A stretch of DNA of 64,000 nucleotides from Flagellimonas marinaquae (GTDB taxonomy: Bacteria > Bacteroidota > Bacteroidia > Flavobacteriales > Flavobacteriaceae). Below the pieces are notes generated by a model. The model did no database searches and was not told the DNA's origin. It saw only the letters and a list, made by a program, of their open reading frames with translations. Position numbers and translations under genes: made by a program. The stretch is taken from positions 1,899,501 to 1,963,500 of the forward strand of contig NZ_CP092415.1 in the NCBI RefSeq assembly GCF_023716465.1, written 5' to 3'. The first letter of the stretch is position 1. Every line of letters starts with the position of its first letter. Positions 1-64,000 of the stretch are shown here, piece by piece.

Positions 1-12
1 AATGAAACTAAA

Positions 13-504
13 TTACTTCACTTTCTTGTAAGCGAACAGGATTTCTTCTGTATTGTTGTTTTCTTCAATAAGTACATGGACATTCATATGGTCGTCATCA
101 ATTTTTTCCATGGTGAGCCCTTCAAAATACACCTTGTTTGGTTCTAGTTTTACTAGTTTAAAATCAATGGTTTTATCTTTTTCTTCCCAACCTTTCATAT
201 TGCCGTCAAAATGCTTGAGCTGGAGAATTATGGAATCGTCCGATTGTTGGATATGACCTGATTCGTAGAATGAAACTTTGCCATTGTTCACTAGTCGAAA
301 TACAAACATCATAGAATTGCCCATTGGTGCACTCCAAATTTCTTCGGCCGTTCCTCCGAAAGCTTCGCCAATCCAGTGGCCCTTGATCCATGAAACATCC
401 TCTAGATTGGCTTTTGGTGATGATTGGCCTTTGTTCAATTGCATTGTATGTTGGGCGGAAACAAGTCCCGCCCACAACAAGAAAATAAGTGTAATATGTT
501 TCAT
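13..504 (-). CDS. Secreted DUF6265-like protein
   Basis: Protein of 163 residues with an N-terminal signal peptide (hydrophobic residues 4-17, ending near SAQ). The mature part has the pattern of DUF6265 proteins: W-I-K-G-H-W at about residue 39, then G-G-T-A-E-E-I-W-S-A-P, a lipocalin-like start. Function is unknown; such proteins are exported and small. It lies 33 nt downstream of the SIMPL-domain gene on the same strand, so the two are probably cotranscribed. Family call is from motif memory, not a search. Confidence 0.75.
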   Translation of the reverse strand: MKHITLIFLLWAGLVSAQHTMQLNKGQSSPKANLEDVSWIKGHWIGEAFGGTAEEIWSAPMGNSMMFVFRLVNNGKVSFYESGHIQQSDDSIILQLKHFDGNMKGWEEKDKTIDFKLVKLEPNKVYFEGLTMEKIDDDHMNVHVLIEENNNTEEILFAYKKVK

Positions 505-537
505 AATGGTTTTTTGGTCGGTGTTACATTACCATCG

Positions 538-1236
538 TTAATTGGATAAAGCAAATTTTACGTTTACAGTGGTCTCCACATTGATTTTCTCAAAATCGAT
601 GTCCAAGGGCTGTGCCTGACCCATATCAGCAGAAACCGCTTTCATTTCCATCATGGGGGCTTGGTTGTACCTAGGATAGTAATTTGAATTGTCTGCAATA
701 TGGATGGCCATGCCTACTTTTTGGCCCAGAGGTCGGGTCAGGGCATCGGCTTTTTGTTTCGCTCTCTTTACTCCTCGAGATTTTAGTTCCAGCTCTAATT
801 CGTCCATCATGGAATATTCGGTTTTTTCGATATGGGTATTGGCAATATCCAATTGTTCCAAAGCCATCATAACATCGCCGAGTTCTTTTCCCGAATAGAC
901 CAAAAGCGAATATTGTTTGCTTTTTAGGACTTCCTTTTGGCGCAAAAAGTATTTTTTAAAATTGCTGCCCATGTCTTTTATCACAAGCTGTTCCGTGAGG
1001 TCGATGCCCATGGCTTTAAAGCGTTGTGCCATTTGGTTTTCTTGTTCCTCTACAGAAACACGGCCTTTGGTATCCTTTTCTTGGATAATGATATTGAGGT
1101 ATATTCTATCCGGGGTCACCAAAGTGTCCACTTTGGCCTGTGTTTCCAAATAGGGGGTGTCCAAAAAGTTTTTGGATTGGGCAAAAGTTACCGATGAGAA
1201 CAGCACTGCGGCCATTAAAAAGATCGTTTTTTTCAT
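538..1236 (-). CDS. SIMPL domain (DUF541) periplasmic protein
   Basis: 232 residues, signal peptide ending near TFAQ (about residue 20). The rest fits the SIMPL/DUF541 family: a beta-rich start with P-D-R-I-Y-L-N, a central helix of K-x-R-G-V-K-R-A-K-Q-K-A-D-A type (about 150-165) and a C-terminal V-N-V-K-F-A-L strand. Family members are periplasmic or outer-membrane-facing proteins linked to stress, with no firm biochemical role. It is the first gene of a two-gene unit with the DUF6265-like gene. Confidence 0.85.
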   Translation of the reverse strand: MKKTIFLMAAVLFSSVTFAQSKNFLDTPYLETQAKVDTLVTPDRIYLNIIIQEKDTKGRVSVEEQENQMAQRFKAMGIDLTEQLVIKDMGSNFKKYFLRQKEVLKSKQYSLLVYSGKELGDVMMALEQLDIANTHIEKTEYSMMDELELELKSRGVKRAKQKADALTRPLGQKVGMAIHIADNSNYYPRYNQAPMMEMKAVSADMGQAQPLDIDFEKINVETTVNVKFALSN

Positions 1237-1361
1237 GATTAATTTTTATTAAAGGTATATACTTCACCTTTACATTCAAAACATGTGCCGTAGTCTAATT
1301 TGAAAGTTTTGATTCACATGAATGTATGGGTTAACTGAATTAACTTGAGTACATTGTAGGC

Positions 1362-2498
1362 ATGAAAATTATTTTGGCACCAGATAAATATAAAGGCTCC
1401 CTAACTGGATGGGAATTTTGTGAAATAGTTGCCCGGGGCATCAAAAAAGTTTTTCCCAATGCAGAAACAGTGTATCGACCCCTTGCCGATGGTGGGGACG
1501 GTACCATCGATGTGGTTATAGATTACCTAAAGGCATCTAAAGAGAAGATTGTTGTTACAGACCCGCTTTTTAGGAAGATTACCGCCTTTTACCTGCTTTC
1601 CGAGGATAGGCAAACGGCTTTTATTGAAATGTCCGAAGCTTCTGGATATAAATTATTGCAAAAATCCGAGATGAACTGTATGGATACTACAACTTTGGGA
1701 ACAGGTGAAATGGTGGTGGATGCACTTGAAAAAGGAGCCAGAAACATTGTATTGGGCATTGGAGGAAGTGCAACCAACGATGGAGGTATGGGTATGGCCC
1801 AAGCCCTTGGTTACGTTTTTGTGGATGCGAATGGAAATCAGCTAAAGCCTATTGGGCGAAATCTGGGCAAGGTAAGGGAAATACGAACAAACAATCTACA
1901 TCCAAAACTCATGGATACAAAAATTCAAGTGGCCTGCGATGTGACCAATCCATTTTATGGAGAGCTAGGGGCTGCTAAAATTTATGGGGCTCAAAAAGGA
2001 GCAACAGAAGAAGAGATTACCTTTTTGGACGAGGGTTTAAGGCATTTTGCGAATATTTTGCGATCAACTTTTAAGATTGATGTCCAAGAGATCCATGGCG
2101 CCGGTGCAGCCGGTGGAGCAGGAGGTGGAGCGGTAACGTTTTTGAATGCGGAATTGGCCTCTGGCGTAGATTTGGTGATGCAACTTGCCAATTTTGATAA
2201 AGTGCTGCAGGGTGCCGATTGGGTAATTACCGGGGAAGGAAAGCTGGATTCCCAAACCTTTTCCGGCAAAACCATTAACGGAGTGGTAAAATCGGCAAAA
2301 AAACAGAATGTACTCGTCGCCGCACTCTGTGGTTCGGTAGAAGTGACCATTGGACAAATACAAGAAATGGGCCTGGATTATGCAGTGTCGATTCTTAATG
2401 AAGTGGGCAATTTGGATGATGCCAAGGCAAATGTCGAGGAGAACTTGGAATTGGCGAGCTATAATTTTGCAAATATGCTGAAATTGGGCAAAAGCTAA
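1362..2498 (+). CDS. Glycerate kinase (class II, GarK/GlxK family)
   Basis: 378 residues, the usual family length, cytosolic. It phosphorylates D-glycerate with ATP, linking glyoxylate or serine breakdown to glycolysis. Visible family motifs: N-terminal A-P-D-K-Y-K-G-S-L, P-L-A-D-G-G-D-G-T (about 40-50), G-I-G-G-S-A-T-N-D-G-G (about 134-144), and V-I-T-G-E-G-K-L-D-S-Q (about 288-298). It stands alone on the plus strand; its stop overlaps the stop of the convergent GNAT gene by four bases (CTAA). Whether it makes 2- or 3-phosphoglycerate cannot be read from sequence. Confidence 0.93.
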   Translation: MKIILAPDKYKGSLTGWEFCEIVARGIKKVFPNAETVYRPLADGGDGTIDVVIDYLKASKEKIVVTDPLFRKITAFYLLSEDRQTAFIEMSEASGYKLLQKSEMNCMDTTTLGTGEMVVDALEKGARNIVLGIGGSATNDGGMGMAQALGYVFVDANGNQLKPIGRNLGKVREIRTNNLHPKLMDTKIQVACDVTNPFYGELGAAKIYGAQKGATEEEITFLDEGLRHFANILRSTFKIDVQEIHGAGAAGGAGGGAVTFLNAELASGVDLVMQLANFDKVLQGADWVITGEGKLDSQTFSGKTINGVVKSAKKQNVLVAALCGSVEVTIGQIQEMGLDYAVSILNEVGNLDDAKANVEENLELASYNFANMLKLGKS

Positions 2499-3097
2499 TT
2501 TATAGGTCTAATCCCCATCTTAAATTCCAAAGAAGTTTTTACGGTTTTCCATTCGCTGTTCAAAATGGAAAAAACAACGGTGTCCCTTAGGTTTCCGGAA
2601 CCATCTATTCTATGGTTTCTTAAAATACCATCTTGTTTTGCACCTAGTCGAAGAATGGCATTCCTGGATGGATGGTTGTGAAAGTGCGTCCGAAATTCTA
2701 CGGCAATGCAGCCTAAGTTTTCAAAAGCATATTTTAACAATAGGTATTTGGCCTCGGTATTGATGCCTGTGCGCTGCACTTTTTTGGCATACCAAGTTGA
2801 ACCGATCTCCAATCGTTTGTTTTTTGCATCCAAATTCATGTAACGTGTACTGCCTACAATGGTGTTGTTCTTTTTATTGATTATGGCAAATGGCAATGCG
2901 GTTCCATTTTCCTGTTCGTTCAGGGCAACATCCAAATAGGCATCTATGGTCTTGGGGGAGGGGACCGAGGTGTACCACAGTTCCCAGAGCTTTCCATCCG
3001 ATGCGGCGAAGGCCAAATCTACTTTATGGGATTTTTGCAAGGGTACCAGTTTTACCCATTCGCCTTCCAGTTGTGTGGGGCGTAACCAAGTTTCCAT
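2495..3097 (-). CDS. GNAT N-acetyltransferase (RimJ/RimL-like)
   Basis: 200 residues, GNAT fold of the RimJ/RimL type: an N-terminal L-x-P-L strand, I-V-G-S-T-R-Y-M strand (about 106-113), E-I-G-S-T-W-Y (about 121-127), a divergent acetyl-CoA loop after Q-R-T-G-I-N-T-E-A (about 133-141) and E-F-R-T-H-F-H-N-H-P-S-R-N-A-I near 160-175. These features match acetyltransferases of side chains or N-termini, but the substrate cannot be told. Cytosolic. Convergent with the glycerate kinase gene. Confidence 0.85.
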   Translation of the reverse strand: METWLRPTQLEGEWVKLVPLQKSHKVDLAFAASDGKLWELWYTSVPSPKTIDAYLDVALNEQENGTALPFAIINKKNNTIVGSTRYMNLDAKNKRLEIGSTWYAKKVQRTGINTEAKYLLLKYAFENLGCIAVEFRTHFHNHPSRNAILRLGAKQDGILRNHRIDGSGNLRDTVVFSILNSEWKTVKTSLEFKMGIRPIN

Positions 3098-3145
3098 AGG
3101 TTGAATTTTAGGTCAAATATAGGCTTTATATGGGCATATAAAATT

Positions 3146-3172
3146 GAAAAAGCCGGAGATTATCTCCGGCCA
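3146..3172 (-). terminator. Rho-independent terminator of the 3201-3671 gene
   Basis: On the minus strand a nine-base stem GCCGGAGAT/ATCTCCGGC with a short loop is followed by CTTTTTC. It sits about 30 nt past the stop of the secreted-protein gene at 3201. Confidence 0.75.
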
Positions 3173-3200
3173 TTCATCAATCAAAAAACGAAATTAAAAC

Positions 3201-3671
3201 CTATTTCGATTCAAATTCCTCGATAATAAAGAAGTTTTTACTCTTCTTATCTACGAGATAATTGCTTTCCAGAACATTGTAGTGCATGGATTTGTCGTCT
3301 ACCTTGATATCAAATCCTTTATCCGTCTGTACTACTTCAAAATCATTGTTTTCGGTACCCTTGTATTTTAATACCATATAATCATCGTAGTTGTTATCGG
3401 AATCACTATCAATGGCCACTAGTTTGGTAACATAGGCGGCTGATGTTTTTCTATCTTGGTTTACCATGCCCTTGTCCTTATGGTCCAGTTCCATTCCGTA
3501 TTTTCTGCGCTCCATTACCTTAACACTGTACTGTAGCTCCTTGCCATTTTCAGAAACGGTAAAGGTTTTTAATTGTGTGGTCGCTTTCATAACGCCGGAA
3601 GTCTTGTTTTGCCCATATCCCGCAAATGCGGTCAAGGTGGCAATATATAGTATGGTGAATAGCTTTTTCAT
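3201..3671 (-). CDS. Secreted protein of unknown function
   Basis: 156 residues. Signal peptide over residues 1-20 (hydrophobic IATLTAFAGYG). The mature part is polar, rich in Lys and Asp, with probable beta strands and no motif I recognise. It has its own terminator on the 3' side and is followed upstream by the dps-like gene in the same orientation, 53 nt away. I do not recognise the family; it looks like one of the lineage-restricted small exported proteins of Flavobacteriaceae. Confidence 0.7.
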   Translation of the reverse strand: MKKLFTILYIATLTAFAGYGQNKTSGVMKATTQLKTFTVSENGKELQYSVKVMERRKYGMELDHKDKGMVNQDRKTSAAYVTKLVAIDSDSDNNYDDYMVLKYKGTENNDFEVVQTDKGFDIKVDDKSMHYNVLESNYLVDKKSKNFFIIEEFESK

Positions 3672-3724
3672 AGAATTATTTTTTAAGGTTAATACTTTGT
3701 TTTTTCGAGAGTGCCGACTGGTTT

Positions 3725-4201
3725 CTACTTCAGGAAAGAAGTGAACATCCAGTGTCTCTTTTCCAATTCGGTCATAAATCCGGTAATCATGTTTTCGGTT
3801 ACCACATCACCGGTTTCCAGAGAGGCATTTACCGCATCTAGCATGCTATCGTGGAGCACTTCCCTTACCATTTCCAACGCGGAAATTTCTTTTTCTTGCT
3901 CTTTGATCTTGGAAAGCTCCAGTGTTTTCTTAAAGGTAAAATTGCTTTTTACCCCGAATACCCGGATTCTTTCTGCAACGACATCGATATTTTCCTTTAC
4001 CGTATTGTACTCGTTTTCGAATTCTTCATGAAGTTCAAAAAAATCGGGCCCCTCAATGTTCCAATGAAAATTTCTCAGTTTATTGTAAAAGACCTGATAA
4101 TTGGCCAATAAGGTGTTTAAACTGACCACGATTTCAGCAGTTTCCAAATATGTGAATCCTAATTTTTTGAATGTTTTATTTTTTGCTTTAACAGCTTCCA
4201 T
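3725..4201 (-). CDS. dps: Dps family ferritin-like protein
   Basis: 158 residues, the length of Dps mini-ferritins. The four-helix-bundle pattern is clear: L-x-x-N-x-x-x-F-Y-N-K-L-R-N-F-H-W-N-I-x-G near 34-50 with the ferroxidase His, then F-F-E-L-H-E-E-F-E-N with the acidic ligands, and a C-terminal helix with E-K-R-H-W-M-F. Family role: it stores iron by oxidising Fe(II) with hydrogen peroxide, and may bind and shield DNA in stress. Cytosolic. Monocistronic or joined with the following secreted-protein gene. Confidence 0.92.
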   Translation of the reverse strand: MEAVKAKNKTFKKLGFTYLETAEIVVSLNTLLANYQVFYNKLRNFHWNIEGPDFFELHEEFENEYNTVKENIDVVAERIRVFGVKSNFTFKKTLELSKIKEQEKEISALEMVREVLHDSMLDAVNASLETGDVVTENMITGFMTELEKRHWMFTSFLK

Positions 4202-4427
4202 ATACTAGATTTTTTATTTGTTCACTGTAAAAGTACAAGAGAGTGCCCGGGAGGATTGATCGTAACGATTTAATTCTTGATCCAATTGGTTTTTGGGCCG
4301 ATATCGATAGGGTTTTAGGCCTTTTCCCACTGTGTTTTGAAGATTTTAGCAGTAATTATTTATACTGAAAATTTTGTGTAAGTAGTATAAAATCAACTTT
4401 ATATGAAAATTTAGCAACCGTTAGGAC

Positions 4428-4664
4428 CTATTTTGGTTTGGATGGTAGGCGCTCATCGGGAACAATGAAACCCTGTAGTAGAGAACTGTACAATTTCGGG
4501 GATATGTCCGTAAGATATTCTTTGGTTTCACTGAATATTTTTTGAGGATTTTCGTGTTCGGTATCTTTTTCCTGAATATATAGGATTTCATTGATGTCTA
4601 ATAACGTTTTACTAATACTGAACCGCTTAATGACCTTGTATCTATTAATATTTCTGATGTGCAT
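4428..4664 (-). CDS. Small ORF, 78 residues, unknown
   Basis: Open frame of 78 codons from an ATG, with mixed charged and hydrophobic residues and a Pro-rich end (about 70-78). No recognised domain, signal peptide or membrane segment. It fills an otherwise empty 660-nt gap between the dps-like gene and ssb. Coding is plausible from amino acid composition only; it could be a chance ORF. Confidence 0.35.
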   Translation of the reverse strand: MHIRNINRYKVIKRFSISKTLLDINEILYIQEKDTEHENPQKIFSETKEYLTDISPKLYSSLLQGFIVPDERLPSKPK

Positions 4665-4863
4665 GAAGTCGAATGAATAAATCTATTTGTTATGACACAA
4701 ATTAGGGATGAGGGGTCACTTACAAACAGGTTTAATCATTTACATACGTTTACAAACGAAAACAAATAATTACATTCCGAATACAGTTTTTTAGTGGATA
4801 TAAGTTTGCCCTATCGAATCAGCAGGATTCAAAAATTGAATTTTAAACTTAATTCTTACTATT

Positions 4864-5196
4864 ATGAATTCACTAAGAAACAAAGTACAATTGATTGGCA
4901 ACCTGGGGAACGACCCAGAGATCATTGTTCTGGAAAATGGGACAAAATTGGCCAAGTTTTCCATCGCGACCAACGAGACATACAAAAACAACAAGGGCGA
5001 AAAAGTAACGGATACCCAATGGCACAATATCGTGGCCTGGGGCAAATTGGCCGAAATATCAGAAGATTTTCTAAGCAAGGGCAAAGAGGTTATTATCGAG
5101 GGCAAGCTCGTAAACCGTTCGTACGAAACCAATGAAGGTGAGAAGCGGTACATAACGGAAATCAAATGCAACGAATTGTTGATGTTGGGCAAGTAA
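4864..5196 (+). CDS. ssb: Single-stranded DNA-binding protein, short form
   Basis: 110 residues made only of the OB-fold domain: N-K-V-Q-L-I-G-N-L-G at 6-15, F-S-I-A-T-N at about 37-42, T-Q-W-H-N-I-V-A-W-G-K-L-A near 55-67, and G-K-L-V-N-R-S-Y at about 82-89. It binds ssDNA in replication, repair or uptake. It lacks the disordered tail and acidic D-D-x-I-P-F type tip that recruits partner proteins, so it is probably an accessory SSB and not the main housekeeping copy. ATG chosen because the OB fold begins within five residues. Confidence 0.92.
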   Translation: MNSLRNKVQLIGNLGNDPEIIVLENGTKLAKFSIATNETYKNNKGEKVTDTQWHNIVAWGKLAEISEDFLSKGKEVIIEGKLVNRSYETNEGEKRYITEIKCNELLMLGK

Positions 5197-5338
5197 GTTT
5201 AGTTGTTCCAAGGCGACAAAAAGAGGAGAATAACGATTTTTTTAGCTTTTACATTAGGGTAAATGTAAATTAAGTTGTTATAAAGGCAAACGCCAGAACT
5301 TTAGATAATGAACACAGTATTTAGAAGAACTCAGACAG

Positions 5339-5743
5339 ATGAGATTAAAAGTTCACATCACGGTATTTTTAGCGTTAGGGCTGGCGGCCATTGGTTCGGC
5401 ACAAGAGAATGACCTTTCCTTTTACGAAAACCAAGCCAAAAAAGACGCCTATAAAGAACAAACGGCCATTTTTTTAAATGTAGATGACGAAAAAGATTTT
5501 TGGCAAGATCAAGTCCGATACGAAAAGGAACTAAAAACCAAAAATCGTCTGGCTTATCAAGTATACATGACAAGCAAGCAGGAGGCATACTCCCAGCATG
5601 CCCATTCTTGCAACAATCAGTGTACGCATAGCGATTACTTCTACGAAAAGGCAAGTATATATTTTACATACAAGGCCAACGAAAATATATCCAAAGGGGC
5701 TGTGGGTTCAATTGTCCAAGTAGCTTCTCCAAGAATTTTTTGA
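5339..5743 (+). CDS. Secreted protein of unknown function
   Basis: 134 residues with a signal peptide (hydrophobic core about 7-18, ending IGSAQ). The mature part is helical and charged, with many Lys, Glu, Tyr, plus a short His/Cys patch (H-A-H-S-C-N-N-Q-C-T-H, about 84-94) that could bind a metal. No known domain seen. Followed by a strong terminator, so it ends a transcription unit. Confidence 0.65.
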   Translation: MRLKVHITVFLALGLAAIGSAQENDLSFYENQAKKDAYKEQTAIFLNVDDEKDFWQDQVRYEKELKTKNRLAYQVYMTSKQEAYSQHAHSCNNQCTHSDYFYEKASIYFTYKANENISKGAVGSIVQVASPRIF

Positions 5744-5770
5744 TTGCATATTTTTAGTTGGTTAATAAAT

Positions 5771-5796
5771 GCGCCCCAATTGTTGGGGCGTTTTTT
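5771..5796 (+). terminator. Rho-independent terminator after 5339-5743
   Basis: Stem CGCCCC/GGGGCG (extended through CAA/TTG) followed by TTTTTT on the plus strand, 28 nt past the stop codon. Confidence 0.85.
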
Positions 5797-5904
5797 ATGG
5801 ATATCGTATTAACCAACCCCTGAACAGACCAAGGGTTCTAAGTTCTAATTAGGCAAGGGGTTATTTTTTTTGAAGATTTTAAAATCTCGGGAAGACAAAC
5901 CTAT

Positions 5905-6066
5905 CTAAGCAACTTTTTTCAGAAGATCAAAGCACGGACATTTTTTACAGCGCTTGCTCTCGCTCTTCTTATATTTTTTACAGCACTTGGATTTTACCTT
6001 ACCAGTTGGGGGCAACTCTCTAAGTTGTGCCTTTTTGAGCTTTTTCTTGTCCTTTTTCTTTCCCAT
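5905..6066 (-). CDS. Lys/Cys-rich miniprotein, 53 residues
   Basis: ATG at 6066-6064, stop TAG at 5907-5905, read on the minus strand. The first 12 residues are nearly all Lys (M-G-K-K-K-D-K-K-K-L-K-K); the second half carries five Cys: C-C-K-K-Y-K-K near 28-34 and C-K-K-C-P-C-F-D near 40-47. The CC...C-x-x-C-x-C layout suggests a small zinc-bound or nucleic-acid-binding protein. I recall similar Lys/Cys miniproteins in other Flavobacteriaceae, which supports coding, but no function is known. No neighbours in operon: PAP2 gene is downstream, 84 nt from its coding region's end. Confidence 0.7.
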   Translation of the reverse strand: MGKKKDKKKLKKAQLRELPPTGKVKSKCCKKYKKSESKRCKKCPCFDLLKKVA

Positions 6067-6149
6067 TGATAGAAATGAAATACCGGAGCAAAAATAATTA
6101 TTTTAAATAAATCTAAATAAAATTTAACATTGTTGCATTTTGAGTCAAC

Positions 6150-6992
6150 CTAAAAGTTAACGGAGACACCAATCCTATTGGGACCAAAAGATAGGTTCCA
6201 ACTTACGTCTTTGGGTCTTTTGTTGTTATATTTTTCATTGTATTTGGAGTCGAGGTAACGATCAATAGACTCTACGATAAAAATACTTAGCACAGTACTA
6301 AATGCCACATCCGAAAACCAATGGAAATCATCCAACACACGGACTAGTCCAGGAATCATCCCAATGGTATATAGGCCTCCTTTTACCCAAGGACTTTTAA
6401 ATTGCTTTGCAATGGCATAAGCGTTGCTAAATGCAAGCATGGCGTGTCCGGAAGGGAAAGAATCATAATCGTACACCCGGTCCAAATGAAAAGGATCATA
6501 GGTTCCCGATCCAGCACCACTTTTAGGTCGTGCCCTACCAATGATCCGCTTACTTACTTGTTGAAGAAAGCCCCCAGCAGTGGCCGAAGAAATTAAAAGA
6601 ACCCCAGTTCGGCGAAGTTTTTCATTTTTGGTAAATAAGCCGGCAAGATATACGCCGCCCGTTAGCATATAATTGTTTTCGGGAGCACCATATTTGTTTC
6701 CATAGTCCATAATAAGGTCGGGAACATCCTGGTCAAAACCATTTTTCCAACGGTTAAGTTCATCATCAACTGTAAATAGTAGTAATGTACCGCCAGTTAA
6801 ATATCCAAAATTGGCCCAGTCGTTACCTTTCCAATGGAATGGACGGGAGTAGGCATATCCAACACCACCAAACATATTGCCAACGTCGTAAGTGAAGTTG
6901 TTCCAAAGGTTTTTTTCTTTTTTAGGTTGTAGATCTTGTCCCGAAATCGTGGTCGTGAAAAGAACTAGAAAAAGGAGTTGTAGAGGTTTCAT
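6150..6992 (-). CDS. PAP2 superfamily phosphatase, membrane-associated
   Basis: 280 residues with a signal peptide (ends TTISGQ, about residue 19). The three-part acid phosphatase signature is present: K-R-I-I-G-R-A-R-P near 150, F-P-S-G-H-A near 180, and V-R-V-L-D-D-F-H-W-F-S-D near 218-229, holding the catalytic His residues. Family members dephosphorylate lipid phosphates such as phosphatidate or undecaprenyl diphosphate. Several short hydrophobic stretches (about 60-75, 205-215, 230-245) suggest membrane contact. Substrate not determinable. Confidence 0.88.
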   Translation of the reverse strand: MKPLQLLFLVLFTTTISGQDLQPKKEKNLWNNFTYDVGNMFGGVGYAYSRPFHWKGNDWANFGYLTGGTLLLFTVDDELNRWKNGFDQDVPDLIMDYGNKYGAPENNYMLTGGVYLAGLFTKNEKLRRTGVLLISSATAGGFLQQVSKRIIGRARPKSGAGSGTYDPFHLDRVYDYDSFPSGHAMLAFSNAYAIAKQFKSPWVKGGLYTIGMIPGLVRVLDDFHWFSDVAFSTVLSIFIVESIDRYLDSKYNEKYNNKRPKDVSWNLSFGPNRIGVSVNF

Positions 6993-7026
6993 GATGATGG
7001 TTTATACTAGGTTGTCGCAAAAATAA

Positions 7027-7926
7027 TTATAAAATATCTTGAGCAAGCCGAAAAGTGTTGGCATGCGCTTCGACAATGGTCTTAATATCTGGTGAATATC
7101 CGCCGCCCATACTGCATTGTACGGGAATGTTTTCATCGGAACATAATTGAAGTACAAATCGGTCACGCTCCTTGCAACCTTCCAAGGTCATGGACAATGT
7201 GCCCAATTTATCCGAATCCAGTACGTCCACGCCACAGAGATAGAATATAAAATCCGGTTGCACTTGCTGCAATAATTCCGGCAATGTTTTTTTAAGTAGG
7301 GAAAGGTATTCTTGATCGGTGGTGCCTTTTGGGAGAGGTATGTCCAAGTCGGATATTTCCTTTTTAAAGGGGTAATTGCTCTTTCCGTGCATGGAAAAAG
7401 TAAAAACAGAATGGTCTGTCCTGAATATTTCGGCGGTTCCATTGCCTTGGTGCACATCCAGATCAACGATCAGTATCTTATTTGCGAGATCGTTCTTTAA
7501 CAAATAACGGGCCCCAATGGCTTGGTCGTTCAACATACAAAATGCTTCCCCTCTATCGGAATATGCATGGTGGGTTCCACCTGCGATATTCATGGCAATA
7601 CCATTTTTCAGTGCAAATTCACAACCTTTAATTGTGCCATCGGCAATAATACGTTCTCGTAGGACAAGCTCATCATTGAGAGGAAAACCGATTTTTCGAA
7701 CGGCACTTTTGGAAAGCATTAACCCTTTAAGATCATTGTAGTAGGTTTTATCGTGCACCGATAAAATATGCCGGTCTTCCGGTAGCGCGGGCTCAAAAAA
7801 GTTCTCCTCGGTACAAGTGCCCTCATATAACAGTTGTTGAGGTAAGAGCTCATACTTGATCATTGGGAATCGATGCTTCTCGGGCAGCGGATGTTTGTAT
7901 ATGGGATGATAGGCTATTTTTAGCAT
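7027..7926 (-). CDS. Histone-deacetylase-like amidohydrolase
   Basis: 299 residues of the HDAC/AcuC/acetylpolyamine amidohydrolase family. Zinc and catalytic motifs: G-G-T-H-H-A-Y (about 116-122) with the tandem His, V-D-L-D-V-H-Q-G-N-G (about 155-164) with Asp/His ligands, C-G-V-D-V-L-D-S-D (about 231-239) with the last Asp. It removes acyl groups from lysine or polyamines; bacterial substrates are mostly unknown. Its start codon abuts the stop of tex (no gap), so the two are translationally close and cotranscribed. Confidence 0.92.
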   Translation of the reverse strand: MLKIAYHPIYKHPLPEKHRFPMIKYELLPQQLLYEGTCTEENFFEPALPEDRHILSVHDKTYYNDLKGLMLSKSAVRKIGFPLNDELVLRERIIADGTIKGCEFALKNGIAMNIAGGTHHAYSDRGEAFCMLNDQAIGARYLLKNDLANKILIVDLDVHQGNGTAEIFRTDHSVFTFSMHGKSNYPFKKEISDLDIPLPKGTTDQEYLSLLKKTLPELLQQVQPDFIFYLCGVDVLDSDKLGTLSMTLEGCKERDRFVLQLCSDENIPVQCSMGGGYSPDIKTIVEAHANTFRLAQDIL

Positions 7927-10062
7927 TTAAACATCCTTTTTGTGCAATGCCAGTTGAATTCGTTTTCTGGGAACATCCACATCCAAGACCTTGACCACAA
8001 CTTGTTGATGAAGGCTCACATGCTCGTTAACATCTTTTACAAAAGTGTCGGCAAGATTGGAGATGTGGATCAAGCCACTTTCTTTAATGCCGATGTCCAC
8101 AAAACAGCCAAAGTTGGTGATGTTGTTTACGATACCCGGTAATAATTGACCTTCACGTAAATCGTTGATTTCCCTAATGTTTTGGTTAAATGTGAACACT
8201 TTTGCTTTTTCGCGTAAATCTAAACCAGGCTTTTCCAATTCCTTCACAATGTCTTCCAAAGTGGGCATTCCGATTGTATCTGTACAATATGCTTTAAGGT
8301 CGATTTCCTTTAGAGCAGAGGTGTTTCCCACAATTTCTTTAAGGGAGATTCCCCGGTCTTTGGCCATTTTCGAGATCAAACTGTAACGTTCGGGGTGAAC
8401 GGCAGAATCATCCAAAGGATTATCACCATTTTTGATACGCAAAAAACCTGCGCTTTGCTCAAAGGCCTTACCGCCCAAACGAGCTACCTTTTTAATGTCC
8501 TCCCTATTCTTAAAAGCACCGTTTTCGTTTCTGTGGGCCACTATGTTTTCGGCCAATTTGGGCCCTATTCCCGATACATAGCTCAATAATGGAATACTGG
8601 CCGTATTAATGTTTACTCCTACGGAGTTTACACAACTTTCCACAACAGTGTCCAAAGAAGTTTTTAATTGTGCTTGGTCCACATCGTGTTGGTATTGCCC
8701 CACCCCAATAGATTTAGCGTCTATTTTTACCAATTCTGCCAAAGGATCGGCCAATCGTCTGCCAATCGAAACAGCTCCCCTTACCGTAACATCGTAGTTT
8801 GGGAATTCATCTCGTGCAATTTTGGATGCGGAATAAATGGAAGCACCTGCTTCACTTACCACAAAAACTTCGATGGGCCTTTTAAAAGCAATCCGTTTTA
8901 CCAATTGTTCCGTTTCGCGCGATGCTGTTCCGTTACCAATGGCAATGGCCTCTATTTTATGGGCATCCACCAAAGAGCTTATTTTTTTGATGGCTCCAGA
9001 ACTATCGCGTTGAGGAGGGTGCGGATAAATGGTTTCGTTATGTTTTAAATCGCCCTGTTCGTCCAAACATACTATTTTACAGCCAGTCCTAAAACCAGGG
9101 TCAATGGCCAAAATGCGTTTTTCGCCAAGTGGAGCACCGAGCAATAACTGTTTCAGGTTTTTTGAGAAAACTTGTATCGCGGAAGCGTCGGCTTTTTCCT
9201 TGGCAATTTTTAAAAGTTCGTTGGACAGTGAAGGAAACAAAAGTCTTTTATAGGCATCAGCAATGGCTATCTCGATATGTTCTGTGCAGCTGTTTTTGGT
9301 TTTGATCAATCTACGTTCCATATTTTGAAGCGCACGTTCATCATCAATTTCAACTTTCACACGGATAAAACCTTCTTTTTCGGCGCGCATAATGGCCAAA
9401 AAACGGTGAGATGGACATCGGTTCAAAGGTTCGCTCCAATCAAAATAATCTCGGAATTTTTGTGCCTGCTCATCATCCTTTTTTGTCTTTACCACTTTTG
9501 TGGTAATCAGGGCGTGGCGTTCCAATTGACCTCGGAGCTGATTTCTTATGTCGGTACGTTCATTGATCCACTCGGAAATAATGTGTCTGGCACCTTCCAG
9601 GGCCTCGTCCTCATTGATTATCTCTTTATTTAGGTATTTGGAAGCGATGAATTCGATGTCATCACTGCGCTGCGCCATTATAATTTTGGCCAAGGGCTCC
9701 AGTCCATGTTTACGGGCAGTCTCCGCTTTGGTCTTCTTGCTTTTTTTAAAAGGTAAATACAAATCTTCCAGACTGGTAAGGTCCTCGCAGTTTAAAAACT
9801 TTGATTTTAGTTCTGGAGTAAGTGCGCCTTGCTCATCTACAGCTTTTAGAATAGCTGTTTTTCTTTTTTCCAACGCCTCGAACTGGTTCTTGAATTCCAC
9901 TATGGAACCTATTTGGACTTCATCCAGATTGCCGGTAAGTTCCTTTCTGTAACGAGAGATAAATGGAACGGTACAATCTTGGTTCAAAAGGGCCACTGTG
10001 TTTTCCACACTCTTTTCCGGCAATTGGGTATGGCGGACAATATAGGGTACAAGCTGCATCAT
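7927..10062 (-). CDS. tex: Tex-family RNA-binding protein (YqgF, HhH, S1 domains)
   Basis: 711 residues in the usual Tex order: helical N-terminal part; YqgF-like RNase-H fold with I-D-P-G-F-R-T-G-C-K (about 325); helix-hairpin-helix Y-V-S-G-I-G-P-K-L-A-E-N-I (about 495-507); C-terminal S1 RNA-binding domain starting G-I-V-N-N-I-T-N-F-G-C-F-V-D (about 640). Tex binds nucleic acid and is linked to transcription and stress in other bacteria. First gene of a pair with the HDAC-like gene. The start is a double ATG; the first was used. Confidence 0.95.
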   Translation of the reverse strand: MMQLVPYIVRHTQLPEKSVENTVALLNQDCTVPFISRYRKELTGNLDEVQIGSIVEFKNQFEALEKRKTAILKAVDEQGALTPELKSKFLNCEDLTSLEDLYLPFKKSKKTKAETARKHGLEPLAKIIMAQRSDDIEFIASKYLNKEIINEDEALEGARHIISEWINERTDIRNQLRGQLERHALITTKVVKTKKDDEQAQKFRDYFDWSEPLNRCPSHRFLAIMRAEKEGFIRVKVEIDDERALQNMERRLIKTKNSCTEHIEIAIADAYKRLLFPSLSNELLKIAKEKADASAIQVFSKNLKQLLLGAPLGEKRILAIDPGFRTGCKIVCLDEQGDLKHNETIYPHPPQRDSSGAIKKISSLVDAHKIEAIAIGNGTASRETEQLVKRIAFKRPIEVFVVSEAGASIYSASKIARDEFPNYDVTVRGAVSIGRRLADPLAELVKIDAKSIGVGQYQHDVDQAQLKTSLDTVVESCVNSVGVNINTASIPLLSYVSGIGPKLAENIVAHRNENGAFKNREDIKKVARLGGKAFEQSAGFLRIKNGDNPLDDSAVHPERYSLISKMAKDRGISLKEIVGNTSALKEIDLKAYCTDTIGMPTLEDIVKELEKPGLDLREKAKVFTFNQNIREINDLREGQLLPGIVNNITNFGCFVDIGIKESGLIHISNLADTFVKDVNEHVSLHQQVVVKVLDVDVPRKRIQLALHKKDV

Positions 10063-10080
10063 GTTTGTTTAGTATTTGTA

Positions 10081-10102
10081 ACTTCGAGCGCAGTCGAGAA
10101 GT
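10081..10102. repeat. Short palindromic repeat of flavobacterial type
   Basis: Sequence ACTTCGAGCGCAGTCGAGAAGT, an imperfect palindrome around a TCGA-rich core, in the gap between metG and tex. Such CTTCGA...TCGAAG palindromes are scattered in intergenic regions of many flavobacterial genomes. It could act as an mRNA hairpin after metG. Confidence 0.6.
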
Positions 10103-10167
10103 TTTACTATCCAAAATTTTTAAGAGGATCTCAATTGTGCTCCAAAGCACAGTTTCTCGGTAATGGA

Positions 10168-12264
10168 TTAACTTATAACTTCACCATTTAAAACTCCATC
10201 GGCATCAGGATTTACAAAAACTAGTTTCCCCTCTTTGTTCTCCGTCATCAAGATCATTCCCTGACTTTCTACACCGCGTAATTTTCTAGGAGCCAAGTTT
10301 ACCAATACAGTTACTTTTTTGCCCACAATATCCTCTGGCTTAAAACTTTTTGCAATACCCGAAACAATGGTTCGCGTATCCAGACCGGTATCTACCTTTA
10401 AAACCAAAAGTTTATCGGCTTTTGGCATTTTTTCGGCTTCGATAATGGTTCCGACGCGCATGTCGAGTTTGGAAAAATCATCGTAAGTAATGGTGTCTTT
10501 TTGTGGTACTATTTTGTTGTCCATGGTAGCTGCGCTATTGGTGGTCGAAGCATTTTCTTTTTTAGTGTCTTCCAATTTTTGTAATTGATGTTCAATTTCA
10601 GCGTCCTCGATCTTACGGAAAAGCAATTCACTTTTATTGATGATGTGTCCGGCAGGGAGCAGGGTATCTTCAGAAGACACACTTTCCCAAGAAGTCTCGA
10701 CCTTGCCAGACTGGACATTAAGTATGCCTTTCAGTTTTTTAGAAGTGAAGGGCAAAAATGGTTCGCCCAAAATAGCCAAACCTGCAGCAATTTGTAAGGC
10801 AACGTACATTATTGTCTTGACCCGCTCCTCGTCGGTTTTGATCAACTTCCATGGTTCTGCATCGGCCAAATATTTATTGCCTAATCGGGCCAAATTCATC
10901 AATTCTTGACTTCCTTCTCGGAAACGATATCGCTCCAGTGAGTTGGAAAGTAGATCCGGATAGCTTTTTAAGGAACTCAAGGTTTCTTTATCAGTGCTTG
11001 TAAGTTCTCCGGGCGCTGGTATGGTGCCGTCGTAATATTTATGTGTCAAAACAGCCACACGGTTCACGAAGTTGCCAAAAATGGCCACCAATTCGTTGTT
11101 GTTGCGTGCCTGAAAATCTTTCCAGGTAAAATCATTATCCTTGGTCTCGGGTGCATTTGCTGTTAAGGTATATCGGAGTACGTCTTGCATATCTGGAAAT
11201 TCTTCCAAATATTCGTGCAACCAGACCGCCCAATTTTTAGAGGTGGACAGTTTGTTCCCCTCCAAGTTCAGGAATTCGTTTGCGGGCACATTTTCCGGTA
11301 GTATATAATCACCGTTGGCTTGTAACATGCTCGGGAAAATAATGCAATGGAACACAATATTGTCCTTGCCTATAAAGTGGACCAATTTGGTGCTTTGATC
11401 TTTCCAATAGGGTTCCCAATCCTTGCCTTCGCGTTCTGCCCACTCTTTGGTGGAGGAAATATATCCGATCGGGGCATCGAACCAGACATATAGTACTTTG
11501 CCTTCGCCGCCATCCACTGGAACGGGTATTCCCCAGTCCAAATCACGGGTTACGGCCCTAGGTTTTAGGCCCTCGTCTATCCAAGATTTACATTGCCCAT
11601 AAACATTGGGTTTCCAGTCGGACTTATGACCTTCTAAGATCCACTTTTTTAAGAACCCTTCGTAGCGGTCCAAGGGCAAAAACCAATGTTTTGTCTTTTT
11701 TAAGGTCGGTACCGTTCCCGTTATCGTCGATTTTGGGTCGATCAAATCCGTTGCGTTGAGAGATGACCCACAATTTTCGCACTGATCGCCATAAGCTTCG
11801 TGGTGCCCGCATCTTGGGCAGGTTCCGATTACAAATCTGTCTGCCAAAAACTGGTTGGCCTCATCATCGTACAATTGTTCGGTTTCTTCTTCTATAAAAT
11901 CACCTTGCTCGTACATTTTTCTGAAAAATTCCGAAGCAGTTTCATGGTGCACTTGCGCCGATGTCCTGGAATAGTTGTCAAAAGAAATACCAAAATCGGC
12001 AAAGGATTTTTTAATGATGCCGTGGTACTTGTCTATTATTTCTTTGGGGGTAACACCTTCCTTTTTGGCTTTCATGGAAATTGCCACGCCGTGCTCGTCG
12101 CTCCCGCAAACAAAGGCAACGTCCTTGCCCTTTAATCTTAAATAACGGGAATAAATATCTGCAGGGACATAAACTCCGGCCAAATGTCCAATATGAATGG
12201 GGCCGTTGGTGTACGGAAGCGCTGCGGTAATGGTATACCTGGAAGGTGATGTATTCTGAGCCAT
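10168..12264 (-). CDS. metG: Methionyl-tRNA synthetase
   Basis: 698 residues. Class I synthetase signatures: N-terminal [10 protein letters not shown] (HIGH motif, about 17-26), zinc knuckles C-P-R-C-G-H-H and C-E-N-C-G (about 149-168), and N-K-L-S-T-S-K (KMSKS equivalent, about 334-340). The C-terminal 110 residues form the EMAPII/Trbp111 tRNA-binding domain ([11 protein letters not shown]). Charges tRNA-Met in the cytosol. A TAnnTTTG promoter lies just upstream. Length and layout are normal for Bacteroidetes. Confidence 0.98.
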
Positions 12265-12284
12265 GTAAAATTCTAATTAGGCCC

Positions 12285-12317
12285 CAAAAATACTGATTTT
12301 AACGGGATACACATAAA
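12285..12317 (-). promoter_or_regulatory. Bacteroidetes-type promoter of metG
   Basis: On the minus strand a TTTA (12317-12314) is followed 21 nt later by TATTTTTG (12292-12285), matching the TTTG-N19..21-TAnnTTTG consensus. It is about 20 nt upstream of the metG start, leaving a short leader. Confidence 0.5.
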
Positions 12318-12407
12318 AAACGAAACCCTCGAAAGTGCGGCCCTATTTGGGGTGAGGGGTACACTATCGATGGGTCTCGAAAATTGGACTATTAAAATGT
12401 ACGTGTT

Positions 12408-14126
12408 TTAGGTTATCATTACAGATTTGCTCATTTTCTTATCTCCTACAGATATTCTATAGATATATTTTCCAGTGGACAAGCTATCGCGCATTCGCTC
12501 ACGTATATTGATGTCCACGGCACCTTCCATCATCATTTCATTGAACAGGGTGCCTACACGTTGTCCCAAAATATTAAAGAGTTCAATATCTACATGGGCT
12601 GAAACGGGCATTTCCAGATGGATATATGGGTCTCGAGGTGAGGTTGCCGGATATATGGCCGCGTGTTCAATGGTATCCAAAATATCGATATTGGGGTCCA
12701 TTGGATCTTGACTTGGCGGGGTTTCGGGCAAGGTAGGTGGGTCGTTGTCCATGGCAATGTCATCAAAAACTTCTCCGCTACAGTTAAATCCTAGGTCGAT
12801 AGCTTGGTAAGGATGTCCCAATAAGTGCTGTTCAACAGATTCCCTGGGAACACAAAGCCATTCTGCCAATACGGTGCCATATAGATTTCTAAAATCCATG
12901 GTATACTCCAAATTTCCCCGATTATTGGGCTCATCTAAAGATGGGTGGTCGCCAACAAAAGCGCTTCCGTTCAATCCGGAGCCAAAAAATAAGGTGGGTG
13001 CTGCTTTTCCGTGGTCGGTCCCATTGGAACCGTTTTCAAAAATCCGTCTCCCAAATTCGGAAAAGGTCATGCTCAAAACCTTATCGTCCTGTTCGGTAAA
13101 AGCTAGGTCCTCATAAAAATTGTTGATGGCTACGGAAAGATTTGACATTAAGCGTTCGTGAACTTCGGGTTGGTTTCCGTGAGTATCAAAACCTCCCATG
13201 GAAATCATATATACTTTGGTTCCTAAATTTCCTTTGATCAAACGTGCCAAAAGCGCCAATTGACGTGCAAAACCATTGTCTTGATATTCTACTTGGTTTT
13301 GTCCGGCCATGTATGCATCATGGATAGTACCTGCATATTCGTATGTGGTATTGGCCACTCCGCGCAGGAACCTGAGTTGGTCTCCGTACATACAATCGTC
13401 AAAAGGAGCATTTTCTATATCATAAAAGGTACCTGTTTCTGCAATTTGCTCCAATTGTTCCACATTGTTGGTCACAAAGGCATAGTTCGTTTCTTCTCCT
13501 TGAAAGACCAAGTTGGCCAGGTTGCCAATTTGTATGGCTGCCGGGGAAGGTGGCGGAGCAATCAGGTAGTCGGGATACAGCTCTTCAAAATGCCTACCCA
13601 TCCATCCTGTGTTTTCTCCTGAGAATCCTGTTGTGGTTAGATCGGTGTTGGCAAAAATATCCGATCCCGTAAAGTGGGAAAGGCTTTGGTTTTCGTAACC
13701 TACGCCATGCACGGCCTTAAATTGTCCGTCTCCCCAAAGGGACTCTAGGGCGCTCATATAAGTGGGCACCCCAAAATCGTCGGTAAGTTTTAAGACCTTA
13801 CTTTCGGGGATATAGATATTGGGTCTTGCATTGGCATAAGTATCATATTGTTGAATGGGAATTACAGTACTGAGACCATCATTCCCTCCGGATAATCGAA
13901 TAAGGATCAAAATGTTGTCGGTTTCGGCCGCAGCAACTGCTGCCGTAAGTGGGGATGGTGCTGATGCCGAAATCATATGGCTTCCTAAAAACATGGATCC
14001 AGAACCGGCTATACCAAGTGCCTGGATAAATGATCGTCTGCTCCATTTTTTATGTTCCTGATCGTGGCCTTTGTGTTCAAGGCCTTTGTGTGGGGATGTA
14101 TCGTGGGTGTGGTGATTATCGCACAT
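12408..14126 (-). CDS. DUF1501 protein with His-rich N-terminus, Tat-like signal and T9SS tail
   Basis: 572 residues. The N-terminus is unusual: about 28 residues rich in His (H-H-T-H-D-T, H-K-G-L-E-H-K-G-H) precede a twin-arginine signal S-R-R-S-F-I-Q-A-L-G at 29-38 and a hydrophobic stretch. The body is DUF1501 (sulfatase-like/alkaline-phosphatase-like fold) with L-I-R-L-S-G-G-N-D-G-L near 75-85 and M-G-G-F-D-T-H-G-N-Q near 308-317. The last 75 residues look like a T9SS type A sorting domain (F-N-I-L-G-Q-R-V-G, S-T-G-K-Y-I-Y-R). Exported and surface-attached; substrate unknown. Cotranscribed with the DUF1800 gene 9 nt upstream. Confidence 0.9.
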   Translation of the reverse strand: MCDNHHTHDTSPHKGLEHKGHDQEHKKWSRRSFIQALGIAGSGSMFLGSHMISASAPSPLTAAVAAAETDNILILIRLSGGNDGLSTVIPIQQYDTYANARPNIYIPESKVLKLTDDFGVPTYMSALESLWGDGQFKAVHGVGYENQSLSHFTGSDIFANTDLTTTGFSGENTGWMGRHFEELYPDYLIAPPPSPAAIQIGNLANLVFQGEETNYAFVTNNVEQLEQIAETGTFYDIENAPFDDCMYGDQLRFLRGVANTTYEYAGTIHDAYMAGQNQVEYQDNGFARQLALLARLIKGNLGTKVYMISMGGFDTHGNQPEVHERLMSNLSVAINNFYEDLAFTEQDDKVLSMTFSEFGRRIFENGSNGTDHGKAAPTLFFGSGLNGSAFVGDHPSLDEPNNRGNLEYTMDFRNLYGTVLAEWLCVPRESVEQHLLGHPYQAIDLGFNCSGEVFDDIAMDNDPPTLPETPPSQDPMDPNIDILDTIEHAAIYPATSPRDPYIHLEMPVSAHVDIELFNILGQRVGTLFNEMMMEGAVDINIRERMRDSLSTGKYIYRISVGDKKMSKSVMIT

Positions 14127-14135
14127 GGTGTGGGG

Positions 14136-15632
14136 TTATTTGAGTTGAAATTCGGGCTCGCGGGATAAGTGACGCAATAGAAGATAAACTTGAGACGGTC
14201 CTGTTTCCCATCCAAGTAAAGTCCACGAAGGCGTTGTTCCGCCTTCGTAATAATTTATGTCCACATCGCTCCTAAACGCTATAAATGCTCTATCGTAGTC
14301 GGCATCGGTGAGCAAGCCTTTTGGTAAAAATTTATCGATAATGGGCCTGGCAACTTCGTCTGGGTTGTTGCTTGTGAGCCCGGCATTGCCGGAAAGCGAG
14401 AGACCCAAATCCCTGAATTGTTCGGGATTTTCTTGATAAAACCGTTGCAGGAACATCTCAACGGTCAACCACCGTCCAATTATAAAATTAGTGTTGATCC
14501 AGGTCCGATCACGTTGCCAGCCTTCCACTTCGGGCGGTTGAAAAAAACGCTGTCCGATCAACGAACAGGAATCGATCATGTTCAGTATGGTGCCATCGTC
14601 ATACGTAAACCCAGTTTCTTTTAATAGGTTGAAATAAAGATCGGCCGGACTTTTTATGATTACACCTATTGCAGTTTCGTCGAAAAAGTGTTGGCTCTTA
14701 AAAAGTTGACGGAGTACAGGGGCAATTTCGAAGCCACTATTGATAAAAGTCTGTGCCAGACCGTCGATAATCTGTGGAGCAATGCCGCCATCATCGTTTG
14801 TAGAATCTGGATGGACAAAAAACTCATAAAGTTTTTTACAGATGAACCAACCAATCTCATCGGGCCTTTGGTTAAACAGTATGTCTATTACGTCATCATA
14901 GCCCCAATTGCCCGTTTGCCCGAAAATAGTCTTGTTGTCCGTATTGAATTCCGAAGGGTCGAAAGTAACCTGGGTACACCCTTCTTCTCCTCTTTCGGTA
15001 TAACCGGACAATGCTTTGGAGGTTTCGATAATATCCTCTTCGGTGTAATTATTTCCTTCTCCCAAGGTAAACAGCTCGTATAGTTCTCGGGCATAGTTCT
15101 CGTTCGGGTTGTTCCCTCGATTTCTTACACCGTCCAAATAATAGAGCATGGCACTGGTAAGGCCGATTTCACTGGTAAAGGTCTTAAAGTTGCCAAGCGC
15201 ATTTCGTTGTAAACAATTGAGATAATAAAAAAGGAACTGTGGACAGTCATAAGTTTCCAATTGTGTTACAAAGTGATTGCTCCAAAAGAAGCTCAATCTA
15301 TCTAGCAGTTCGTTGTTTGCCAAGGCGTTTCCGTAGGCTGTGGTGAGCTCTTCGATGTGGGCTCTACGCATTTGCCGAGCCAAATCGTCATCGGCAGGGT
15401 AATCGGCATTGTTCCAGTCTGCCCAGGCTGGGGCCGGAATCGGGAGAGCGGCAAGCGCTTGGTCCACCAAGCTGTCCACGAGTGGGCCAGCTGTTTGTCC
15501 AACAGCAGCAGCAATGGTTTGCACCGGGGCACTAAAACCTAGCCTTCGGTACAAATGGGCGGCACGCAACTCATCCAGTGGAGTAGTGTATGGTGCCAAA
15601 GTTGAGGAATTACAATTGATAAAGTACTCCAT
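14136..15632 (-). CDS. DUF1800 domain protein
   Basis: 498 residues with the DUF1800 pattern: L-D-E-L-R-A-A-H-L-Y-R-R-L-G-F-S at 19-34, W-S-N-H-F-V-T near 110-116, N-E-N-Y-A-R-E-L-Y-E-L-F-T-L-G near 175-189, and E-V-E-G-W near 380. Family function is unknown, but the gene is almost always paired with DUF1501, as here, and the pair is thought to act at the cell surface. No classical signal peptide is visible on this ORF. First gene of the pair. Confidence 0.9.
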   Translation of the reverse strand: MEYFINCNSSTLAPYTTPLDELRAAHLYRRLGFSAPVQTIAAAVGQTAGPLVDSLVDQALAALPIPAPAWADWNNADYPADDDLARQMRRAHIEELTTAYGNALANNELLDRLSFFWSNHFVTQLETYDCPQFLFYYLNCLQRNALGNFKTFTSEIGLTSAMLYYLDGVRNRGNNPNENYARELYELFTLGEGNNYTEEDIIETSKALSGYTERGEEGCTQVTFDPSEFNTDNKTIFGQTGNWGYDDVIDILFNQRPDEIGWFICKKLYEFFVHPDSTNDDGGIAPQIIDGLAQTFINSGFEIAPVLRQLFKSQHFFDETAIGVIIKSPADLYFNLLKETGFTYDDGTILNMIDSCSLIGQRFFQPPEVEGWQRDRTWINTNFIIGRWLTVEMFLQRFYQENPEQFRDLGLSLSGNAGLTSNNPDEVARPIIDKFLPKGLLTDADYDRAFIAFRSDVDINYYEGGTTPSWTLLGWETGPSQVYLLLRHLSREPEFQLK

Positions 15633-15801
15633 AGCAATGTCTGGCGTTTATTAAGTACATAGTTTTGGGGCAACTATATGTTTATGCTAATGTTGGTGTG
15701 GTTCAATTGAGCCAACAAATTACAATCTTAACGTTCTTAAGTCCACGAACTACCAAATTTTTCGACGAAATGCACAAAAAATTTACATTTTTACAAAATA
15801 T

Positions 15802-16161
15802 ATGGCTGAACACAACACATTTGGGATGCTCGGGGAGCAGAAGGCCGTTGCCCATTTAGAGGGGAAGGGATACAAAATATGTCATCGTAACTATCGGTAT
15901 CTCAGTGCCGAGATCGATATTGTTGCCCAAAAGGACGATGTTTTGGCAATAGTGGAGGTAAAGTCCCGAAATACGGGTTTTTTGGAAGATATCTCAACGG
16001 TGATCACCACTAAAAAAATTAAACTTTTGACCATGGCGGCAAACCAGTATATCGAAAAAAATGATTTGGATGTGGAGGTTAGATTTGATGTGATTACCGT
16101 TGTAAAAAGAGGGCAGAAGTTTGAAATTGAACACATTGAAGGTGCTTTCTATCATTTTTAA
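15802..16161 (+). CDS. yraN: YraN family (UPF0102) nuclease-like protein
   Basis: 119 residues, the typical YraN length, restriction-endonuclease-like fold: G-x-x-G-E-Q-K-A-V-A-H-L at 9-19, N-Y-R-Y-L-S-A-E-I-D-I-V-A (about 31-43) and I-V-E-V-K-S-R (about 52-58), giving the E...D...E-x-K catalytic set. Its cellular job is unclear; linked loosely to Holliday-junction type nucleases. Cytosolic. First of a rightward set with the ACT-like gene. Confidence 0.93.
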   Translation: MAEHNTFGMLGEQKAVAHLEGKGYKICHRNYRYLSAEIDIVAQKDDVLAIVEVKSRNTGFLEDISTVITTKKIKLLTMAANQYIEKNDLDVEVRFDVITVVKRGQKFEIEHIEGAFYHF

Positions 16162-16214
16162 CCATTTGTTTGTTTTATAACAATGTGTTATTTTTGAATA
16201 AACTCTAACCAGAA

Positions 16215-16874
16215 ATGAAAACAATATCTGCCGTAGTTGAGCACTACATCAAAAAAAAGCCGTTCTTGCAAACGGCACTGGCACAAGGGATCATTAACTT
16301 AACTTCTTTATCCAGACAAATAAAACCGGAAATTGCAGAAGAACTTGGGAAAGATGTTAAAGATGGCGCTATTGTAATGGCTCTTAAACGGCTTTCGGAC
16401 GATCTGGAGTTTAGGGCCACACACAAGATTGTAAAAGTGCTCAAGAATATTGGGGAAATTACCGTTAGATCTAATTTATCCGACTATACGTTTTTGGCCT
16501 CCGATACTATTTTACAACAACAGGCACGACTCTTGGAAGAAGTCAATGCCAATCAAGATGTGTTTTATACTTCTTCGCGCGGTGTAAACGAAATCAATAT
16601 TGTGATCAGCAATACAATGGACGGTATTGTGGAAAAGTACTTTAAAATGGAGCGCTGTACGCAAAAGGCCGAAGGACTTTCGTCGATTACGGTTAAACTG
16701 CCGTCCGATAACGTATCGGTACCTGGAATTTATTACTTTATTTTTCAACGATTGGCATGGGAAGGCATTGTGCTCTACGAAGTAATATCCACTACAAACG
16801 AGTTTACCATTCTGGTGAACGATGAACAAGTGGATGTTGCCTTCAAGACCATTAAAGATCTAAAATCCTTGTAA
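16215..16874 (+). CDS. ACT-like protein, aspartokinase-regulator type
   Basis: 219 residues, cytosolic. The N-terminal third is helical (A-L-A-Q-G-I-I-N-L-T-S-L-S-R-Q-I, about 19-34), then E-I-T-V-R-S-N-L-S-D-Y-T; the C-terminal half has two beta-alpha-beta units (S-S-I-T-V-K-L-P near 155, Y-Y-F-I-F-Q-R-L-A-W-E-G near 170-181, I-S-T-T-N-E-F-T-I-L-V near 188) as in ACT domains of aspartate kinases. No kinase domain is present, so catalysis is unlikely. A free-standing regulatory protein is my inference. The true aspartate kinase is at 24369. Confidence 0.6.
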   Translation: MKTISAVVEHYIKKKPFLQTALAQGIINLTSLSRQIKPEIAEELGKDVKDGAIVMALKRLSDDLEFRATHKIVKVLKNIGEITVRSNLSDYTFLASDTILQQQARLLEEVNANQDVFYTSSRGVNEINIVISNTMDGIVEKYFKMERCTQKAEGLSSITVKLPSDNVSVPGIYYFIFQRLAWEGIVLYEVISTTNEFTILVNDEQVDVAFKTIKDLKSL

Positions 16875-16946
16875 TAAGGTTAACTTTTCGGTGTCTAAAC
16901 TAAAATCAATTCTTTATCGTTTTAGAAAAAGACACTTTTTGGAAAA

Positions 16947-18929
16947 ATGACCAAAAAACGGATTTTTTACGGTTTCTTAGGCCTAATTGTACTGTATTTG
17001 TGCTATCTGGCTTATGTTTTTGTGCTATCCCCCAAGACAAATCTTCAATCCATCTACCTTATCCCAAAGGATGCCGTTTTTATTGTTGAATCGGAAAAGC
17101 CCGTGGAAAGTTAGGAACAGGTCAGTAAGTCCAGAGCCTGGCACCATCTTAAAAAGAACGATTACTTTTCAGACCTTACAGAAAATATCCAAAGGGTAGA
17201 TACTGTATTTAACGATAATCATAAACTGTTCGAGTTTTTTGACAATCGCTCCCTGTTCATATCCGTACACATGATATCCCCCAAAGACTATGGGATTTTT
17301 TATGTACTGGACTTAAAACGGATAGCCAAGCTACAATTGCTTAAAACATATTTGAACACACTGTTGGACGATGGCTATGTGCTTAGCAAACGTACCTATC
17401 ACGAACACGAGATATTGGAAGTTCACGATCGCGATAGCAAGGAAACCATGCATTTGTCCTTCATCAAAAATCAATTGGTGGCCTCTTACACGCACACTTT
17501 GGTAGAAGCTTCAATAGATCAATATATGGAGCCGGTGTTGGGGCGAAACCTCAATTTTTTGGAAATCAATCAAAAAGTCGGGCACGAGGACCTGTTCCGG
17601 TTGTATGTACAATACCATTTTTTTGACGATTACATTAAAATGTATTCCGACCGGCCCTCCGACTGGGTAATGCGCGTAAGTGAAAACTTTTTGTTTTCTG
17701 GGTTCTATTTTGATTTGGACAAGAACAGCACACTGACCGCCAACGGATATACCAACATAAGTTCGGTAAACGAATATTACCTTAAGGCACTTCAAAAATC
17801 GGGAAAGGCAAAACGTTCCATACCAGAAGTGGCCCCAAATAGCACAGCGCTTTATGTTAGCTATGGTTTTGATAGCTTTTCCGAGTTCTACAAAAATTTT
17901 GAGATGGTCCAGCAAAGCGACCCCGAACAGTTTGAAAGTTACCAAAAGGGCATAGCCAAAGTGGAAAAGTTCCTAAAAATCGATATCAAGGAAAATTTTG
18001 TAAGCTGGATAGGGGACGAGGTGGCCTTACTTCAGATACAATCTCACATTTCCAAAGGCAAAAATGATCTAGCGCTTGTCCTTAAAACCAATAATGCCGA
18101 TAAGGCTAGGACCAACTTGGATTTTGTGGTGGAGCAGGTCCGCAAAAAAACACCGGTAAAGTTCAAAGCTGTAAATTACAAGGGGTACGAAATTAATTTT
18201 TTGTCCATCAAAGGATTTTTTAAAATGCTACTGGGCGGCAGATTTAATGAGTTCGATAAACCCTACTTTACCCAAATCGATGATTATGTGGTCTTTAGCG
18301 ATAGCCCAAATACCCTAAAGGGCATAATAGAAAAGGTTACCGAAGGCGAAATTTTGGCAACTTCCAGTGAGTACATTGATTTTAATCAGAAATTCGATCC
18401 CGAATCTTCTGTTTTTATATATAGTAATGTGCCTTTGCTGTTTGATAATATGTATGCTTTGGCCGATGCGCCAACCAAACAGAAAATGCGCAAGAACAAG
18501 GATTTTATCATTTGTTTTCCGCAGATTGGATTACAATTATCGCCGAAAGATGATTTGTTCGAAAATAGATTGGTGCTAAAGTATGAGGATGTTGAGAAGG
18601 TGAAAAAACACCAGGTCATGCCAATAACCGGTAACAATGTAACATCTAAAAGTAAAAATACTGCGACGGCCCAGACAACAGATGCGGTCTTTAACCTGAA
18701 ACCCATATATCCGAACGATTTAAATGCGAAGACATTTATAAAAAAATACAACAACGGAAACGTTAGGTTCCAAGTGGAGCTCAAGGATGGTTTAAAACAT
18801 GGCAAGTACGAAGAGTTCTACACCAACGGTACAAGAAAAATTCGCGGTCGTTTTCGTAAAGATGAACAGGTGGGCACATGGCGTTATTATGATGAGGACG
18901 GATTGCAAGTGCATAAAAAAAGGTTCTGA
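16947..18929 (+). pseudogene. Long membrane-anchored protein interrupted by one in-frame TAG
   Basis: A single reading frame runs from ATG 16947 to 18929 except for TAG at 17112-17114, codon 56. Before it: a membrane segment (about 6-25, L-G-L-I-V-L-Y-L-C-Y-L-A-Y) and a beta strand; after it: E-Q-V-S-K-S-R-A-W-H-H-L and about 600 further in-frame codons that keep sensible composition. The context S-[TAG]-E-Q suggests Trp (TGG) in the ancestor. The C-terminus has MORN/YwqK-like repeats (N-G-N-V-R-F-Q, H-G-K-Y-E-E-F-Y-T-N-G). Without readthrough only an internal ATG at 17271 gives a 552-residue product with no membrane anchor. Recent nonsense mutation or sequencing error; function not known. 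Confidence 0.7.
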
Positions 18930-18976
18930 TCCTTTAATAGCTTACCCACTACTTTGGTAATTTTTTGATGAGGTTT

Positions 18977-19609
18977 TCAAATTTTGAATATACAGTCGTC
19001 TGCAATGGCGTAAACATCATCGCTTTTTTTAGGTTTTAGGGCATGGGTTCCAGTAAATTGTCCAAAAGCGGGCAATATCATTTTGTTTTCGGATTTAAAA
19101 AAGCAAGGCAACTTAACGTAATCCCGCCCTGGCCCTTTTAGTTTTATGGAAGGATGTATATGTCCACAAAAATTAAAGAGCCCTTTGCGATCTTCCGGAT
19201 GGTGTGTAAAAAAAAACGAATCAATGGCAAGCTCCTGAAATTGGGAGACATTCACGTTTTGAAATTTTTCGGGGGCGATAATATCGTGGTTTCCTGTAAT
19301 CAGCACAACTTCCGAAGGTGTTTTGCCCACCCAGTTTTCAAACAACTCCCACTCCTTGTTCAACGAAGAATGGAAGAGGTCTCCTAAAAAACAGATTTGA
19401 AAGGGTTGAAAATCGGCCACGATTTGATCTAAAAGGATAAAATTTTTATGGATTGCCTTTCGAGGAACGGCGGCGCCAAATTTCCGGAAATGGGATACTT
19501 TCCCCAAATGTACATCACTGATCAGCAATATGGATTTTTTAACCCAAAACAATCCACCCAAAGGGTGTAGATGAAATTCTTGGCCTTGTATTTGGATTTT
19601 TTCGATCAT
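18977..19609 (-). CDS. pdeM: Ligase-associated DNA damage response endonuclease PdeM
   Basis: 210 residues, calcineurin-like metallophosphoesterase. Metal-site motifs in order: L-I-S-D-V-H-L-G (about 29-36), L-G-D-L-F-H (about 75-80), I-T-G-N-H-D (about 103-108), F-F-T-H-H-P-E (about 132-138), F-C-G-H-I-H-P (about 147-153). PdeM is one part of the four-gene set with a DEXH helicase, a beta-lactamase-fold exonuclease and an ATP-dependent ligase. Here it lies 145 nt downstream of the helicase gene; the other two are not in the window. Confidence 0.92.
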   Translation of the reverse strand: MIEKIQIQGQEFHLHPLGGLFWVKKSILLISDVHLGKVSHFRKFGAAVPRKAIHKNFILLDQIVADFQPFQICFLGDLFHSSLNKEWELFENWVGKTPSEVVLITGNHDIIAPEKFQNVNVSQFQELAIDSFFFTHHPEDRKGLFNFCGHIHPSIKLKGPGRDYVKLPCFFKSENKMILPAFGQFTGTHALKPKKSDDVYAIADDCIFKI

Positions 19610-19707
19610 TCTAACGAAGCAACAAATTTAACCAATTGTAATTTTGAAACGAGAGGGGCAAGTGCGGAAACTATTTTAAAAATTATCGATCAGATGCGGT
19701 GTTTTGT

Positions 19708-19735
19708 CTCTTCGACTACGCTAAATGTCCGGGCC
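19708..19735. repeat. Degenerate copy of a flavobacterial intergenic repeat
   Basis: GTCTCTTCGACTACGCTAAATG between the helicase and pdeM genes resembles the TTCGACTGCGCTCGAA class of short palindromic repeats but has lost much of its symmetry. Compare the better-kept copy at 10081. Confidence 0.35.
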
Positions 19736-19754
19736 ATGTGAGTGTGTTCGAACT

Positions 19755-22217
19755 TTATTTGGTCAATTTCTCCACCATTCGTTTAATGCGATCAGCCAAT
19801 TTTTCATTGGACAGTTTTTCCCGCAACCGATCTGTAATGATCGGGAAAGATAGTGGTGTTGGTTGAGAACATTTTTTCCAGACTATTTTTTGCTGTGTGA
19901 TCCGTTCCAGTGCCAAACGTAATCTTCCTTCCTCCAATTGATGCTCAAAAGTTTCGGTGAAAGCTTGTTGGTACAACAAATTATCGTCTTCAAAATCACG
20001 GAAAACATCAAAAAGTAATTCTGAACTACTTTGCAGGTGTTTCATTTTTATTCCTTTATCGGGGTAGCCCGTAAAGACCATGCCGCTGATTACGGCAATA
20101 TCTCTAAATTTTCTACGCGCCATTTCGTTGGAATTTAAACTCTTTTGAAGATCGGACAACATATGTTCCGGCGTAAAAAGGTTATTGTCCAGAATCTCCT
20201 GAATATCGATTTTCCTGTCCGAAAGTAATTCAAAACCGTAGTCGTTAAAGGCCAGGGAGCAGGTAATCGGGCTCAATAAACTGATACGGTATGCCAACAG
20301 GCTGCTCATGCCTTCGTGGATGGCCCTGCCTTCGAACGGATAAAACATGTGATGATGACCATCTCGTGTCTCAAAGGTTTCTATCAAAAATTGATGCGGT
20401 TGGGGCACTAGACTTTCTTCCCTTTGTTTGGTGAACATTGACTGCAATGCCCGGATTTCCTCCGATTGTTTTGAAGACTCCAACTCGGCCGTGTAGAGTT
20501 CTTGCCGTAATAGTTCGGACATTTTTGCTGAAAAGCTCAGTCTTCCGCCCATCCAACTGGGTACTTTGTTGGTCTTTTTTTTGGAATTGCGCACGTGTGC
20601 CGACATCCCCTTTATTCGAATAAACTCCAAATTTCGACCAGCAAAGGTAAAAACATCCCCAGGACTCAATTTGGAGATAAAGTACTCTTCAATACTACCG
20701 ATATACCCTCCCTTTTGATAGCGGACCGATATGGTTGCGTCCCCAACAATGGTTCCGATCTGGAAACGATGGCGCATGGCAACGACCCTACTGTTTACTT
20801 TAAATTTACCATCTGTTTCAATTTCAACTTTTTTGTATTCGTCGTAGTTCTTTAGGCTTTGGCTGCCCATTACCAAAAAATTGAGTAGCCACTGCCACTG
20901 TTCTTCCGATAGGCTCTGATAACAGAACGTTTGTTGTATCTCGGGATAGATTTCATCAGGATAAAACCCATCGGAAACGGCCAAGGTGGTCAAATATTGA
21001 AGTAGGACATCAAAACTGTTCAGGTAAGGGATGCGATCTTCCACAGCATTGTTGAGTACTGCTTTTTGCATGGCCGAAGCCTCCACCAGTTCAATAGCGT
21101 GCGTGGGCAAAAAATGGATAACACTTTCTTTTCCAGGTCGATGTCCGCTCCGCCCGGCGCGTTGCAAAAAACGGGCAACCCCTTTTGGTCCACCAATCTG
21201 GATCACCGTTTCCACAGGGGCAAAATCCACGCCAAGGTCCAAACTCGATGTACAGACAACGGCTTTGAGACTCTCGTTCCGAATGGCCTGCTCTACCCAG
21301 AGTCTGGTTTCTTTGTTTATGCTGCCATGGTGCATGGCTATTTCCCCAGCGAATTCGGGATATTTTTCCAATATTTTCTGAAACCAGATTTCACATTGGC
21401 TTCGGGTGTTGGTAAAAAGTAACGTGGTCTTACTTTTTTTGATAATGGGTATCACATCATCCAATAAATGCAACCCTAAATGTCCGCGCCACGGGAAGGT
21501 TTCCATTTCTTTGGGAACAATACTTTTTACCGTAATTTTTTTGTTGAGGTCTGCCTTTACCAATATCGAATTGTCCAGTTCGGGTGTAGAAGGGCCCAAC
21601 AATACTTCCCGTGCTTGTTCCAAATTACCTATGGTCGCCGATATGCCCCAAATACGCAATGCCTTGCATACGGTTTTCAATCGGGAAATGCCCAGTTCCA
21701 TTTGCACCCCTCGTTTGGTGCCCAAAAGTTCGTGCCATTCGTCCACCACAATAGCAGAGCAGTTTTTAAAAGTTTTGGCGTACCCTTTGGATGAAAGTAA
21801 AAGCTGTAGGCTTTCGGGAGTGGTGATCAAAAGATCGGGCATGTTGGTCCTCATTTTTGCCCTATCCTTTGCCGAAGTGTCCCCGGTTCGGATACCGACG
21901 CTCATTTGTGTGCCCAGGTCTTGGGTTATCCGTTCTGCCGATTGTTTGATTTCTTGCGAGAGCGCTCGCAATGGAGTAATCCAGATAGCTTTTAGACCTT
22001 TCTTGTGCGTGGTTTTATACTCTGGGTTGTTTTTGATGTAATTGAGTACGATCGGAAACCAAAGGGCATAGGTTTTTCCGCTTCCGGTCGGGGCATTTAA
22101 CAGACCGTGCTTGCCATTCAAAAAGGCTTTCCATGTTTCTTTTTGAAAAGGGAACGGCTGCCATTTTTGTTCTTGGAACCATTTTTCGGCTATATGGAAC
22201 AGATCGGATTCTTTCAG
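19755..22217 (-). CDS. Ligase-associated DNA damage response DEXH helicase (Lhr-like); no ATG start
   Basis: Superfamily 2 Lhr-type helicase. Motif I A-P-T-G-S-G-K-T, motif Ia T-P-L-R-A-L, motif II V-V-D-E-W-H-E-L, motif III S-A-T-I-G, motif V/VI D-L-G-V-D-F-A and Q-R-A-G-R-S-G-H-R. The frame stays open upstream of the first possible TTG (22121) and encodes the family's N-terminal segment (A-E-K-W-F-Q-E-Q-K-W-Q-P-F-P-F-Q) that must be part of the protein. No ATG, GTG or TTG exists between that segment and the TAA at 22256-22254. CTG at 22217 or ATC at 22235 are the only options, so the start is uncertain. About 820 residues. Acts with PdeM in DNA repair. Confidence 0.88.
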   Translation of the reverse strand: MKESDLFHIAEKWFQEQKWQPFPFQKETWKAFLNGKHGLLNAPTGSGKTYALWFPIVLNYIKNNPEYKTTHKKGLKAIWITPLRALSQEIKQSAERITQDLGTQMSVGIRTGDTSAKDRAKMRTNMPDLLITTPESLQLLLSSKGYAKTFKNCSAIVVDEWHELLGTKRGVQMELGISRLKTVCKALRIWGISATIGNLEQAREVLLGPSTPELDNSILVKADLNKKITVKSIVPKEMETFPWRGHLGLHLLDDVIPIIKKSKTTLLFTNTRSQCEIWFQKILEKYPEFAGEIAMHHGSINKETRLWVEQAIRNESLKAVVCTSSLDLGVDFAPVETVIQIGGPKGVARFLQRAGRSGHRPGKESVIHFLPTHAIELVEASAMQKAVLNNAVEDRIPYLNSFDVLLQYLTTLAVSDGFYPDEIYPEIQQTFCYQSLSEEQWQWLLNFLVMGSQSLKNYDEYKKVEIETDGKFKVNSRVVAMRHRFQIGTIVGDATISVRYQKGGYIGSIEEYFISKLSPGDVFTFAGRNLEFIRIKGMSAHVRNSKKKTNKVPSWMGGRLSFSAKMSELLRQELYTAELESSKQSEEIRALQSMFTKQREESLVPQPHQFLIETFETRDGHHHMFYPFEGRAIHEGMSSLLAYRISLLSPITCSLAFNDYGFELLSDRKIDIQEILDNNLFTPEHMLSDLQKSLNSNEMARRKFRDIAVISGMVFTGYPDKGIKMKHLQSSSELLFDVFRDFEDDNLLYQQAFTETFEHQLEEGRLRLALERITQQKIVWKKCSQPTPLSFPIITDRLREKLSNEKLADRIKRMVEKLTK

Positions 22218-22315
22218 TGGTGAGCTGCTTTGGATTGAAAAATACGAATTTCTTTACTGGGTTTGTGCCTTCAATTTTGCGATAAGATTTATATTTGTGC
22301 CACAAAATTTCAGAT

Positions 22316-22744
22316 ATGCCAATTTTAGATCTTTACGAGCACGGGGAAAAAAGAAAAAACCTGGCCCATTTTGCCACTTTGGCAAGTTTGGCTGCTGTTG
22401 ATGGAGAAATCAATGAGAAGGAAATGGAAGTCCTTAAAAAGTTTGCCTTTAAGCTAAATATCAGCGATCAGGAATTTAAGGAGATAATGAAGAAGGAGAA
22501 TAAATATCCTATCGAAACTCCGCACAGTGGTGAAAAGAGGTATAAAAGGCTATTTGAATTTTTTCAAATTATTTTCTCCGATCACGATATTGATGATGAA
22601 GAGCGAAGAATAGTGGAAAAGTATGCAGTAGGCCTGGGCTTTTCTCCAAAGACCGCTGCTAACATCATCGATAAATCCATCAAGATTTTTACTGGAAAAA
22701 TTCCGTTTGAGGATTATCATGAATTAGTGAAGAGAGATAGCTAG
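22316..22744 (+). CDS. TerB-like cytosolic protein
   Basis: 142 residues from ATG 22316 (an earlier in-frame ATG at 22295 adds seven poor residues). All-helical, with [19 protein letters not shown] near 18-36 and D-H-D-I-D-D-E-E-R near 89-97, the two acidic metal-binding-like segments of TerB/DjlA-type domains. Role unknown; tellurite resistance is only the family name. Its stop TAG shares the palindrome CTAG with the stop of the convergent fbp gene. Confidence 0.8.
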
Positions 22745-23748
22745 TAATTGGCCATAAATTCTTCTGCCTTTTCAACCATTTTTTTACTTCCACAGAAAAA
22801 TGGTACCCGTTCGTGCAACTCCGTGGGCTGGATGTCCATGATTCTTCTAAAGCCATCACTTGCTTTGCCATTGGCTTGTTCGGCCAAGAACGCCATTGGA
22901 TTGCATTCGTACAATAAACGTAGCTTTCCGTTATGCGCCTTGCTGCTTTTAGGGTACATATAAATTCCCCCTTTGATCATATTTCTGTGAAAATCGGAAA
23001 CCAATGAGCCAATGTACCTTGAGGTATATGGGCGGTCGCCTTCTTCCATTTGGCAATATTTTATGTAGTCTTTAACCCCTTGCGGAAAATGAATGTAGTT
23101 TCCCTCGTTCACAGAATAGATCTGTCCTGTTTCCGGGAATTGCATGTTGGGATGCGATAGGTAAAAAGTTCCAAGGGCAGGATTCAGTGTAAATCCATTT
23201 ACCCCATGTCCGGTAGTGTACACGTACATGGTTGAGGTGCCATAAATTATGTATCCTGCTGCAATTTGGTTTTTGCCGGGTTGCAGAAAATCCTCCAAAG
23301 TAACCGGAGTGCCCACAGGAGTTACCCTTCTATAAATTGAAAAAATGGTTCCGACCGATACATTTACATCAATATTGGAAGAACCGTCCAAAGGATCTAT
23401 AAGAACCACATACTTGTTCTGGTGTTGTTTGTCAAAACTGTTTATGCTTATAAAGTCGTCCTCTTCCTCCGATGCTATACCACAAACTATTTCTCTATTC
23501 TTTAGTGTTTCTATAAATTTTTCGTTGGCAAGTACATCCAATTTTTGTTGATTTTCCCCTTGGATATTCGTTTCTCCCGCAGCACCGATAATGTCCACGA
23601 GACCGGCCTTGTTTACTTCGTGGTTAACTACTTTGGCGGCTAAACGAATACCGTTGAGCAGTCTTGATAATTCCCCAGAAGTGTATTGAAAAGATTCTTG
23701 ATTGGCGATGATGAACTCACCCATGGTGAGCCGTTGTTTGTCAAACAT
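22741..23748 (-). CDS. fbp: Class I fructose-1,6-bisphosphatase
   Basis: 335 residues from ATG 23748. The open frame runs further upstream but there overlaps a divergent gene, and family members begin just before the T-M-G-E-F-I seen here at 8-13. Motifs: E-E-E-D (about 120-123), [12 protein letters not shown] (about 140-151) with metal ligands, [10 protein letters not shown] (about 242) and [12 protein letters not shown] (about 275). Hydrolyses fructose 1,6-bisphosphate in gluconeogenesis, cytosol. Monocistronic. Confidence 0.97.
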
Positions 23749-23833
23749 AGGAAAGGATGTTTTATTTAAGGACAAATATCGGGCATTTTGTGAAACTACA
23801 ACGTTTTCGAGAATCTTTAATTGTGTATTTTTA

Positions 23834-23841
23834 TAACTTTG
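23834..23841 (+). promoter_or_regulatory. Possible -7 box of the GNAT gene
   Basis: TAACTTTG fits TAnnTTTG and lies 20 nt before the GNAT start. No good TTTG -33 element is visible at the right distance, so support is partial. Confidence 0.35.
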
Positions 23842-23860
23842 AGTTTTATTTGTAACAATT

Positions 23861-24343
23861 ATGGAATATACAATAAGGAAGGCTCGCATCGAGGATATGG
23901 AACAGGTACTGAATTTGGTGCAGGAACTAGCTGATTTTGAGAAAGAACCGGATGCTGTAGAAGTGACCAAAGACGATTTGGTCAAGGATGGCTTTGGTGA
24001 ACAAAAAATGTTTCAATGTTTTGTTGCAGAAACCGAAAAAGGAATTGTCGGCATAGCATTGGTGTACCCAAGGTATTCTACTTGGAAAGGTCCCGTAATC
24101 CATTTGGAGGACCTTATTGTTTCCGAGAATATGCGGGGAACTGGACTGGGAACTGCATTATTAGATCAAGTGGTCAAGTATGGGGCTGAACTCGGTGTAA
24201 AACGAATCAGTTGGGAAGTGTTGGATTGGAACGAACCGGCCATCGATTTTTATGAGAAAAAAGGAGCCAATGTACTGCGGGATTGGGATGTGGTGCATTT
24301 GGACGAAGAAGGAATCAAAAATTATTTGGAGCGTCTGGACTAG
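23861..24343 (+). CDS. GNAT acetyltransferase, diamine acetyltransferase-like
   Basis: 160 residues, complete GNAT fold: start I-R-K-A-R-I-E-D, catalytic-loop strand I-H-L-E-D-L-I-V (about 84-91), acetyl-CoA loop [12 protein letters not shown] (about 94-105), [19 protein letters not shown] (about 121-139). The last motif is typical of SSAT-type polyamine/diamine N-acetyltransferases. Substrate is inference. It is 25 nt upstream of the aspartate kinase gene and probably cotranscribed. Confidence 0.88.
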
Positions 24344-24368
24344 ACCAGAAAACTAGAAGATAAAGAAC

Positions 24369-25619
24369 ATGAGGATATTTAAGTTTGGAGGAGCATCCGT
24401 TAAAGATGCCGATGCGGTAAAAAACTTGGTCAACGTATTGCAAGAGGTTGGCCATAAGGATACCTTGGTAGTGGTATCGGCCATGGGAAAAATGACCAAT
24501 GCCATGGAAAAAGTGGTGGAATCCTATTTTAACGATAAAAGAAATGTAAAGGAGACCATTCAAGAAGTTATCGAGTATCATCATACCATTGTATCGGACT
24601 TGTTTAAAAATCCAGAACATCCGGTATATGGGAAATTAAAAGTGTTGTTCGATGAGGTTACAGGTTTTTTAACTTGGAACAAATCACCCAAATATGCATT
24701 CGTGTACGATCAAGTTGTCTGCTATGGCGAATTATTGTCTACAACAATAGTGAGTGCCTATTTAAATGAGATAGGTATCGCCAATACATGGCTGGATGTT
24801 CGTACTTTGATAAAAACCGATACCAATTATAGGGATGCACAGGTAAACTGGGAGCGCACCCAAGAACAGGTGGATTCTTTGGTCGATCGCTCCAAATTGA
24901 ACATAACCCAAGGTTTTTTAGGTAGCGACGACAATAACTTTACAACCACCTTGGGCCGGGAAGGTTCCGATTACTCGGCAGCAATTTTGGCATATTGCCT
25001 TAATGCCGAATCGGTGACTATTTGGAAAGATGTTCCCGGGGTTTTGAATGCGGACCCCCGGAATTTTGAGGAAACACATCTCTTGGAAAAAATTTCGTAT
25101 CGCGAAGCTATTGAGCTTGCCTTTTACGGGGCCTCTGTAATTCATCCAAAAACCCTGCAACCTTTACAAAGAAAAGAAATACCCTTACAGGTTAAATCGT
25201 TTGTAAAGCCCAAGGATAACGGTACCATAGTTGGAAAAGGGAACGGTATAGAGCCAAAGATCCCATGCTTTATTGTAAAAAAGAACCAGGTTTTGTTAAA
25301 ACTGTCGTCTCTCGACTTTTCTTTTATTGTGGAGGATAACATCAGTGAAATTTTTAAGCTCTTCCACGATCATCGACTTAAGGTAGATCTTATCCAGAAT
25401 TCTGCCATTAGCTTCTCTGTCTGCTTGGACAACAAGTTCCGTGGGCTTCAGCCATTGTTGGAAGAATTAAAACGCAAGTTCAAAGTCGTGTGCCACGAAG
25501 ATGTTTCCCTATACACCATACGTCATTTTAACAGTGATTCGGTCAAATCGTTGCAGAATGGGAAATCCGTATTGGTGGAGCAAAGAGGCAAAGAAACGGT
25601 TCAACTTGTTGTTAAATAA
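24369..25619 (+). CDS. Aspartate kinase, monofunctional
   Basis: 416 residues. Kinase domain begins F-K-F-G-G-A-S-V (usual K-F-G-G-T-S; Thr replaced by Ala). Other motifs: V-V-S-A-M-G-K-M-T-N (about 37-46), G-F-L-G-S-D (about 182), T-T-L-G-R-E-G-S-D-Y-S-A (about 194-205), V-T-I-W-K-D-V-P-G-V (about 219-228). The C-terminal third has two ACT units for end-product control (from about residue 300). Makes aspartyl phosphate for lysine, threonine, methionine and diaminopimelate synthesis. Regulation by amino acids is likely from the ACT part. Confidence 0.93.
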   Translation: MRIFKFGGASVKDADAVKNLVNVLQEVGHKDTLVVVSAMGKMTNAMEKVVESYFNDKRNVKETIQEVIEYHHTIVSDLFKNPEHPVYGKLKVLFDEVTGFLTWNKSPKYAFVYDQVVCYGELLSTTIVSAYLNEIGIANTWLDVRTLIKTDTNYRDAQVNWERTQEQVDSLVDRSKLNITQGFLGSDDNNFTTTLGREGSDYSAAILAYCLNAESVTIWKDVPGVLNADPRNFEETHLLEKISYREAIELAFYGASVIHPKTLQPLQRKEIPLQVKSFVKPKDNGTIVGKGNGIEPKIPCFIVKKNQVLLKLSSLDFSFIVEDNISEIFKLFHDHRLKVDLIQNSAISFSVCLDNKFRGLQPLLEELKRKFKVVCHEDVSLYTIRHFNSDSVKSLQNGKSVLVEQRGKETVQLVVK

Positions 25620-25696
25620 ACCTTTGGGGATAATATTGGGTCGCTGAGGGCAATAGGCTTAATTTTCTATCTTTACCGTAGCTAAATATTATTTTT

Positions 25697-27517
25697 ATGG
25701 GCTTGGTTACGGCTAAAGAGGTGGCAAAAGTTATCCATCTGGACAAATATGGCTTTTTGGGCACATTTGTAGGATGGCTATTAATGGTGGCCACCAGGAT
25801 CAGCACCATCAATAGATTTTATGATAAAAACAAGAATCTTTCGGGACCCGAGTTTCTTGATGCTATTTTGGAACATTACGAAATCGATTTTGAGATTCCG
25901 GAAGAGGATATAAAACGATTGCCCAAGTCCGGTCCTTACATTACCATTAGCAACCATCCGTTGGGAGGTGTAGATGGGGTGCTATTACTAAAACTACTTT
26001 TGAAAGAAAGACCCGATTTTAAGATAATCGCCAACTTTTTGTTGCACCGAATCGAGCCCTTGAAACCTTATATTATGCCAGTGAACCCTTTTGAAAATCA
26101 TAAGGAGGCCAAGAGCAGTATAATAGGTTTTAAAAATGCGCTTAAACATTTAAGGGATGGTCATCCATTAGGTATTTTTCCGGCAGGGGAGGTCTCTACC
26201 TATCGAGATGGTCGTTTGGTGGTGGACAGGCCGTGGGAGGAAGCTGCCATAAAACTCATCAGAAAAGCAGAAGTCCCCGTAGTTCCCATATATTTTCATG
26301 CCAGGAACAGTCATTTGTTTTATCGTTTGTCCAAAATTGACGATGTATTCCGAACAGCCAAATTGCCTTCGGAACTAACATCGCAAAGCAGGCGGCCCAT
26401 TAAAGTCAGAATAGGCCAGCCCATATCCGTAAGCACGCAAAATGAAGAGGAAACCTTGGAGGATTTTACCGAGTTGTTGCGAAAAAAAACCTATTTGTTG
26501 GCCAACGTTTTCGAAAAAGAACGGTTTTTGGATAAGGTTCCGACCTCTTTAAAAATTCCAAAACCGCCAAAGAAAATTGCAACAGCTATCAATGCCAAAG
26601 TGTTGGAAGGTGAAATTGACAAACTACGGGAGAAGGATTGCCGTATGTTGGAGAGTAAAAACTATGAAGTGTTTTTGGCCCAGGCCAAGGATATGCCATT
26701 TTGTTTGAACGAAATAGGGCGTCAGCGCGAGGTTACCTTTAGGGAAGTAGGCGAAGGAACAAACAATGCCATTGATCTGGATAAGTTCGACTCGTACTAT
26801 CACCATTTATTTTTGTGGGACAACGATAACAAAGCAATTGTTGGCGCCTATAGAATGGGTTTGGGCTCGGATATTTTTAAAAACTACGGAATAGACGGTT
26901 TTTATTTGCAGGACCTTTTCCGATTTGAACCCGAACTGTACGGTATGATGGAGAAATCCATAGAAATGGGAAGGGCCTATATTGTGAAGGAATATCAACA
27001 AAAGCCCATGCCGTTGTTTTTACTTTGGAAAGGAATCGTGCATACGACCTTAAGGCATCCAGAACACAAGTATTTAATAGGAGGAGTGAGTATCAGCAAC
27101 CAATTTTCCAATTTTTCCAAATCCCTGATGATCGAGTTCATGAAATCCAATTATTGGGATCCGTATGTGGCACAATATATTCGTCCAAAAAAGGAATTTA
27201 AGGTAAAGTTGAAAGATGCCGATAAGGAGTTTGTGTTCGATGAGACCCAGGCCGATCTTAACAAATTCGATAAATTGATCAGCGAAGTAGAGCCGGGGAG
27301 CCTACGGTTACCGGTATTGATAAAAAAGTACATTAAACAAAATGCCAAGGTAGTGGCTTTTAATGTGGATCCATTGTTCAACAATTCGGTGGATGGATTA
27401 ATGTACATCCGAATTGCGGATTTACCGGAGAGCACGGTAAAGCCGGTTATGGAGGAGTTTCAAGCTGAATTGGAGCGTAAAGTGGCCGAAGGTAACGGAA
27501 CCGTTGAAGTGGATTAG
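25697..27517 (+). CDS. Two-domain acyltransferase: PlsC-type plus OlsB/GNAT-type (OlsF-like)
   Basis: 606 residues. N-terminal half is a lysophospholipid acyltransferase domain with N-H-P-L-G-G-V-D (H-x4-D, about 89-96) and F-P-A-G-E-V-S (about 160-166). C-terminal half (from about 330) is a hemolysin/GNAT-like N-acyltransferase with R-Q-R-E-V-T-F-R-E-V-G-E-G-T and L-F-L-W-D...I-V-G-A-Y-R, as in OlsB. This order matches OlsF, which makes ornithine lipid in one protein; related Bacteroidetes proteins make amino-acid lipids such as glycine or lysine lipids. The amino acid used cannot be read from sequence. An early hydrophobic segment (about 18-35) suggests membrane contact. Stop overlaps the convergent GNAT stop by four bases. 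Confidence 0.82.
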   Translation: MGLVTAKEVAKVIHLDKYGFLGTFVGWLLMVATRISTINRFYDKNKNLSGPEFLDAILEHYEIDFEIPEEDIKRLPKSGPYITISNHPLGGVDGVLLLKLLLKERPDFKIIANFLLHRIEPLKPYIMPVNPFENHKEAKSSIIGFKNALKHLRDGHPLGIFPAGEVSTYRDGRLVVDRPWEEAAIKLIRKAEVPVVPIYFHARNSHLFYRLSKIDDVFRTAKLPSELTSQSRRPIKVRIGQPISVSTQNEEETLEDFTELLRKKTYLLANVFEKERFLDKVPTSLKIPKPPKKIATAINAKVLEGEIDKLREKDCRMLESKNYEVFLAQAKDMPFCLNEIGRQREVTFREVGEGTNNAIDLDKFDSYYHHLFLWDNDNKAIVGAYRMGLGSDIFKNYGIDGFYLQDLFRFEPELYGMMEKSIEMGRAYIVKEYQQKPMPLFLLWKGIVHTTLRHPEHKYLIGGVSISNQFSNFSKSLMIEFMKSNYWDPYVAQYIRPKKEFKVKLKDADKEFVFDETQADLNKFDKLISEVEPGSLRLPVLIKKYIKQNAKVVAFNVDPLFNNSVDGLMYIRIADLPESTVKPVMEEFQAELERKVAEGNGTVEVD

Positions 27518-28005
27518 TCCACACCTACGGAATCACTGCGTTTTTCGAACAATAAATTGTCTTTCCAAACACCATTGATCTTACCTATCCTTTCTCGTTT
27601 GCCAATGTAGCGAAAGCCAACTTTTTCATGAAGTTTTATGCTGGCCGTATTCTCAGGAAAAATACCGGATTGTAGGGTCCAAAAGCCAGCTTTTTCACTA
27701 TCGGTGATTAATTTTTGCATCAATAATTGGCCAATGCCCTTACCTCGGCTTGCATTGGCAATGTAAACGCTTACTTCACCAACACCACCATAAACACACC
27801 TGCTCGATACTGGCGAAAGCGCTGCCCAGCCCAGAATAGAACCATTTTCCTCAGCGATTAACCTACAGTCTTTTACATGTGCTTCGTCCCACTGGTCAAA
27901 AGAGGGCGGTTGTGTTTCAAAAGTGGCAAATCCTGTGGAAATCCCCTCCCTGTATATATCGGACACATTTCTCCAATCCGAGGGCTTCATATTTCGCACT
28001 TTCAT
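27514..28005 (-). CDS. GNAT acetyltransferase, phosphinothricin/methionine sulfone type
   Basis: 163 residues. Start M-x-V-R-N-M-K-P-S-D-W; G-F-A-T-F-E-T (about 25-31); G-E-V-S-V-Y-I (about 75-81); acetyl-CoA loop S-R-G-K-G-I-G-Q-L-L (about 86-95); G-I-F-P-E-N-T-A-S-I-K-L-H-E-K-V-G-F (about 114-131); G-V-W-K-D near 145. This pattern belongs to the PAT/MnaT group that acetylates phosphinothricin-like or methionine-derivative amino acids. Natural substrate unknown. Single gene. Confidence 0.85.
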   Translation of the reverse strand: MKVRNMKPSDWRNVSDIYREGISTGFATFETQPPSFDQWDEAHVKDCRLIAEENGSILGWAALSPVSSRCVYGGVGEVSVYIANASRGKGIGQLLMQKLITDSEKAGFWTLQSGIFPENTASIKLHEKVGFRYIGKRERIGKINGVWKDNLLFEKRSDSVGVD

Positions 28006-28050
28006 AAAGTCGGCTTTTATTATTGTGATATTACGATTAATAAGGCAATA

Positions 28051-28076
28051 AAAAAAACCAGATGTACTGGTTTTTT
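28051..28076 (-). terminator. Terminator of the TM2-domain gene
   Basis: AAACCAG/CTGGTTT stem with a TACAT-like loop and a run of seven T on the minus strand, directly after the TM2 gene's stop. The symmetry lets it work on both strands. Confidence 0.75.
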
Positions 28077-28082
28077 AAAAAT

Positions 28083-28469
28083 TTAAAACCAAGGCTTTTT
28101 ACCCACTTGATAAGTGTTAAAAAACTCTTCATCAGATTTAGTAAGATATATGATACCCTCAATAAGTCCAACAATTGCTACACCTAAAACAATGAAGCTT
28201 CCCACAACAAAACAAGCGGTTATGTATCCGATAACAGTAGCTCCCAACATTATGAAACCTTCTTTTTGGTAGCCTAGGATAAATTTATGAACCCCTAATT
28301 GTCCAAGTACAATGGCTAATATTCCGGCTAAAAGTTTCTTGTTGTCACCGGAATTTAAAGCTTCTTTGGCATTTTCGGTGAATTCGTTCGTGGTTTTTTT
28401 TGCTTCTTCTTTAAATTCTTTGGCTGCTTCTTCCGCTTTGTCACCAAAGTCCTTTTTTTCTTCTGACAT
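28083..28469 (-). CDS. TM2 domain membrane protein
   Basis: 128 residues. N-terminal 40 residues are Lys/Glu-rich and predicted helical. From about 45: L-A-G-I-L-A-I-V-L-G-Q-L-G-V-H-K-F-I-L-G-Y, the hallmark of the TM2 domain (G-x-x-G-x-H-x-F-Y/I-L-G), then a second membrane segment (about 75-100). Small integral membrane protein of unknown role. Independent unit with its own terminator. Confidence 0.88.
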   Translation of the reverse strand: MSEEKKDFGDKAEEAAKEFKEEAKKTTNEFTENAKEALNSGDNKKLLAGILAIVLGQLGVHKFILGYQKEGFIMLGATVIGYITACFVVGSFIVLGVAIVGLIEGIIYLTKSDEEFFNTYQVGKKPWF

Positions 28470-28522
28470 GTTTATTTAATGTGTTGGTTAATGAGGGTTA
28501 AAAGTAGCAAATAAATCAATAC

Positions 28523-28909
28523 CTATAGAAAAGCTTTATCAACAGGTTCCCAAAGTTCCAACTTGTTGCCTTCGGGGTCTAAAATCCATCCGAATTTTCC
28601 GTACTCGTATTCCTCTATTTCACCAACCACCGTAACCCCTTCTTCTTTTAGGGTTTTTAGAAGTTCTTCCAAATTTTCAACCCTAAAGTTCATCATAAAC
28701 TGTTTTTCGCTAGGCTTAAAATATTCGGTTTTTTCGTCCATCGGACTCCATTGGGTGGAACAATCGTTGCCTTCCTTGTCCTTCCACCAAAAGGTACAGC
28801 CATATTGGTCGGTATTTAGTCCTAAATGGTTTTTGTACCAATCTTTGATTTTGTTTGGGTCTTTGCTCTTAAAAAAAAAGCCCCCCAATCCAGTTACCCT
28901 GTTTTTCAT
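28523..28909 (-). CDS. VOC/glyoxalase-fold protein
   Basis: 128 residues with two beta-alpha-beta-beta-beta halves: G-G-F-F-F-K-S-K-D-P-N at 9-19, then W-Y-K-N-H-L-G-L (about 24-31), and second half V-E-N-L-E-E-L-L...G-W-I-L-D-P-E-G-N-K-L-E-L-W-E-P (about 105-122), typical of VOC proteins with the final metal-ligand Glu. Could be a metal-dependent enzyme or a bleomycin/antibiotic-binding type; cannot be told. Start overlaps the stop of the DUF1801 gene by ATGA, so coupled translation. Confidence 0.85.
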   Translation of the reverse strand: MKNRVTGLGGFFFKSKDPNKIKDWYKNHLGLNTDQYGCTFWWKDKEGNDCSTQWSPMDEKTEYFKPSEKQFMMNFRVENLEELLKTLKEEGVTVVGEIEEYEYGKFGWILDPEGNKLELWEPVDKAFL

Positions 28910-29364
28910 GATTTCTTAATGTTTTGTTCATACAAACCGATCCATTGTTGCGGGGTCATTTTTTGGCAAAGCTCTGCAACGAGATCATAAGGTATTTTGT
29001 TAATGTTCTTAAATCGGATGCAGCTTTTGCCCATATCCAATTTGGTGTCCACATGCTTAGGGTATTCGGTAACAAACCAATCATGTAAACTGTTGTCCGC
29101 ATATATTCCGGAATGGTATAGTGCTACAAAGTTTTTTTGTGATGCTAGGTTGATAAAGGGCAAGGGTAACTTTGGATCCACATGATAGCCGCCGGGAAAC
29201 ATGGAATGGGGCACTACATACCCTATCATTTTATAGCTGATACATTCTTCGAAACCAGCAGGGAGATTGTTCTTTATGACTTCTCTTAGTCGGGAAATGA
29301 CTTGTTTTCGTTCTTCCGGGAGTTTTTCAATGTACTCTTCCGGTGTTTTGGCATCTATCGTCAT
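28906..29364 (-). CDS. DUF1801 domain protein
   Basis: 152 residues, DUF1801 (YdhG-like) fold: Y-I-E-K-L-P-E-E-R near 11-19, E-C-I-S-Y-K-M near 40-46, F-I-N-L-A-S-Q-K near 69-76, Y-H-S-G-I near 83, K-S-C-I-R-F-K near 113-119. Function unproven in the family. Upstream partner of the VOC gene with overlapping ATGA. Confidence 0.85.
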   Translation of the reverse strand: MTIDAKTPEEYIEKLPEERKQVISRLREVIKNNLPAGFEECISYKMIGYVVPHSMFPGGYHVDPKLPLPFINLASQKNFVALYHSGIYADNSLHDWFVTEYPKHVDTKLDMGKSCIRFKNINKIPYDLVAELCQKMTPQQWIGLYEQNIKKS

Positions 29365-29422
29365 AATTTATCAATTTTAGGGATTGCCAGAGCCAAAAGT
29401 TGATTGGATAAGGCTTATAAAG

Positions 29423-30355
29423 TTAACAAAATCTCTCCTTGATTTTATCAACAATGGTCTGTGCCAATTTTTCTTTGCTCTCCACGGTCCACCCGGCAAC
29501 ATGGGGAGTCAATAACACATTGTTGGCCTTGCGCAGGTATTTAAAGGCTTTGGGTTTTTGAACAAACATGTTTTCGAAGGATTTTTTTTCGTATTCCAGC
29601 ACATCGAGCCCGGCTCCAAGTACTTTGCCCGATTTTAGCCCGGTTACCAAATCCTTGGTAACAACACATTTTCCCCGAGCCGTGTTCAAAAGCCAAAACG
29701 GTTTGTGGAGCGCCTCGATAAATTCTGAATTTATCATGCCGGTGGTCGACTCGGTCTGCGGTACGTGTAAACTCACTACGTCCGAGCGTTGTTGAAATTC
29801 CATGATTCCGACCTGTCGCGCATTTTCATCCCCAACTCCTCCAATAATATCATAGCAGATCACCTCGACGTCGAATCCTTTTAGTTTTTTGGCAAAAGCC
29901 TTTCCCATATTGCCATAGCCGATAATGCCCACGGTTTTGCCTTCCAGTTCAAAGCCCCTGTTTTGCTCCCGTTTCCATTTGCCTTTTCGAACCTGTCGGT
30001 CGGCCTTGCACATTTGGTTCAATAAGGCGAGCAACATGCCCAGTGTGTGTTCACCTACCGCATTGCGGTTGCCTTCGGGGGCAGAAGCCATAAAAACACC
30101 CTTGAACTTGGCGTGTTCGGTATCAATATTTTCCAATCCGGCCCCGACCCTTCCAATAAATTTAAGGTTGGTGGCCTTATCCAAAAATTGTTGGTCTATG
30201 GTAAACCTACTTCGGATAATGATCCCATCGTATAAATGGATTTTTTTTTCGACTTCTTCCTTGGTCGATGTGTAATCTTCATCATTCTGGAAACCGAGCT
30301 CGGCAAATTGTTCAATTAGCAGCTCATGATTGGTATCGAGGTGGAGAACTTTCAT
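29423..30355 (-). CDS. D-isomer 2-hydroxyacid dehydrogenase (SerA-like)
   Basis: 310 residues. NAD-binding G-I-I-G-Y-G-N-M-G (about 146-154); catalytic Arg in N-T-A-R-G-K-C (about 226-232), Glu in the D-V-L-E-Y-E segment, and His in L-T-P-H-V-A-G-W (about 285-292). Family: phosphoglycerate dehydrogenase/glyoxylate-hydroxypyruvate reductase. It lacks a C-terminal ACT domain, so it is a short SerA-like form or a general 2-hydroxyacid reductase. Next to the cupin gene, 18 nt. Confidence 0.9.
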   Translation of the reverse strand: MKVLHLDTNHELLIEQFAELGFQNDEDYTSTKEEVEKKIHLYDGIIIRSRFTIDQQFLDKATNLKFIGRVGAGLENIDTEHAKFKGVFMASAPEGNRNAVGEHTLGMLLALLNQMCKADRQVRKGKWKREQNRGFELEGKTVGIIGYGNMGKAFAKKLKGFDVEVICYDIIGGVGDENARQVGIMEFQQRSDVVSLHVPQTESTTGMINSEFIEALHKPFWLLNTARGKCVVTKDLVTGLKSGKVLGAGLDVLEYEKKSFENMFVQKPKAFKYLRKANNVLLTPHVAGWTVESKEKLAQTIVDKIKERFC

Positions 30356-30373
30356 GAATCAAATATAAAATTC

Positions 30374-30739
30374 CTAGATTTTTGGATAGTGGGTCTGTGT
30401 TTTTTCGTGCTGGACATTTCCAGTATGGGCGGTGCTCAATTTTTCAAAAAGGAGTACTTGTACCTCTTCGCCGTTTTTGGTCTTGGGGTTGTGTTCCACT
30501 CCTTTGGGCACCACAATAATTTCACCTTCGTTCACCACTTCGGTCCTATCTCGAAATTGCATGTAGAGGGTACCTTTGATTACTTGGAACAATTCATCCT
30601 CGTTCTCGTGGGCGTGCCATACAAATTCACCTTGTATTTTGGCCAAAAGCACCTGCATATCGTCCACAATGGCAATTTGATGCGGATGCCACTGTGCGGA
30701 GAATTCGGCATGTTTTTGTTTTAGGTTGATGGGTTTCAT
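30374..30739 (-). CDS. Cupin domain protein
   Basis: 121 residues, one cupin barrel: V-W-H-A-H-E-N-E-D-E-L-F (about 35-46) supplies the His/His/Glu metal set, and G-E-I-I-V-V-P-K-G-V-E-H-N-P (about 71-84) the second His. Small cytosolic cupin of unknown substrate. Nine nt after the mgtE stop and 18 nt ahead of the dehydrogenase start, so part of the leftward run. Confidence 0.9.
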   Translation of the reverse strand: MKPINLKQKHAEFSAQWHPHQIAIVDDMQVLLAKIQGEFVWHAHENEDELFQVIKGTLYMQFRDRTEVVNEGEIIVVPKGVEHNPKTKNGEEVQVLLFEKLSTAHTGNVQHEKTQTHYPKI

Positions 30740-30748
30740 GACAAGATT

Positions 30749-32101
30749 TTATATTCCCAAAATTAATTTGGCGATCCAAAAATAGATCAAGATTCCAAAA
30801 ATATCGTTGCTCGTGGTAATGAACGGTCCGGTGGCAATTGCTGGATCAATGTTTCTTTTATGAAGGAACAAGGGTATAAATGTGCCGATCAGCCCTGCCA
30901 CAACAATTACTACTATCAGCGATAGCGATATGGCCAAAGCGGTGGTAAAGGCATCTTTCCAGATCCAAGTGAACAATAAGAGCAGGATGGCTAGTATAAA
31001 TCCATTGAGCAAGGCCAAAAGCATTTCCTTTAAAAGGTGGTTTCTCATGCTTCCTTTTAGGTCGTCGTTCGCGAGACCTTGCACTACTATGGCGCTGGAC
31101 TGTACCCCAACGTTTCCGGCCATGGCAGCAATTAGGGGAGTAAAAAAGAATAAAACTGCGTGTTTGGAAATCATATCTTCAAAAGTTCCCATAATGGCCG
31201 CAGCACCAAGTCCACCAAAAAGACCTAAAATTAGCCAAGGCAGCCTGGCCCGTGTGAGTACCCATATGCTATCGCTCACTTCAACGCCTTGGGAAATACC
31301 TGCCGCCATTTGGTAATCCTTATCGGCTTCTTCACGTATTACATCTACAATATCATCGATGGTAATGCGCCCGACCAAACGCCCGATTTCATCAACCACG
31401 GGTATGGCCTCCAAATCGTATTTGGACATAATTCTGGCCACTTCTTCTCCTTTTTCGTTCACGTTTACGGAATCTACCTTTGGGATATAGATATCTTTTA
31501 TGTGACTTTTGGTTGGAGCGGTGAGCAAATCTTTTAGGGACAATCTTCCTTTTAATTTGCCTTCGTCGTCCACCACATAAATGGAATGTACGCGGGTAAC
31601 ATTCTCTGCTTGGGCGCGCATCTCCTTAACGCAAGAGGTCACGGTCCAGTTTTCGTAGACTTTTACCAATTCTTTGGCCATAAGTCCACCTGCGGAATCT
31701 TCCTCGTAGCGCAAAAGATCTACAATATCTTTGGCGTGTTCCCGATCTTCTATCTCGGAGATAACTTCTTGAATAATTTCCTTGGGAAGCTCGTTTATGA
31801 TGTCCGCGGCATCATCCGTATCCAATTCCGAAAGTTCGCCGGCAATTTCTTTGGCTGTTAGATTTTTAAGTACGGCCTCCCGGATATCCTCGTGCATTTC
31901 GGCAAGGATGTCCGATGTTTTTTCACTGTCCAGCAGTTTTATCAGGTAGGTGGCCTCATCAACTTCGAGTTCGTCCGCAATTTCCGCAATATCGGCATAG
32001 TGGAACTCCTTCATCATGGTTTGGAGCTCACCATTGTTCTTGTTGGCGATCAGTTCCCTGATTTCTGCTAAAAGGTCGTCTGTGAGTTTAAACGGGGTCA
32101 T
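30749..32101 (-). CDS. mgtE: Magnesium transporter MgtE
   Basis: 450 residues. N-terminal superhelical N domain (1-130, with [13 protein letters not shown]), a CBS pair (about 135-260, [15 protein letters not shown]) and a five-helix membrane domain (about 280-450, [20 protein letters not shown]). Mg2+ channel gated by Mg2+ binding in the cytosol. Its start overlaps the end of rsmA by 14 nt. Confidence 0.96.
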
Positions 32102-32960
32102 TGGCTATCTTCTGTGTCAACGTTATAAAATCGGCCACACTAAGCTGTTCCGGGCGTTGGTCAAAGATAGTATTCTCTTTTAGATTATCGGAAAGGTTGA
32201 AGATTTTAAGACTGTTTCGGATTGTTTTTCGTCTTTGGTTAAAAGCTGTTTTTACCACTTTAAAGAAGAGACGTTCGTCGCAAGGGAGGTTCAATTCTTT
32301 TTTTCTTGTGAGTCTCAATACTCCGGAATCCACCTTTGGAGGAGGATCAAAAACTCCGGGAGGAACGGTGAATAGATATTCGGCATCGTAATAAGCTTGT
32401 ACCAATACGGATAGGATGCCGTAGGTTTTACTGCCCGGTGCTTCACAGATTCTTTTGGCCACCTCTTTTTGGAACATGCCGGAAAATTCGGGTATTTGCT
32501 GTCGCATTTCCAACATCTTAAAAACTATCTGACTGGAAATATTGTATGGGAAATTTCCGGTAATGGCAAATTGCTCTTCTCCATATAGTTGTTTTAGGTC
32601 GAACTTGAGGAAATCCGCCTCGATAATATTGAGGCGATCGTTGTTTTTTAAAATAGAGGCATGTTCCAAAGGAAAACTGTGGTTCAGGTAAACAATGGAC
32701 TCTTCATCAAGGTCCATGGCCACAAGGTCCAAATCCCTTTGAAGCAGATATTTGGTGAGAACACCCATGCCAGGGCCTATTTCCAGTACATTTTTATAGT
32801 CATCCAATGACAGTGTCTCAGCAATTTTTTTTGCGACGGACTCATCTTTTAAAAAATGTTGCCCTAAGTGCTTTTTTGCTTTTACAGCACCATCTATTTG
32901 TTCATTTTTTTGGGGATGACGGTTTCCGTTATTGTATTTTTTCCTCTTTTTTTTGGGCAC
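32088..32960 (-). CDS. rsmA: 16S rRNA dimethyladenosine transferase RsmA/KsgA
   Basis: 290 residues from GTG at 32960. Core: K-K-H-L-G-Q-H-F-L (about 29-37), SAM motif L-E-I-G-P-G-M-G (about 60-67), active site N-F-P-Y-N-I-S-S (about 135-142). Methylates A1518 and A1519 of 16S rRNA. The N-terminus has about 25 extra basic residues (P-K-K-K-R-K-K-Y) before the usual start; no ATG occurs in frame, and an in-frame TAA sits 18 nt upstream, so GTG is the most likely start. Overlaps mgtE. Confidence 0.93.
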
Positions 32961-32978
32961 TGCGGGTTTTTTTGCAAG

Positions 32979-33287
32979 TTAGTTGGAATTTTTGATATAG
33001 ATCCAAGCTTCATCTCCTGATTCCAAAAGGATTTTTTCCCTTTTGTATGCATTTGTTTCGTAAATGTCCGCTTTTATTAGGTCGGTATCATTTACTTCAT
33101 AAGCCATGCCTTTTACTTTGTGTTCGGGATCATTGGTGTTGATGACCAACGGATAACGGCCATATACGGCATTTTCGATTTTCTTGAAACCCAATGCGGT
33201 GTCGGGCTTTCCATTTAATATACGTCCAAAAATGTACTCTTGTACCTGGGTATCTTGTAAGGTTCCGTAGGAAAAAATAAACTCCAA
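32979..33287 (-). CDS. Gamma-glutamylcyclotransferase-like (AIG2/GGCT) protein
   Basis: 102 residues: F-S-Y-G-T-L-Q-D at 4-11 (the family Y-G-T/S-L motif), Y-E-V-N-D-T-D-L near 66 and a C-terminal W-I-Y. Short GGCT-like fold. Substrate unknown; might act on gamma-glutamyl amines or peptides. Located between DUF4286 and rsmA with gaps of 4 and 18 nt. Confidence 0.85.
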   Translation of the reverse strand: MEFIFSYGTLQDTQVQEYIFGRILNGKPDTALGFKKIENAVYGRYPLVINTNDPEHKVKGMAYEVNDTDLIKADIYETNAYKREKILLESGDEAWIYIKNSN

Positions 33288-33291
33288 ATTT

Positions 33292-33609
33292 TTAAGGTAT
33301 TTGTTGGCTTACCACTTCCAGCTCTGTTCTAAATGCAACAAACTTGTTGGGAAACATTTTTTGGGCGTCGGCACGCAGGCGGTCCGCGTCCTCCTTGTAA
33401 TAGGCTTCCAATGTGGACCTATTCTTTGTGGTATATTGTATGGAGTAGGTAATGCCACCCATATCTTCTTCTACCAGCACCTTTACCATTTTGGCATGTG
33501 TAAATTTGCCCGTTGCCAGCATATCCGGCACATGTTTGTCCTTCATCCACTCCAACCATTGTTCGTGCACGGTATCGTCTATGTTAATGGTAACGTTATA
33601 TATAAGCAT
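33292..33609 (-). CDS. DUF4286 protein
   Basis: 105 residues. M-L-I-Y-N-V-T-I-N-I-D at the start, W-L-E-W-M-K-D-K-H-V-P-D-M (about 19-31), Y-S-I-Q-Y (about 56-60) and Y-Y-K-E-D-A-D-R-L near 71 fit DUF4286, a dimeric alpha-beta barrel-like family of unknown function. Between the TPR gene and the GGCT-like gene, all leftward with short gaps. Confidence 0.85.
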   Translation of the reverse strand: MLIYNVTINIDDTVHEQWLEWMKDKHVPDMLATGKFTHAKMVKVLVEEDMGGITYSIQYTTKNRSTLEAYYKEDADRLRADAQKMFPNKFVAFRTELEVVSQQIP

Positions 33610-33627
33610 TTTACTTTTTTTAAATGA

Positions 33628-35424
33628 TTAGTTTATGGCATCCCCGCGCAATCGTCTAAAATTCTTTCGGGCCTGTGGAAAATAATAACTGTCCTCATAA
33701 TTATAAATAATTTTCTCGTAATGGGTTTTGGCCTTTTCTGGTTCGTTTAAAATATTATCGTAGAGTTCGCCAAGGGCAAAGTGTGCATCGTCTGCCAAAA
33801 TTCCATCACTGTAAAACTCCACAATTTTTTGATAGTTGAACTTGGCCGCCTCGTAATTTTTTTGGTCCACCAATAACTTGGCTTGTTTCAGAAGGGCTTC
33901 ATCTTCAATTTTTTCGCCCTTATGATTTTGTAAAATATCTTCAAGTACTTTTATGGCTTCCTTATTTTTATTTTGATAGGCCAATAGATCTGCCCTTGCA
34001 TATTTTTTTAATGCGGTCTGGGTGGAATCTTCCAACGAATTGTCGGAAATAAGTAAGCTCAATTGCATGGCATCATTGGCAATGAGCTGTGAAGTTGAGC
34101 TTCGCAAAACTTTTAGTTGGGTGAGCGCCCAGTCAAAATCACCTTTGTAAAAGCTGGTCTGTGCGACTTTAAATCGGGCATTTTGTCCTAGTACATCATT
34201 TTTTACGCTCTTTTGTACTTGGGTAAATAGGATCAAGGCTTCGTTGAATCTTTGGTCGAACACCAATATATCGCCCAATGCCAGTTTCACGTATGCCATA
34301 ATCATCCGGCCCATTGGAATTTCAAGGCTTTGTTTGAGCATGGCGATGGCTGGTTCGGGATCTTCCTTTTTAAAAGTTAGAAAGTTGGCGTAGGCGATCT
34401 GCAGTTGTAACGTGGTACTTTGATTACCGTATTCCTCTACTAGGCTTTGGAATTTCTTTTCTACGTTTTCCAATGTTTTTTTTGTTGGATTTTCCAAAGC
34501 GATATCGATTAGGTTGAGTTCCGCATTTAACTTGGTCCTGGGATTTTCCGAGTTGTCCACGATGTACTGGTAAATAGAGGTTGCGGTTTCCAGATCTTTG
34601 TCTTCCACAGCAATATCGCCAAGGTTTTCCAATCGATTTATCGATTGCCCTTCGCTACGTTTATATATGGCCTTTTCTTGGCCAAAGGCACTATTGTATT
34701 GCTTTTGTTGAACAAAAAGCCAACTCAGGAGCTCGTTCCAAAGAATATCCGGCGTTTTTTGTGCATTTTGCAATAGTACTTTGCGCAATAGCACATTGTT
34801 CTCATTCGATGGGTCTTCCGAGATAAAATCATCGATGTTCCTTAATACATTGGAGCGACTGGTGCGTCCTTCCCAGATCAGGTTGAGGTAGGATTGGTAC
34901 ATTTTGGCTATGTTGCCCTGCTCCCCATAAATGCGGGCCAATTGAAAATCGTAATTCAGGTCCGGCTTTAGTTCCATGGCCTTGGTGTATGCTTGAATGG
35001 CATAGTCCAATAGGGCATATTTTTGAAAACGATAGCCAACACTATATCCAAAATTGGGATTGTCCTCTATTTTGTTTATTGCCTTGTCGTAATACGTGCT
35101 TGCCTTATCGGATTCGTTTTTGAGCGTAAAATTGTATCCCAGTTCAATATAAAAAGTGGGAAAGGCATAACTGTCTTCAATTTTTTTAAGTAAAAATGCC
35201 TGCGCTTCATCGTATCGCTCCAATTGTTGGTAGCAGGCTACGAGTCCTTCTGCATAATCGGTACGCCTCGGGTTGGTTTCTACTAATTTTTCGTAAAAAA
35301 CCACAGCTTTCTCATAATCGCCGTCCTGTAAATATTGTTTGGCCAAGAAATCTTCTTGGGACCATCCACTAACAAAGGATACCATCAAAAGGAGAAATAA
35401 AAGACGCTGCAATGACATGTTCAT
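33628..35424 (-). CDS. Exported TPR-repeat protein
   Basis: 598 residues with a signal peptide (ends S-G-W-S near 20) and repeated TPR units: G-D-Y-E-K-A-V-V-F-Y-E-K-L (about 33-45), S-D-K-A-S-T-Y-Y-D-K-A (about 105), L-D-Y-A-I-Q-A-Y-T-K-A-M near 138, more in the C-terminal half (F-A-L-G-E-L-Y, about 560). Periplasmic scaffold of unknown target. Other flavobacterial TPR proteins of this size act near secretion or gliding machinery, but nothing here proves that. Confidence 0.85.
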   Translation of the reverse strand: MNMSLQRLLFLLLMVSFVSGWSQEDFLAKQYLQDGDYEKAVVFYEKLVETNPRRTDYAEGLVACYQQLERYDEAQAFLLKKIEDSYAFPTFYIELGYNFTLKNESDKASTYYDKAINKIEDNPNFGYSVGYRFQKYALLDYAIQAYTKAMELKPDLNYDFQLARIYGEQGNIAKMYQSYLNLIWEGRTSRSNVLRNIDDFISEDPSNENNVLLRKVLLQNAQKTPDILWNELLSWLFVQQKQYNSAFGQEKAIYKRSEGQSINRLENLGDIAVEDKDLETATSIYQYIVDNSENPRTKLNAELNLIDIALENPTKKTLENVEKKFQSLVEEYGNQSTTLQLQIAYANFLTFKKEDPEPAIAMLKQSLEIPMGRMIMAYVKLALGDILVFDQRFNEALILFTQVQKSVKNDVLGQNARFKVAQTSFYKGDFDWALTQLKVLRSSTSQLIANDAMQLSLLISDNSLEDSTQTALKKYARADLLAYQNKNKEAIKVLEDILQNHKGEKIEDEALLKQAKLLVDQKNYEAAKFNYQKIVEFYSDGILADDAHFALGELYDNILNEPEKAKTHYEKIIYNYEDSYYFPQARKNFRRLRGDAIN

Positions 35425-35489
35425 TAGTAATATTCAATAAGAATGTCCTGTTCTTTCGAAACTAGTGGAACCTCATTTCAATTTCAAGA

Positions 35490-35532
35490 TCATGAGATTC
35501 CTCGTTGCTTAGCTCTGTTGGAATCACAATCA
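35490..35532. repeat. Degenerate intergenic repeat
   Basis: ATGAGATTCCTCGTTGCTTA and the following GGAATCAC resemble the GAGATTCCTC...GGAATGACA repeat seen between genes of many flavobacteria. Located in the 216-nt gap between serS and the TPR gene; otherwise I see nothing in that gap. Confidence 0.35.
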
Positions 35533-35640
35533 TATTCAAAAAATTACACTTTAGATTGTAGGCCAATGTGGTTTATTTCAAATATAACGCAGAAATGTGG
35601 GGGATTCTGTTAAGCGAATCCAAATAATTAGTGCAAAGCC

Positions 35641-36912
35641 TTAATCGATAATGTCAAATCCACAATACGGGACCAAAACCTCGGGGATTTTTATGCCGTC
35701 TTCTGTTTGATAGTTTTCCAAAATACCGGCGAGTACCCTTGGCAATGCCAGGGAGCTTCCGTTCAAGGTGTGGGCCAATTGGCTTTTTCCATTTTCGTCC
35801 TTGTAGCGCAGTTTTAATCGATTGGCCTGGAAGGTTTCGAAATTGGATACGGAACTAATCTCCAACCAACGGTCTTGTGCTGTGGAAAATACTTCAAAAT
35901 CGTAGGTTAAGGCAGAAGTAAAACCTAAATCACCACCGCACAAGCGTAAAATGCGATAAGGGAGTTTAAGTTCTCGAAGAATATTTTTTATGTGTTCCAC
36001 CATCTCATCCAGCGCTTGGTACGAATTATCGGGGTGCTCCATGCGTACAATCTCCACTTTATCGAATTGGTGCAAACGGTTCAATCCACGGACATGGGCG
36101 CCATAACTTCCGGCTTCGCGACGGAAACAAGGGGTGTATCCGGTATATTTTATGGGGAAATCGCTCTCTGCCAAAATATCCCCCCGGTGCAAGTTGGTCA
36201 CGGGGACTTCTGCCGTTGGAATGAGATAAAGATCGTCTGCCTGTACATGGTACATTTGGCCTTCCTTGTCGGGCAACTGCCCTGTTCCGTAACCGGAATC
36301 TTCGTTGACCATGAGCGGAACTTGCATTTCGGTATATCCTGCTTCGGTGTTTTTATCCAAGAAATAGGCAATCAAAGCGCGCTGTAATCGAGCACCCTTT
36401 CCCTTGTAGACAGGAAAACCTGCTCCGGTTATCTTAACACCAAGCTCAAAATCTATAATGTTGTACTTTTTTGCCAGTTCCCAATGCGGAAGAGCTCCTT
36501 CGGACAGGGTCGGTACATCCCCTTCCTTGAAAACCTCTTCGTTATCCTCATCCGAATTCCCAGCAGGAACAGATTCATGGGGTACGTTGGGAATCAAATA
36601 CAGTTGCTGCTGAAGTTCTTCTGCAGCAGTGTTTAAGTCGTCCCCTAATTTTTTCGATGCTTCTTTGAGTCCAGCGGTTTTTTCTTTTAGAACATTGGCT
36701 TCTTGTGCTTTTCCTGTTTTAAAAAGCATACCGATCTCTTTGGATAGTTTGTTGGATTCGGCCAAGGTCGCATCCAGTTCCGTTTGTATGGAACGCCTTT
36801 TTTCATCGAGTTCCAATACCTTCGATAGCATTGGTTCGGCATCGATGTTTCGCTTTTTTAATGCGGTAATAATACTTTCCTTGTTTTCCCGGATGTTCTG
36901 TATTTGAAGCAT
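35641..36912 (-). CDS. serS: Seryl-tRNA synthetase
   Basis: 423 residues. N-terminal long coiled-coil arm (about 25-105), then class II catalytic core: motif 2 T-P-C-F-R-R-E-A-G-S-Y-G (about 262-273) and motif 3 region N-G-S-S-L-A-L-P-R near 385. Charges tRNA-Ser in the cytosol. A good promoter is visible just upstream. ATG 36912 matches the family start (M-L-Q-I-Q-N-I-R-E-N). Confidence 0.98.
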   Translation of the reverse strand: MLQIQNIRENKESIITALKKRNIDAEPMLSKVLELDEKRRSIQTELDATLAESNKLSKEIGMLFKTGKAQEANVLKEKTAGLKEASKKLGDDLNTAAEELQQQLYLIPNVPHESVPAGNSDEDNEEVFKEGDVPTLSEGALPHWELAKKYNIIDFELGVKITGAGFPVYKGKGARLQRALIAYFLDKNTEAGYTEMQVPLMVNEDSGYGTGQLPDKEGQMYHVQADDLYLIPTAEVPVTNLHRGDILAESDFPIKYTGYTPCFRREAGSYGAHVRGLNRLHQFDKVEIVRMEHPDNSYQALDEMVEHIKNILRELKLPYRILRLCGGDLGFTSALTYDFEVFSTAQDRWLEISSVSNFETFQANRLKLRYKDENGKSQLAHTLNGSSLALPRVLAGILENYQTEDGIKIPEVLVPYCGFDIID

Positions 36913-36929
36913 GGCCTTGTTTTGAGCGG

Positions 36930-36960
36930 CAAATTTAATTTAATCTGAAGAAGTGCCCAA
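36930..36960 (-). promoter_or_regulatory. Bacteroidetes-type promoter of serS
   Basis: Minus strand: TTGG (36960-36957), 19 nt, TAAATTTG (36937-36930), which matches TAnnTTTG exactly with a weaker -33. It lies 18 nt before the serS ATG and right after the HTTM gene's stop. Confidence 0.5.
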
Positions 36961-36962
36961 CT

Positions 36963-38279
36963 TTATTCCTTTGGAGATGGCAGAATCCAATCGTTATGGG
37001 CAAAATGTTTCCATGGAACGTTGGCCAAATCCACTTTTGGGTCTATAAATTGTTTATAGCTCCCTTGATTCACTCTAGCCTTGTTGTCCACAAACACTTG
37101 TATGCTTTCTCCTTTTTTTGCGTATTCCTTTTTAAGGTGTTGGGCAAACTGCCAAATAAAATCGGGATAGCATGTAACCCTGCGACGTTGTTTTTTTGTA
37201 AGATACTTATCCAAATCGATTTTTATGGTGTCTTTGGTTTTGGGGTTTACCACTTTGTAGGTTATTCTCCCGCCTCGACTCCGCAGCATCATGCGCCAAC
37301 TCAATCGGTGACCTTCTTCGGTCCAGAGGACATCATCTTTAAAAAAATGATGCCGAAGCGGCAACGCTATTTGAACTAGAAAATAAATGCCCAGAACCGA
37401 CAAGATCATGTTTTTGGTTTTTGGTATGATGATTTTGGCTTCCGGGGCAAATGTTTTGGTTTTTAAAAAAATGTTTCGAATAGTCTGTGGTTCAAAAAAG
37501 AAGACGGTAAATGCTAAGGACAGGTATGGAAAAATCCCAATTTGAAACACGATACTATTGAACAGATGAAAGAAAATGGAAAGCAGAAACGCAATTTTAC
37601 GGGTTGGTTTCCAAAGGAGGGCGGGTACGATCAAGAGGTCAAAACTAATACCAAATATGGCAATGATCTTATGAACCCATTTTTGTTGAAGAAGTTCTCC
37701 GATGATGTAATAATCTTTTTTGGAGGTCATCAAAACGTCTATCATGCTAAAATCCAACCAATCCGCATATAATTTAGCTACAGATGCATAGGTATAAACA
37801 ATGAACAGTTGTAGGATTATGACCCATCGGACCCCGTTGTACATGGTCTGTGAACGTAAACCCGGATTCAACTTTGCATCTAAAGATGCATCTCGGTTTG
37901 CCGGTAAGAACGCCATAATATAGGCAAGGAGCATCAATAAATAATAATGGTTGTTGTACGATGATTTTTGCATTAGGTACACGCCCGACCAGAGAATTGC
38001 GAAGGCCAGCGCACTGAACCGATACTTATAACCTAGGGCGATCAGTAGTCCTAATGTGCCCATTACCGCAAAGTAAATGTACATGCCGTTACCGGGAAGG
38101 GGCTGTAACCATTCAAAACCGATAAAGGAGAAAGTAAACCGAGGTTCCACCAAAGTTCGTCTGACCCAGCCCGTTGCTATGGCGCCATAACATTCCGCAC
38201 TGACCAACAATCCATAAAAAATCCTGAAAACCACAAGTTGTGCATTGTCAATCTTCTTGAAAAGAAATTGGTCAAACAT
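36963..38279 (-). CDS. HTTM domain membrane protein (VKGC-like)
   Basis: 438 residues with about eight membrane segments (about 10-30, 60-95, 105-125, 145-170, 205-270, 290-310). Conserved bits of the HTTM / vitamin-K gamma-carboxylase-like family: Y-N-G-V-R-W-V-I near 147, A-S-V-A-K-L near 167, F-F-H-L-F-N-S near 233-239. Human GGCX is the namesake; bacterial activity is unproven. Starts directly after the ribF stop (no gap), so cotranscribed with ribF. Confidence 0.85.
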   Translation of the reverse strand: MFDQFLFKKIDNAQLVVFRIFYGLLVSAECYGAIATGWVRRTLVEPRFTFSFIGFEWLQPLPGNGMYIYFAVMGTLGLLIALGYKYRFSALAFAILWSGVYLMQKSSYNNHYYLLMLLAYIMAFLPANRDASLDAKLNPGLRSQTMYNGVRWVIILQLFIVYTYASVAKLYADWLDFSMIDVLMTSKKDYYIIGELLQQKWVHKIIAIFGISFDLLIVPALLWKPTRKIAFLLSIFFHLFNSIVFQIGIFPYLSLAFTVFFFEPQTIRNIFLKTKTFAPEAKIIIPKTKNMILSVLGIYFLVQIALPLRHHFFKDDVLWTEEGHRLSWRMMLRSRGGRITYKVVNPKTKDTIKIDLDKYLTKKQRRRVTCYPDFIWQFAQHLKKEYAKKGESIQVFVDNKARVNQGSYKQFIDPKVDLANVPWKHFAHNDWILPSPKE

Positions 38280-39209
38280 TTACTTGGAGATTAGGTCCAA
38301 CGAATGATTTTTGTCTTTTTTTAATTGCTCTTTAAGTTCTTCTATGGAGTTGAACTTATGCTCGTCCCTAATGCGGTGCAACAGTTGTACCTGGATTTTT
38401 GTATCGTAAAGATTTCCTTCGAACTCAAAAAAATTGACTTCTATACTTTTTCGTGAACCATCTACGGTAGGGTTAAACCCAATGTTCATCATTCCAAAAT
38501 ACGTATTGCCACCAAGGTCGCTTTTTACTACATAGGCCCCATTTTTTGGAATAAGTTTATAGTCTTCCGCGATATGGAGGTTGGCCGTTGGAAAACCAAA
38601 ATCCCTACCCAATCCTTTGCCTTTTTTTACGGTTCCTGTGAGCATGTAAGCATAGTTGAGGTAACTGTTCGCTGTTTCCACATCACCTTCCATAAGCGCC
38701 TTTCTTATTTTTGTGGAACTCACCGATACGTCATCTATCTCTTGTGCAGGTATTTCTTCCACTTCAAAATCGAAAGTACTGCCAAAGGCCATTAAATCTT
38801 GAATATTGGCATTCCGGTTGCGTCCAAACCTATGATCATAACCTATAATTATTCTTTTTGATTTAATGTTGTTTACAAGAATATCCCGAACAAAATCTAT
38901 CGCAGAAAGCCGTGAAAATTGCTTGGTAAAAGGATGAATGATCAAATAATCCAGCCCAAGGGTCTCCAAAATCTGTTTTTTCTCCTCAAGGGTGTTCAAT
39001 AGTTTAATGTCCACATCTTTTTGAAGAACCATACGTGGATGTGGAAAAAAAGTGAGCACTGTAGATTTTAAACCTGTGTTTTTGGCATTGTTTGTGAGGC
39101 GTTCCAGTATCTTTCGGTGTCCCAAGTGTACTCCATCAAAAGTACCAATGGTGACCACCGTTTGATGTGGAACGTTCTTAAAATCAGAAATGTTATGGAT
39201 TGTTTCCAA
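38280..39209 (-). CDS. ribF: Bifunctional riboflavin kinase / FAD synthetase RibF
   Basis: 309 residues. N-terminal FAD synthetase: G-T-F-D-G-V-H-L-G-H (about 22-31) nucleotidyltransferase HxGH motif and G-Y-D-H-R-F-G-R-N-R (about 122-131), S-S-T-K-I-R near 163. C-terminal riboflavin kinase: G-R-D-F-G-F-P-T-A-N-L (about 200-210). Makes FMN and FAD in the cytosol. First gene of the pair with HTTM; divergent from the metalloprotease gene. Confidence 0.97.
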   Translation of the reverse strand: METIHNISDFKNVPHQTVVTIGTFDGVHLGHRKILERLTNNAKNTGLKSTVLTFFPHPRMVLQKDVDIKLLNTLEEKKQILETLGLDYLIIHPFTKQFSRLSAIDFVRDILVNNIKSKRIIIGYDHRFGRNRNANIQDLMAFGSTFDFEVEEIPAQEIDDVSVSSTKIRKALMEGDVETANSYLNYAYMLTGTVKKGKGLGRDFGFPTANLHIAEDYKLIPKNGAYVVKSDLGGNTYFGMMNIGFNPTVDGSRKSIEVNFFEFEGNLYDTKIQVQLLHRIRDEHKFNSIEELKEQLKKDKNHSLDLISK

Positions 39210-39233
39210 CGTAATAAAGAAATAAAAAAGGCT

Positions 39234-39241
39234 TACATTTG
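39234..39241 (+). promoter_or_regulatory. Possible -7 box of the metalloprotease gene
   Basis: TACATTTG matches TAnnTTTG and lies 25 nt before ATG 39267. The -33 side (GTTTCC) is weak. Confidence 0.4.
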
Positions 39242-39266
39242 AATTTATACTATGCCCTGACCGTGT

Positions 39267-42200
39267 ATGAAAGCTAAATTACATCTTGTTTTCTCAATAA
39301 CCATATTTTTTAGTTGCTTTTGCATATACGGGCAACAAAGTTATTGGAAAACAATTCCCAAAAAAGCAAGTTTTAAAAGTGTTTCACGGACCGATATTTC
39401 TGAAGCAAAACTGGTATTGACCCTTGATAGGGAGGGTTTTGCAAAGCAAGTGTCCCCAAGTTTGAACGCTAAAAGTGGCCAACAGGTGGTCTACCTTCCC
39501 AATAATGAAGGAAATGTAATGCCCTTTAAAATTAAGGAAACCTCTGTTCTGCATCCGGATTTAGCAAAAAAGTATCCGAATATCAAATCTTATACCGGCA
39601 TAAGTCTAGATGGTAGATATAAAGTTAAACTGAGTAATTCGCACAAGGGTGTCCAGTCCATGGTCGTGGATTTGAAAAATAACAAAACTACCTTTGTGGA
39701 ACCAGTTTCCGACCAAGAGGACACTTATGTCCTATACGATAAAAAAAACGGGCTGTCCTCAAAAATTGGCTTTACCTGCGGAACGGAGAAAGGTATTTTT
39801 GGTATGGTCAATAAATCACTGGGACACACTGAAAAAACTATTGTTCCCTTGGTTGATGGTCAGGAGCTTAGAAAATATAGAATAGCGGTATCGGCATCTG
39901 GAGAATATACCCAAGAAATGGGTGGTACGGTTGCGGATGCGTTGGCCGGAATAAATGCGACTTTGACCCGGGTAAACGAAGTTTTCGAAACAGATTTAGG
40001 GGTAACATTGGAACTGATTGCCAATAACGATCAAATAATTTTCACCAACCCCAATACGGATCCTTATGGGAATTCACTGAATTCTCAGGTACAGTCGACC
40101 ATAACCTCTACAATCGGAGAAGAAAATTACGATGTAGGTCATCTTTTTCACCAGGTGGGAGAAGGCGAGGATAACGGTAATGCTGGTTTTATTGGTGCCG
40201 TATGCGTAGATAACCGAAAGGGTAGTGCCTTTTCGGCGGCCAACGTGCCTCAGGGCGATGTGTTCGATCTGGACTATGTCGCCCATGAGCTTGGACATCA
40301 ATTTGGAGCAAACCATACATGGTCTTTTGAATCCGAAGGAACAGGTGTACAGGCAGAACCTGGTAGCGGTACATCCATAATGGGGTATGCCGGTATAGTC
40401 GGCGTAAACAATGTTGCTGCAAATGGCGATGACTATTTTCATTACAACAGTATTCTTCAGATTTCCACCTATTTGGAGACTACCTCCTGTGCCCAGACCA
40501 CAGCATTGGTAAATTCGCCCCCTGTACTTACCCCGGTGGGTGACTTTACCATTCCCAAGGGAACGGCATTTGTTTTGGAGGGCGAGGCTACCGATCCGGA
40601 TCTGGGCGATGCTTTAACTTATACTTGGGAGCAGATCAATGATGGTTTGGTGACCGTGAATTCGTTTGGGCCAACAAACCCCAATGGTGCCAATTTTAGA
40701 TCAATGCCGCCAACTAGCGACCCCCGCAGATTTTTTCCAAGGCTGTCCGAAGTGGCGCAGGGCAATCTAACACAGACCAATCCTACTATTTCCGATACTT
40801 GGGAATCTGTATCCGAAATAGAGAGGACCCTTAGCTTTGCTTTTACTGTTCGAGACAATGCAATCGGGGGTGGACAGGTGGTTTCCGATATTTTGGATGT
40901 TCACGTAATTAAAGCAGCAGGGCCGTTTGTAGTTACCTCTCAAGCAAGTCCGCAAACTTATACCGCCGGTTCCGTACAGGAAATTACTTGGGATGTAGCC
41001 AATACCGATTTAGCTCCCGTAAATGCAGAGACCGTGGATGTTTTCCTTTCTCTGGACGGGGGGCTTACTTACCCGATCACACTTTTGGAAAACACGCTCA
41101 ACGATGGATCCGAGGAAGTGCTTCTTCCAGGAAATGTGTCTACAATGGCACGAATAATGATCAAGGCCAGTGACAATGTTTTCTTTGCGGTCAATTCATC
41201 CGATTTTACAATTGAGGAATCGGAAGTGGTGCTGAATTTTGAAAAGCTGGAATACGAAGTTTGTCAACCAAACGATATCATCATCCCATTTGTTTATGAG
41301 ACCTATAATGGATTTAACGAGAATTCTACCTTTTCGGCAGATGTGCCGAGCGGTTTGCTAGCTGGTTTTTCCCCAGTAGCTGCAACAGTCGATGATAGTG
41401 CTGTAGATCTGACCTTGTCCAATACCAATGGTGTTGCCCCGGGCGTGTACGATATTACGGTAACGTCTACTTCTGCTTCGGTAACAAAAAGTGTAGTCTT
41501 GTCTCTTAAAGTTCAAGATGGTACATTTTCAAATGTAACTTTGCTTGCACCGGCAAATGGTGAAGTTGGTGTTTCTTTGGACGCTGAATTTAGTTGGAAA
41601 GACAATCCTTTATATTCCAGTTATGATTTGGAAATTGCAACGGATGCTGGATTTTCTGATATTGTTGAATCTGCCACCGTACCGTTTACCAAATACAAAA
41701 CAGTGACCAATTTAGAGGCCGAAACACAATACTTCTGGAGAGTTAGGCCAAGTAATGGATGCGCAAGCGGCACATTTGGAACAATATTCGGTTTTACGAC
41801 CACCCAGGTCGATTGTAAAAACAGGGAGCCGGGTGATTTGCCCATTTCCATTTCTTCCGGTGCTGCAACCACCATTTCTACATCTGTCATATTTTTGGAA
41901 GATCTTCCAATATCCGATGTTAACGTAAATTTGGAATTAGATCATACCTATTTGGAGGACCTAATAATCAAACTTATTTCTCCACAAGGAACCGAAGTTA
42001 CCTTGATTTCAAACACATGTGGGTCGCAAAACAACATCGACGCAGTTTTCGATGATGATGGTGATCCCCTCGAATGTTCGGGAAGCCCGGCCATATCCGG
42101 TACAGTGTCCCCTTTGGGTTCTTTGGCTTCCTTAAAAGGGGAATCAATTCTTGGGGAATGGACATTGGAAATATCGGATACAGCTTCGGGTGATGGTGGT

Positions 42201-43064
42201 ACTTTAATAGGTTTTTCGTTGGACGTGTGTATAGAGGGGGCTTATAGACCCGATGAGGATGAAGATGGTGTGTTTGATGATGGTGACGATCTTTGCTTGG
42301 GAACACCAAAGGGAGTCGAAGTAGATACCAACGGTTGTGCTATTTATAGATTTGCTGCAGATAACTTCGAAATAGAACTCCAAAGTGAAACATGTAGGGT
42401 GAATAATGATGGAACCATTACGGTGACTCCTTTTGATACATCTATCACCTATACGGCACAGTTGGAGGGTGGAGCAGGAGCTGTTTCTGTTGATTTTACC
42501 GATGGACAGACCTTCAATAATTTGTCAGCAGGAGAATATACGCTGTGCATAACCGGTACCAACGGCTTGATAGACTACGAAGAAGTTTGCTACAATTTGG
42601 TGATTACCCAACCGGATGTTCTAGACATTGATGCGTTGGTTGATTCTGGTATGGTAACGGTGGAATTAAGAGGTTCGGAATTTTATAACGTAGAATTGAA
42701 CGGTTTGGTCACCCAGACCGAGAATTCTAAAATTCAACTCCCCTTAAAAGATGGAAATAATGTGCTCAGGGTGAGTTCCGATCTACCATGTCAAGGAGTA
42801 GTGGAAAAAAATCTATTCTATTCTTCACGGTCCATACTCTCCCCTAATCCGGTAGATGCGGCCACCGAAGTTTATCTTGGCGGGTACGAAGGAGAACTAG
42901 ATATAAAAATATTTACCGCTAATGGAAGATTGGTCCATATCGAACGTAGAGCGGTTTTCGGCGAAAACCTAGTGTTAGATCTATCATATTTGGCCAAGGG
43001 GATGTATTATTTGGGACTGGAAAAAGAAGGAGAGAACGACATGTTTAAATTCATAAAAAGATGA
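39267..43064 (+). CDS. T9SS-secreted reprolysin-like zinc metalloprotease with P domain
   Basis: 1265 residues. Signal peptide (residues 1-22), propeptide to about 200, then a metzincin domain with H-E-L-G-H-Q-F-G-A-N-H at 340-350 and a Met-turn candidate S-I-M-G-Y near 373. Next come Ig/PKD-like beta domains (about 420-650), a fibronectin type III-like part (about 760-850, W-R-V-R-P-S), a proprotein convertase P domain (about 858-989), a thrombospondin-3-like acidic segment (D-E-D-E-D-G-V-F-D-D-G-D-D) and a T9SS type A tail (about 1190-1265). Secreted protease, likely nutritional or surface maturation. Overlaps the next gene by ATGA. Confidence 0.92.
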   Translation: MKAKLHLVFSITIFFSCFCIYGQQSYWKTIPKKASFKSVSRTDISEAKLVLTLDREGFAKQVSPSLNAKSGQQVVYLPNNEGNVMPFKIKETSVLHPDLAKKYPNIKSYTGISLDGRYKVKLSNSHKGVQSMVVDLKNNKTTFVEPVSDQEDTYVLYDKKNGLSSKIGFTCGTEKGIFGMVNKSLGHTEKTIVPLVDGQELRKYRIAVSASGEYTQEMGGTVADALAGINATLTRVNEVFETDLGVTLELIANNDQIIFTNPNTDPYGNSLNSQVQSTITSTIGEENYDVGHLFHQVGEGEDNGNAGFIGAVCVDNRKGSAFSAANVPQGDVFDLDYVAHELGHQFGANHTWSFESEGTGVQAEPGSGTSIMGYAGIVGVNNVAANGDDYFHYNSILQISTYLETTSCAQTTALVNSPPVLTPVGDFTIPKGTAFVLEGEATDPDLGDALTYTWEQINDGLVTVNSFGPTNPNGANFRSMPPTSDPRRFFPRLSEVAQGNLTQTNPTISDTWESVSEIERTLSFAFTVRDNAIGGGQVVSDILDVHVIKAAGPFVVTSQASPQTYTAGSVQEITWDVANTDLAPVNAETVDVFLSLDGGLTYPITLLENTLNDGSEEVLLPGNVSTMARIMIKASDNVFFAVNSSDFTIEESEVVLNFEKLEYEVCQPNDIIIPFVYETYNGFNENSTFSADVPSGLLAGFSPVAATVDDSAVDLTLSNTNGVAPGVYDITVTSTSASVTKSVVLSLKVQDGTFSNVTLLAPANGEVGVSLDAEFSWKDNPLYSSYDLEIATDAGFSDIVESATVPFTKYKTVTNLEAETQYFWRVRPSNGCASGTFGTIFGFTTTQVDCKNREPGDLPISISSGAATTISTSVIFLEDLPISDVNVNLELDHTYLEDLIIKLISPQGTEVTLISNTCGSQNNIDAVFDDDGDPLECSGSPAISGTVSPLGSLASLKGESILGEWTLEISDTASGDGGTLIGFSLDVCIEGAYRPDEDEDGVFDDGDDLCLGTPKGVEVDTNGCAIYRFAADNFEIELQSETCRVNNDGTITVTPFDTSITYTAQLEGGAGAVSVDFTDGQTFNNLSAGEYTLCITGTNGLIDYEEVCYNLVITQPDVLDIDALVDSGMVTVELRGSEFYNVELNGLVTQTENSKIQLPLKDGNNVLRVSSDLPCQGVVEKNLFYSSRSILSPNPVDAATEVYLGGYEGELDIKIFTANGRLVHIERRAVFGENLVLDLSYLAKGMYYLGLEKEGENDMFKFIKR

Positions 43065-43747
43065 TTCGGAATATAATTGGACTTTTTGTTTTGGCTGTAT
43101 TTGTTTCTTGTGGTGGAGATGATGGTCCGCCACCGGCCCCGCAAGGTGCAGCTCTGGTATTTCCCGAGGAAAATTCCGAATGTACAACAGGGACGGAGGT
43201 TAACCAGACATCTACGCAGGTAACTTTTAGGTGGATGGCATCCAGCAATACGGAGCGTTACACTTTAAATGTTGTGAATTTGAATACCAATGTACCTCAA
43301 AATTTATCCACCGTTTCTACCTCGGCCAGTCTCACTTTGGCCAAGGGAACACCATACTCTTGGTCGGTTACTTCACAAAACGCTTCGTCGGATCAAGTAG
43401 CGACCAGTGAAACGTGGTTGTTTTACAATGCGGGGTCACAGACCACATATGCTCCGTTTCCGGCTCAGTTGGTACATCCGCTTTCAGGTTCCACGGTAAT
43501 CAAAGATGTTGCCAATGAAGTTCTATTGAAATGGACAGGTGCAGACGTGGACAACGATATAGAATCTTTCGAGGTGTTTTTGTCCACAACAAATCCGCCG
43601 ACAACTTCTGTGGGCCTTGCCAATGCAACAGATATGGAGCTTTCTGTAAGTGTTGAATCTGGAACCGTCTATTATTGGAAAGTGGTGACAACAGATCTTG
43701 AGGGGAATACCTCGGATTCCGGTGTGTTTGACTTTAAAGTCCTCTAG
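43061..43747 (+). CDS. Lipoprotein with fibronectin type III-like repeats
   Basis: 228 residues. Lipobox near residues 13-17 (V-S-C at the end of a hydrophobic start), then G-G-D-D-G-P-P-P, typical of surface lipoproteins in Bacteroidetes. Two Fn3-like beta units: F-R-W-M-A-S-S-N-T-E-R-Y-T-L (about 55-68) and L-K-W-T-G-A-D-V-D-N-D (about 155-165), each ending Y-x-W-x-V. Coupled by an ATGA overlap to the metalloprotease gene, so it may help anchor or inhibit that enzyme (inference). Confidence 0.82.
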   Translation: MIRNIIGLFVLAVFVSCGGDDGPPPAPQGAALVFPEENSECTTGTEVNQTSTQVTFRWMASSNTERYTLNVVNLNTNVPQNLSTVSTSASLTLAKGTPYSWSVTSQNASSDQVATSETWLFYNAGSQTTYAPFPAQLVHPLSGSTVIKDVANEVLLKWTGADVDNDIESFEVFLSTTNPPTTSVGLANATDMELSVSVESGTVYYWKVVTTDLEGNTSDSGVFDFKVL

Positions 43748-43753
43748 TTTTTT

Positions 43754-44383
43754 CTATTTACCGTTGAATTGGTTCATGGTGTTTTTGGTTCCTGCGAACA
43801 CAAAGGAGCGTATTAGATCTATAGACTTTTTTAAACGTTCGGGCATAGCTTTTTGTTGTTCGTCGTTCCAACGCCCCAATACATAGTCTACTTGTTTGCC
43901 TTTGCTGAAATCGGCGCCCACTCCAAACCTAAAACGATTATAACCGCTGGTTTGCAACACATTTTGGATATCTTTTAAGCCGTTATGGCCCCCATCGCTG
44001 CCCTTGCTTTTTAGTCGCAATGATCCAAATGGCAGGTTTAGGTCGTCTGTAACGATCAATATATTTTCCATTGGTATGTTTTCCTTGTCCATCCAATATT
44101 TTACCGCCTTCCCGCTCAAGTTCATATAGGTAGAAGGTTTTAGGCAAACAACACTTTTTCCCTTGTGTTTAAAGGTGGCTACAGCTCCTAGTTTTGCATT
44201 CTCAAAAACAAAGTCCTCCTGCTCGGCCAGATAATCAAGAATTTTAAACCCGATATTATGGCGTGTTTCGTCGTAGTCCGGTCCTATATTTCCTAGACCG
44301 ACAATCAAAAATTTTTTCATGGGGTCGTTAACTTGTAATAGTTTTTTGGGTGGGCCAAAAAGCTTATTGATGAAATTGAGCAT
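43754..44383 (-). CDS. pth: Peptidyl-tRNA hydrolase
   Basis: 209 residues. Core: V-G-L-G-N-I-G-P-D-Y-D-E-T-R-H-N-I-G-F (about 28-46, catalytic His), K-P-S-T-Y-M-N-L-S-G (about 84-93), D-D-L-N-L-P-F-G near 115-122, G-H-N-G-L near 135. Cleaves peptidyl-tRNAs released from ribosomes. A 21-residue N-terminal extension precedes an internal Met (res 22, M-K-K-F-L-I-V-G-L-G-N) that would also be a valid start; the longer form is kept because related flavobacterial proteins also show such an extension. Confidence 0.95.
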   Translation of the reverse strand: MLNFINKLFGPPKKLLQVNDPMKKFLIVGLGNIGPDYDETRHNIGFKILDYLAEQEDFVFENAKLGAVATFKHKGKSVVCLKPSTYMNLSGKAVKYWMDKENIPMENILIVTDDLNLPFGSLRLKSKGSDGGHNGLKDIQNVLQTSGYNRFRFGVGADFSKGKQVDYVLGRWNDEQQKAMPERLKKSIDLIRSFVFAGTKNTMNQFNGK

Positions 44384-44410
44384 CGCTCGTAATTGAATGG
44401 CTTAAAAATA

Positions 44411-44451
44411 CAAAAGCATCCCATATTACTAAAGTAAACAGGGATGCTTAT
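44411..44451 (-). terminator. Hairpin terminator after rplY
   Basis: AAGCATCCC / GGGATGCTT arms about 20 nt apart on the minus strand, followed by TTGTATTTTT. It lies just past the rplY stop and before the pth start, so it separates the two. Confidence 0.6.
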
Positions 44452-44468
44452 GCTAACTAGTGAAAGGG

Positions 44469-45104
44469 TTACTCTGCAGCTTCAGCTTGTGGAGCGTCTT
44501 CAGCAGGAGCTTCTCCTTCTGCACCTTCTTCGTCTTCATCTTCAGAATCATCAACAGATGTTCTAGAGGCTTTGACCTGTACGATAGCGGTACTGTCCGG
44601 GTGCAAGAATGTATAGTCATCGTTAAGAATGGTTTCTACTGCAATAGTTTGACCTATTCTTAATTTAGAAATGTCCACGGTGATAAAATCAGGAAGCAAT
44701 GCGGGCAAAGCTCTGATCGAAAGTTTTCTTTTTCTGAATAGCAATCGTCCACCATTTTTCACACCTGGGGAGTTTCCTTCCAAACGTACGGGAATACTCA
44801 TGGTAATTGGTTTGTCCTCGAACAATTGGTAGAAATCCACGTGAAGGATTTTATCCGTTACCGGATGAAACTGAATATCCTGCAAAACTGCGTCAAATTT
44901 TTGACCGTCCTCCAATTCAATTACTGCGGTGTAGGCATTTGGGGTGTACACCAAGTCTTTGAATGCAAGCTCATCAGCTGAAAAATGCACTGGCTTATCC
45001 CCTCCGTACAGTACGCAAGGGACCTTTCCAGCATTACGTAAGGCTTTGGTAGAAACCTTGCCCACGCTTTCTCTTTGGGATCCTTTGATTGTAATTGACT
45101 TCAT
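44469..45104 (-). CDS. rplY: Ribosomal protein bL25 (general stress/TL5 type)
   Basis: 211 residues. N-terminal L25 domain binds 5S rRNA ([10 protein letters not shown] at 7-16, C-V-L-Y-G-G-D near 31-37) and a C-terminal CTC/TL5 domain (about 95-180). The tail after 180 is very acidic ([13 protein letters not shown]). Part of the large ribosomal subunit. Follows prs by 24 nt on the same strand, so prs-rplY form an operon. Confidence 0.96.
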
Positions 45105-45128
45105 TGTTATATATTAAAATTGATTTAT

Positions 45129-46070
45129 TTACATTAAAAATTTTGAAGATATCGAAGTGTTGTGGTGTACCCGGTGCATTACATCTGCAAACAGGTCGGC
45201 ACAGGACAATATCTTTATTTTACTTTGGTTGCTATCTACCGGGATGGAATCTGTTACGATCAATTCCGTTAGTCTTGATTTTTCTATTCTTTCGTAGGCA
45301 TTACCGGACAAAAGGCCATGGGTTGTAACGGCCCGCACGCTTGCAGCCCCTCTCTCCATCATCAAATCCGCAGCCTTGGTAAGGGTACCTGCGGTATCGA
45401 CCATATCATCTGCAAGGACCACATTTTTTCCCTGAACGTCACCGATCAGCTCCATGTGGGATATTACATTGGCTTTGGCTCTTTGCTTATAGCAAATAAC
45501 CACATCGCATTCCAATGCTTTGGAATAGGCATAGGCTCTTTTAGAACCGCCCATGTCCGGAGATGCGATACAAAGGTTGTCAAGATTTAAGCCTTTTAGG
45601 TAAGGCAAAAATAGTGTTGAGGCGAACAAGTGGTCCACTGGTTTCTCGAAGAACCCTTGGATTTGATCCGCGTGCAAATCCATGGTAATGATTCGGGTTG
45701 CACCTGCGGTCTCCAGCATTTTTGCAACCAATTTAGCGGCAATTGGAACCCTTGGTTTGTCCTTTCTATCTTGTCTTGCCCATCCAAAATAGGGCATAAC
45801 GGCCGTAATGTGCCTGGCAGATGCTCTTTTGGCGGCATCTAACATCAACAACATTTCCATCAAGTTTTCCGAGCTTGGATTGGTTGAGCCAATAATAAAA
45901 ATACGGGCTCCTCGGATGGATTCCTCGAACGATGGTTGAAATTCACCATCGCTATAGCGGGAGAATTGGACTTTTCCCAATTCGGCACCATAGGAAGCAG
46001 CGATTTTTTTACCGAGCTCTACACTTTGGGTACAAGCAAAAATTTTTGGTTCCGGAACTTGATAGGCCAT
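45129..46070 (-). CDS. prs: Ribose-phosphate pyrophosphokinase
   Basis: 313 residues. Motifs: F-S-R-Y-S-D-G-E-F near 36-44, Y-F-G-W-A-R-Q-D-R-K (about 95-104), D-L-H-A-D-Q-I-Q-G-F-F (about 130-140), PRPP-binding V-L-A-D-D-M-V-D-T-A-G-T (about 219-230). Makes PRPP from ribose 5-phosphate and ATP for nucleotides, His and Trp. Own promoter upstream; drives prs-rplY. Confidence 0.98.
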   Translation of the reverse strand: MAYQVPEPKIFACTQSVELGKKIAASYGAELGKVQFSRYSDGEFQPSFEESIRGARIFIIGSTNPSSENLMEMLLMLDAAKRASARHITAVMPYFGWARQDRKDKPRVPIAAKLVAKMLETAGATRIITMDLHADQIQGFFEKPVDHLFASTLFLPYLKGLNLDNLCIASPDMGGSKRAYAYSKALECDVVICYKQRAKANVISHMELIGDVQGKNVVLADDMVDTAGTLTKAADLMMERGAASVRAVTTHGLLSGNAYERIEKSRLTELIVTDSIPVDSNQSKIKILSCADLFADVMHRVHHNTSISSKFLM

Positions 46071-46120
46071 TACAAACTCTTGTTAACTAGCGTTTTAAAG
46101 TACTTTTTTGTAAAGAGGTG

Positions 46121-46150
46121 CAAATTTAAGAATTAATTCGGGTTGATAAA
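46121..46150 (-). promoter_or_regulatory. Bacteroidetes-type promoter of prs-rplY
   Basis: Minus strand TTTA (46150-46147), spacer 18 nt, TAAATTTG (46128-46121), matching the -33/-7 consensus, about 50 nt before the prs ATG. Confidence 0.5.
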
Positions 46151-46168
46151 GTATAAATGAAAGTATTT

Positions 46169-46202
46169 TTTGGTGATATATAAAAATATTTTTTTAGCTT
46201 TG
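46169..46202 (+). promoter_or_regulatory. Bacteroidetes-type promoter of tRNA-Leu
   Basis: TTTG (46169-46172), 22 nt AT-rich spacer, TAGCTTTG (46195-46202), full match to TTTG...TAnnTTTG. Start would be near 46209, 24 nt before the tRNA 5' end. Confidence 0.55.
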
Positions 46203-46232
46203 CACTCGCATTTCAAAAATGTGATACCATTT

Positions 46233-46314
46233 GCCTTGGTGGCGGAACTGGTAGACGCGCTGGATTCAAAATCCAGTGTCTTCGGACGTGTGGGTTCGAT
46301 TCCCACCCAAGGTA
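46233..46314 (+). tRNA. tRNA-Leu (anticodon CAA)
   Basis: 82 nt. Acceptor arm GCCTTGG pairs with CCAAGGT (one G-U), discriminator A, no encoded CCA. Anticodon stem CTGGA/TCCAG with loop TTCAAAA gives anticodon CAA (reads UUG). A variable arm (TGTCTTCGGACG) and T-loop GGTTCGATTCC are present, as in class II tRNA-Leu. Confidence 0.97.
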
Positions 46315-46320
46315 CAATTG

Positions 46321-46362
46321 AAGACCTCGACAATCATAAATTGTCGGGGTCTTGTTGTTTTA
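46321..46362 (+). terminator. Terminator after tRNA-Leu
   Basis: GACCTCGACAA / TTGTCGGGGTC stem (one G-T) with loop TCATAAA, then CTTGTTGTTTTATT, directly after the tRNA. Confidence 0.75.
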
Positions 46363-46431
46363 TTGCCTGCTTTAATTTGTCACTACATCATATGTTATGC
46401 AGTCAATAGCTATTTTTCATACTTTTGGATT

Positions 46432-46770
46432 ATGAAAGTCTTGGCGGTCATCTTGTCCTTATTGATTGTGGTCCTGTCATCATTTCCATGTTGCCAGGAC
46501 GATGATTTGTGCCCCGACTCCACATCTTTGGCCCACACGAAAGAGCATTGTGCGCACGATGATGTTCCACACGATGATGATTCTCATAAAAATCAATCAC
46601 CTTGTTCCCCATTTTATAATTGTGGTCGATGTTCAGCATTTACTATAAGTTTAAGTTCAATTGATTTTGTGGCATACGAGCCGGAACCTGAGATTTTGCC
46701 AGTGCCGTATACTGAATCGTTTTCTAAAGAATTTTACTTTCTAGACTTTAAACCTCCCCGGATTTTTTGA
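46432..46770 (+). CDS. Small exported His/Cys-rich protein (DUF6660-like), leads the TonB receptor gene
   Basis: 112 residues from ATG 46432 (first Met before a hydrophobic stretch of about 18 residues). After the membrane or signal segment come C-C (about 20-21), a Cys at about 26, a His cluster (H-C-A-H-D-D-V-P-H-D-D-D-S-H, about 38-51) and C-S-P-F-Y-N-C-G-R-C (about 57-66). The C-terminus reads F-K-P-P-R-I-F, an [K/R]-P-P-x3 tail also found in two other small proteins of this window (52233 and 61541). Likely a periplasmic metal-binding accessory to the receptor gene 82 nt downstream; that role is inference. Confidence 0.75.
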   Translation: MKVLAVILSLLIVVLSSFPCCQDDDLCPDSTSLAHTKEHCAHDDVPHDDDSHKNQSPCSPFYNCGRCSAFTISLSSIDFVAYEPEPEILPVPYTESFSKEFYFLDFKPPRIF

Positions 46771-46852
46771 AATATCACTAATTGTTAGTTCACAACTTTC
46801 TTGGTAATTCCTGTTTGACCAAGAACACAATCATTTCAAAAAATCAAATTAA

Positions 46853-49030
46853 ATGAAATTTAAAATATTAATGGTACTGTCCCTGTTCAGGATGGTATCC
46901 GCGTTTGCACAAAGCACATTGAATGTGTCAGTTAAAGATTCCCATAGCAATGAACCCCTGATCGGTGTCACGGCCATTCTGGAATCCCTGGAAATAGGAG
47001 CAATTTCCGATGAGAATGGGAACATTCAAATAGAAAATATTCCTAATGGCACCTTTATATTACAGTTAAGCTATATAGGATATGCACCTATTAAAAAATC
47101 ATTGACATTCCCATTGGATCCAGAATCACAGGGACAAATATTTGCCATGGTGCCACAAACGGAAGAAATGGAAGAGGTTACCCTGGTATCTACTAGGAGC
47201 ACCCGAACCATTGAGGATATCCCGACGAGGGTGGAAGTAATTGCAGGGGAGGAGCTTTCCGAAAAAGGGAATATGAAACCGGGGGATATCCGTATGCTTT
47301 TAAATGAAAGTACCGGAATACGTACACAACAGACCTCGGCAACAAGTTATAATTCCAGTATACGCATCCAGGGCTTGGATGGTAAGTACACCCAGTTACT
47401 GAGGGATGGATTCCCATTGTACTCTGGATTTGCCAGTGGCCTAAGCCTAATGCAAATTGCCCCTTTGGATCTTAAACAAGTTGAGGTTATCAAGGGGTCA
47501 AGCTCCACTTTGTACGGTGGGGGCGCTATTGCTGGCTTGGTCAACCTTATTTCCAAAACCCCGGAAGACGCTCCTGAACTTAGTTTTATGGCCAATGCTA
47601 CTTCGGCACTCGGTTTGGATCTGAGCGGTTTTTATTCCCAAAAGTTTGATAAGGTCGGCACCACCGTGTTCGCTTCCTATAATTTAGGAACACCCTATGA
47701 TCCAGCAGATATTGGATTAACAGCCATTCCAGAGTTTGATAGGGTCACCCTAAACCCAAAATTATATTGGTATTTGGATGAGAAGACCGAATTGATGTTG
47801 GGTATGAATGCCATTTGGGAAGATCGTCTTGGAGGTAATATGGATTATGTCAAGGGTGACGAAGTGGTCGATCCTTATTTTGAATCGAACGAAACCGAAA
47901 GGCTCTCCACCCAACTGGGGTTCAAACATTCTTTTAATGAACAAAACCGTTTAGAGCTCAAAAACAGTTTTAGTTTTTATGATAGAACCATCCAGGTGCC
48001 GGATTTTACTTTTTCTGGTTATCAACGCTCATCTTTTAGTGAACTTAATTATGCCAACAATTCAGATAGTGGATCGGAATGGGTGTTTGGGGCAAATCTT
48101 TGGACGGAATATTTTAATGATACCCGTGGCGATGAGTCCCAAGCTTTGGATCAATCCTTCCAGATACTTGGATTGTTTGCCCAAAATGTATGGCCCATTG
48201 ATGAAACTTTGTCCTTGGAAACCGGTTTTCGGGCGGATTTCCATTCTGATTATGGCGCAATGGCCCTGCCCAGATTATCCGTACTCTTTGAACCCAGCCA
48301 ATCCCTCACCTTTAGATTGGGGGGCGGAATGGGCTACAAAACGCCCACTGTGTTTACCGAAGATGCCGAACGGGTACAGTTTAGGAATGTATTGCCCATC
48401 GATGTGGACCAGACCGATCTTGAAAGGTCCATCGGGGGTAATTTTGATGTAAACTATAAATGGACACCTTTTCCCGGTGTGGTTATGACCCTGAACACTT
48501 TGCTTTTTTATACTAAAATTGATGACCCCATGGTATTGGAATTAACTGATAGTGGATACTATACTTTTCTACAACCAGATGGCTATGTGGATACCCGTGG
48601 GGCAGAGGTGAACTTGAAAGTGAAGTATGGGGATTTTAAATTGTTCACCGGATATACCCATGCCAATGTAGAACAACATCAAAATGGCACGGTAACAGAT
48701 TTTCCATTGGTGGCCAAACATCGTCTGAACAATGTATTGATGTATGAAAAAGAAGAGAAATTTTGGGTAGGATTGGAAGCCTATTATTATAGCCCCCAAA
48801 AGTTGAGCACAGGAGAAACGGGGCAATCCTATTGGATAATGGGACTCATGAGTGAAAAGAAGTTTGGTGATAAATTTTCAATCTTTCTGAATTTTGAGAA
48901 CTTTTTGGATACTCGCCAAACACGATTTGACCAAATATATACGGGAAGCCTCAGTGACCCACAGTTTACTGATATTTATGCGCCAGTAGATGGGTTTGTA
49001 GTAAATGGTGGAGTGAAAATCAAGCTTTAG
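46853..49030 (+). CDS. TonB-dependent receptor, metal uptake type
   Basis: 725 residues. Signal peptide (to about 19, A-F-A-Q-S), carboxypeptidase-D-like domain (about 22-110, P-L-I-G-V-T-A-I-L-E, G-A-I-S-D-E-N-G-N), plug domain (about 120-240, R-I-Q-G-L-D-G-K-Y-T-Q-L-L-R-D-G and L-Y-G-G-G-A-I-A-G-L-V-N) and a 22-strand barrel ending V-N-G-G-V-K-I-K-L. Imports a metal chelate or substrate using TonB energy across the outer membrane. Follows the His/Cys-rich small gene; convergent with the MbnP/MbnH unit. Copper is the likely cargo by context, not proven. Confidence 0.92.
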   Translation: MKFKILMVLSLFRMVSAFAQSTLNVSVKDSHSNEPLIGVTAILESLEIGAISDENGNIQIENIPNGTFILQLSYIGYAPIKKSLTFPLDPESQGQIFAMVPQTEEMEEVTLVSTRSTRTIEDIPTRVEVIAGEELSEKGNMKPGDIRMLLNESTGIRTQQTSATSYNSSIRIQGLDGKYTQLLRDGFPLYSGFASGLSLMQIAPLDLKQVEVIKGSSSTLYGGGAIAGLVNLISKTPEDAPELSFMANATSALGLDLSGFYSQKFDKVGTTVFASYNLGTPYDPADIGLTAIPEFDRVTLNPKLYWYLDEKTELMLGMNAIWEDRLGGNMDYVKGDEVVDPYFESNETERLSTQLGFKHSFNEQNRLELKNSFSFYDRTIQVPDFTFSGYQRSSFSELNYANNSDSGSEWVFGANLWTEYFNDTRGDESQALDQSFQILGLFAQNVWPIDETLSLETGFRADFHSDYGAMALPRLSVLFEPSQSLTFRLGGGMGYKTPTVFTEDAERVQFRNVLPIDVDQTDLERSIGGNFDVNYKWTPFPGVVMTLNTLLFYTKIDDPMVLELTDSGYYTFLQPDGYVDTRGAEVNLKVKYGDFKLFTGYTHANVEQHQNGTVTDFPLVAKHRLNNVLMYEKEEKFWVGLEAYYYSPQKLSTGETGQSYWIMGLMSEKKFGDKFSIFLNFENFLDTRQTRFDQIYTGSLSDPQFTDIYAPVDGFVVNGGVKIKL

Positions 49031-49049
49031 CCAAAACCCGATTGAATGG

Positions 49050-49186
49050 AATGAAGCTGACTAAAAAGTCGATTTACGCCAAACTGAACTTGATTGAGTG
49101 TCTCATCATAATTTGCGTATCAGCATAATGGGACATCGAATTGAATTCAGAATGATGTATTTCCGAACATTTTAGTCAGCTTCATT
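49050..49186. repeat. Palindromic intergenic element between convergent genes
   Basis: A perfect 17-nt inverted repeat (AATGAAGCTGACTAAAA at 49050-49066 and its complement at 49170-49186) encloses a second imperfect palindrome whose arms read ACTGAACTTGATTGAGTG... and ...CGAATTGAATTCAG. Inside sequence resembles flavobacterial REP-like repeats (AAACTGAACTTG). It could form a large hairpin and end both convergent transcripts. Confidence 0.7.
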
Positions 49187-49193
49187 TTTTATG

Positions 49194-50174
49194 TCAAATA
49201 TTGATATTAAGATACACGGAAAACCTGTTTTTGACTTCGACTTTTCCATTGTTCAGGTCCTGTGCAATGGGTAACATGGTAGAAACGCCCAGGGCGTATT
49301 GTTTAAAATTCACTTCGGCGCCCAATTTGCCAAAAAAAGCACTTCCCCCCGTATCGGCTACCTCTAAACCGTATTCTTCATTTTTGTCGAAATACTCACC
49401 GCCAACACCAAGTTGGGGGGTTAACGCAAAATTAGTCCCAAAATAATAGGTTTTGTAGGTGTTGAGAGCGTAATTAAACTGATTTCCAAAACGATATTCT
49501 TTATCGTTTTTCGACTTAATGGTGTAATTGGCCATAACGGACAAGCCCCAATTTCGATGGGTGATACCATAATTGGCGGCCAACAGATAATCCCAGCTGC
49601 CGGTTCCCAATTGAAAACTGGGGTTGACACTGCCTTCAAGGTTTGCTTCATCAAACTTGCCTGTGGGCATTTTAACACCACCTCCCAATTGCAAAGTATG
49701 TCGGGGTTTGATTGAGATAATGCTATCCGGGGTTTGTTTCAGTATTTGATAGAACCCAAGAATGGTAGCATCGCCCATTCCGTTGATGCTTTGTTCCGTA
49801 TTATCTGCAAATTCCCTATAGTGGAACTGATAGGGGAGTACGGCATTGATGATAAAACGCTCTCCAAGTGGAATCTGTGTCCATAATTGTAGGGTATTGA
49901 AGTGCTCATCAATCCACGGCGAATTGGCAAAAATACCATCACGGGACTGATAACGCTGGGCTATATACCTGAGCCCTATGAAATTGTTGTTCAATCCGGT
50001 GCCAAAACCCATGCTTCCGCCATTTCCGCTACAGCCGCAAGTATCGCAAAAATCATCGAACATCATTAGGGTTGCCGATGTGGTTTTGGTACATGGATTT
50101 ACGGGTGTTTTATTGGATGTCCCGGTATGGATTCCTAAAATCAATAAAAAAAGTAGTGTTATGTAAATTTTCAT
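49194..50174 (-). CDS. Outer-membrane barrel protein of the MbnP/MbnH unit
   Basis: 326 residues from ATG 50174, which starts 4 nt after the MbnH-like gene's stop (the longer ORF start at 50204 would overlap it). Signal peptide 1-19. The N-terminal mature part has a Cys cluster F-C-D-T-C-G-C-S-G-N-G-G (about 41-52, metal-like). The rest is beta-barrel-like with many aromatic ends (G-L-R-Y-I-A-Q-R-Y, A-V-L-P-Y-Q-F-H-Y) and a final F-S-V-Y-L-N-I-N-I. Likely an outer-membrane transporter-like partner in copper handling; known only by neighbourhood. Confidence 0.8.
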   Translation of the reverse strand: MKIYITLLFLLILGIHTGTSNKTPVNPCTKTTSATLMMFDDFCDTCGCSGNGGSMGFGTGLNNNFIGLRYIAQRYQSRDGIFANSPWIDEHFNTLQLWTQIPLGERFIINAVLPYQFHYREFADNTEQSINGMGDATILGFYQILKQTPDSIISIKPRHTLQLGGGVKMPTGKFDEANLEGSVNPSFQLGTGSWDYLLAANYGITHRNWGLSVMANYTIKSKNDKEYRFGNQFNYALNTYKTYYFGTNFALTPQLGVGGEYFDKNEEYGLEVADTGGSAFFGKLGAEVNFKQYALGVSTMLPIAQDLNNGKVEVKNRFSVYLNINI

Positions 50175-50178
50175 AAGG

Positions 50179-51225
50179 TTAGTATTCGGCGAATCTTTCG
50201 TCATTAATAAATTCTTGATCGGTAAGGGTATTTAAAAAGGCGATCAGGGCTAGTTTTTCTGTTTCGACCAGAGAAATTCCCAGACCTTCATCTGTTTTTA
50301 ACAAGGGGTCCAGCGTGGGTGAGTCCTGAACCCCATTTTGATAGAAGTTCAGTACGGACTCCAAGCTTCCAAATCTACCATCGTGCATGTATGGGGCGGT
50401 CAGGGCCACATTCCTTAAACTGGGCACCTTGAACTTGTAATTGTCATCCGAACTGCCACTTACCAAAGCCCTTCCCAAATCATTGATATTTGGATTAGGG
50501 GGCAAGCCATTGTTCCTAAAACTTCCATCGGAAAACAGGTCGGAGGTGTGGCAGCTAGCGCATTTTTCTTTGAAAATTGACATGCCTTGAAGTTCTTGGT
50601 CGGTCAAAGTAACCCCATCTTCGTTCCGTACATATTTGTCGTATTTGGAGTTATAAGAAACCATCATCACCATAAACTGTGCAATGGCTTTCAAAAAGTT
50701 CTCGTGGCTTACCCCGCCTTCTTCAAAAGCGGCATTGAATGCATTTTGGTAATCGCCATCTTTCTGTAATTTTTGAAGAATTCCTGTCATGGTTTCTCCC
50801 ATTTCCACCTCGTTTGTAATCGGGATTATGGGAAAAAGATCCAAGTGATTGGTGGCTCCGTCCCAAGCGAATTCCGAAAAGAAAGCCATGTTGGCAATCG
50901 AGGGAGTGTTTCGGGTTCCTTCCAAATCGTTTATGCCATGGCTAAATTGATGACCATGGTGCGTGAACGAAAATTTTTGTTCATGACAAAAACCACAGGA
51001 TATAAAACCGTTTGCTGATAATTTGCCATCATAAAACAGTTTTTTTCCCAATTCAAAACCGAATTTGGTAGGAGGATTGGCTTCTACATTATAGATCATT
51101 GGCGGAAAGTTTGAAGGTATGGTAACGGACAAGAGTTCGTTGTCACCAATACTCCGGTACTCCTCATCGTTTTGGCTGCAGGCAGATAACATCATTAGCA
51201 GGATTGCCCATATTAGATGTTTCAT
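50179..51225 (-). CDS. MbnH-like di-haem cytochrome c peroxidase family lipoprotein
   Basis: 348 residues. Lipobox M-L-S-A-C near 13-17. Two c-type haem sites: C-G-F-C-H (about 78-82) and C-A-S-C-H (about 223-227). Family: MauG/CcpA-type, closest in context to MbnH, which oxidises a Trp of MbnP to kynurenine to make its copper site. The neighbouring MbnP-like gene, 52 nt upstream on the same strand, gives the expected substrate. It is outer-membrane or periplasmic. Peroxidase function in the classical sense is not assumed. Confidence 0.88.
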   Translation of the reverse strand: MKHLIWAILLMMLSACSQNDEEYRSIGDNELLSVTIPSNFPPMIYNVEANPPTKFGFELGKKLFYDGKLSANGFISCGFCHEQKFSFTHHGHQFSHGINDLEGTRNTPSIANMAFFSEFAWDGATNHLDLFPIIPITNEVEMGETMTGILQKLQKDGDYQNAFNAAFEEGGVSHENFLKAIAQFMVMMVSYNSKYDKYVRNEDGVTLTDQELQGMSIFKEKCASCHTSDLFSDGSFRNNGLPPNPNINDLGRALVSGSSDDNYKFKVPSLRNVALTAPYMHDGRFGSLESVLNFYQNGVQDSPTLDPLLKTDEGLGISLVETEKLALIAFLNTLTDQEFINDERFAEY

Positions 51226-51245
51226 AGGTGTAAAATTGAATTTGA

Positions 51246-51270
51246 GGGCTGTTCATTTTATGAACAGCCC
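51246..51270 (-). other. Intercistronic hairpin between MbnP and MbnH genes
   Basis: Perfect 10-nt stem GGGCTGTTCA/TGAACAGCCC with a 5-nt loop, no T run on the minus strand. It is in the 52-nt gap, so it may set mRNA stability or a lower MbnH dose rather than end transcription. Confidence 0.6.
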
Positions 51271-51277
51271 ATAAAAT

Positions 51278-52075
51278 CTAGTGTGAGCTTCCGTCTCCGT
51301 TGTGTACGTGATCCACAGTGAACATATTTGATGTGTTTGTGGCGATTAGGGGTGATTTTTCCTCGCTGACCATAATTACCGCTTGTTCGGTAAGCGATAT
51401 TTTATGTTGTCCATCCAGTATATTGCCGGCATTGGCCACAATATGGATTATCGGGGTCATATCATCACTGACCAAGGCATCTGTTCCAAGGCTTAGCGTG
51501 GTTTCTTTGTAATTGTCCAAGCTGGAACCGTGACTTCCCATATGAATTTTAAAATTGGTGTCATCGGTAACCGTGGCCGAGGTAAACGTTCCCTCAAAAT
51601 TCAGGAACTTGTAGCCAGCTTGCCAGGACCACATCATGTTATTGTTTTCAGCTTGGGTAAGGAGGTCTCCCTGTCCTTCGGCTCCCAAGAGATACTTTTC
51701 TTGGTCCACACCAATTCCAAACGTTATTGAAGTGTACTTGCCGGTAGGAACATCGTAAAGAACTACTTCTGTTTTTCCGGTTTCTTCGCTTGTTATAAAA
51801 AAGCCCGTATCCTTAGGATAGGTGAATATGTTACCATCTTCATCGGTCAGCCTAAAATTTCCGACAATGTAGTTCAGGCGTTCTATGGTCAAGGTCTCAT
51901 TCTGGGAATTGGTGTAGGAAGACCCTAGAATAAGGTCGTCCCCGGATACGCTGTTGTCAAATTCAATTTTTACCATTCCGGTACCTGTTAGTTGCGTAGA
52001 ATCGTCATCGCTGCTGCATGATGCCAATAAAATGGATAAGAATAAAGCGGTAGATAATTTATAAATTGATTTCAT
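51278..52075 (-). CDS. MbnP-family copper-binding lipoprotein
   Basis: 265 residues. Lipobox L-L-A-S-C-S-S-D-D-D (about 16-25) with the acidic lipoprotein export signal of Bacteroidetes. Family marks: N-Y-I-V-G-N-F-R-L (about 69-77), M-M-W-S-W-Q-A-G-Y-K-F-L (about 147-158) and a C-terminal D-H-V-H-N-G-D-G-S-S-H. The W-S-W-x-x-G-Y-K segment holds Trp residues of the type that MbnH turns into kynurenine. Periplasmic or surface copper binding, cotranscribed with the MbnH-like gene. Which Trp is modified here is unknown. Confidence 0.88.
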   Translation of the reverse strand: MKSIYKLSTALFLSILLASCSSDDDSTQLTGTGMVKIEFDNSVSGDDLILGSSYTNSQNETLTIERLNYIVGNFRLTDEDGNIFTYPKDTGFFITSEETGKTEVVLYDVPTGKYTSITFGIGVDQEKYLLGAEGQGDLLTQAENNNMMWSWQAGYKFLNFEGTFTSATVTDDTNFKIHMGSHGSSLDNYKETTLSLGTDALVSDDMTPIIHIVANAGNILDGQHKISLTEQAVIMVSEEKSPLIATNTSNMFTVDHVHNGDGSSH

Positions 52076-52232
52076 CTGTAATACAAATAGTTATGAGTTG
52101 GGAAGCCTCTGCTTAAAAGCCCCCCGGATTAAAAATGTTATATACATGTGCCAAAGGCGCAGTACTTAAAAGTATAGGCACAGTTGCTTTTTTCCCTTTA
52201 GGGAAATAGCACAGCTATAAAAAAGGTCGGTG

Positions 52233-52628
52233 TTAACAGATGATGGGCGGGCGAAAAACTGAAGCTGTAAATTGGCGCGGTTTGCTAGAGGTAAATTCAG
52301 GTAGTTGGTCGTTTTCCAAAGTTTGCGGAGTAAAATCACAAAAAAGAATATCCACAAAGCCGATGGGATACTCTTTCATGTTAATAGAGGGTAGATTTTG
52401 CTTTTTTTCGTCTTGTTCTTCTTGCAGCATTTTGGACAGATAGCACTTACCGTTACAGTTGAGCATTGGTTTGTCCTTGTTCACGCACAAATACTCGGCA
52501 ATGTAGTCTTGGTTGACCACATATTCAAAAACAGGAAGTACGGGCCTTAACATGGCCATTACATACAAAAGTGTGAACAATATGGGAAGACTCCGCTGTT
52601 TCAAGAAAAATTTTTTGAACCTGTACAA
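52233..52628 (-). CDS. Small membrane-anchored CNGKC-motif protein leading the MbnP unit
   Basis: 131 residues. Basic start (M-Y-R-F-K-K-F-F-L-K-Q-R), a hydrophobic segment at about 14-34, then L-C-V-N-K...L-N-C-N-G-K-C-Y-L (about 47-64) and a conserved middle with I-L-F-C-D-F (about 94-99). The C-terminus is F-R-P-P-I-I-C, the [K/R]-P-P-x3 tail shared with proteins at 46432 and 61541. It lies 157 nt upstream of the MbnP gene. Metal (copper) binding by the three Cys is plausible. Family has no assigned function that I know of. Confidence 0.75.
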   Translation of the reverse strand: MYRFKKFFLKQRSLPILFTLLYVMAMLRPVLPVFEYVVNQDYIAEYLCVNKDKPMLNCNGKCYLSKMLQEEQDEKKQNLPSINMKEYPIGFVDILFCDFTPQTLENDQLPEFTSSKPRQFTASVFRPPIIC

Positions 52629-52655
52629 ATATAATCCACTTAATTGATAGATGTA

Positions 52656-52685
52656 AAAAAAGCTGCCTGTTTTAAGCAGCTTTTA
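52656..52685 (-). terminator. Terminator overlapping the PAS gene's stop codon
   Basis: Minus strand AAAGCTGC / GCAGCTTT stem with TTAAAACAG loop region and seven T. The left arm is the last two Ala codons of the PAS gene, so the stem starts inside the coding region. Confidence 0.8.
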
Positions 52686-53163
52686 GTTCTTTTTCCAAAG
52701 CTATGAAACAGGATAGTTTTTTTTGGGGGCTATAATGTGGCAATATTTTGATGTGACATAGATAAGGTTCGCCATTTTTGCGATAGTTAATCACCGCGCC
52801 ATCAAAACTGTGATGCGCGTTTAACTGTTCCCTAATTTCTTTTTTGATGGTTTTTGATGTTTCTTTTCCTTGTAAAAAGCTCGGTTTTTTTTGTAGCGCG
52901 TAATTTTTTCGATACCCTGTCATTTCTATAAAACCATCATTCACCCAAAGAATGGAATGGTCCGGGTCGGTAACGACCAGGGCGTCGTAGTTTTCCTTTT
53001 TTATAAGACTCTGATTCTCTTGCGATATTTCCTCACCAAGCAGGTAGGTGATTTTCTTTAGGTCTGCTTCTTTTTTTAGGTTGCCCAGTAACCTGTGATA
53101 GCTTTCCAAATAAAAATCAAAGCTTAGTAATGGGGATGCCTGGAGTTTGTTGTCTTTCGTCAT
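52672..53163 (-). CDS. PAS-domain protein, LOV-like but without the flavin Cys
   Basis: 163 residues. N-terminal helical part (1-55), then one PAS domain: A-L-V-V-T-D-P-D-H-S-I-L-W-V-N-D-G-F (about 64-81), M-T-G-Y (about 85-88), K-P-S-F-L-Q-G-K-E-T-S (about 96-106), F-D-G-A-V-I-N-Y-R-K-N-G-E-P-Y (about 122-136). It resembles LOV (x-F-L-Q-G) but the photoactive Cys position is occupied by Pro/Ser, so no blue-light adduct is expected. No output domain. Downstream of the thioesterase gene by 19 nt. Confidence 0.88.
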   Translation of the reverse strand: MTKDNKLQASPLLSFDFYLESYHRLLGNLKKEADLKKITYLLGEEISQENQSLIKKENYDALVVTDPDHSILWVNDGFIEMTGYRKNYALQKKPSFLQGKETSKTIKKEIREQLNAHHSFDGAVINYRKNGEPYLCHIKILPHYSPQKKLSCFIALEKELKAA

Positions 53164-53182
53164 TGTTTTGTTCTACGTTAAA

Positions 53183-53566
53183 TTAAACCACTGAAATTGG
53201 TGTTTTGTCCTGGTTCAAGGCAACAAAGGTGAACTGGCCGCAGATGGCCTTTTCCCTTTGGCTGGAATACATTTCTTCCAAATAAATGTCCACTTGCACT
53301 TTTAAACTTTTGTTGCCCACCTTTATTACTTCGCCTATCAGTTCAATAATGGTACCTGCAGGAATTGGGTGGTCAAAATCTATACGATCTGTACTTACGG
53401 TCACCATTCGTTTTCTGCTGAACCGTGTTGCAGTAATAAAGGCAACCTCGTCCATTAGGCTAAGTGCGGTTCCGCCAAACAAGGTGTCGTAGTGGTTTAC
53501 GGTATTGGGGAATACCGCTTTAAAAATGTTTGTTTTTGATCGCTTTATGCGTTCGCTGATTTCCAT
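53183..53566 (-). CDS. Hotdog-fold acyl-CoA thioesterase
   Basis: 127 residues from ATG 53566 (M-E-I-S-E-R-I-K). The frame extends to a TTG at 53593, judged less likely. YciA/BACH-like hotdog signatures: F-P-N-T-V-N-H-Y-D-T-L-F-G-G (about 20-33), L-M-D-E-V-A-F-I-T-A (about 38-47), I-D-F-D-H-P-I-P-A-G (about 62-71), with the C-terminal F-V-A-L-N. Cleaves acyl-CoA. It is the first gene after a cobalamin riboswitch on the same strand, about 170 nt from the aptamer's end. Confidence 0.9.
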   Translation of the reverse strand: MEISERIKRSKTNIFKAVFPNTVNHYDTLFGGTALSLMDEVAFITATRFSRKRMVTVSTDRIDFDHPIPAGTIIELIGEVIKVGNKSLKVQVDIYLEEMYSSQREKAICGQFTFVALNQDKTPISVV

Positions 53567-53735
53567 GGCAAAAGCTTTTATAAAATTGAACAATTAGATA
53601 AAAGCTCCTTAGCTCAACTTCGCAATGCCTTAAACAAGTGGAACGTGTGTGGAGTTTTGCCGGATAAGCCGGTGAAAGTTCAAACGTTCGACTTGCCCTT
53701 TACGCGAAGGCATCGTCAAAATCCTACAAAGTAGG

Positions 53736-53922
53736 AACGAAATGGGCAGGTATCCTGGCTTGTTCGATTTTTGCCACCTTCTCATCTTTTTTTGGGAAAG
53801 ACAATGGTTTTTTGCAAAAACATACTATTCCAAAAACGGAATCGAACTTACAGTTGCGCGTCAGCTCGTGATTTACACACGATTCCCTTTTAATTCCGAT
53901 ATGTGTCGGAAACCCTATCGTT
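53736..53922 (-). ncRNA. Cobalamin riboswitch (aptamer), pointing left
   Basis: Read on the minus strand from 53922 to 53736. P1 arms AACGATAGGG and CCCATTTCGTT pair. In order: AAAAGGGAATC, hairpin TCGTG-TGTAAAT-CACGA, GCTGACGCGCAACTGTAA (matches the conserved GC...CGCxACTGTxA core), CCATTG, GATGAGAAGGTGGC, and the B12 box AGCCAGGATACCTGCC (consensus AGYCAGGARACCTGCC). All parts come in the known order and spacing, so identity is firm. After the aptamer TCCTAC-TTT-GTAGGA with TTTT could be the expression platform. No known B12 transport or synthesis gene follows. Confidence 0.9.
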
Positions 53923-53958
53923 ATGATAAAGAAATTAAGTAAAGAACTTATTTGGTGG

Positions 53959-53990
53959 TAAATGTATCGAAATTTGAATTTACCTTGAAA
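53959..53990 (-). promoter_or_regulatory. Possible promoter of the cobalamin riboswitch transcript
   Basis: Minus strand TTTC (53990-53987), spacer 20 nt, TACATTTA (53966-53959), close to TTTG-N20-TAnnTTTG, 37 nt ahead of the P1 start. Confidence 0.4.
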
Positions 53991-54357
53991 TTATTTCTGT
54001 CCGAATTTTATGCGGTAAAATTTAATGAACAGATCTTTTGGGGTTGGTGCTTGGGCGGAATTGGACAAATGATCTTTTTTTTGATTGAAATCTGCTTAAA
54101 GCCTTATGTAATAAGGGTGTTTGGGATTATATGTTTGTAATTGTTAAAAAACTGTGAAAAAGTATTTCTTGGCAGTCGGTTCCAATGTGGATTTTTCTCA
54201 GCCCTTATCCTACGTTTGTTCCCATGGATTTTGACTGTCAAAAATTTCGAATGTTGATAACAGTGTTAAGAACCTGATCGACGAAACTTCAAATCGAAGT
54301 GAAGAAAATATGAATTTTACAGTCAAGCTATTTTTTCAACTCCAAACCGTTTTCTTC
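53991..54357. other. Gene-free 367-nt stretch upstream of nrdB
   Basis: No convincing ORF; AT-rich. A TATGTTTG at 54130-54137 (plus) is a -7-like box with no matching -33. I see no NrdR-type box. It is probably the nrdBA regulatory leader, which would then be over 200 nt long. Confidence 0.4.
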
Positions 54358-55632
54358 ATGCAGATAACTCATATAACTAAGAGGGATTTTAGTACGCAAG
54401 AATTTGATTTACACAAGATTACGAATGCAATCTTGAAAGCCATGACAGCTGTGGAGCATGGCCAGATCACCGATGCGCAGACCATTGCCAGCAACGTAAA
54501 TAAAGAGTTGTTGGAACGAAAGAGCCAAGACCAACATTATGTGCCCACTGTTGAAGAAGTGCAAGATGTTGTAGAGAACCAACTTATGGACAGTGAGTTC
54601 CACGATGTGGCAAAAGCGTACATTATTTATAGGAACAAAAGGGCCCAAATGCGGGAGTCCGATATTTTTGAAAAACGAATAAACCTTAAACCTTACGAAT
54701 ACCCACAATTATACGAATACGTTCCCGCGATCAGACACTCGTATTGGATACATACTGAGTTTAACTTTACCAGCGATATCCAAGATTTTAAATCCGGATT
54801 GACCGAAGTGGAACGAAGTGCCATTAAAAATACCATGTTGGCCATTTCCCAGATCGAGGTGGCCGTAAAAACATTTTGGGGCGACATATACCATCGTATG
54901 CCAAAACCAGAAATAGGTTCGGTGGGAGCCACATTTGCGGAGAGCGAGGTGCGCCACCACGATGCTTACTCGCACCTACTGGAAATTTTGGGACTGAACC
55001 AAGAGTTTGAAAACCTGAAGAAGAAACCGGTGATCATGAAAAGAGTGCAGTATTTGGAGACGGCACTTAAAAATGCAAAAAGCGAAAACAATAAGGAGTA
55101 TGCCGAGTCCATTTTGCTATTTTCCCTTTTTATCGAACATGTTTCCCTTTTCTCCCAGTTCCTGATCATTATGGCGTTCAACAAACATAAAAATGTACTG
55201 AAGGGAATTTCGAACGTTGTGGAGGCGACTTCCAAAGAAGAGCAGATCCATGGTGATTTTGGTATCGATGTAATCAATATCATCAAAAAAGAACACCCGG
55301 AATGGTTCGATGATGCATACAAGGAAATGATCCAAGATATCTGTGAGAAGGCATTTGAATCGGAAAGTAAAATAGTGGATTGGATATTTGAAGCTGGTGA
55401 ATTGGATTTCTTGCCCAAAAACTTGGTAAACGAGTTTATCAAGAACAGATTCAACAACTCATTGGAGAGTATCGGGATTTCTAAAATATTTGATGTCGAT
55501 CAAAAATTATTGGAGCAGACCGAATGGTTCGATGACGAGATCATTGGAACAAAACACGGAGACTTTTTTGTAAAAAGATCCATTAACTATAGCAAAAGAA
55601 CACAAAGTATAACAAGCGACGACCTTTTTTAA
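54358..55632 (+). CDS. nrdB: Class I ribonucleotide reductase small subunit NrdB with N-terminal ATP-cone
   Basis: 424 residues from ATG 54358 (a longer start at 54310 adds 16 poor residues). Residues about 1-95 form an ATP-cone (I-T-K-R-D-F-S, V-P-T-V-E-E-V-Q-D-V-V-E, A-K-A-Y-I-I-Y-R), an allosteric domain normally on NrdA. The ferritin-like core has ligands D143, E197, H200, E260, E295, H298, and a Tyr at 204 in E-x-x-H-x-x-x-Y spacing as in the classical radical Tyr. The ATP-cone on NrdB is known from the flavobacterium Leeuwenhoekiella, where it switches the subunit between active and inactive oligomers. Gene order nrdB-nrdA, 3 nt apart. Confidence 0.95.
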   Translation: MQITHITKRDFSTQEFDLHKITNAILKAMTAVEHGQITDAQTIASNVNKELLERKSQDQHYVPTVEEVQDVVENQLMDSEFHDVAKAYIIYRNKRAQMRESDIFEKRINLKPYEYPQLYEYVPAIRHSYWIHTEFNFTSDIQDFKSGLTEVERSAIKNTMLAISQIEVAVKTFWGDIYHRMPKPEIGSVGATFAESEVRHHDAYSHLLEILGLNQEFENLKKKPVIMKRVQYLETALKNAKSENNKEYAESILLFSLFIEHVSLFSQFLIIMAFNKHKNVLKGISNVVEATSKEEQIHGDFGIDVINIIKKEHPEWFDDAYKEMIQDICEKAFESESKIVDWIFEAGELDFLPKNLVNEFIKNRFNNSLESIGISKIFDVDQKLLEQTEWFDDEIIGTKHGDFFVKRSINYSKRTQSITSDDLF

Positions 55633-55635
55633 ATT

Positions 55636-57426
55636 ATGGAGAAGAGAACACAACTAACCCCGACCACAGACCAAAAACAAGACAATAAAACACAAGAACT
55701 TGTAAACGCAAGAAAGGATACCTTGTCCAAACTTAAAACCGAGGAAGACAAGGGGTTCGAATGGTTGAACGAGTATAGCCGAAAGTTTTTGGCATCTGGG
55801 TACCTAACCGAGGGCGTAACCCCTGAAGGGCGTATCCGCGAGATTGCCGATAGGGCCGAGGAGATATTGCAAATTCCTGGGTATTCGGATAAATTTTATG
55901 GATATATGTCCGAAGGATTTTTCTCCTTGGCATCTCCAGTTTGGTCCAATTTTGGTAAAAAACGTGGTTTGCCCATTAGTTGCTTTGGCTCACATATCGA
56001 CGATGATATGGGGAATATCCTTTATACACAGTCCGAGGTAGGAATGATGTCCAAACTAGGTGGTGGGACATCGGGATATTTTGGAAATATTAGGCACAGG
56101 GGTGCTCCTGTAAAAAATAATGGTCAAGCCTCGGGAGCAGTTCATATTATGCAGTTGTTCGAATCCATGGTGGATGTGGTTAGCCAAGGTTCGGTTCGTC
56201 GCGGTCGTTTTTCTCCATATTTACCAATCGATCACAAAGACATTATGGAATTTTTGGAAATTGGTACCGAAGGTAATCCAATCCAGCAATTAACACATGG
56301 TGTAACAGTGACCAACCAGTGGATGCAGGAAATGGTCGAAGGCGATGTTGAAAAAAGGACCGTTTGGGCCAAAGTGTTGCAACGTAGGGGTGAAATGGGA
56401 TATCCGTATGTGTTCTTTACCGATAATGCCAATGATGGTGCAGCGGATGTATACAAGGACAAGAACCACCGTATTCATGCCAGTAACCTGTGTACAGAGA
56501 TTATGTTGCCATCTAATGATAATTGGTCTTTTGTTTGTGTGCTCTCCAGCGTAAACTTGATGCATTACGATAAATGGAAAAAAACCGATGCGGTAGAGAC
56601 CATGGTCCATTTCTTGGATGCAGTAATTACAGAGTTCATCGAAAAATTGGAGGCTTACAGAGATTCTTCGGACAGAGAGGACAGACAGACTTTCCTATTT
56701 ATGGAAAGAGCTTACAACTTTGCAAAGCAAAACCGTTCCTTGGGTCTTGGGGTCTTGGGCTGGCATTCTTTATTGCAGTCCAAAAGAGTGGCCTTTAACA
56801 GTCAAGAAGCGTATAACTTGAACAGCGAAATTTTTAGGGAAATCAAAGAACGTTCCTACAAAGCTTCAGAACAATTGGCCGAACGATTTGGTGAACCGGA
56901 GGTGTTGAAAGGTTACGGAAGGCGTAACGCAACATTGAATGCGATTGCGCCTACTACCTCATCTGCCTTTATTTTGGGCCAAGTATCCCAAGGTATCGAA
57001 CCAATTTGGTCCAACTGTTATGTAAAGGATATTGCCAAGATCAAGACAACTATCAAGAACCCATTTTTAATGGATTTGCTGGAAGAAAAAGGGCAAAACA
57101 CTCCGGAAGTTTGGAAAAGTATCCGTGATATGGATGGTTCTGTACAACATTTGGACTTTTTGACCGAAGAAGAAAAGGCGGTCTTTAAAACCTATTCAGA
57201 AATAGATCAACTTGATATAATTTATCAAGCTGCCAATAGGCAGAACCATATAGATCAAGGGCAATCGGTGAACATTATTGTGCACCCGGACATGCCTACC
57301 AAGGATATCAACAAAATCCACGTTACCGCTTGGAAATTGGGACTTAAATCCCTGTACTACCAGCATAGCATGAATGCTGCACAAAAATTCAAGCAAAAGA
57401 AGGATTGTGTGAGCTGTGAGGCATAG
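55636..57426 (+). CDS. nrdA: Class I ribonucleotide reductase large subunit NrdA, without ATP-cone
   Basis: 596 residues, about 100-150 shorter than typical NrdA because the N-terminal ATP-cone is missing. Active-site set: Cys116 (P-I-S-C-F-G-S), N284-x-C286-x-E288 (N-L-C-T-E-I), Cys301 (F-V-C-V-L-S-S), Tyr pair in S-L-Y-Y-Q-H-S, and a C-terminal redox pair C-V-S-C at 591-594. Reduces ribonucleoside diphosphates to deoxy forms, paired with the cone-bearing NrdB. Starts 3 nt after the nrdB stop; strong terminator follows. Confidence 0.96.
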   Translation: MEKRTQLTPTTDQKQDNKTQELVNARKDTLSKLKTEEDKGFEWLNEYSRKFLASGYLTEGVTPEGRIREIADRAEEILQIPGYSDKFYGYMSEGFFSLASPVWSNFGKKRGLPISCFGSHIDDDMGNILYTQSEVGMMSKLGGGTSGYFGNIRHRGAPVKNNGQASGAVHIMQLFESMVDVVSQGSVRRGRFSPYLPIDHKDIMEFLEIGTEGNPIQQLTHGVTVTNQWMQEMVEGDVEKRTVWAKVLQRRGEMGYPYVFFTDNANDGAADVYKDKNHRIHASNLCTEIMLPSNDNWSFVCVLSSVNLMHYDKWKKTDAVETMVHFLDAVITEFIEKLEAYRDSSDREDRQTFLFMERAYNFAKQNRSLGLGVLGWHSLLQSKRVAFNSQEAYNLNSEIFREIKERSYKASEQLAERFGEPEVLKGYGRRNATLNAIAPTTSSAFILGQVSQGIEPIWSNCYVKDIAKIKTTIKNPFLMDLLEEKGQNTPEVWKSIRDMDGSVQHLDFLTEEEKAVFKTYSEIDQLDIIYQAANRQNHIDQGQSVNIIVHPDMPTKDINKIHVTAWKLGLKSLYYQHSMNAAQKFKQKKDCVSCEA

Positions 57427-57445
57427 AAAATCCAAATTTGACATT

Positions 57446-57484
57446 AAAAAAGGAGGTCCCGACAACGGGACCTCCTTTTTTTTG
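57446..57484 (+). terminator. Strong terminator after nrdBA
   Basis: AAAAAAGGAGGTCCC / GGGACCTCCTTTTTT stem, loop GACAAC-like, then a T run; perfect 10-15 base pairs, 20 nt past the nrdA stop. Confidence 0.95.
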
Positions 57485-57569
57485 TTCTATTGAAGAAGAC
57501 TTTATTTAAATACGGGACCAATCATATTTTTGCGTCCGTGGTTTTAGTTTTTATTGCTGTGGGCAAATT

Positions 57570-57599
57570 AATAAAACGAAGGACAGTCTCCGTTTTATT
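57570..57599 (-). terminator. Terminator after the 57595 DUF4625 gene
   Basis: Minus strand AATAAAACG / CGTTTTATT arms with a GGAG-CTCC-like inner part; the left arm includes the stop codon TAA. Ends in TTTTATT. Confidence 0.6.
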
Positions 57600-58074
57600 C
57601 CACAATCTTAATGTCCACAGATGTTCTACCTTGCCATCCAGTGGCATCCGTTACGGAGTAGGCACAATGGTAGTCGCCGGTATCTATATCTTCCGGTATG
57701 GTAATGCTAATATTGATCTCATGTGAAGTTCCACCTTCTGCAATAGTAAAGTTTTGCATGTAGATCAATGGGTTTTCTGCACTTTTAACAGCTTCTAGAT
57801 CACATTGAGCACCCTGGTCATCGTGGGTGTGGTGGTCAAAATTGTGATGTATGTCCAAACTATAGGAGGCCAAGGATACATTATCCGTTGCTTGGGCCTT
57901 AAATGTGTAGGTCTGACCCCTTTGCAGTACTTCGCAGGCTTGGGGAAAGCCACCCGAGAAGTTTATGCTGATCGCAGGCTTTTCTTCATCAATAGTAGAG
58001 TCGTCACTACTTGAGCAGCTCGACAAAAATATGATTGAAGTGGCGATAAAGATGTGTTTAAATTTTAGTTTCAT
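57595..58074 (-). CDS. DUF4625 lipoprotein, single domain, His-rich
   Basis: 159 residues. Lipobox L-S-S-C-S-S-S-D-D-S (about 17-26) for surface export. One DUF4625 beta-sandwich unit: R-G-Q-T-Y-T-F-K-A (about 52-60), Y-S-L-D-I-H-H-N-F-D-H-H-T-H-D-D (about 71-86) with six His, and D-T-G-D-Y-H-C-A-Y-S-V-T-D near 131-143. The His/Asp patch suggests metal binding (zinc or copper). Third gene of the TonB unit, last in the transcript. Confidence 0.85.
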   Translation of the reverse strand: MKLKFKHIFIATSIIFLSSCSSSDDSTIDEEKPAISINFSGGFPQACEVLQRGQTYTFKAQATDNVSLASYSLDIHHNFDHHTHDDQGAQCDLEAVKSAENPLIYMQNFTIAEGGTSHEINISITIPEDIDTGDYHCAYSVTDATGWQGRTSVDIKIVE

Positions 58075-58089
58075 AGTTTTTTTTTAAAA

Positions 58090-58115
58090 CCGTGGAGCCC
58101 TAAAGGGCCCCACGG
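58090..58115 (-). other. Strong intercistronic hairpin between the DUF4625 genes
   Basis: Minus strand CCGTGG...GGGCCC/GGGCTC...CCACGG stem of about 11 pairs with a TTTA loop, then TTTTAAAAAAAAA. It may be a partial terminator or mRNA stabiliser, giving more of the upstream genes than of the last one. Confidence 0.65.
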
Positions 58116-58124
58116 ATATTCATA

Positions 58125-58910
58125 TTAAACTGTAGGTACTGTAATATCGATATGGTCTTCGAATTCGTGGATGTTTCCATCCTCGTCCTCGATAGTAAAA
58201 ATAATGTGATATTCCCCTGCTGGAGCAGTAGCAGGTACTTCTATGTGCTCATGGAACTCTGCCTCGGTCAATTCGTGGTAATCCTCGGAAAAGTCGCCTT
58301 CGTAATCCCATTCCACTTCTCCTTCGCCTACTTCAAGATCGTGGGCATGAACATCCACCAATACCTCATGTATACCATTTACCGCTTCGATCATAAATTC
58401 TATATGGAAATCGCTTCCTCGCTCTACGGTTTCATCCATTTCAAAATCGCTTACGGTAATAGGATCAAGAATTTGGATGTGACCTTCGATTTCTGTTGTA
58501 TTTCCAAGGGCATCGGTCACTACCAGTTCAATGTGGTATTCTCCCGCGGGAATGTTGGTCGGAATATCGATGTGTTCATGGAATGTAGGGTTGATCACCA
58601 AGTAATCGGCATCGGTCCAAGTTTGTTCGTAATCCCAATCTACTTCACCTTCTCCGGCCTCTACCTCGTCTGAATGAATGTCGATGGAGATACTTTGTAC
58701 AACTCCTTCGGCAGTAATTTCCGCTTCTAAATGAAGGTCCGATCCTTTATAGGCAACTTGATCGGTAGAATGGGCACTGCCCTCTCCAAATTCAAAATTG
58801 GCGATAACCGGGGCTGCTACTGCGTCGGTTCCATCATCATCGCTACTACAAGATTGAAGGGCTACGCCTAAAAATGCGATAATTGCAAGTGGTTTTAACA
58901 TTGATTTCAT
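58125..58910 (-). CDS. Tandem DUF4625 lipoprotein (two repeats)
   Basis: 261 residues. Lipobox L-Q-S-C-S-S-D-D-D (about 18-26). Two in-tandem DUF4625 units (about 35-145 and 146-261), each with I-H-S-D-E-V-E-A-G-E-G-E-V-D-W-D-Y-E or V-H-A-H-D-L-E-V-G-E-G-E-V-E-W-D-Y-E, and F-H-E-H-I-D/E-I/V-P followed by A-G-E-Y-H-I. The doubled acidic/His motif is unlike the single-domain paralog next door. Likely surface metal binding, cotranscribed with the TonB receptor 39 nt upstream. Confidence 0.87.
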   Translation of the reverse strand: MKSMLKPLAIIAFLGVALQSCSSDDDGTDAVAAPVIANFEFGEGSAHSTDQVAYKGSDLHLEAEITAEGVVQSISIDIHSDEVEAGEGEVDWDYEQTWTDADYLVINPTFHEHIDIPTNIPAGEYHIELVVTDALGNTTEIEGHIQILDPITVSDFEMDETVERGSDFHIEFMIEAVNGIHEVLVDVHAHDLEVGEGEVEWDYEGDFSEDYHELTEAEFHEHIEVPATAPAGEYHIIFTIEDEDGNIHEFEDHIDITVPTV

Positions 58911-58949
58911 TTTTCTTCTGTTTTTGATATTAGACTTAATTTGATTTAT

Positions 58950-61319
58950 TTAAAATGGTATGGTCATCGAAATGGATAAGTTCCTGCCAGGTTCTGGAAC
59001 GTCGATAAGCCGATAAAAACTGGTATGATCGTAGTATTCTGTATTGAATACATTATTTAGTTTTATGCGTAATTGCATAGGTTGTGCCGTTTTGAACATT
59101 GTTATCCCTGCCATGGCGGATATATGGAGTACTTGAAAACCTTCTGTTTTTTCCTCTGGAGGTACAATATCGTTTTGGGCAGCGGTTATCCTATATTCCG
59201 CGGTGATACTCGGTGCTTTTAAAAAGGATACATTCTTAAATTGATAGTTGGCAGAGAGCAAAGTGGAGAGGGGCGGATTAAAGGGTAGCGTGAAATCCTT
59301 TTTGGGTCCACTGGTCTGTCTGGAATACACATATTCCAAAGAAGCATCCAAACGTAGATCATTGCCGACGGTTGCACCTACCCGTGCCTCGCCACCAAAA
59401 CGGACTACCTCGCTTTGGGTATATTCGTACACTTGTAAGGTCTCATAGTAATTGGAGGTAGGGTTGAGATAAATGTAATTTTCAAAATAGTTGAAAAAAG
59501 GGCTGATACCAAAATCAAAATAGTTGTTGGAATGATCGATATCCAAATCTATTTGATAGGATTGTTCTGGGTCTAGATCTATTCTTCCCCTTTCGTAACG
59601 GTACATATGATAGTTTACCCCATCTGAAGCCAACTCATTGGCCAAAGGCATTCTAAAACTCTTTCCAACGTTTACTTTATATGTAGTATTATTATTGAGG
59701 TAACTCAAACCCAAAGATCCGCTTAGGTTGCCAAATTCCAAATCCTCGTCTCGTGCACGTTGCAAAAATACATTGGAGGTGGTGCCATCGGGATTGTTTA
59801 CAACAGATCGGAACCAGTCTGTGTAGGATGTTGTCCGCATAAGGCCAGCATCGTATCGCAAACCTCCCTGTAAGTGTAAATTTTCACTGATTTTATAATG
59901 GTCAAATACAAACACTCCCGCGGTATACCGGTCATAAGCAGGAATCAGAAAGCCCCATCCACCTATATTATTGTTCTGGTATTCCGTATTTATTCCAAAA
60001 ACAATGTCATGTCTATCATTGGGCTTAAAGGTGTCTTTTAAGTTCAGCGAATAGGTGTTTTTTGTAAATACCCTTTCCCTGCTGTTGGGGGGTGTGGGCA
60101 TATAACCATGGGGAACAGGTTCGGAGTGCTCCTCTCTTTGGTTGTTTTGGTAACCAAGGTCCAATTGAATGGTGTGCGCTCCTTTATAAAAAGTGGTGTT
60201 ATTGGTTATTTTAAAGTGGTTTACCTTGTGGTAGGGTAAATCGATATCCCGATCGGAACTATCATAATCGATAGAGGAGTTCCTAACCTCGAGACCATGG
60301 GCATTGGCAAAGAATCCATTTTTGGCGTTTACATTGCTGAAAAAAGTTTCTGATTTAATGTTTTCCGTTACAAAACCAATGCTGGCACTGGCATTGGCTT
60401 CCATGCCCGCTGTATTTCTGAGATGATTTTCGTACAGGTCAAAAACGTAGCCCTCGTAATAAATTTTATCGGTGGGCACTTTGTAATCGCCATAATCCCG
60501 GTAGGTCAATCGCCCACGATAGAACCATTGTTCTTTTCTTCCTTGGATTCCAGTGGAAATACCTAAAAGATCATTATTGGTCTCACCAAGTAGGTTTACT
60601 TCACCATTAAAGGAGTTCGGCATGGGTATTTTTGAGGGCTGGATGTCCACTACACCGGCTATGGCATCGGAGCCATATAATAAAGATGCGGGACCTTTAA
60701 TGATCTGTATGTTCTCTATTCCGTATTGGTCTATTTCGAGCCCATGATCATTTCCCCATTGCTGGGCTTCGTGCTTAATGCCGTTTTGGACCACACTTAC
60801 CCGATTAAATCCGAGCCCCCTGATTACAGGTTTTGATTGCCCTGAGCCAATGGTTATGGTGCTTACACCAGGAATTTTTTTAAGGGTTTGCATTAAGCTG
60901 TTCTCGCGGTTGGTTTCCAAAAATTCCTTGTCCACTCCAACTGAAATTGTTGAGAGTTCTTGAGCCTGTCTTTTGTCACTTTTTCCAAGTAGCTCAATCT
61001 CATCTAAATTGGTCACCTTCTCCGTTAATTTTATTGTGTATTCGCTAAGGTTTCGATCCACTTCTATAACCAATTTGATTGGAGCGTAGGCAATATGGGA
61101 TATTTCAAATGTATGAGCTCCTTTAGGTATATTCTCTATAATAAATTCACCGTTTAGCGAGGAGACGGCATGTTTGGTACTACCAACAATATTGGCGCCT
61201 GAAATAGGGGCCAAAGTACTCGAATCAATAACCGAACCTATAATAGTGTAGGTTTCCTGAGCCCAAATCAAAGTGTTGAAACCAATAAACAAACAAGCAA
61301 GAAGTGTGTATTTTATCAT
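58950..61319 (-). CDS. TonB-dependent receptor, ZnuD-like
   Basis: 789 residues. Signal peptide (to about 20, I-W-A-Q), carboxypeptidase-D-like domain (about 22-95), plug (about 110-240) with R-G-L-G-F-N-R-V-S-V-V-Q-N-G-I-K-H-E-A and Q-Q-W-G-N-D-H-G-L-E-I-D, then a barrel with an outer loop R-E-E-H-S-E-P-V-P-H-G (about 400) and a final I-S-M-T-I-P-F. The H-E-A-Q-Q-W-G-N-D-H-G-L-E pattern resembles ZnuD zinc receptors. Zinc uptake is inference. Between the small His/Cys gene and the DUF4625 genes. Confidence 0.9.
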   Translation of the reverse strand: MIKYTLLACLFIGFNTLIWAQETYTIIGSVIDSSTLAPISGANIVGSTKHAVSSLNGEFIIENIPKGAHTFEISHIAYAPIKLVIEVDRNLSEYTIKLTEKVTNLDEIELLGKSDKRQAQELSTISVGVDKEFLETNRENSLMQTLKKIPGVSTITIGSGQSKPVIRGLGFNRVSVVQNGIKHEAQQWGNDHGLEIDQYGIENIQIIKGPASLLYGSDAIAGVVDIQPSKIPMPNSFNGEVNLLGETNNDLLGISTGIQGRKEQWFYRGRLTYRDYGDYKVPTDKIYYEGYVFDLYENHLRNTAGMEANASASIGFVTENIKSETFFSNVNAKNGFFANAHGLEVRNSSIDYDSSDRDIDLPYHKVNHFKITNNTTFYKGAHTIQLDLGYQNNQREEHSEPVPHGYMPTPPNSRERVFTKNTYSLNLKDTFKPNDRHDIVFGINTEYQNNNIGGWGFLIPAYDRYTAGVFVFDHYKISENLHLQGGLRYDAGLMRTTSYTDWFRSVVNNPDGTTSNVFLQRARDEDLEFGNLSGSLGLSYLNNNTTYKVNVGKSFRMPLANELASDGVNYHMYRYERGRIDLDPEQSYQIDLDIDHSNNYFDFGISPFFNYFENYIYLNPTSNYYETLQVYEYTQSEVVRFGGEARVGATVGNDLRLDASLEYVYSRQTSGPKKDFTLPFNPPLSTLLSANYQFKNVSFLKAPSITAEYRITAAQNDIVPPEEKTEGFQVLHISAMAGITMFKTAQPMQLRIKLNNVFNTEYYDHTSFYRLIDVPEPGRNLSISMTIPF

Positions 61320-61540
61320 TATAAAAACTAGATTTTGTAACTAGCTTCTCTTTTGGGGGAAGCATTTATGGAGGTTCCATCAAGTGTGTTTCTAGTATAG
61401 GGGGTCGACTTAATGCTTAAAACAAGTATTTGTCAAAAACTGATGTATTGCATACACCAAAAGCAAGTTTTGGATTTTAAGCAAAATCAAGTCATAGTAA
61501 ATGGTAAAAATCTAAATACCAAAAACGAGGATGGAGGATG

Positions 61541-61846
61541 TTATGTGGTAGGGGGAGGCCTCGAAAACAGATGGCTTATGGTAAGCGTTCCGGAAACCTC
61601 AAAAAAATAGGAATTGGTAACTTTTGGATAGTAAACCACAGTGTTCTCAATGGTAGGCTCAACAATATCGTTTACTATTCCAGGGGATTGACTATCGTGT
61701 GCTATATTCAAGCATATCTCACAATGGTCTAGATAATCGTCTGTATCGTTATGATGGGTAAGCGCATGTAAGCCTACGAGCTTGGTTGCCAAAAAGAGGA
61801 CAAACAAACCGTAAGCGATACTATTGCTAAGACGATTCTTTTTCAT
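61541..61846 (-). CDS. Small His/Cys membrane-anchored protein leading the ZnuD-like unit
   Basis: 101 residues. N-terminal membrane segment (about 10-26), then H-A-L-T-H-H-N-D (about 27-34) and D-H-C-E-I-C-L-N-I-A-H (about 40-50), a compact HHH/CxxC-type metal site. A polar beta-like part follows, and the C-terminus reads F-S-R-P-P-P-T-T, the same [K/R]-P-P-x3 tail as at 46432 and 52233. First gene of the unit, 221 nt ahead of the receptor. No function is known to me; metal sensing or delivery is inference. Confidence 0.7.
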   Translation of the reverse strand: MKKNRLSNSIAYGLFVLFLATKLVGLHALTHHNDTDDYLDHCEICLNIAHDSQSPGIVNDIVEPTIENTVVYYPKVTNSYFFEVSGTLTISHLFSRPPPTT

Positions 61847-62114
61847 GGAAAAGCAAATTTATAAAAAAACCAGCGAAATGTGCTAATGGTCAAGGATGTT
61901 TGAATTAAGATGAATTAAATATTGGGTTTAGTATCGTTTTATATCTACAATAAGAAAGAAAAGCTTAGGAAAAGGTAGGTTGTTTCTTTCATCATATTTA
62001 TACTATTTCACAACAAAAGCCCCTTTGCATACAACATAACTTATCTATTCTAGCCTGTTCTTGATAAGTTTGGAGAAGCCTTACTTCGTAAGGATAAACC
62101 TCAGCAGCTAGACT

Positions 62115-64000
62115 ATGAACAAACCGCTAACCCTCCTGCGTTGCAGGCATTCTTTATTGATGGTACTTTTTGTCTTGGCATCAATTAAAGCTGGATATTC
62201 GCAGGATTGTTCGGTCAATGCAGGTTCGGACCAAAATTTTGACCGTACGACGACGGTGTTTTTGGGTGCCGATGTGCCTCCGGTCGGTTTCGGTGTTTGG
62301 ACACAACTATCGGGCCCAACCCTAGTGACTTTTGATGATGCCACCGATCCAAGCACCCAAGTCTTCAATACTGCTTTGGGAACCTATATTTTTGAATGGA
62401 CCGTTTCGGATGTTACCTGCAATACTGCTTCGGACACAGTGGGGATTACCATCGAAGGAGTAGATCTGGAACTGGAAATAGTAGTTAACGATCCACTGCC
62501 GAATATTGGTGATGTAGTGACTTTTACAATTAATTTGAGCAATTTTGGGGATGTTGACGCCACGGGTGTCGCCATTGAAAACCTTGTTCCATCTGGTTTC
62601 AACAATGTAACCGCAATAAACAATAGCGGAACTTTTAGTTTTATTACGGATAAAGTTAGTTGGACAGGTATAAACGTTCCTGTAGGTACAAATACGGCCT
62701 CGTTGAGTTTTGATGCTACCGTATTGACCCCAACGGCAACGATAGGGGAGTTTACACACGTTGCAGAAATTATTTTTGCCGATCAATTGGATGTGGATAG
62801 TACACCGAACAACGATGACGGAGATCAAAGTGAAGATGATGAGGACAATATTACTCCAGCACCACAACAAGCCGATTTATCACTGACCAAAACAGTGGTA
62901 GGAGGGGATTTATCTCCCTTTGTGACCGAACAGATCGGTTTTGAAATAACCATTGCCAACAATGGACCGCACGACGCCACCAATGTACGGGTCGTAGATC
63001 AAATACTTTCGGGCTTCAACTATATTTCCTATTCAGCAACAACAGGCACGTACGATCCCATTAGCGGCTTTTGGGAAGTGGGGACATTGGCCAATGGCAA
63101 TATTCAAACACTTACCATAAACGTAGAGGTCAATGCGACAGGAAACCATACCAATACCGCACAAATTATCGCTTCGGACGCTTTTGATATAGATTCGACT
63201 CCGGCAAATGGTGTTTCCTCAGAAGATGACCAAGGGGATGTAGTAATATCGCCCCAGGAGTTGATCGATCTATCCTTGACCAAAAGCATTGATAAATCGC
63301 CACCATTGGTGAGCGATAATGTCCGTTTTACAATTGTAGTGACCAATGATGGACCAAGTGATGCCACCTCGGTGGAAGTTACCGACCTGTTGCCATCGGG
63401 ATACACCTACATTTCGGACAATAGTGGAGGAACTTATAACCAGATAACAGGAATCTGGAACGTTGGTACATTGTCCAGTGGCAATTCAACGAGCCTTTCG
63501 ATTTTGTGCAATGTAAATGCCTCCGGTATTTACGAAAATACAGCAGAAATTACAGGACATGACCAAACAGATGTGGATTCCGCACCAAATAACGGTCTTG
63601 TGGGAGAGGATGACCAAGATAGTATTTCGGTGGTCCCCGAACCGTTGGTAGATATTGAAATAACCAAAACTGTTGACGAACTTGTCCCAGAAGTGGGAGA
63701 AGAAATACGCTTTACGGTAACCATACAGAACAATGGCCCCAGTGATGCCACCAATGTTGTGGTAACGGATGTACTGTCAACAGGATATCAGTTGGTGGCA
63801 GCAAACCCATCTGTGGGAACGTACAATGCCACCAATGGTTCTTGGGTAGTGGGCAATTTGGCGAACGGGATTTCGGAGACTTTGGAAATATCCGTAGACG
63901 TGTTGCCAACTGGAAACTACAGCAACACGGCCGAGTTGACCAATGTGGCCGAAAGGGATATAGATTCAAGCCCCAATAACAATAACGAGACCGAAGATGA
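62115..64000 (+). CDS. Large DUF11-repeat surface protein, runs off the window
   Basis: At least 628 residues, no stop before the window end. Signal peptide (residues about 14-31, ends G-Y-S-Q). A PKD/Ig-like N-terminal unit (about 32-115), then four DUF11-type repeats from about residues 116, 250, 385 and 510, each with A-D-L-S-L-T-K or I-D-L-S-L-T-K starts, N-x-G-P-x-D-A-T and an acidic end D-x-D-S-x-P-x-N...E-D-D. Ca2+-like acidic ends suggest a stiff extracellular adhesin. T9SS type tail expected past the window, not seen here. Confidence 0.9.
   Translation, partial: MNKPLTLLRCRHSLLMVLFVLASIKAGYSQDCSVNAGSDQNFDRTTTVFLGADVPPVGFGVWTQLSGPTLVTFDDATDPSTQVFNTALGTYIFEWTVSDVTCNTASDTVGITIEGVDLELEIVVNDPLPNIGDVVTFTINLSNFGDVDATGVAIENLVPSGFNNVTAINNSGTFSFITDKVSWTGINVPVGTNTASLSFDATVLTPTATIGEFTHVAEIIFADQLDVDSTPNNDDGDQSEDDEDNITPAPQQADLSLTKTVVGGDLSPFVTEQIGFEITIANNGPHDATNVRVVDQILSGFNYISYSATTGTYDPISGFWEVGTLANGNIQTLTINVEVNATGNHTNTAQIIASDAFDIDSTPANGVSSEDDQGDVVISPQELIDLSLTKSIDKSPPLVSDNVRFTIVVTNDGPSDATSVEVTDLLPSGYTYISDNSGGTYNQITGIWNVGTLSSGNSTSLSILCNVNASGIYENTAEITGHDQTDVDSAPNNGLVGEDDQDSISVVPEPLVDIEITKTVDELVPEVGEEIRFTVTIQNNGPSDATNVVVTDVLSTGYQLVAANPSVGTYNATNGSWVVGNLANGISETLEISVDVLPTGNYSNTAELTNVAERDIDSSPNNNNETED

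Follow-up and report, generated by a model that had tools for sequence, protein, structure and literature searches.

Small Pro-Pro-tailed proteins that lead metal-type loci of Flagellimonas marinaquae are probable nascent-chain leader polypeptides

Why should three small proteins with export-like N-termini, each heading a metal-type locus within one 64,000-nt stretch of Flagellimonas marinaquae DNA (contig NZ_CP092415.1; hereafter the window), end in nearly the same way? A sequence-only reading of the window had taken them for one family of metal-capturing or metal-sensing accessory proteins with a [K/R]PP docking tail for a shared partner. The three ORFs have the places and lengths that it gave, apart from the start of leader B, which is uncertain because the homologs P0012 and P0016 begin later (Table 1). 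Their Cys/His motifs are as it described, as are the two prolines at −5 and −4 in FKPPRIF, FRPPIIC and FSRPPPTT, leader C having a third at −3. Its general picture also stands: metal-type loci begin with small leaders that have a hydrophobic N-terminal part, a patch of Cys and His, and an end under selection. We conclude that the three proteins are probably regulatory leader polypeptides (uORFs), acting as nascent-chain metal sensors of the CruR/CutF kind; their arrest and metal response we infer.

Table 1 Leaders, helix arms and downstream genes in the window (positions are those of the window)
Feature	Position	Strand	Remarks
Leader A, DUF6660-like, 112 aa, tail FKPPRIF	46432..46770	+	5 of 7 listed homologs with PF20365
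Cys cluster C-x5-C-x2-C of leader A, putative metal site	46603..46632	+	last Cys 41 residues before PP
Pro-Pro codons of leader A, proposed pause site	46753..46758	+	
5' arm of 13-bp perfect helix, leader A (GATTTTTTGAAAT)	46761..46773	+	covers leader stop codon; swap p 0.0099, smallest possible
3' arm of leader A helix (ATTTCAAAAAATC)	46833..46845	+	ends 8 nt before TBDT start
TonB-dependent receptor (TBDT) after leader A	46853..49030	+	gap 82 nt
Phenol_MetA_deg family protein, end of MbnP group	49194..50204	-	PF13557
Di-haem cytochrome c peroxidase/MauG family, after MbnP	50179..51225	-	PF03150; MbnH-like by position alone
MbnP after leader B	51278..52075	-	PF20243, E 2.3e-43; gap 157 nt
3' arm of leader B helix (ACAGATGA)	52072..52079	-	overlaps MbnP start codon
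Leader B, unnamed family, 131 aa from TTG, tail FRPPIIC	52233..52628	-	start uncertain
5' arm of short 8-bp helix, leader B (TCATCTGT)	52236..52243	-	swap p 0.04; weak
Pro-Pro codons of leader B	52245..52250	-	
C-x9-C-NGK-C motif of leader B, putative metal site	52443..52487	-	
Two DUF4625 genes after leader C TBDT (58125-58910 and 57595-58074)	57595..58910	-	PF15418
TBDT after leader C	58950..61319	-	gap 221 nt
Leader C, unnamed family, 101 aa, tail FSRPPPTT	61541..61846	-	
Pro-Pro-Pro codons of leader C	61550..61558	-	
CxxC (CEIC) of leader C	61712..61723	-	52 residues before PPP

The tail is rare in its genomic surroundings. Within 384 kb of the same genome, 319 ORFs are 90 aa or longer, and 5 of them have PP 1–8 residues from the C-terminus; among the proteins shorter than 170 aa in this set, it occurs in 3 of 77, which are leaders A, B and C, and in 0 of the 74 other small proteins. 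The absence of enrichment that would have told against the sequence-only reading is not observed. The three leaders also fit the size, tail and neighbour filters published for CutF-like proteins, namely fewer than 150 aa, PP in the last 15 residues, and a same-strand downstream gene less than 1000 nt away (PMC9973294). The idea of a single protein family had to be abandoned: hhalign gave probabilities of 0.2, 0.4 and 0.9% between the three profiles, with no detectable homology. Leader A scored 26.6 bits against PF20365 (DUF6660), for which the cut-off is 27. Membership of DUF2946 (PF11162) was rejected, as none of the three proteins gave a row at E values up to 10, in a search whose HMMER filters drop most weak matches, and 0 of 60 genomes of the family contained a DUF2946 match at E 0.001. 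NF047658 (HYC_CC_PP) likewise gave no row for the three at E up to 10, and a C-terminal RAPP is absent from them, the corresponding residues being FKPP, FRPP and SRPPP.

Across relatives, the prolines are retained almost without exception. In genomes of the same family as the host, PP is found among the final 16 residues at 190 of the 191 leader loci (family A, 51/51; family B, 94/95; family C, 45/45) and in 103/103 further family-B leaders, so that the search for homologs lacking the tail produced no refutation. These counts are deduplicated (A 51, B 95, C 45), with loci taken from part of the profile matches (retrieved with the search plus by position: A 30+20, B 30+60, C 30+12). At the sole exception, L084, the DNA retains ...SYRPPII in a different reading frame. 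Retention is not solely an effect of the search model, because the 12 family-B loci whose profile match ends before the tail (query end at or below 103) all keep PP. Among family-B protein homologs, PP begins no more than 17 residues from the end in 119 of the 120 listed (of 162); the tail is absent in the protein matches P0101 (the remaining one of these 120) and P0005 (family A, on a 575-bp contig), and alignment A1 consists of 32 chosen sequences (the query and 31 listed homologs), all with PP. The number of residues after PP ranges from 1 to 14 (most often 2 in families A and B and 3 in family C), so the exact −5/−4 placement proposed earlier does not extend to relatives. The basic residue said to precede PP holds for the three window leaders and fails in relatives, where the preceding residue is Q in 42/51 of family A, H (31), K (24) or R (14) among 94 of family B, and R in 38/45 of family C. 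What stays constant in the tail is PP, while the preceding residue and the exact position vary.

The putative metal site is conserved as well. The last Cys lies exactly 41 residues before PP in 45 of 51 family A members, three Cys columns are 100% conserved in family B (94 PP-bearing loci), and CxxC is present in 44/45 family C loci, 51–55 residues from PP in the 44 measured; between patch and PP the residues vary and the distance is nearly fixed. The alignments used for this spacing contain PP-bearing loci only, in which PP is 100% by construction. A hydrophobic N-terminal segment, judged by hydropathy alone, is found in 189 of 191 leaders. Conservation of both a Cys/His patch and a C-terminal motif, in proteins whose N-terminus looks export-like, is also what one would expect of a mature exported protein that binds a shared partner through [K/R]PP and delivers or senses metal. 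Yet no tail residue besides PP is common to the three families, three unrelated families would need to have gained the same dock, and the analogues CutF (PMC9973294) and CruR (PMC9426467) went undetected as mature proteins.

The genes that follow the leaders are largely of metal type. By Pfam, the next gene encodes an RND pump (38/51) or a TBDT (13/51) in family A; a TBDT (36), MbnP (27) or Phenol_MetA_deg protein (12) among the 90 of 95 family-B loci scanned; and a TBDT (29) or an ABC ATPase (10) among the 41 of 45 scanned in family C. We infer that the TBDTs downstream of the leaders carry metal cargo. Leaders head metal-type loci, as had been claimed, but being the first gene is not universal: the second DUF6660 gene of the genome lies 47 nt 3' of another same-strand gene, CusB-like by eye. 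An arrest leader could instead sense a non-metal cue, such as translocation state or the redox state of a Cys pair; the Cys pairs are able to form disulfides, SecM, MifM and VemP share this layout for export status, and Sec-linked arrest-peptide clusters exist in Bacteroidota (PMC10987492). We consider such a cue very unlikely, given that the downstream families are mostly TBDT, RND, MbnP and ABC, with no Sec or Dsb listed. A consensus scan for intrinsic terminators found 17 sites against 15.2 expected and 0 in the three leader-to-gene gaps, and Rfam at gathering scores returned a cobalamin riboswitch and a tRNA, and nothing else, between 46000 and 62500.

Taken as sets, families A and B have an RNA helix that joins the 3' end of the leader to the initiation region of the next gene. 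Helices were counted where a locus had a PP tail and a next gene could be identified 40–320 nt away, which left 173 of 191 loci, or 143 non-redundant ones; the 18 excluded were L084, 2 lacking a next gene and 15 whose gap was longer. A strong helix was found at 62 of the 143 loci, against a mean of 12.4 in 200 within-family swaps (maximum 21), and one registered to PP at 45, against 4.8 (maximum 11); the mean helix score gave a z of 18.2 against the swaps, controls that overstate independence somewhat because the loci are related. Strong helices also separated leaders (83/173) from ordinary gene pairs (5/99), and a strong single helix was absent at 81 of the 143 non-redundant loci. For 2, 3, 4 and 5 residues after PP (n = 46, 14, 9 and 2, relatives included), the 5' arm began at +5, +4, +4 and +4 counted from PP, versus −1, −5, −8 and −11 counted from the stop. 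Beginning always 4–5 nt after PP, it therefore keeps register with PP rather than with the stop codon. This register favours ribosome pausing over docking, because pausing predicts it and docking does not. A docking tail leaves a helix tied to PP codons unexplained, and with the PP codons setting helix position in A and B, we regard that part of the sequence-only reading as highly improbable.

Folding and wider sampling gave a graded picture. A modelled stall raised start-region accessibility from 0.38 to 0.61 at leader A, brought no gain at leader B (0.61 to 0.57) or at leader C, where no strong helix to the TBDT start was found; the gain at leader loci exceeded that at ordinary junctions (p 6e-5); accessibility without a ribosome was not lower than at ordinary junctions (p 0.33). 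Helix support in family C is weak (strong, 5/33 vs 2.0; registered, 4 vs 0.64; z 3.3), and RNAalifold consensus folding of 14 family C gaps predicted no pairs. A hand-drawn two-helix structure for family C had 67% paired cells versus 30–45% when slid, and was set aside as not clearly better than column shuffles, 86 of 500 of which reached its pairing. The extension samples comprised the best 80 of 572 relatives and a next sample of 30 loci. Among new named loci, 13 of 59 were registered against 1.5 by permutation (maximum 5 in 300; z 7.7), and a class-wide sample, mostly of other families, gave a weak signal of 3/27 against 0.43 (maximum 2; z 2.1). The HYC_CC_PP proteins (NF047658) are likewise small Bacteroidota leaders, named after a PP and standing before genes that by eye are RND-like and metal-chaperone-like; they differ in that PP is mostly 15 residues from the end, which is mostly FLI, YLI or FII. 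The same PP register was not borne out for them (mean score 18.2 vs 16.5 swapped; strong in 14/30 vs 28% swapped), in a test where 2 of 30 loci lacked PP and hence had an over-long search window.

Based on these data, we propose a plausible mechanism. During export of the leader, the ribosome would pause at PP, and while paused there it would occupy the foot of the helix, so that the downstream start stays accessible. A ribosome that moves beyond PP would terminate a few codons later and depart, and the helix would then shut over the following gene. Metal binding by the nascent Cys/His patch would alter the pause. Importer loci may be regulated with a different sign from exporter loci, just as CruR and CutF differ in sign. 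Without a Shine-Dalgarno sequence, the switch would hide the region about 8–25 nt before the start codon. Translational coupling without arrest would make any ribosome translating to the end open the helix and so assist initiation at the next gene, with PP a mild slow site or kept for another reason. The 5' arm mostly begins at or just before the leader stop and crosses it, and a terminating ribosome would open the helix too. Coupling is nonetheless unlikely, as the arm follows PP and not the stop codon, PP is the one constant of the tail, and the median leader-to-gene gaps of the families, 96–221 nt, are long for simple translational coupling. We also lean slightly towards the view that several unrelated families in Bacteroidota converged on a nascent-chain metal sensor with a bare xPP pause near the C-terminus and a helix 4–5 nt behind PP.

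The proposed layout is reminiscent of CruR (Bordetella pertussis Bp2923, DUF2946), also a small leader with an export signal, CxxC and PP near its end, a uORF heading a TBDT operon across a long intergenic region; DUF2946 proteins also head MbnPH-like genes (PMC9426467). The RAPP of CruR ends three residues before the C-terminus and is required for expression of the next gene (PMC9426467), and CruR arrests in vitro with two Pro in the P and A sites (PMC12992588). It differs from the window leaders in having RAPP rather than xPP and in using Rho termination in the gap (PMC9426467), whereas our prediction is a hairpin that covers the start of the next gene. CutF of Rhodobacter capsulatus likewise has a signal sequence, a metal motif and a C-terminal PP, and its stem-loop hides the start of the next gene, an arrangement predicted here clearly at A, weakly at B and not at C; the CutF tail alone caused no stall in a LepB fusion (PMC9973294). 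CutF-like proteins number 5,334, with Bacteroidota at 40% normalised and 19% otherwise, and their neighbours include RND and TonB genes; the available text of the survey covers the lengths of intergenic regions and describes modes of action as mixed, with no mention of a PP-registered helix (PMC9973294). SecM/secA, ApdA and ApdP also arrest near the C-terminus, as proposed here, and SecM adjoins a stem-loop hiding the next gene's start, but these peptides are Sec/YidC-linked and end in RAGP/RAPP (PMC10987492, PMC10951233). What SecM masks is a Shine-Dalgarno sequence, an element missing from Bacteroidota mRNAs; ribosome-profiling data for Flavobacterium johnsoniae are published (PMC6847099).

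The class of CruR/CutF-like nascent-chain metal sensors is therefore already in print, Bacteroidota included. Our literature searches found no report of a PP-registered helix, no paper naming DUF6660 or HYC_CC_PP, and none joining MbnP, MbnH and Flavobacter; on arrest peptides with Bacteroidota and TonB, only Sec-linked or RAPP peptides and CutF were relevant. A copper-sensing leader design known from other bacteria seems to occur here in unrelated proteins, with a peptide motif and an RNA helix linked through a shared register. Hundreds of unnamed small Bacteroidota proteins that lead metal-type loci (294 leaders seen) would thereby gain a possible mechanism. The same reading suggests how SecM-like control could work in a phylum lacking Shine-Dalgarno sequences, and that nascent-chain metal sensing evolved more than once. 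If the convergent xPP device is real, metal would control translation at many loci of the class that encode metal TonB receptors, RND pumps or MbnP.

Each of the three small ORFs that the sequence-only reading had described was found as claimed when ORFs and translations were checked, with its C-terminal tail and a Pro-Pro (PP) near the end, and the TonB receptors and MbnP reported behind them were borne out by Pfam, which matched both receptors, MbnP, a di-haem CCP/MauG protein and two DUF4625 genes. Among ORFs of ≥ 90 aa called in the window and in sixteen 20-kb segments elsewhere in its genome (3.78 Mb, two contigs; probably close to Flagellimonas/Allomuricauda in the Flavobacteriaceae, judging from named relatives of the proteins), PP lies 1–8 residues from the C-terminus in 5 of 319 proteins. 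Consistent with the proposed enrichment of the tail, only 3 of 77 ORFs shorter than 170 aa carry such an end, and all three are the window leaders. The genome has 60 Plug-domain matches, 59 of them above the cut-off; in five cases the ORF directly upstream is small, has a PP tail and carries a Cys/His patch. Two of these are in the window, one paralog each belongs to families B and C, and the fifth is a His-rich protein of another kind, which gave zero Pfam matches. Window leader B, and two paralogs of which one precedes an RND pump and the other an ABC transporter, bring the genome total of such leaders to eight. Three other receptor genes also have a PP-ending ORF ahead of them (L021, 238 aa; L044, 80 aa; L050, 113 aa), but these ORFs were considered unrelated and left out.

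Leaders and neighbouring features (window positions, or positions in fetched loci where an L-number is given)
Feature	Position	Strand	Length and tail	Next gene (gap)	Remarks
tRNA-Leu(CAA), then 14-bp terminator-like hairpin	46233-46353				Upstream of leader A
Leader A	46432-46770	+	112 aa, FKPPRIF	TonB receptor (82 nt)	DUF6660-like
Leader B	52233-52628	-	131 aa, FRPPIIC	MbnP (157 nt)
ORF next after cobalamin riboswitch	53183-53593	-
Cobalamin riboswitch	53728-53931	-			Rfam, 90.6 bits
Ribonucleotide reductase-like genes (by eye)	begin at 54310	opposite to riboswitch
Leader C	61541-61846	-	101 aa, FSRPPPTT	TonB receptor (221 nt)
Fourth leader kind	L073:1181-1621 (genome about 2050180-2050620)		146 aa, TTPPPQYS	TonB receptor (106 nt)	His-rich
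Family-C paralog	L071:1512-1820		FCRPPPLTT	ABC-type ATPase gene	C-x4-H in place of CxxC; Fur-like gene (by eye) upstream, opposite strand
Cytochrome bd oxidase subunit I-like gene	L081:2170-3069				297 nt after family-B leader
Recurring protein downstream of family-B leaders (example)	L077:2162-3181				RPDGHAPISVMGDH near N-terminus

Profile searches of 199 Flavobacteriaceae genomes found family B in 115, family A in 66 and family C in 32. Part of these matches were fetched and, with the own-genome loci, gave 191 distinct leaders (A 51, B 95, C 45). Homologs keep the tail, with PP inside the last 16 residues in 190 of the 191. The sole exception, L084, is probably a frameshift or sequencing error, because another frame of the same DNA encodes ...SNRSYRPPIIQS. 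Family B also matched in 102 of the 198 genomes of a class-wide sample, and PP is kept in 103/103 new family-B loci (29 from the class-wide search, 74 from named genomes). Core Cys columns are 98–100% conserved and the region ahead of PP is variable; family A has two additional Cys columns (84%). In 45 of 51 family-A leaders the last putative metal-site Cys lies 41 residues before PP (range 21–45); the corresponding distance is 64–74 in family B (86 measured) and 51–55 in family C (44 measured). The idea that the three leaders form one family did not hold: profile–profile comparison found no homology between profiles A, B and C.

The next gene was scanned with Pfam over at most its first 300 residues (E 0.001). 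It encodes AcrB-type RND (38) or Plug (13) in family A (51 scanned); Plug (36), MbnP (27), Phenol_MetA_deg (12), YtkA (4) or cytochrome bd (1) in family B (90/95 scanned); and Plug (29), ABC_tran (10) or DUF5829 (1) in family C (41/45 scanned). Median leader-to-gene gaps are 97, 96 and 221 nt, respectively. The leaders' Cys/His patches, together with the RND and MbnP neighbours, point to metal-type loci. The bd oxidases are not known to use copper. Paired family-B leaders stand close together within one locus in L096, L097, L098 and L100, which suggests serial or dual control. The single full-length copy scanned of the recurring RPDGHAPISVMGDH-bearing protein had no Pfam match.

At the end of leader A, the RNA can form a perfect 13-bp pairing with sequence ending 8 nt ahead of the receptor start codon. 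We scored the best uninterrupted helix between leader end (5′ arm) and the sequence surrounding the next start (3′ arm) over all loci, the earliest controls being exploratory. Strong helices occurred in 83/173 leader loci versus 5/99 ordinary pairs of same-strand genes from the window's genome and 7.9% of 865 swapped partners; after removal of similar loci, they numbered 62/143, against a mean of 12.4 and a maximum of 21 in 200 permutations of swaps. Mean-score z was 8.8, 15.2 and 3.3 for families A, B and C. Arm sequences differ between many loci with complementarity kept; among the RND loci of family A they are similar. Helices were counted as registered when the 5′ arm lay +1 to +8 nt beyond PP and the end of the 3′ arm fell at −20 to 0 relative to the start; 45/143 non-redundant loci had one (swap mean 4.8, maximum 11). 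Under unchanged criteria, new family-B loci gave 13/59 registered versus 1.5 swapped in named genomes (z 7.7), and 3/27 versus 0.43 in the class-wide sample, mostly from other families (z 2.1).

A helix linked to the stop codon would move relative to PP as the number of post-PP residues varies. In 71 of the 173 loci, relatives included, with 2, 3, 4 or 5 such residues (n = 46, 14, 9, 2), the median 5′ arm start was +5, +4, +4 and +4 from the PP codons and −1, −5, −8 and −11 from the stop; its spread (MAD) in the non-redundant set was 1 nt versus PP and 3 nt versus the stop. The PP register couples the peptide motif to a structure in the RNA; the natural link between motif and helix is a ribosome standing at PP.

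The usual toeprint distance, counted from the P-site codon, is about 15 nt. Where CruR translation stops in vitro, two Pro codons occupy the P and A sites, according to the available text (PMC12992588). Since the same distance applied to such a stall places the front edge near +9, a ribosome at PP would sit on the foot of the helix. As a stall mimic, 15 nt were masked and predicted accessibility of the next start was compared: the mean gain was 0.063 at leader loci versus 0.021 at ordinary junctions (p 6e-5). At window leader A predicted accessibility rose from 0.38 to 0.61; window leader B (0.61 to 0.57) and window leader C (0.57 to 0.56) showed no gain. Without a ribosome, next-start accessibility was not below that of ordinary junctions (p 0.33). 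Flavobacterium johnsoniae mRNAs are described as being without Shine-Dalgarno sequences, with initiation tuned by structure in the −20 to +20 interval and by adenines at −3, −6 and −12/−13 (PMC6847099, accessible part); the 3′ arm ends at −14 to −6 in 58/83 strong helices, which therefore cover this zone.

The design resembles that of CruR and CutF (DUF2946), leaders of Proteobacteria for which a copper response is known (PMC9426467, PMC9973294); as far as the available sections state, CruR works by Rho-dependent termination (PMC9426467) and CutF by a stem-loop over the next gene (PMC9973294). Because the catalogue of 5,334 CutF-like proteins, with RND and TonB among the neighbours, includes Bacteroidota (40% normalised, 19% otherwise; PMC9973294), the leader class is already in print for the phylum. 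In the accessible part of a 2026 study of CruR-linked copper TonB transporters, Bacteroidota are named for BtuB clusters only (PMC12914433). Our literature search found no paper on DUF6660 or on HYC_CC_PP, another Bacteroidota leader family, and, in the text available, no description of a PP-registered helix.

HYC_CC_PP was chosen for testing because its name, as confirmed here, mentions PP. Its leaders are present in 54/60 genomes (loci L271-L300, e.g. L279, L284), with PP in most cases 15 residues before the end and C-termini mostly FLI, YLI or FII. Long helices close to the stop codon occur in some of them (20 bp in L279). The family departs from the PP register seen in A and B, each taken as a set, which limits how far the register generalises. 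For family C and window leaders B and C, the case rests mainly on conserved PP and context. The PP-tailed leader is a real and selected feature, observed in its conservation, its context, the non-homology of its families and, for A and B as sets, the PP-registered helix.
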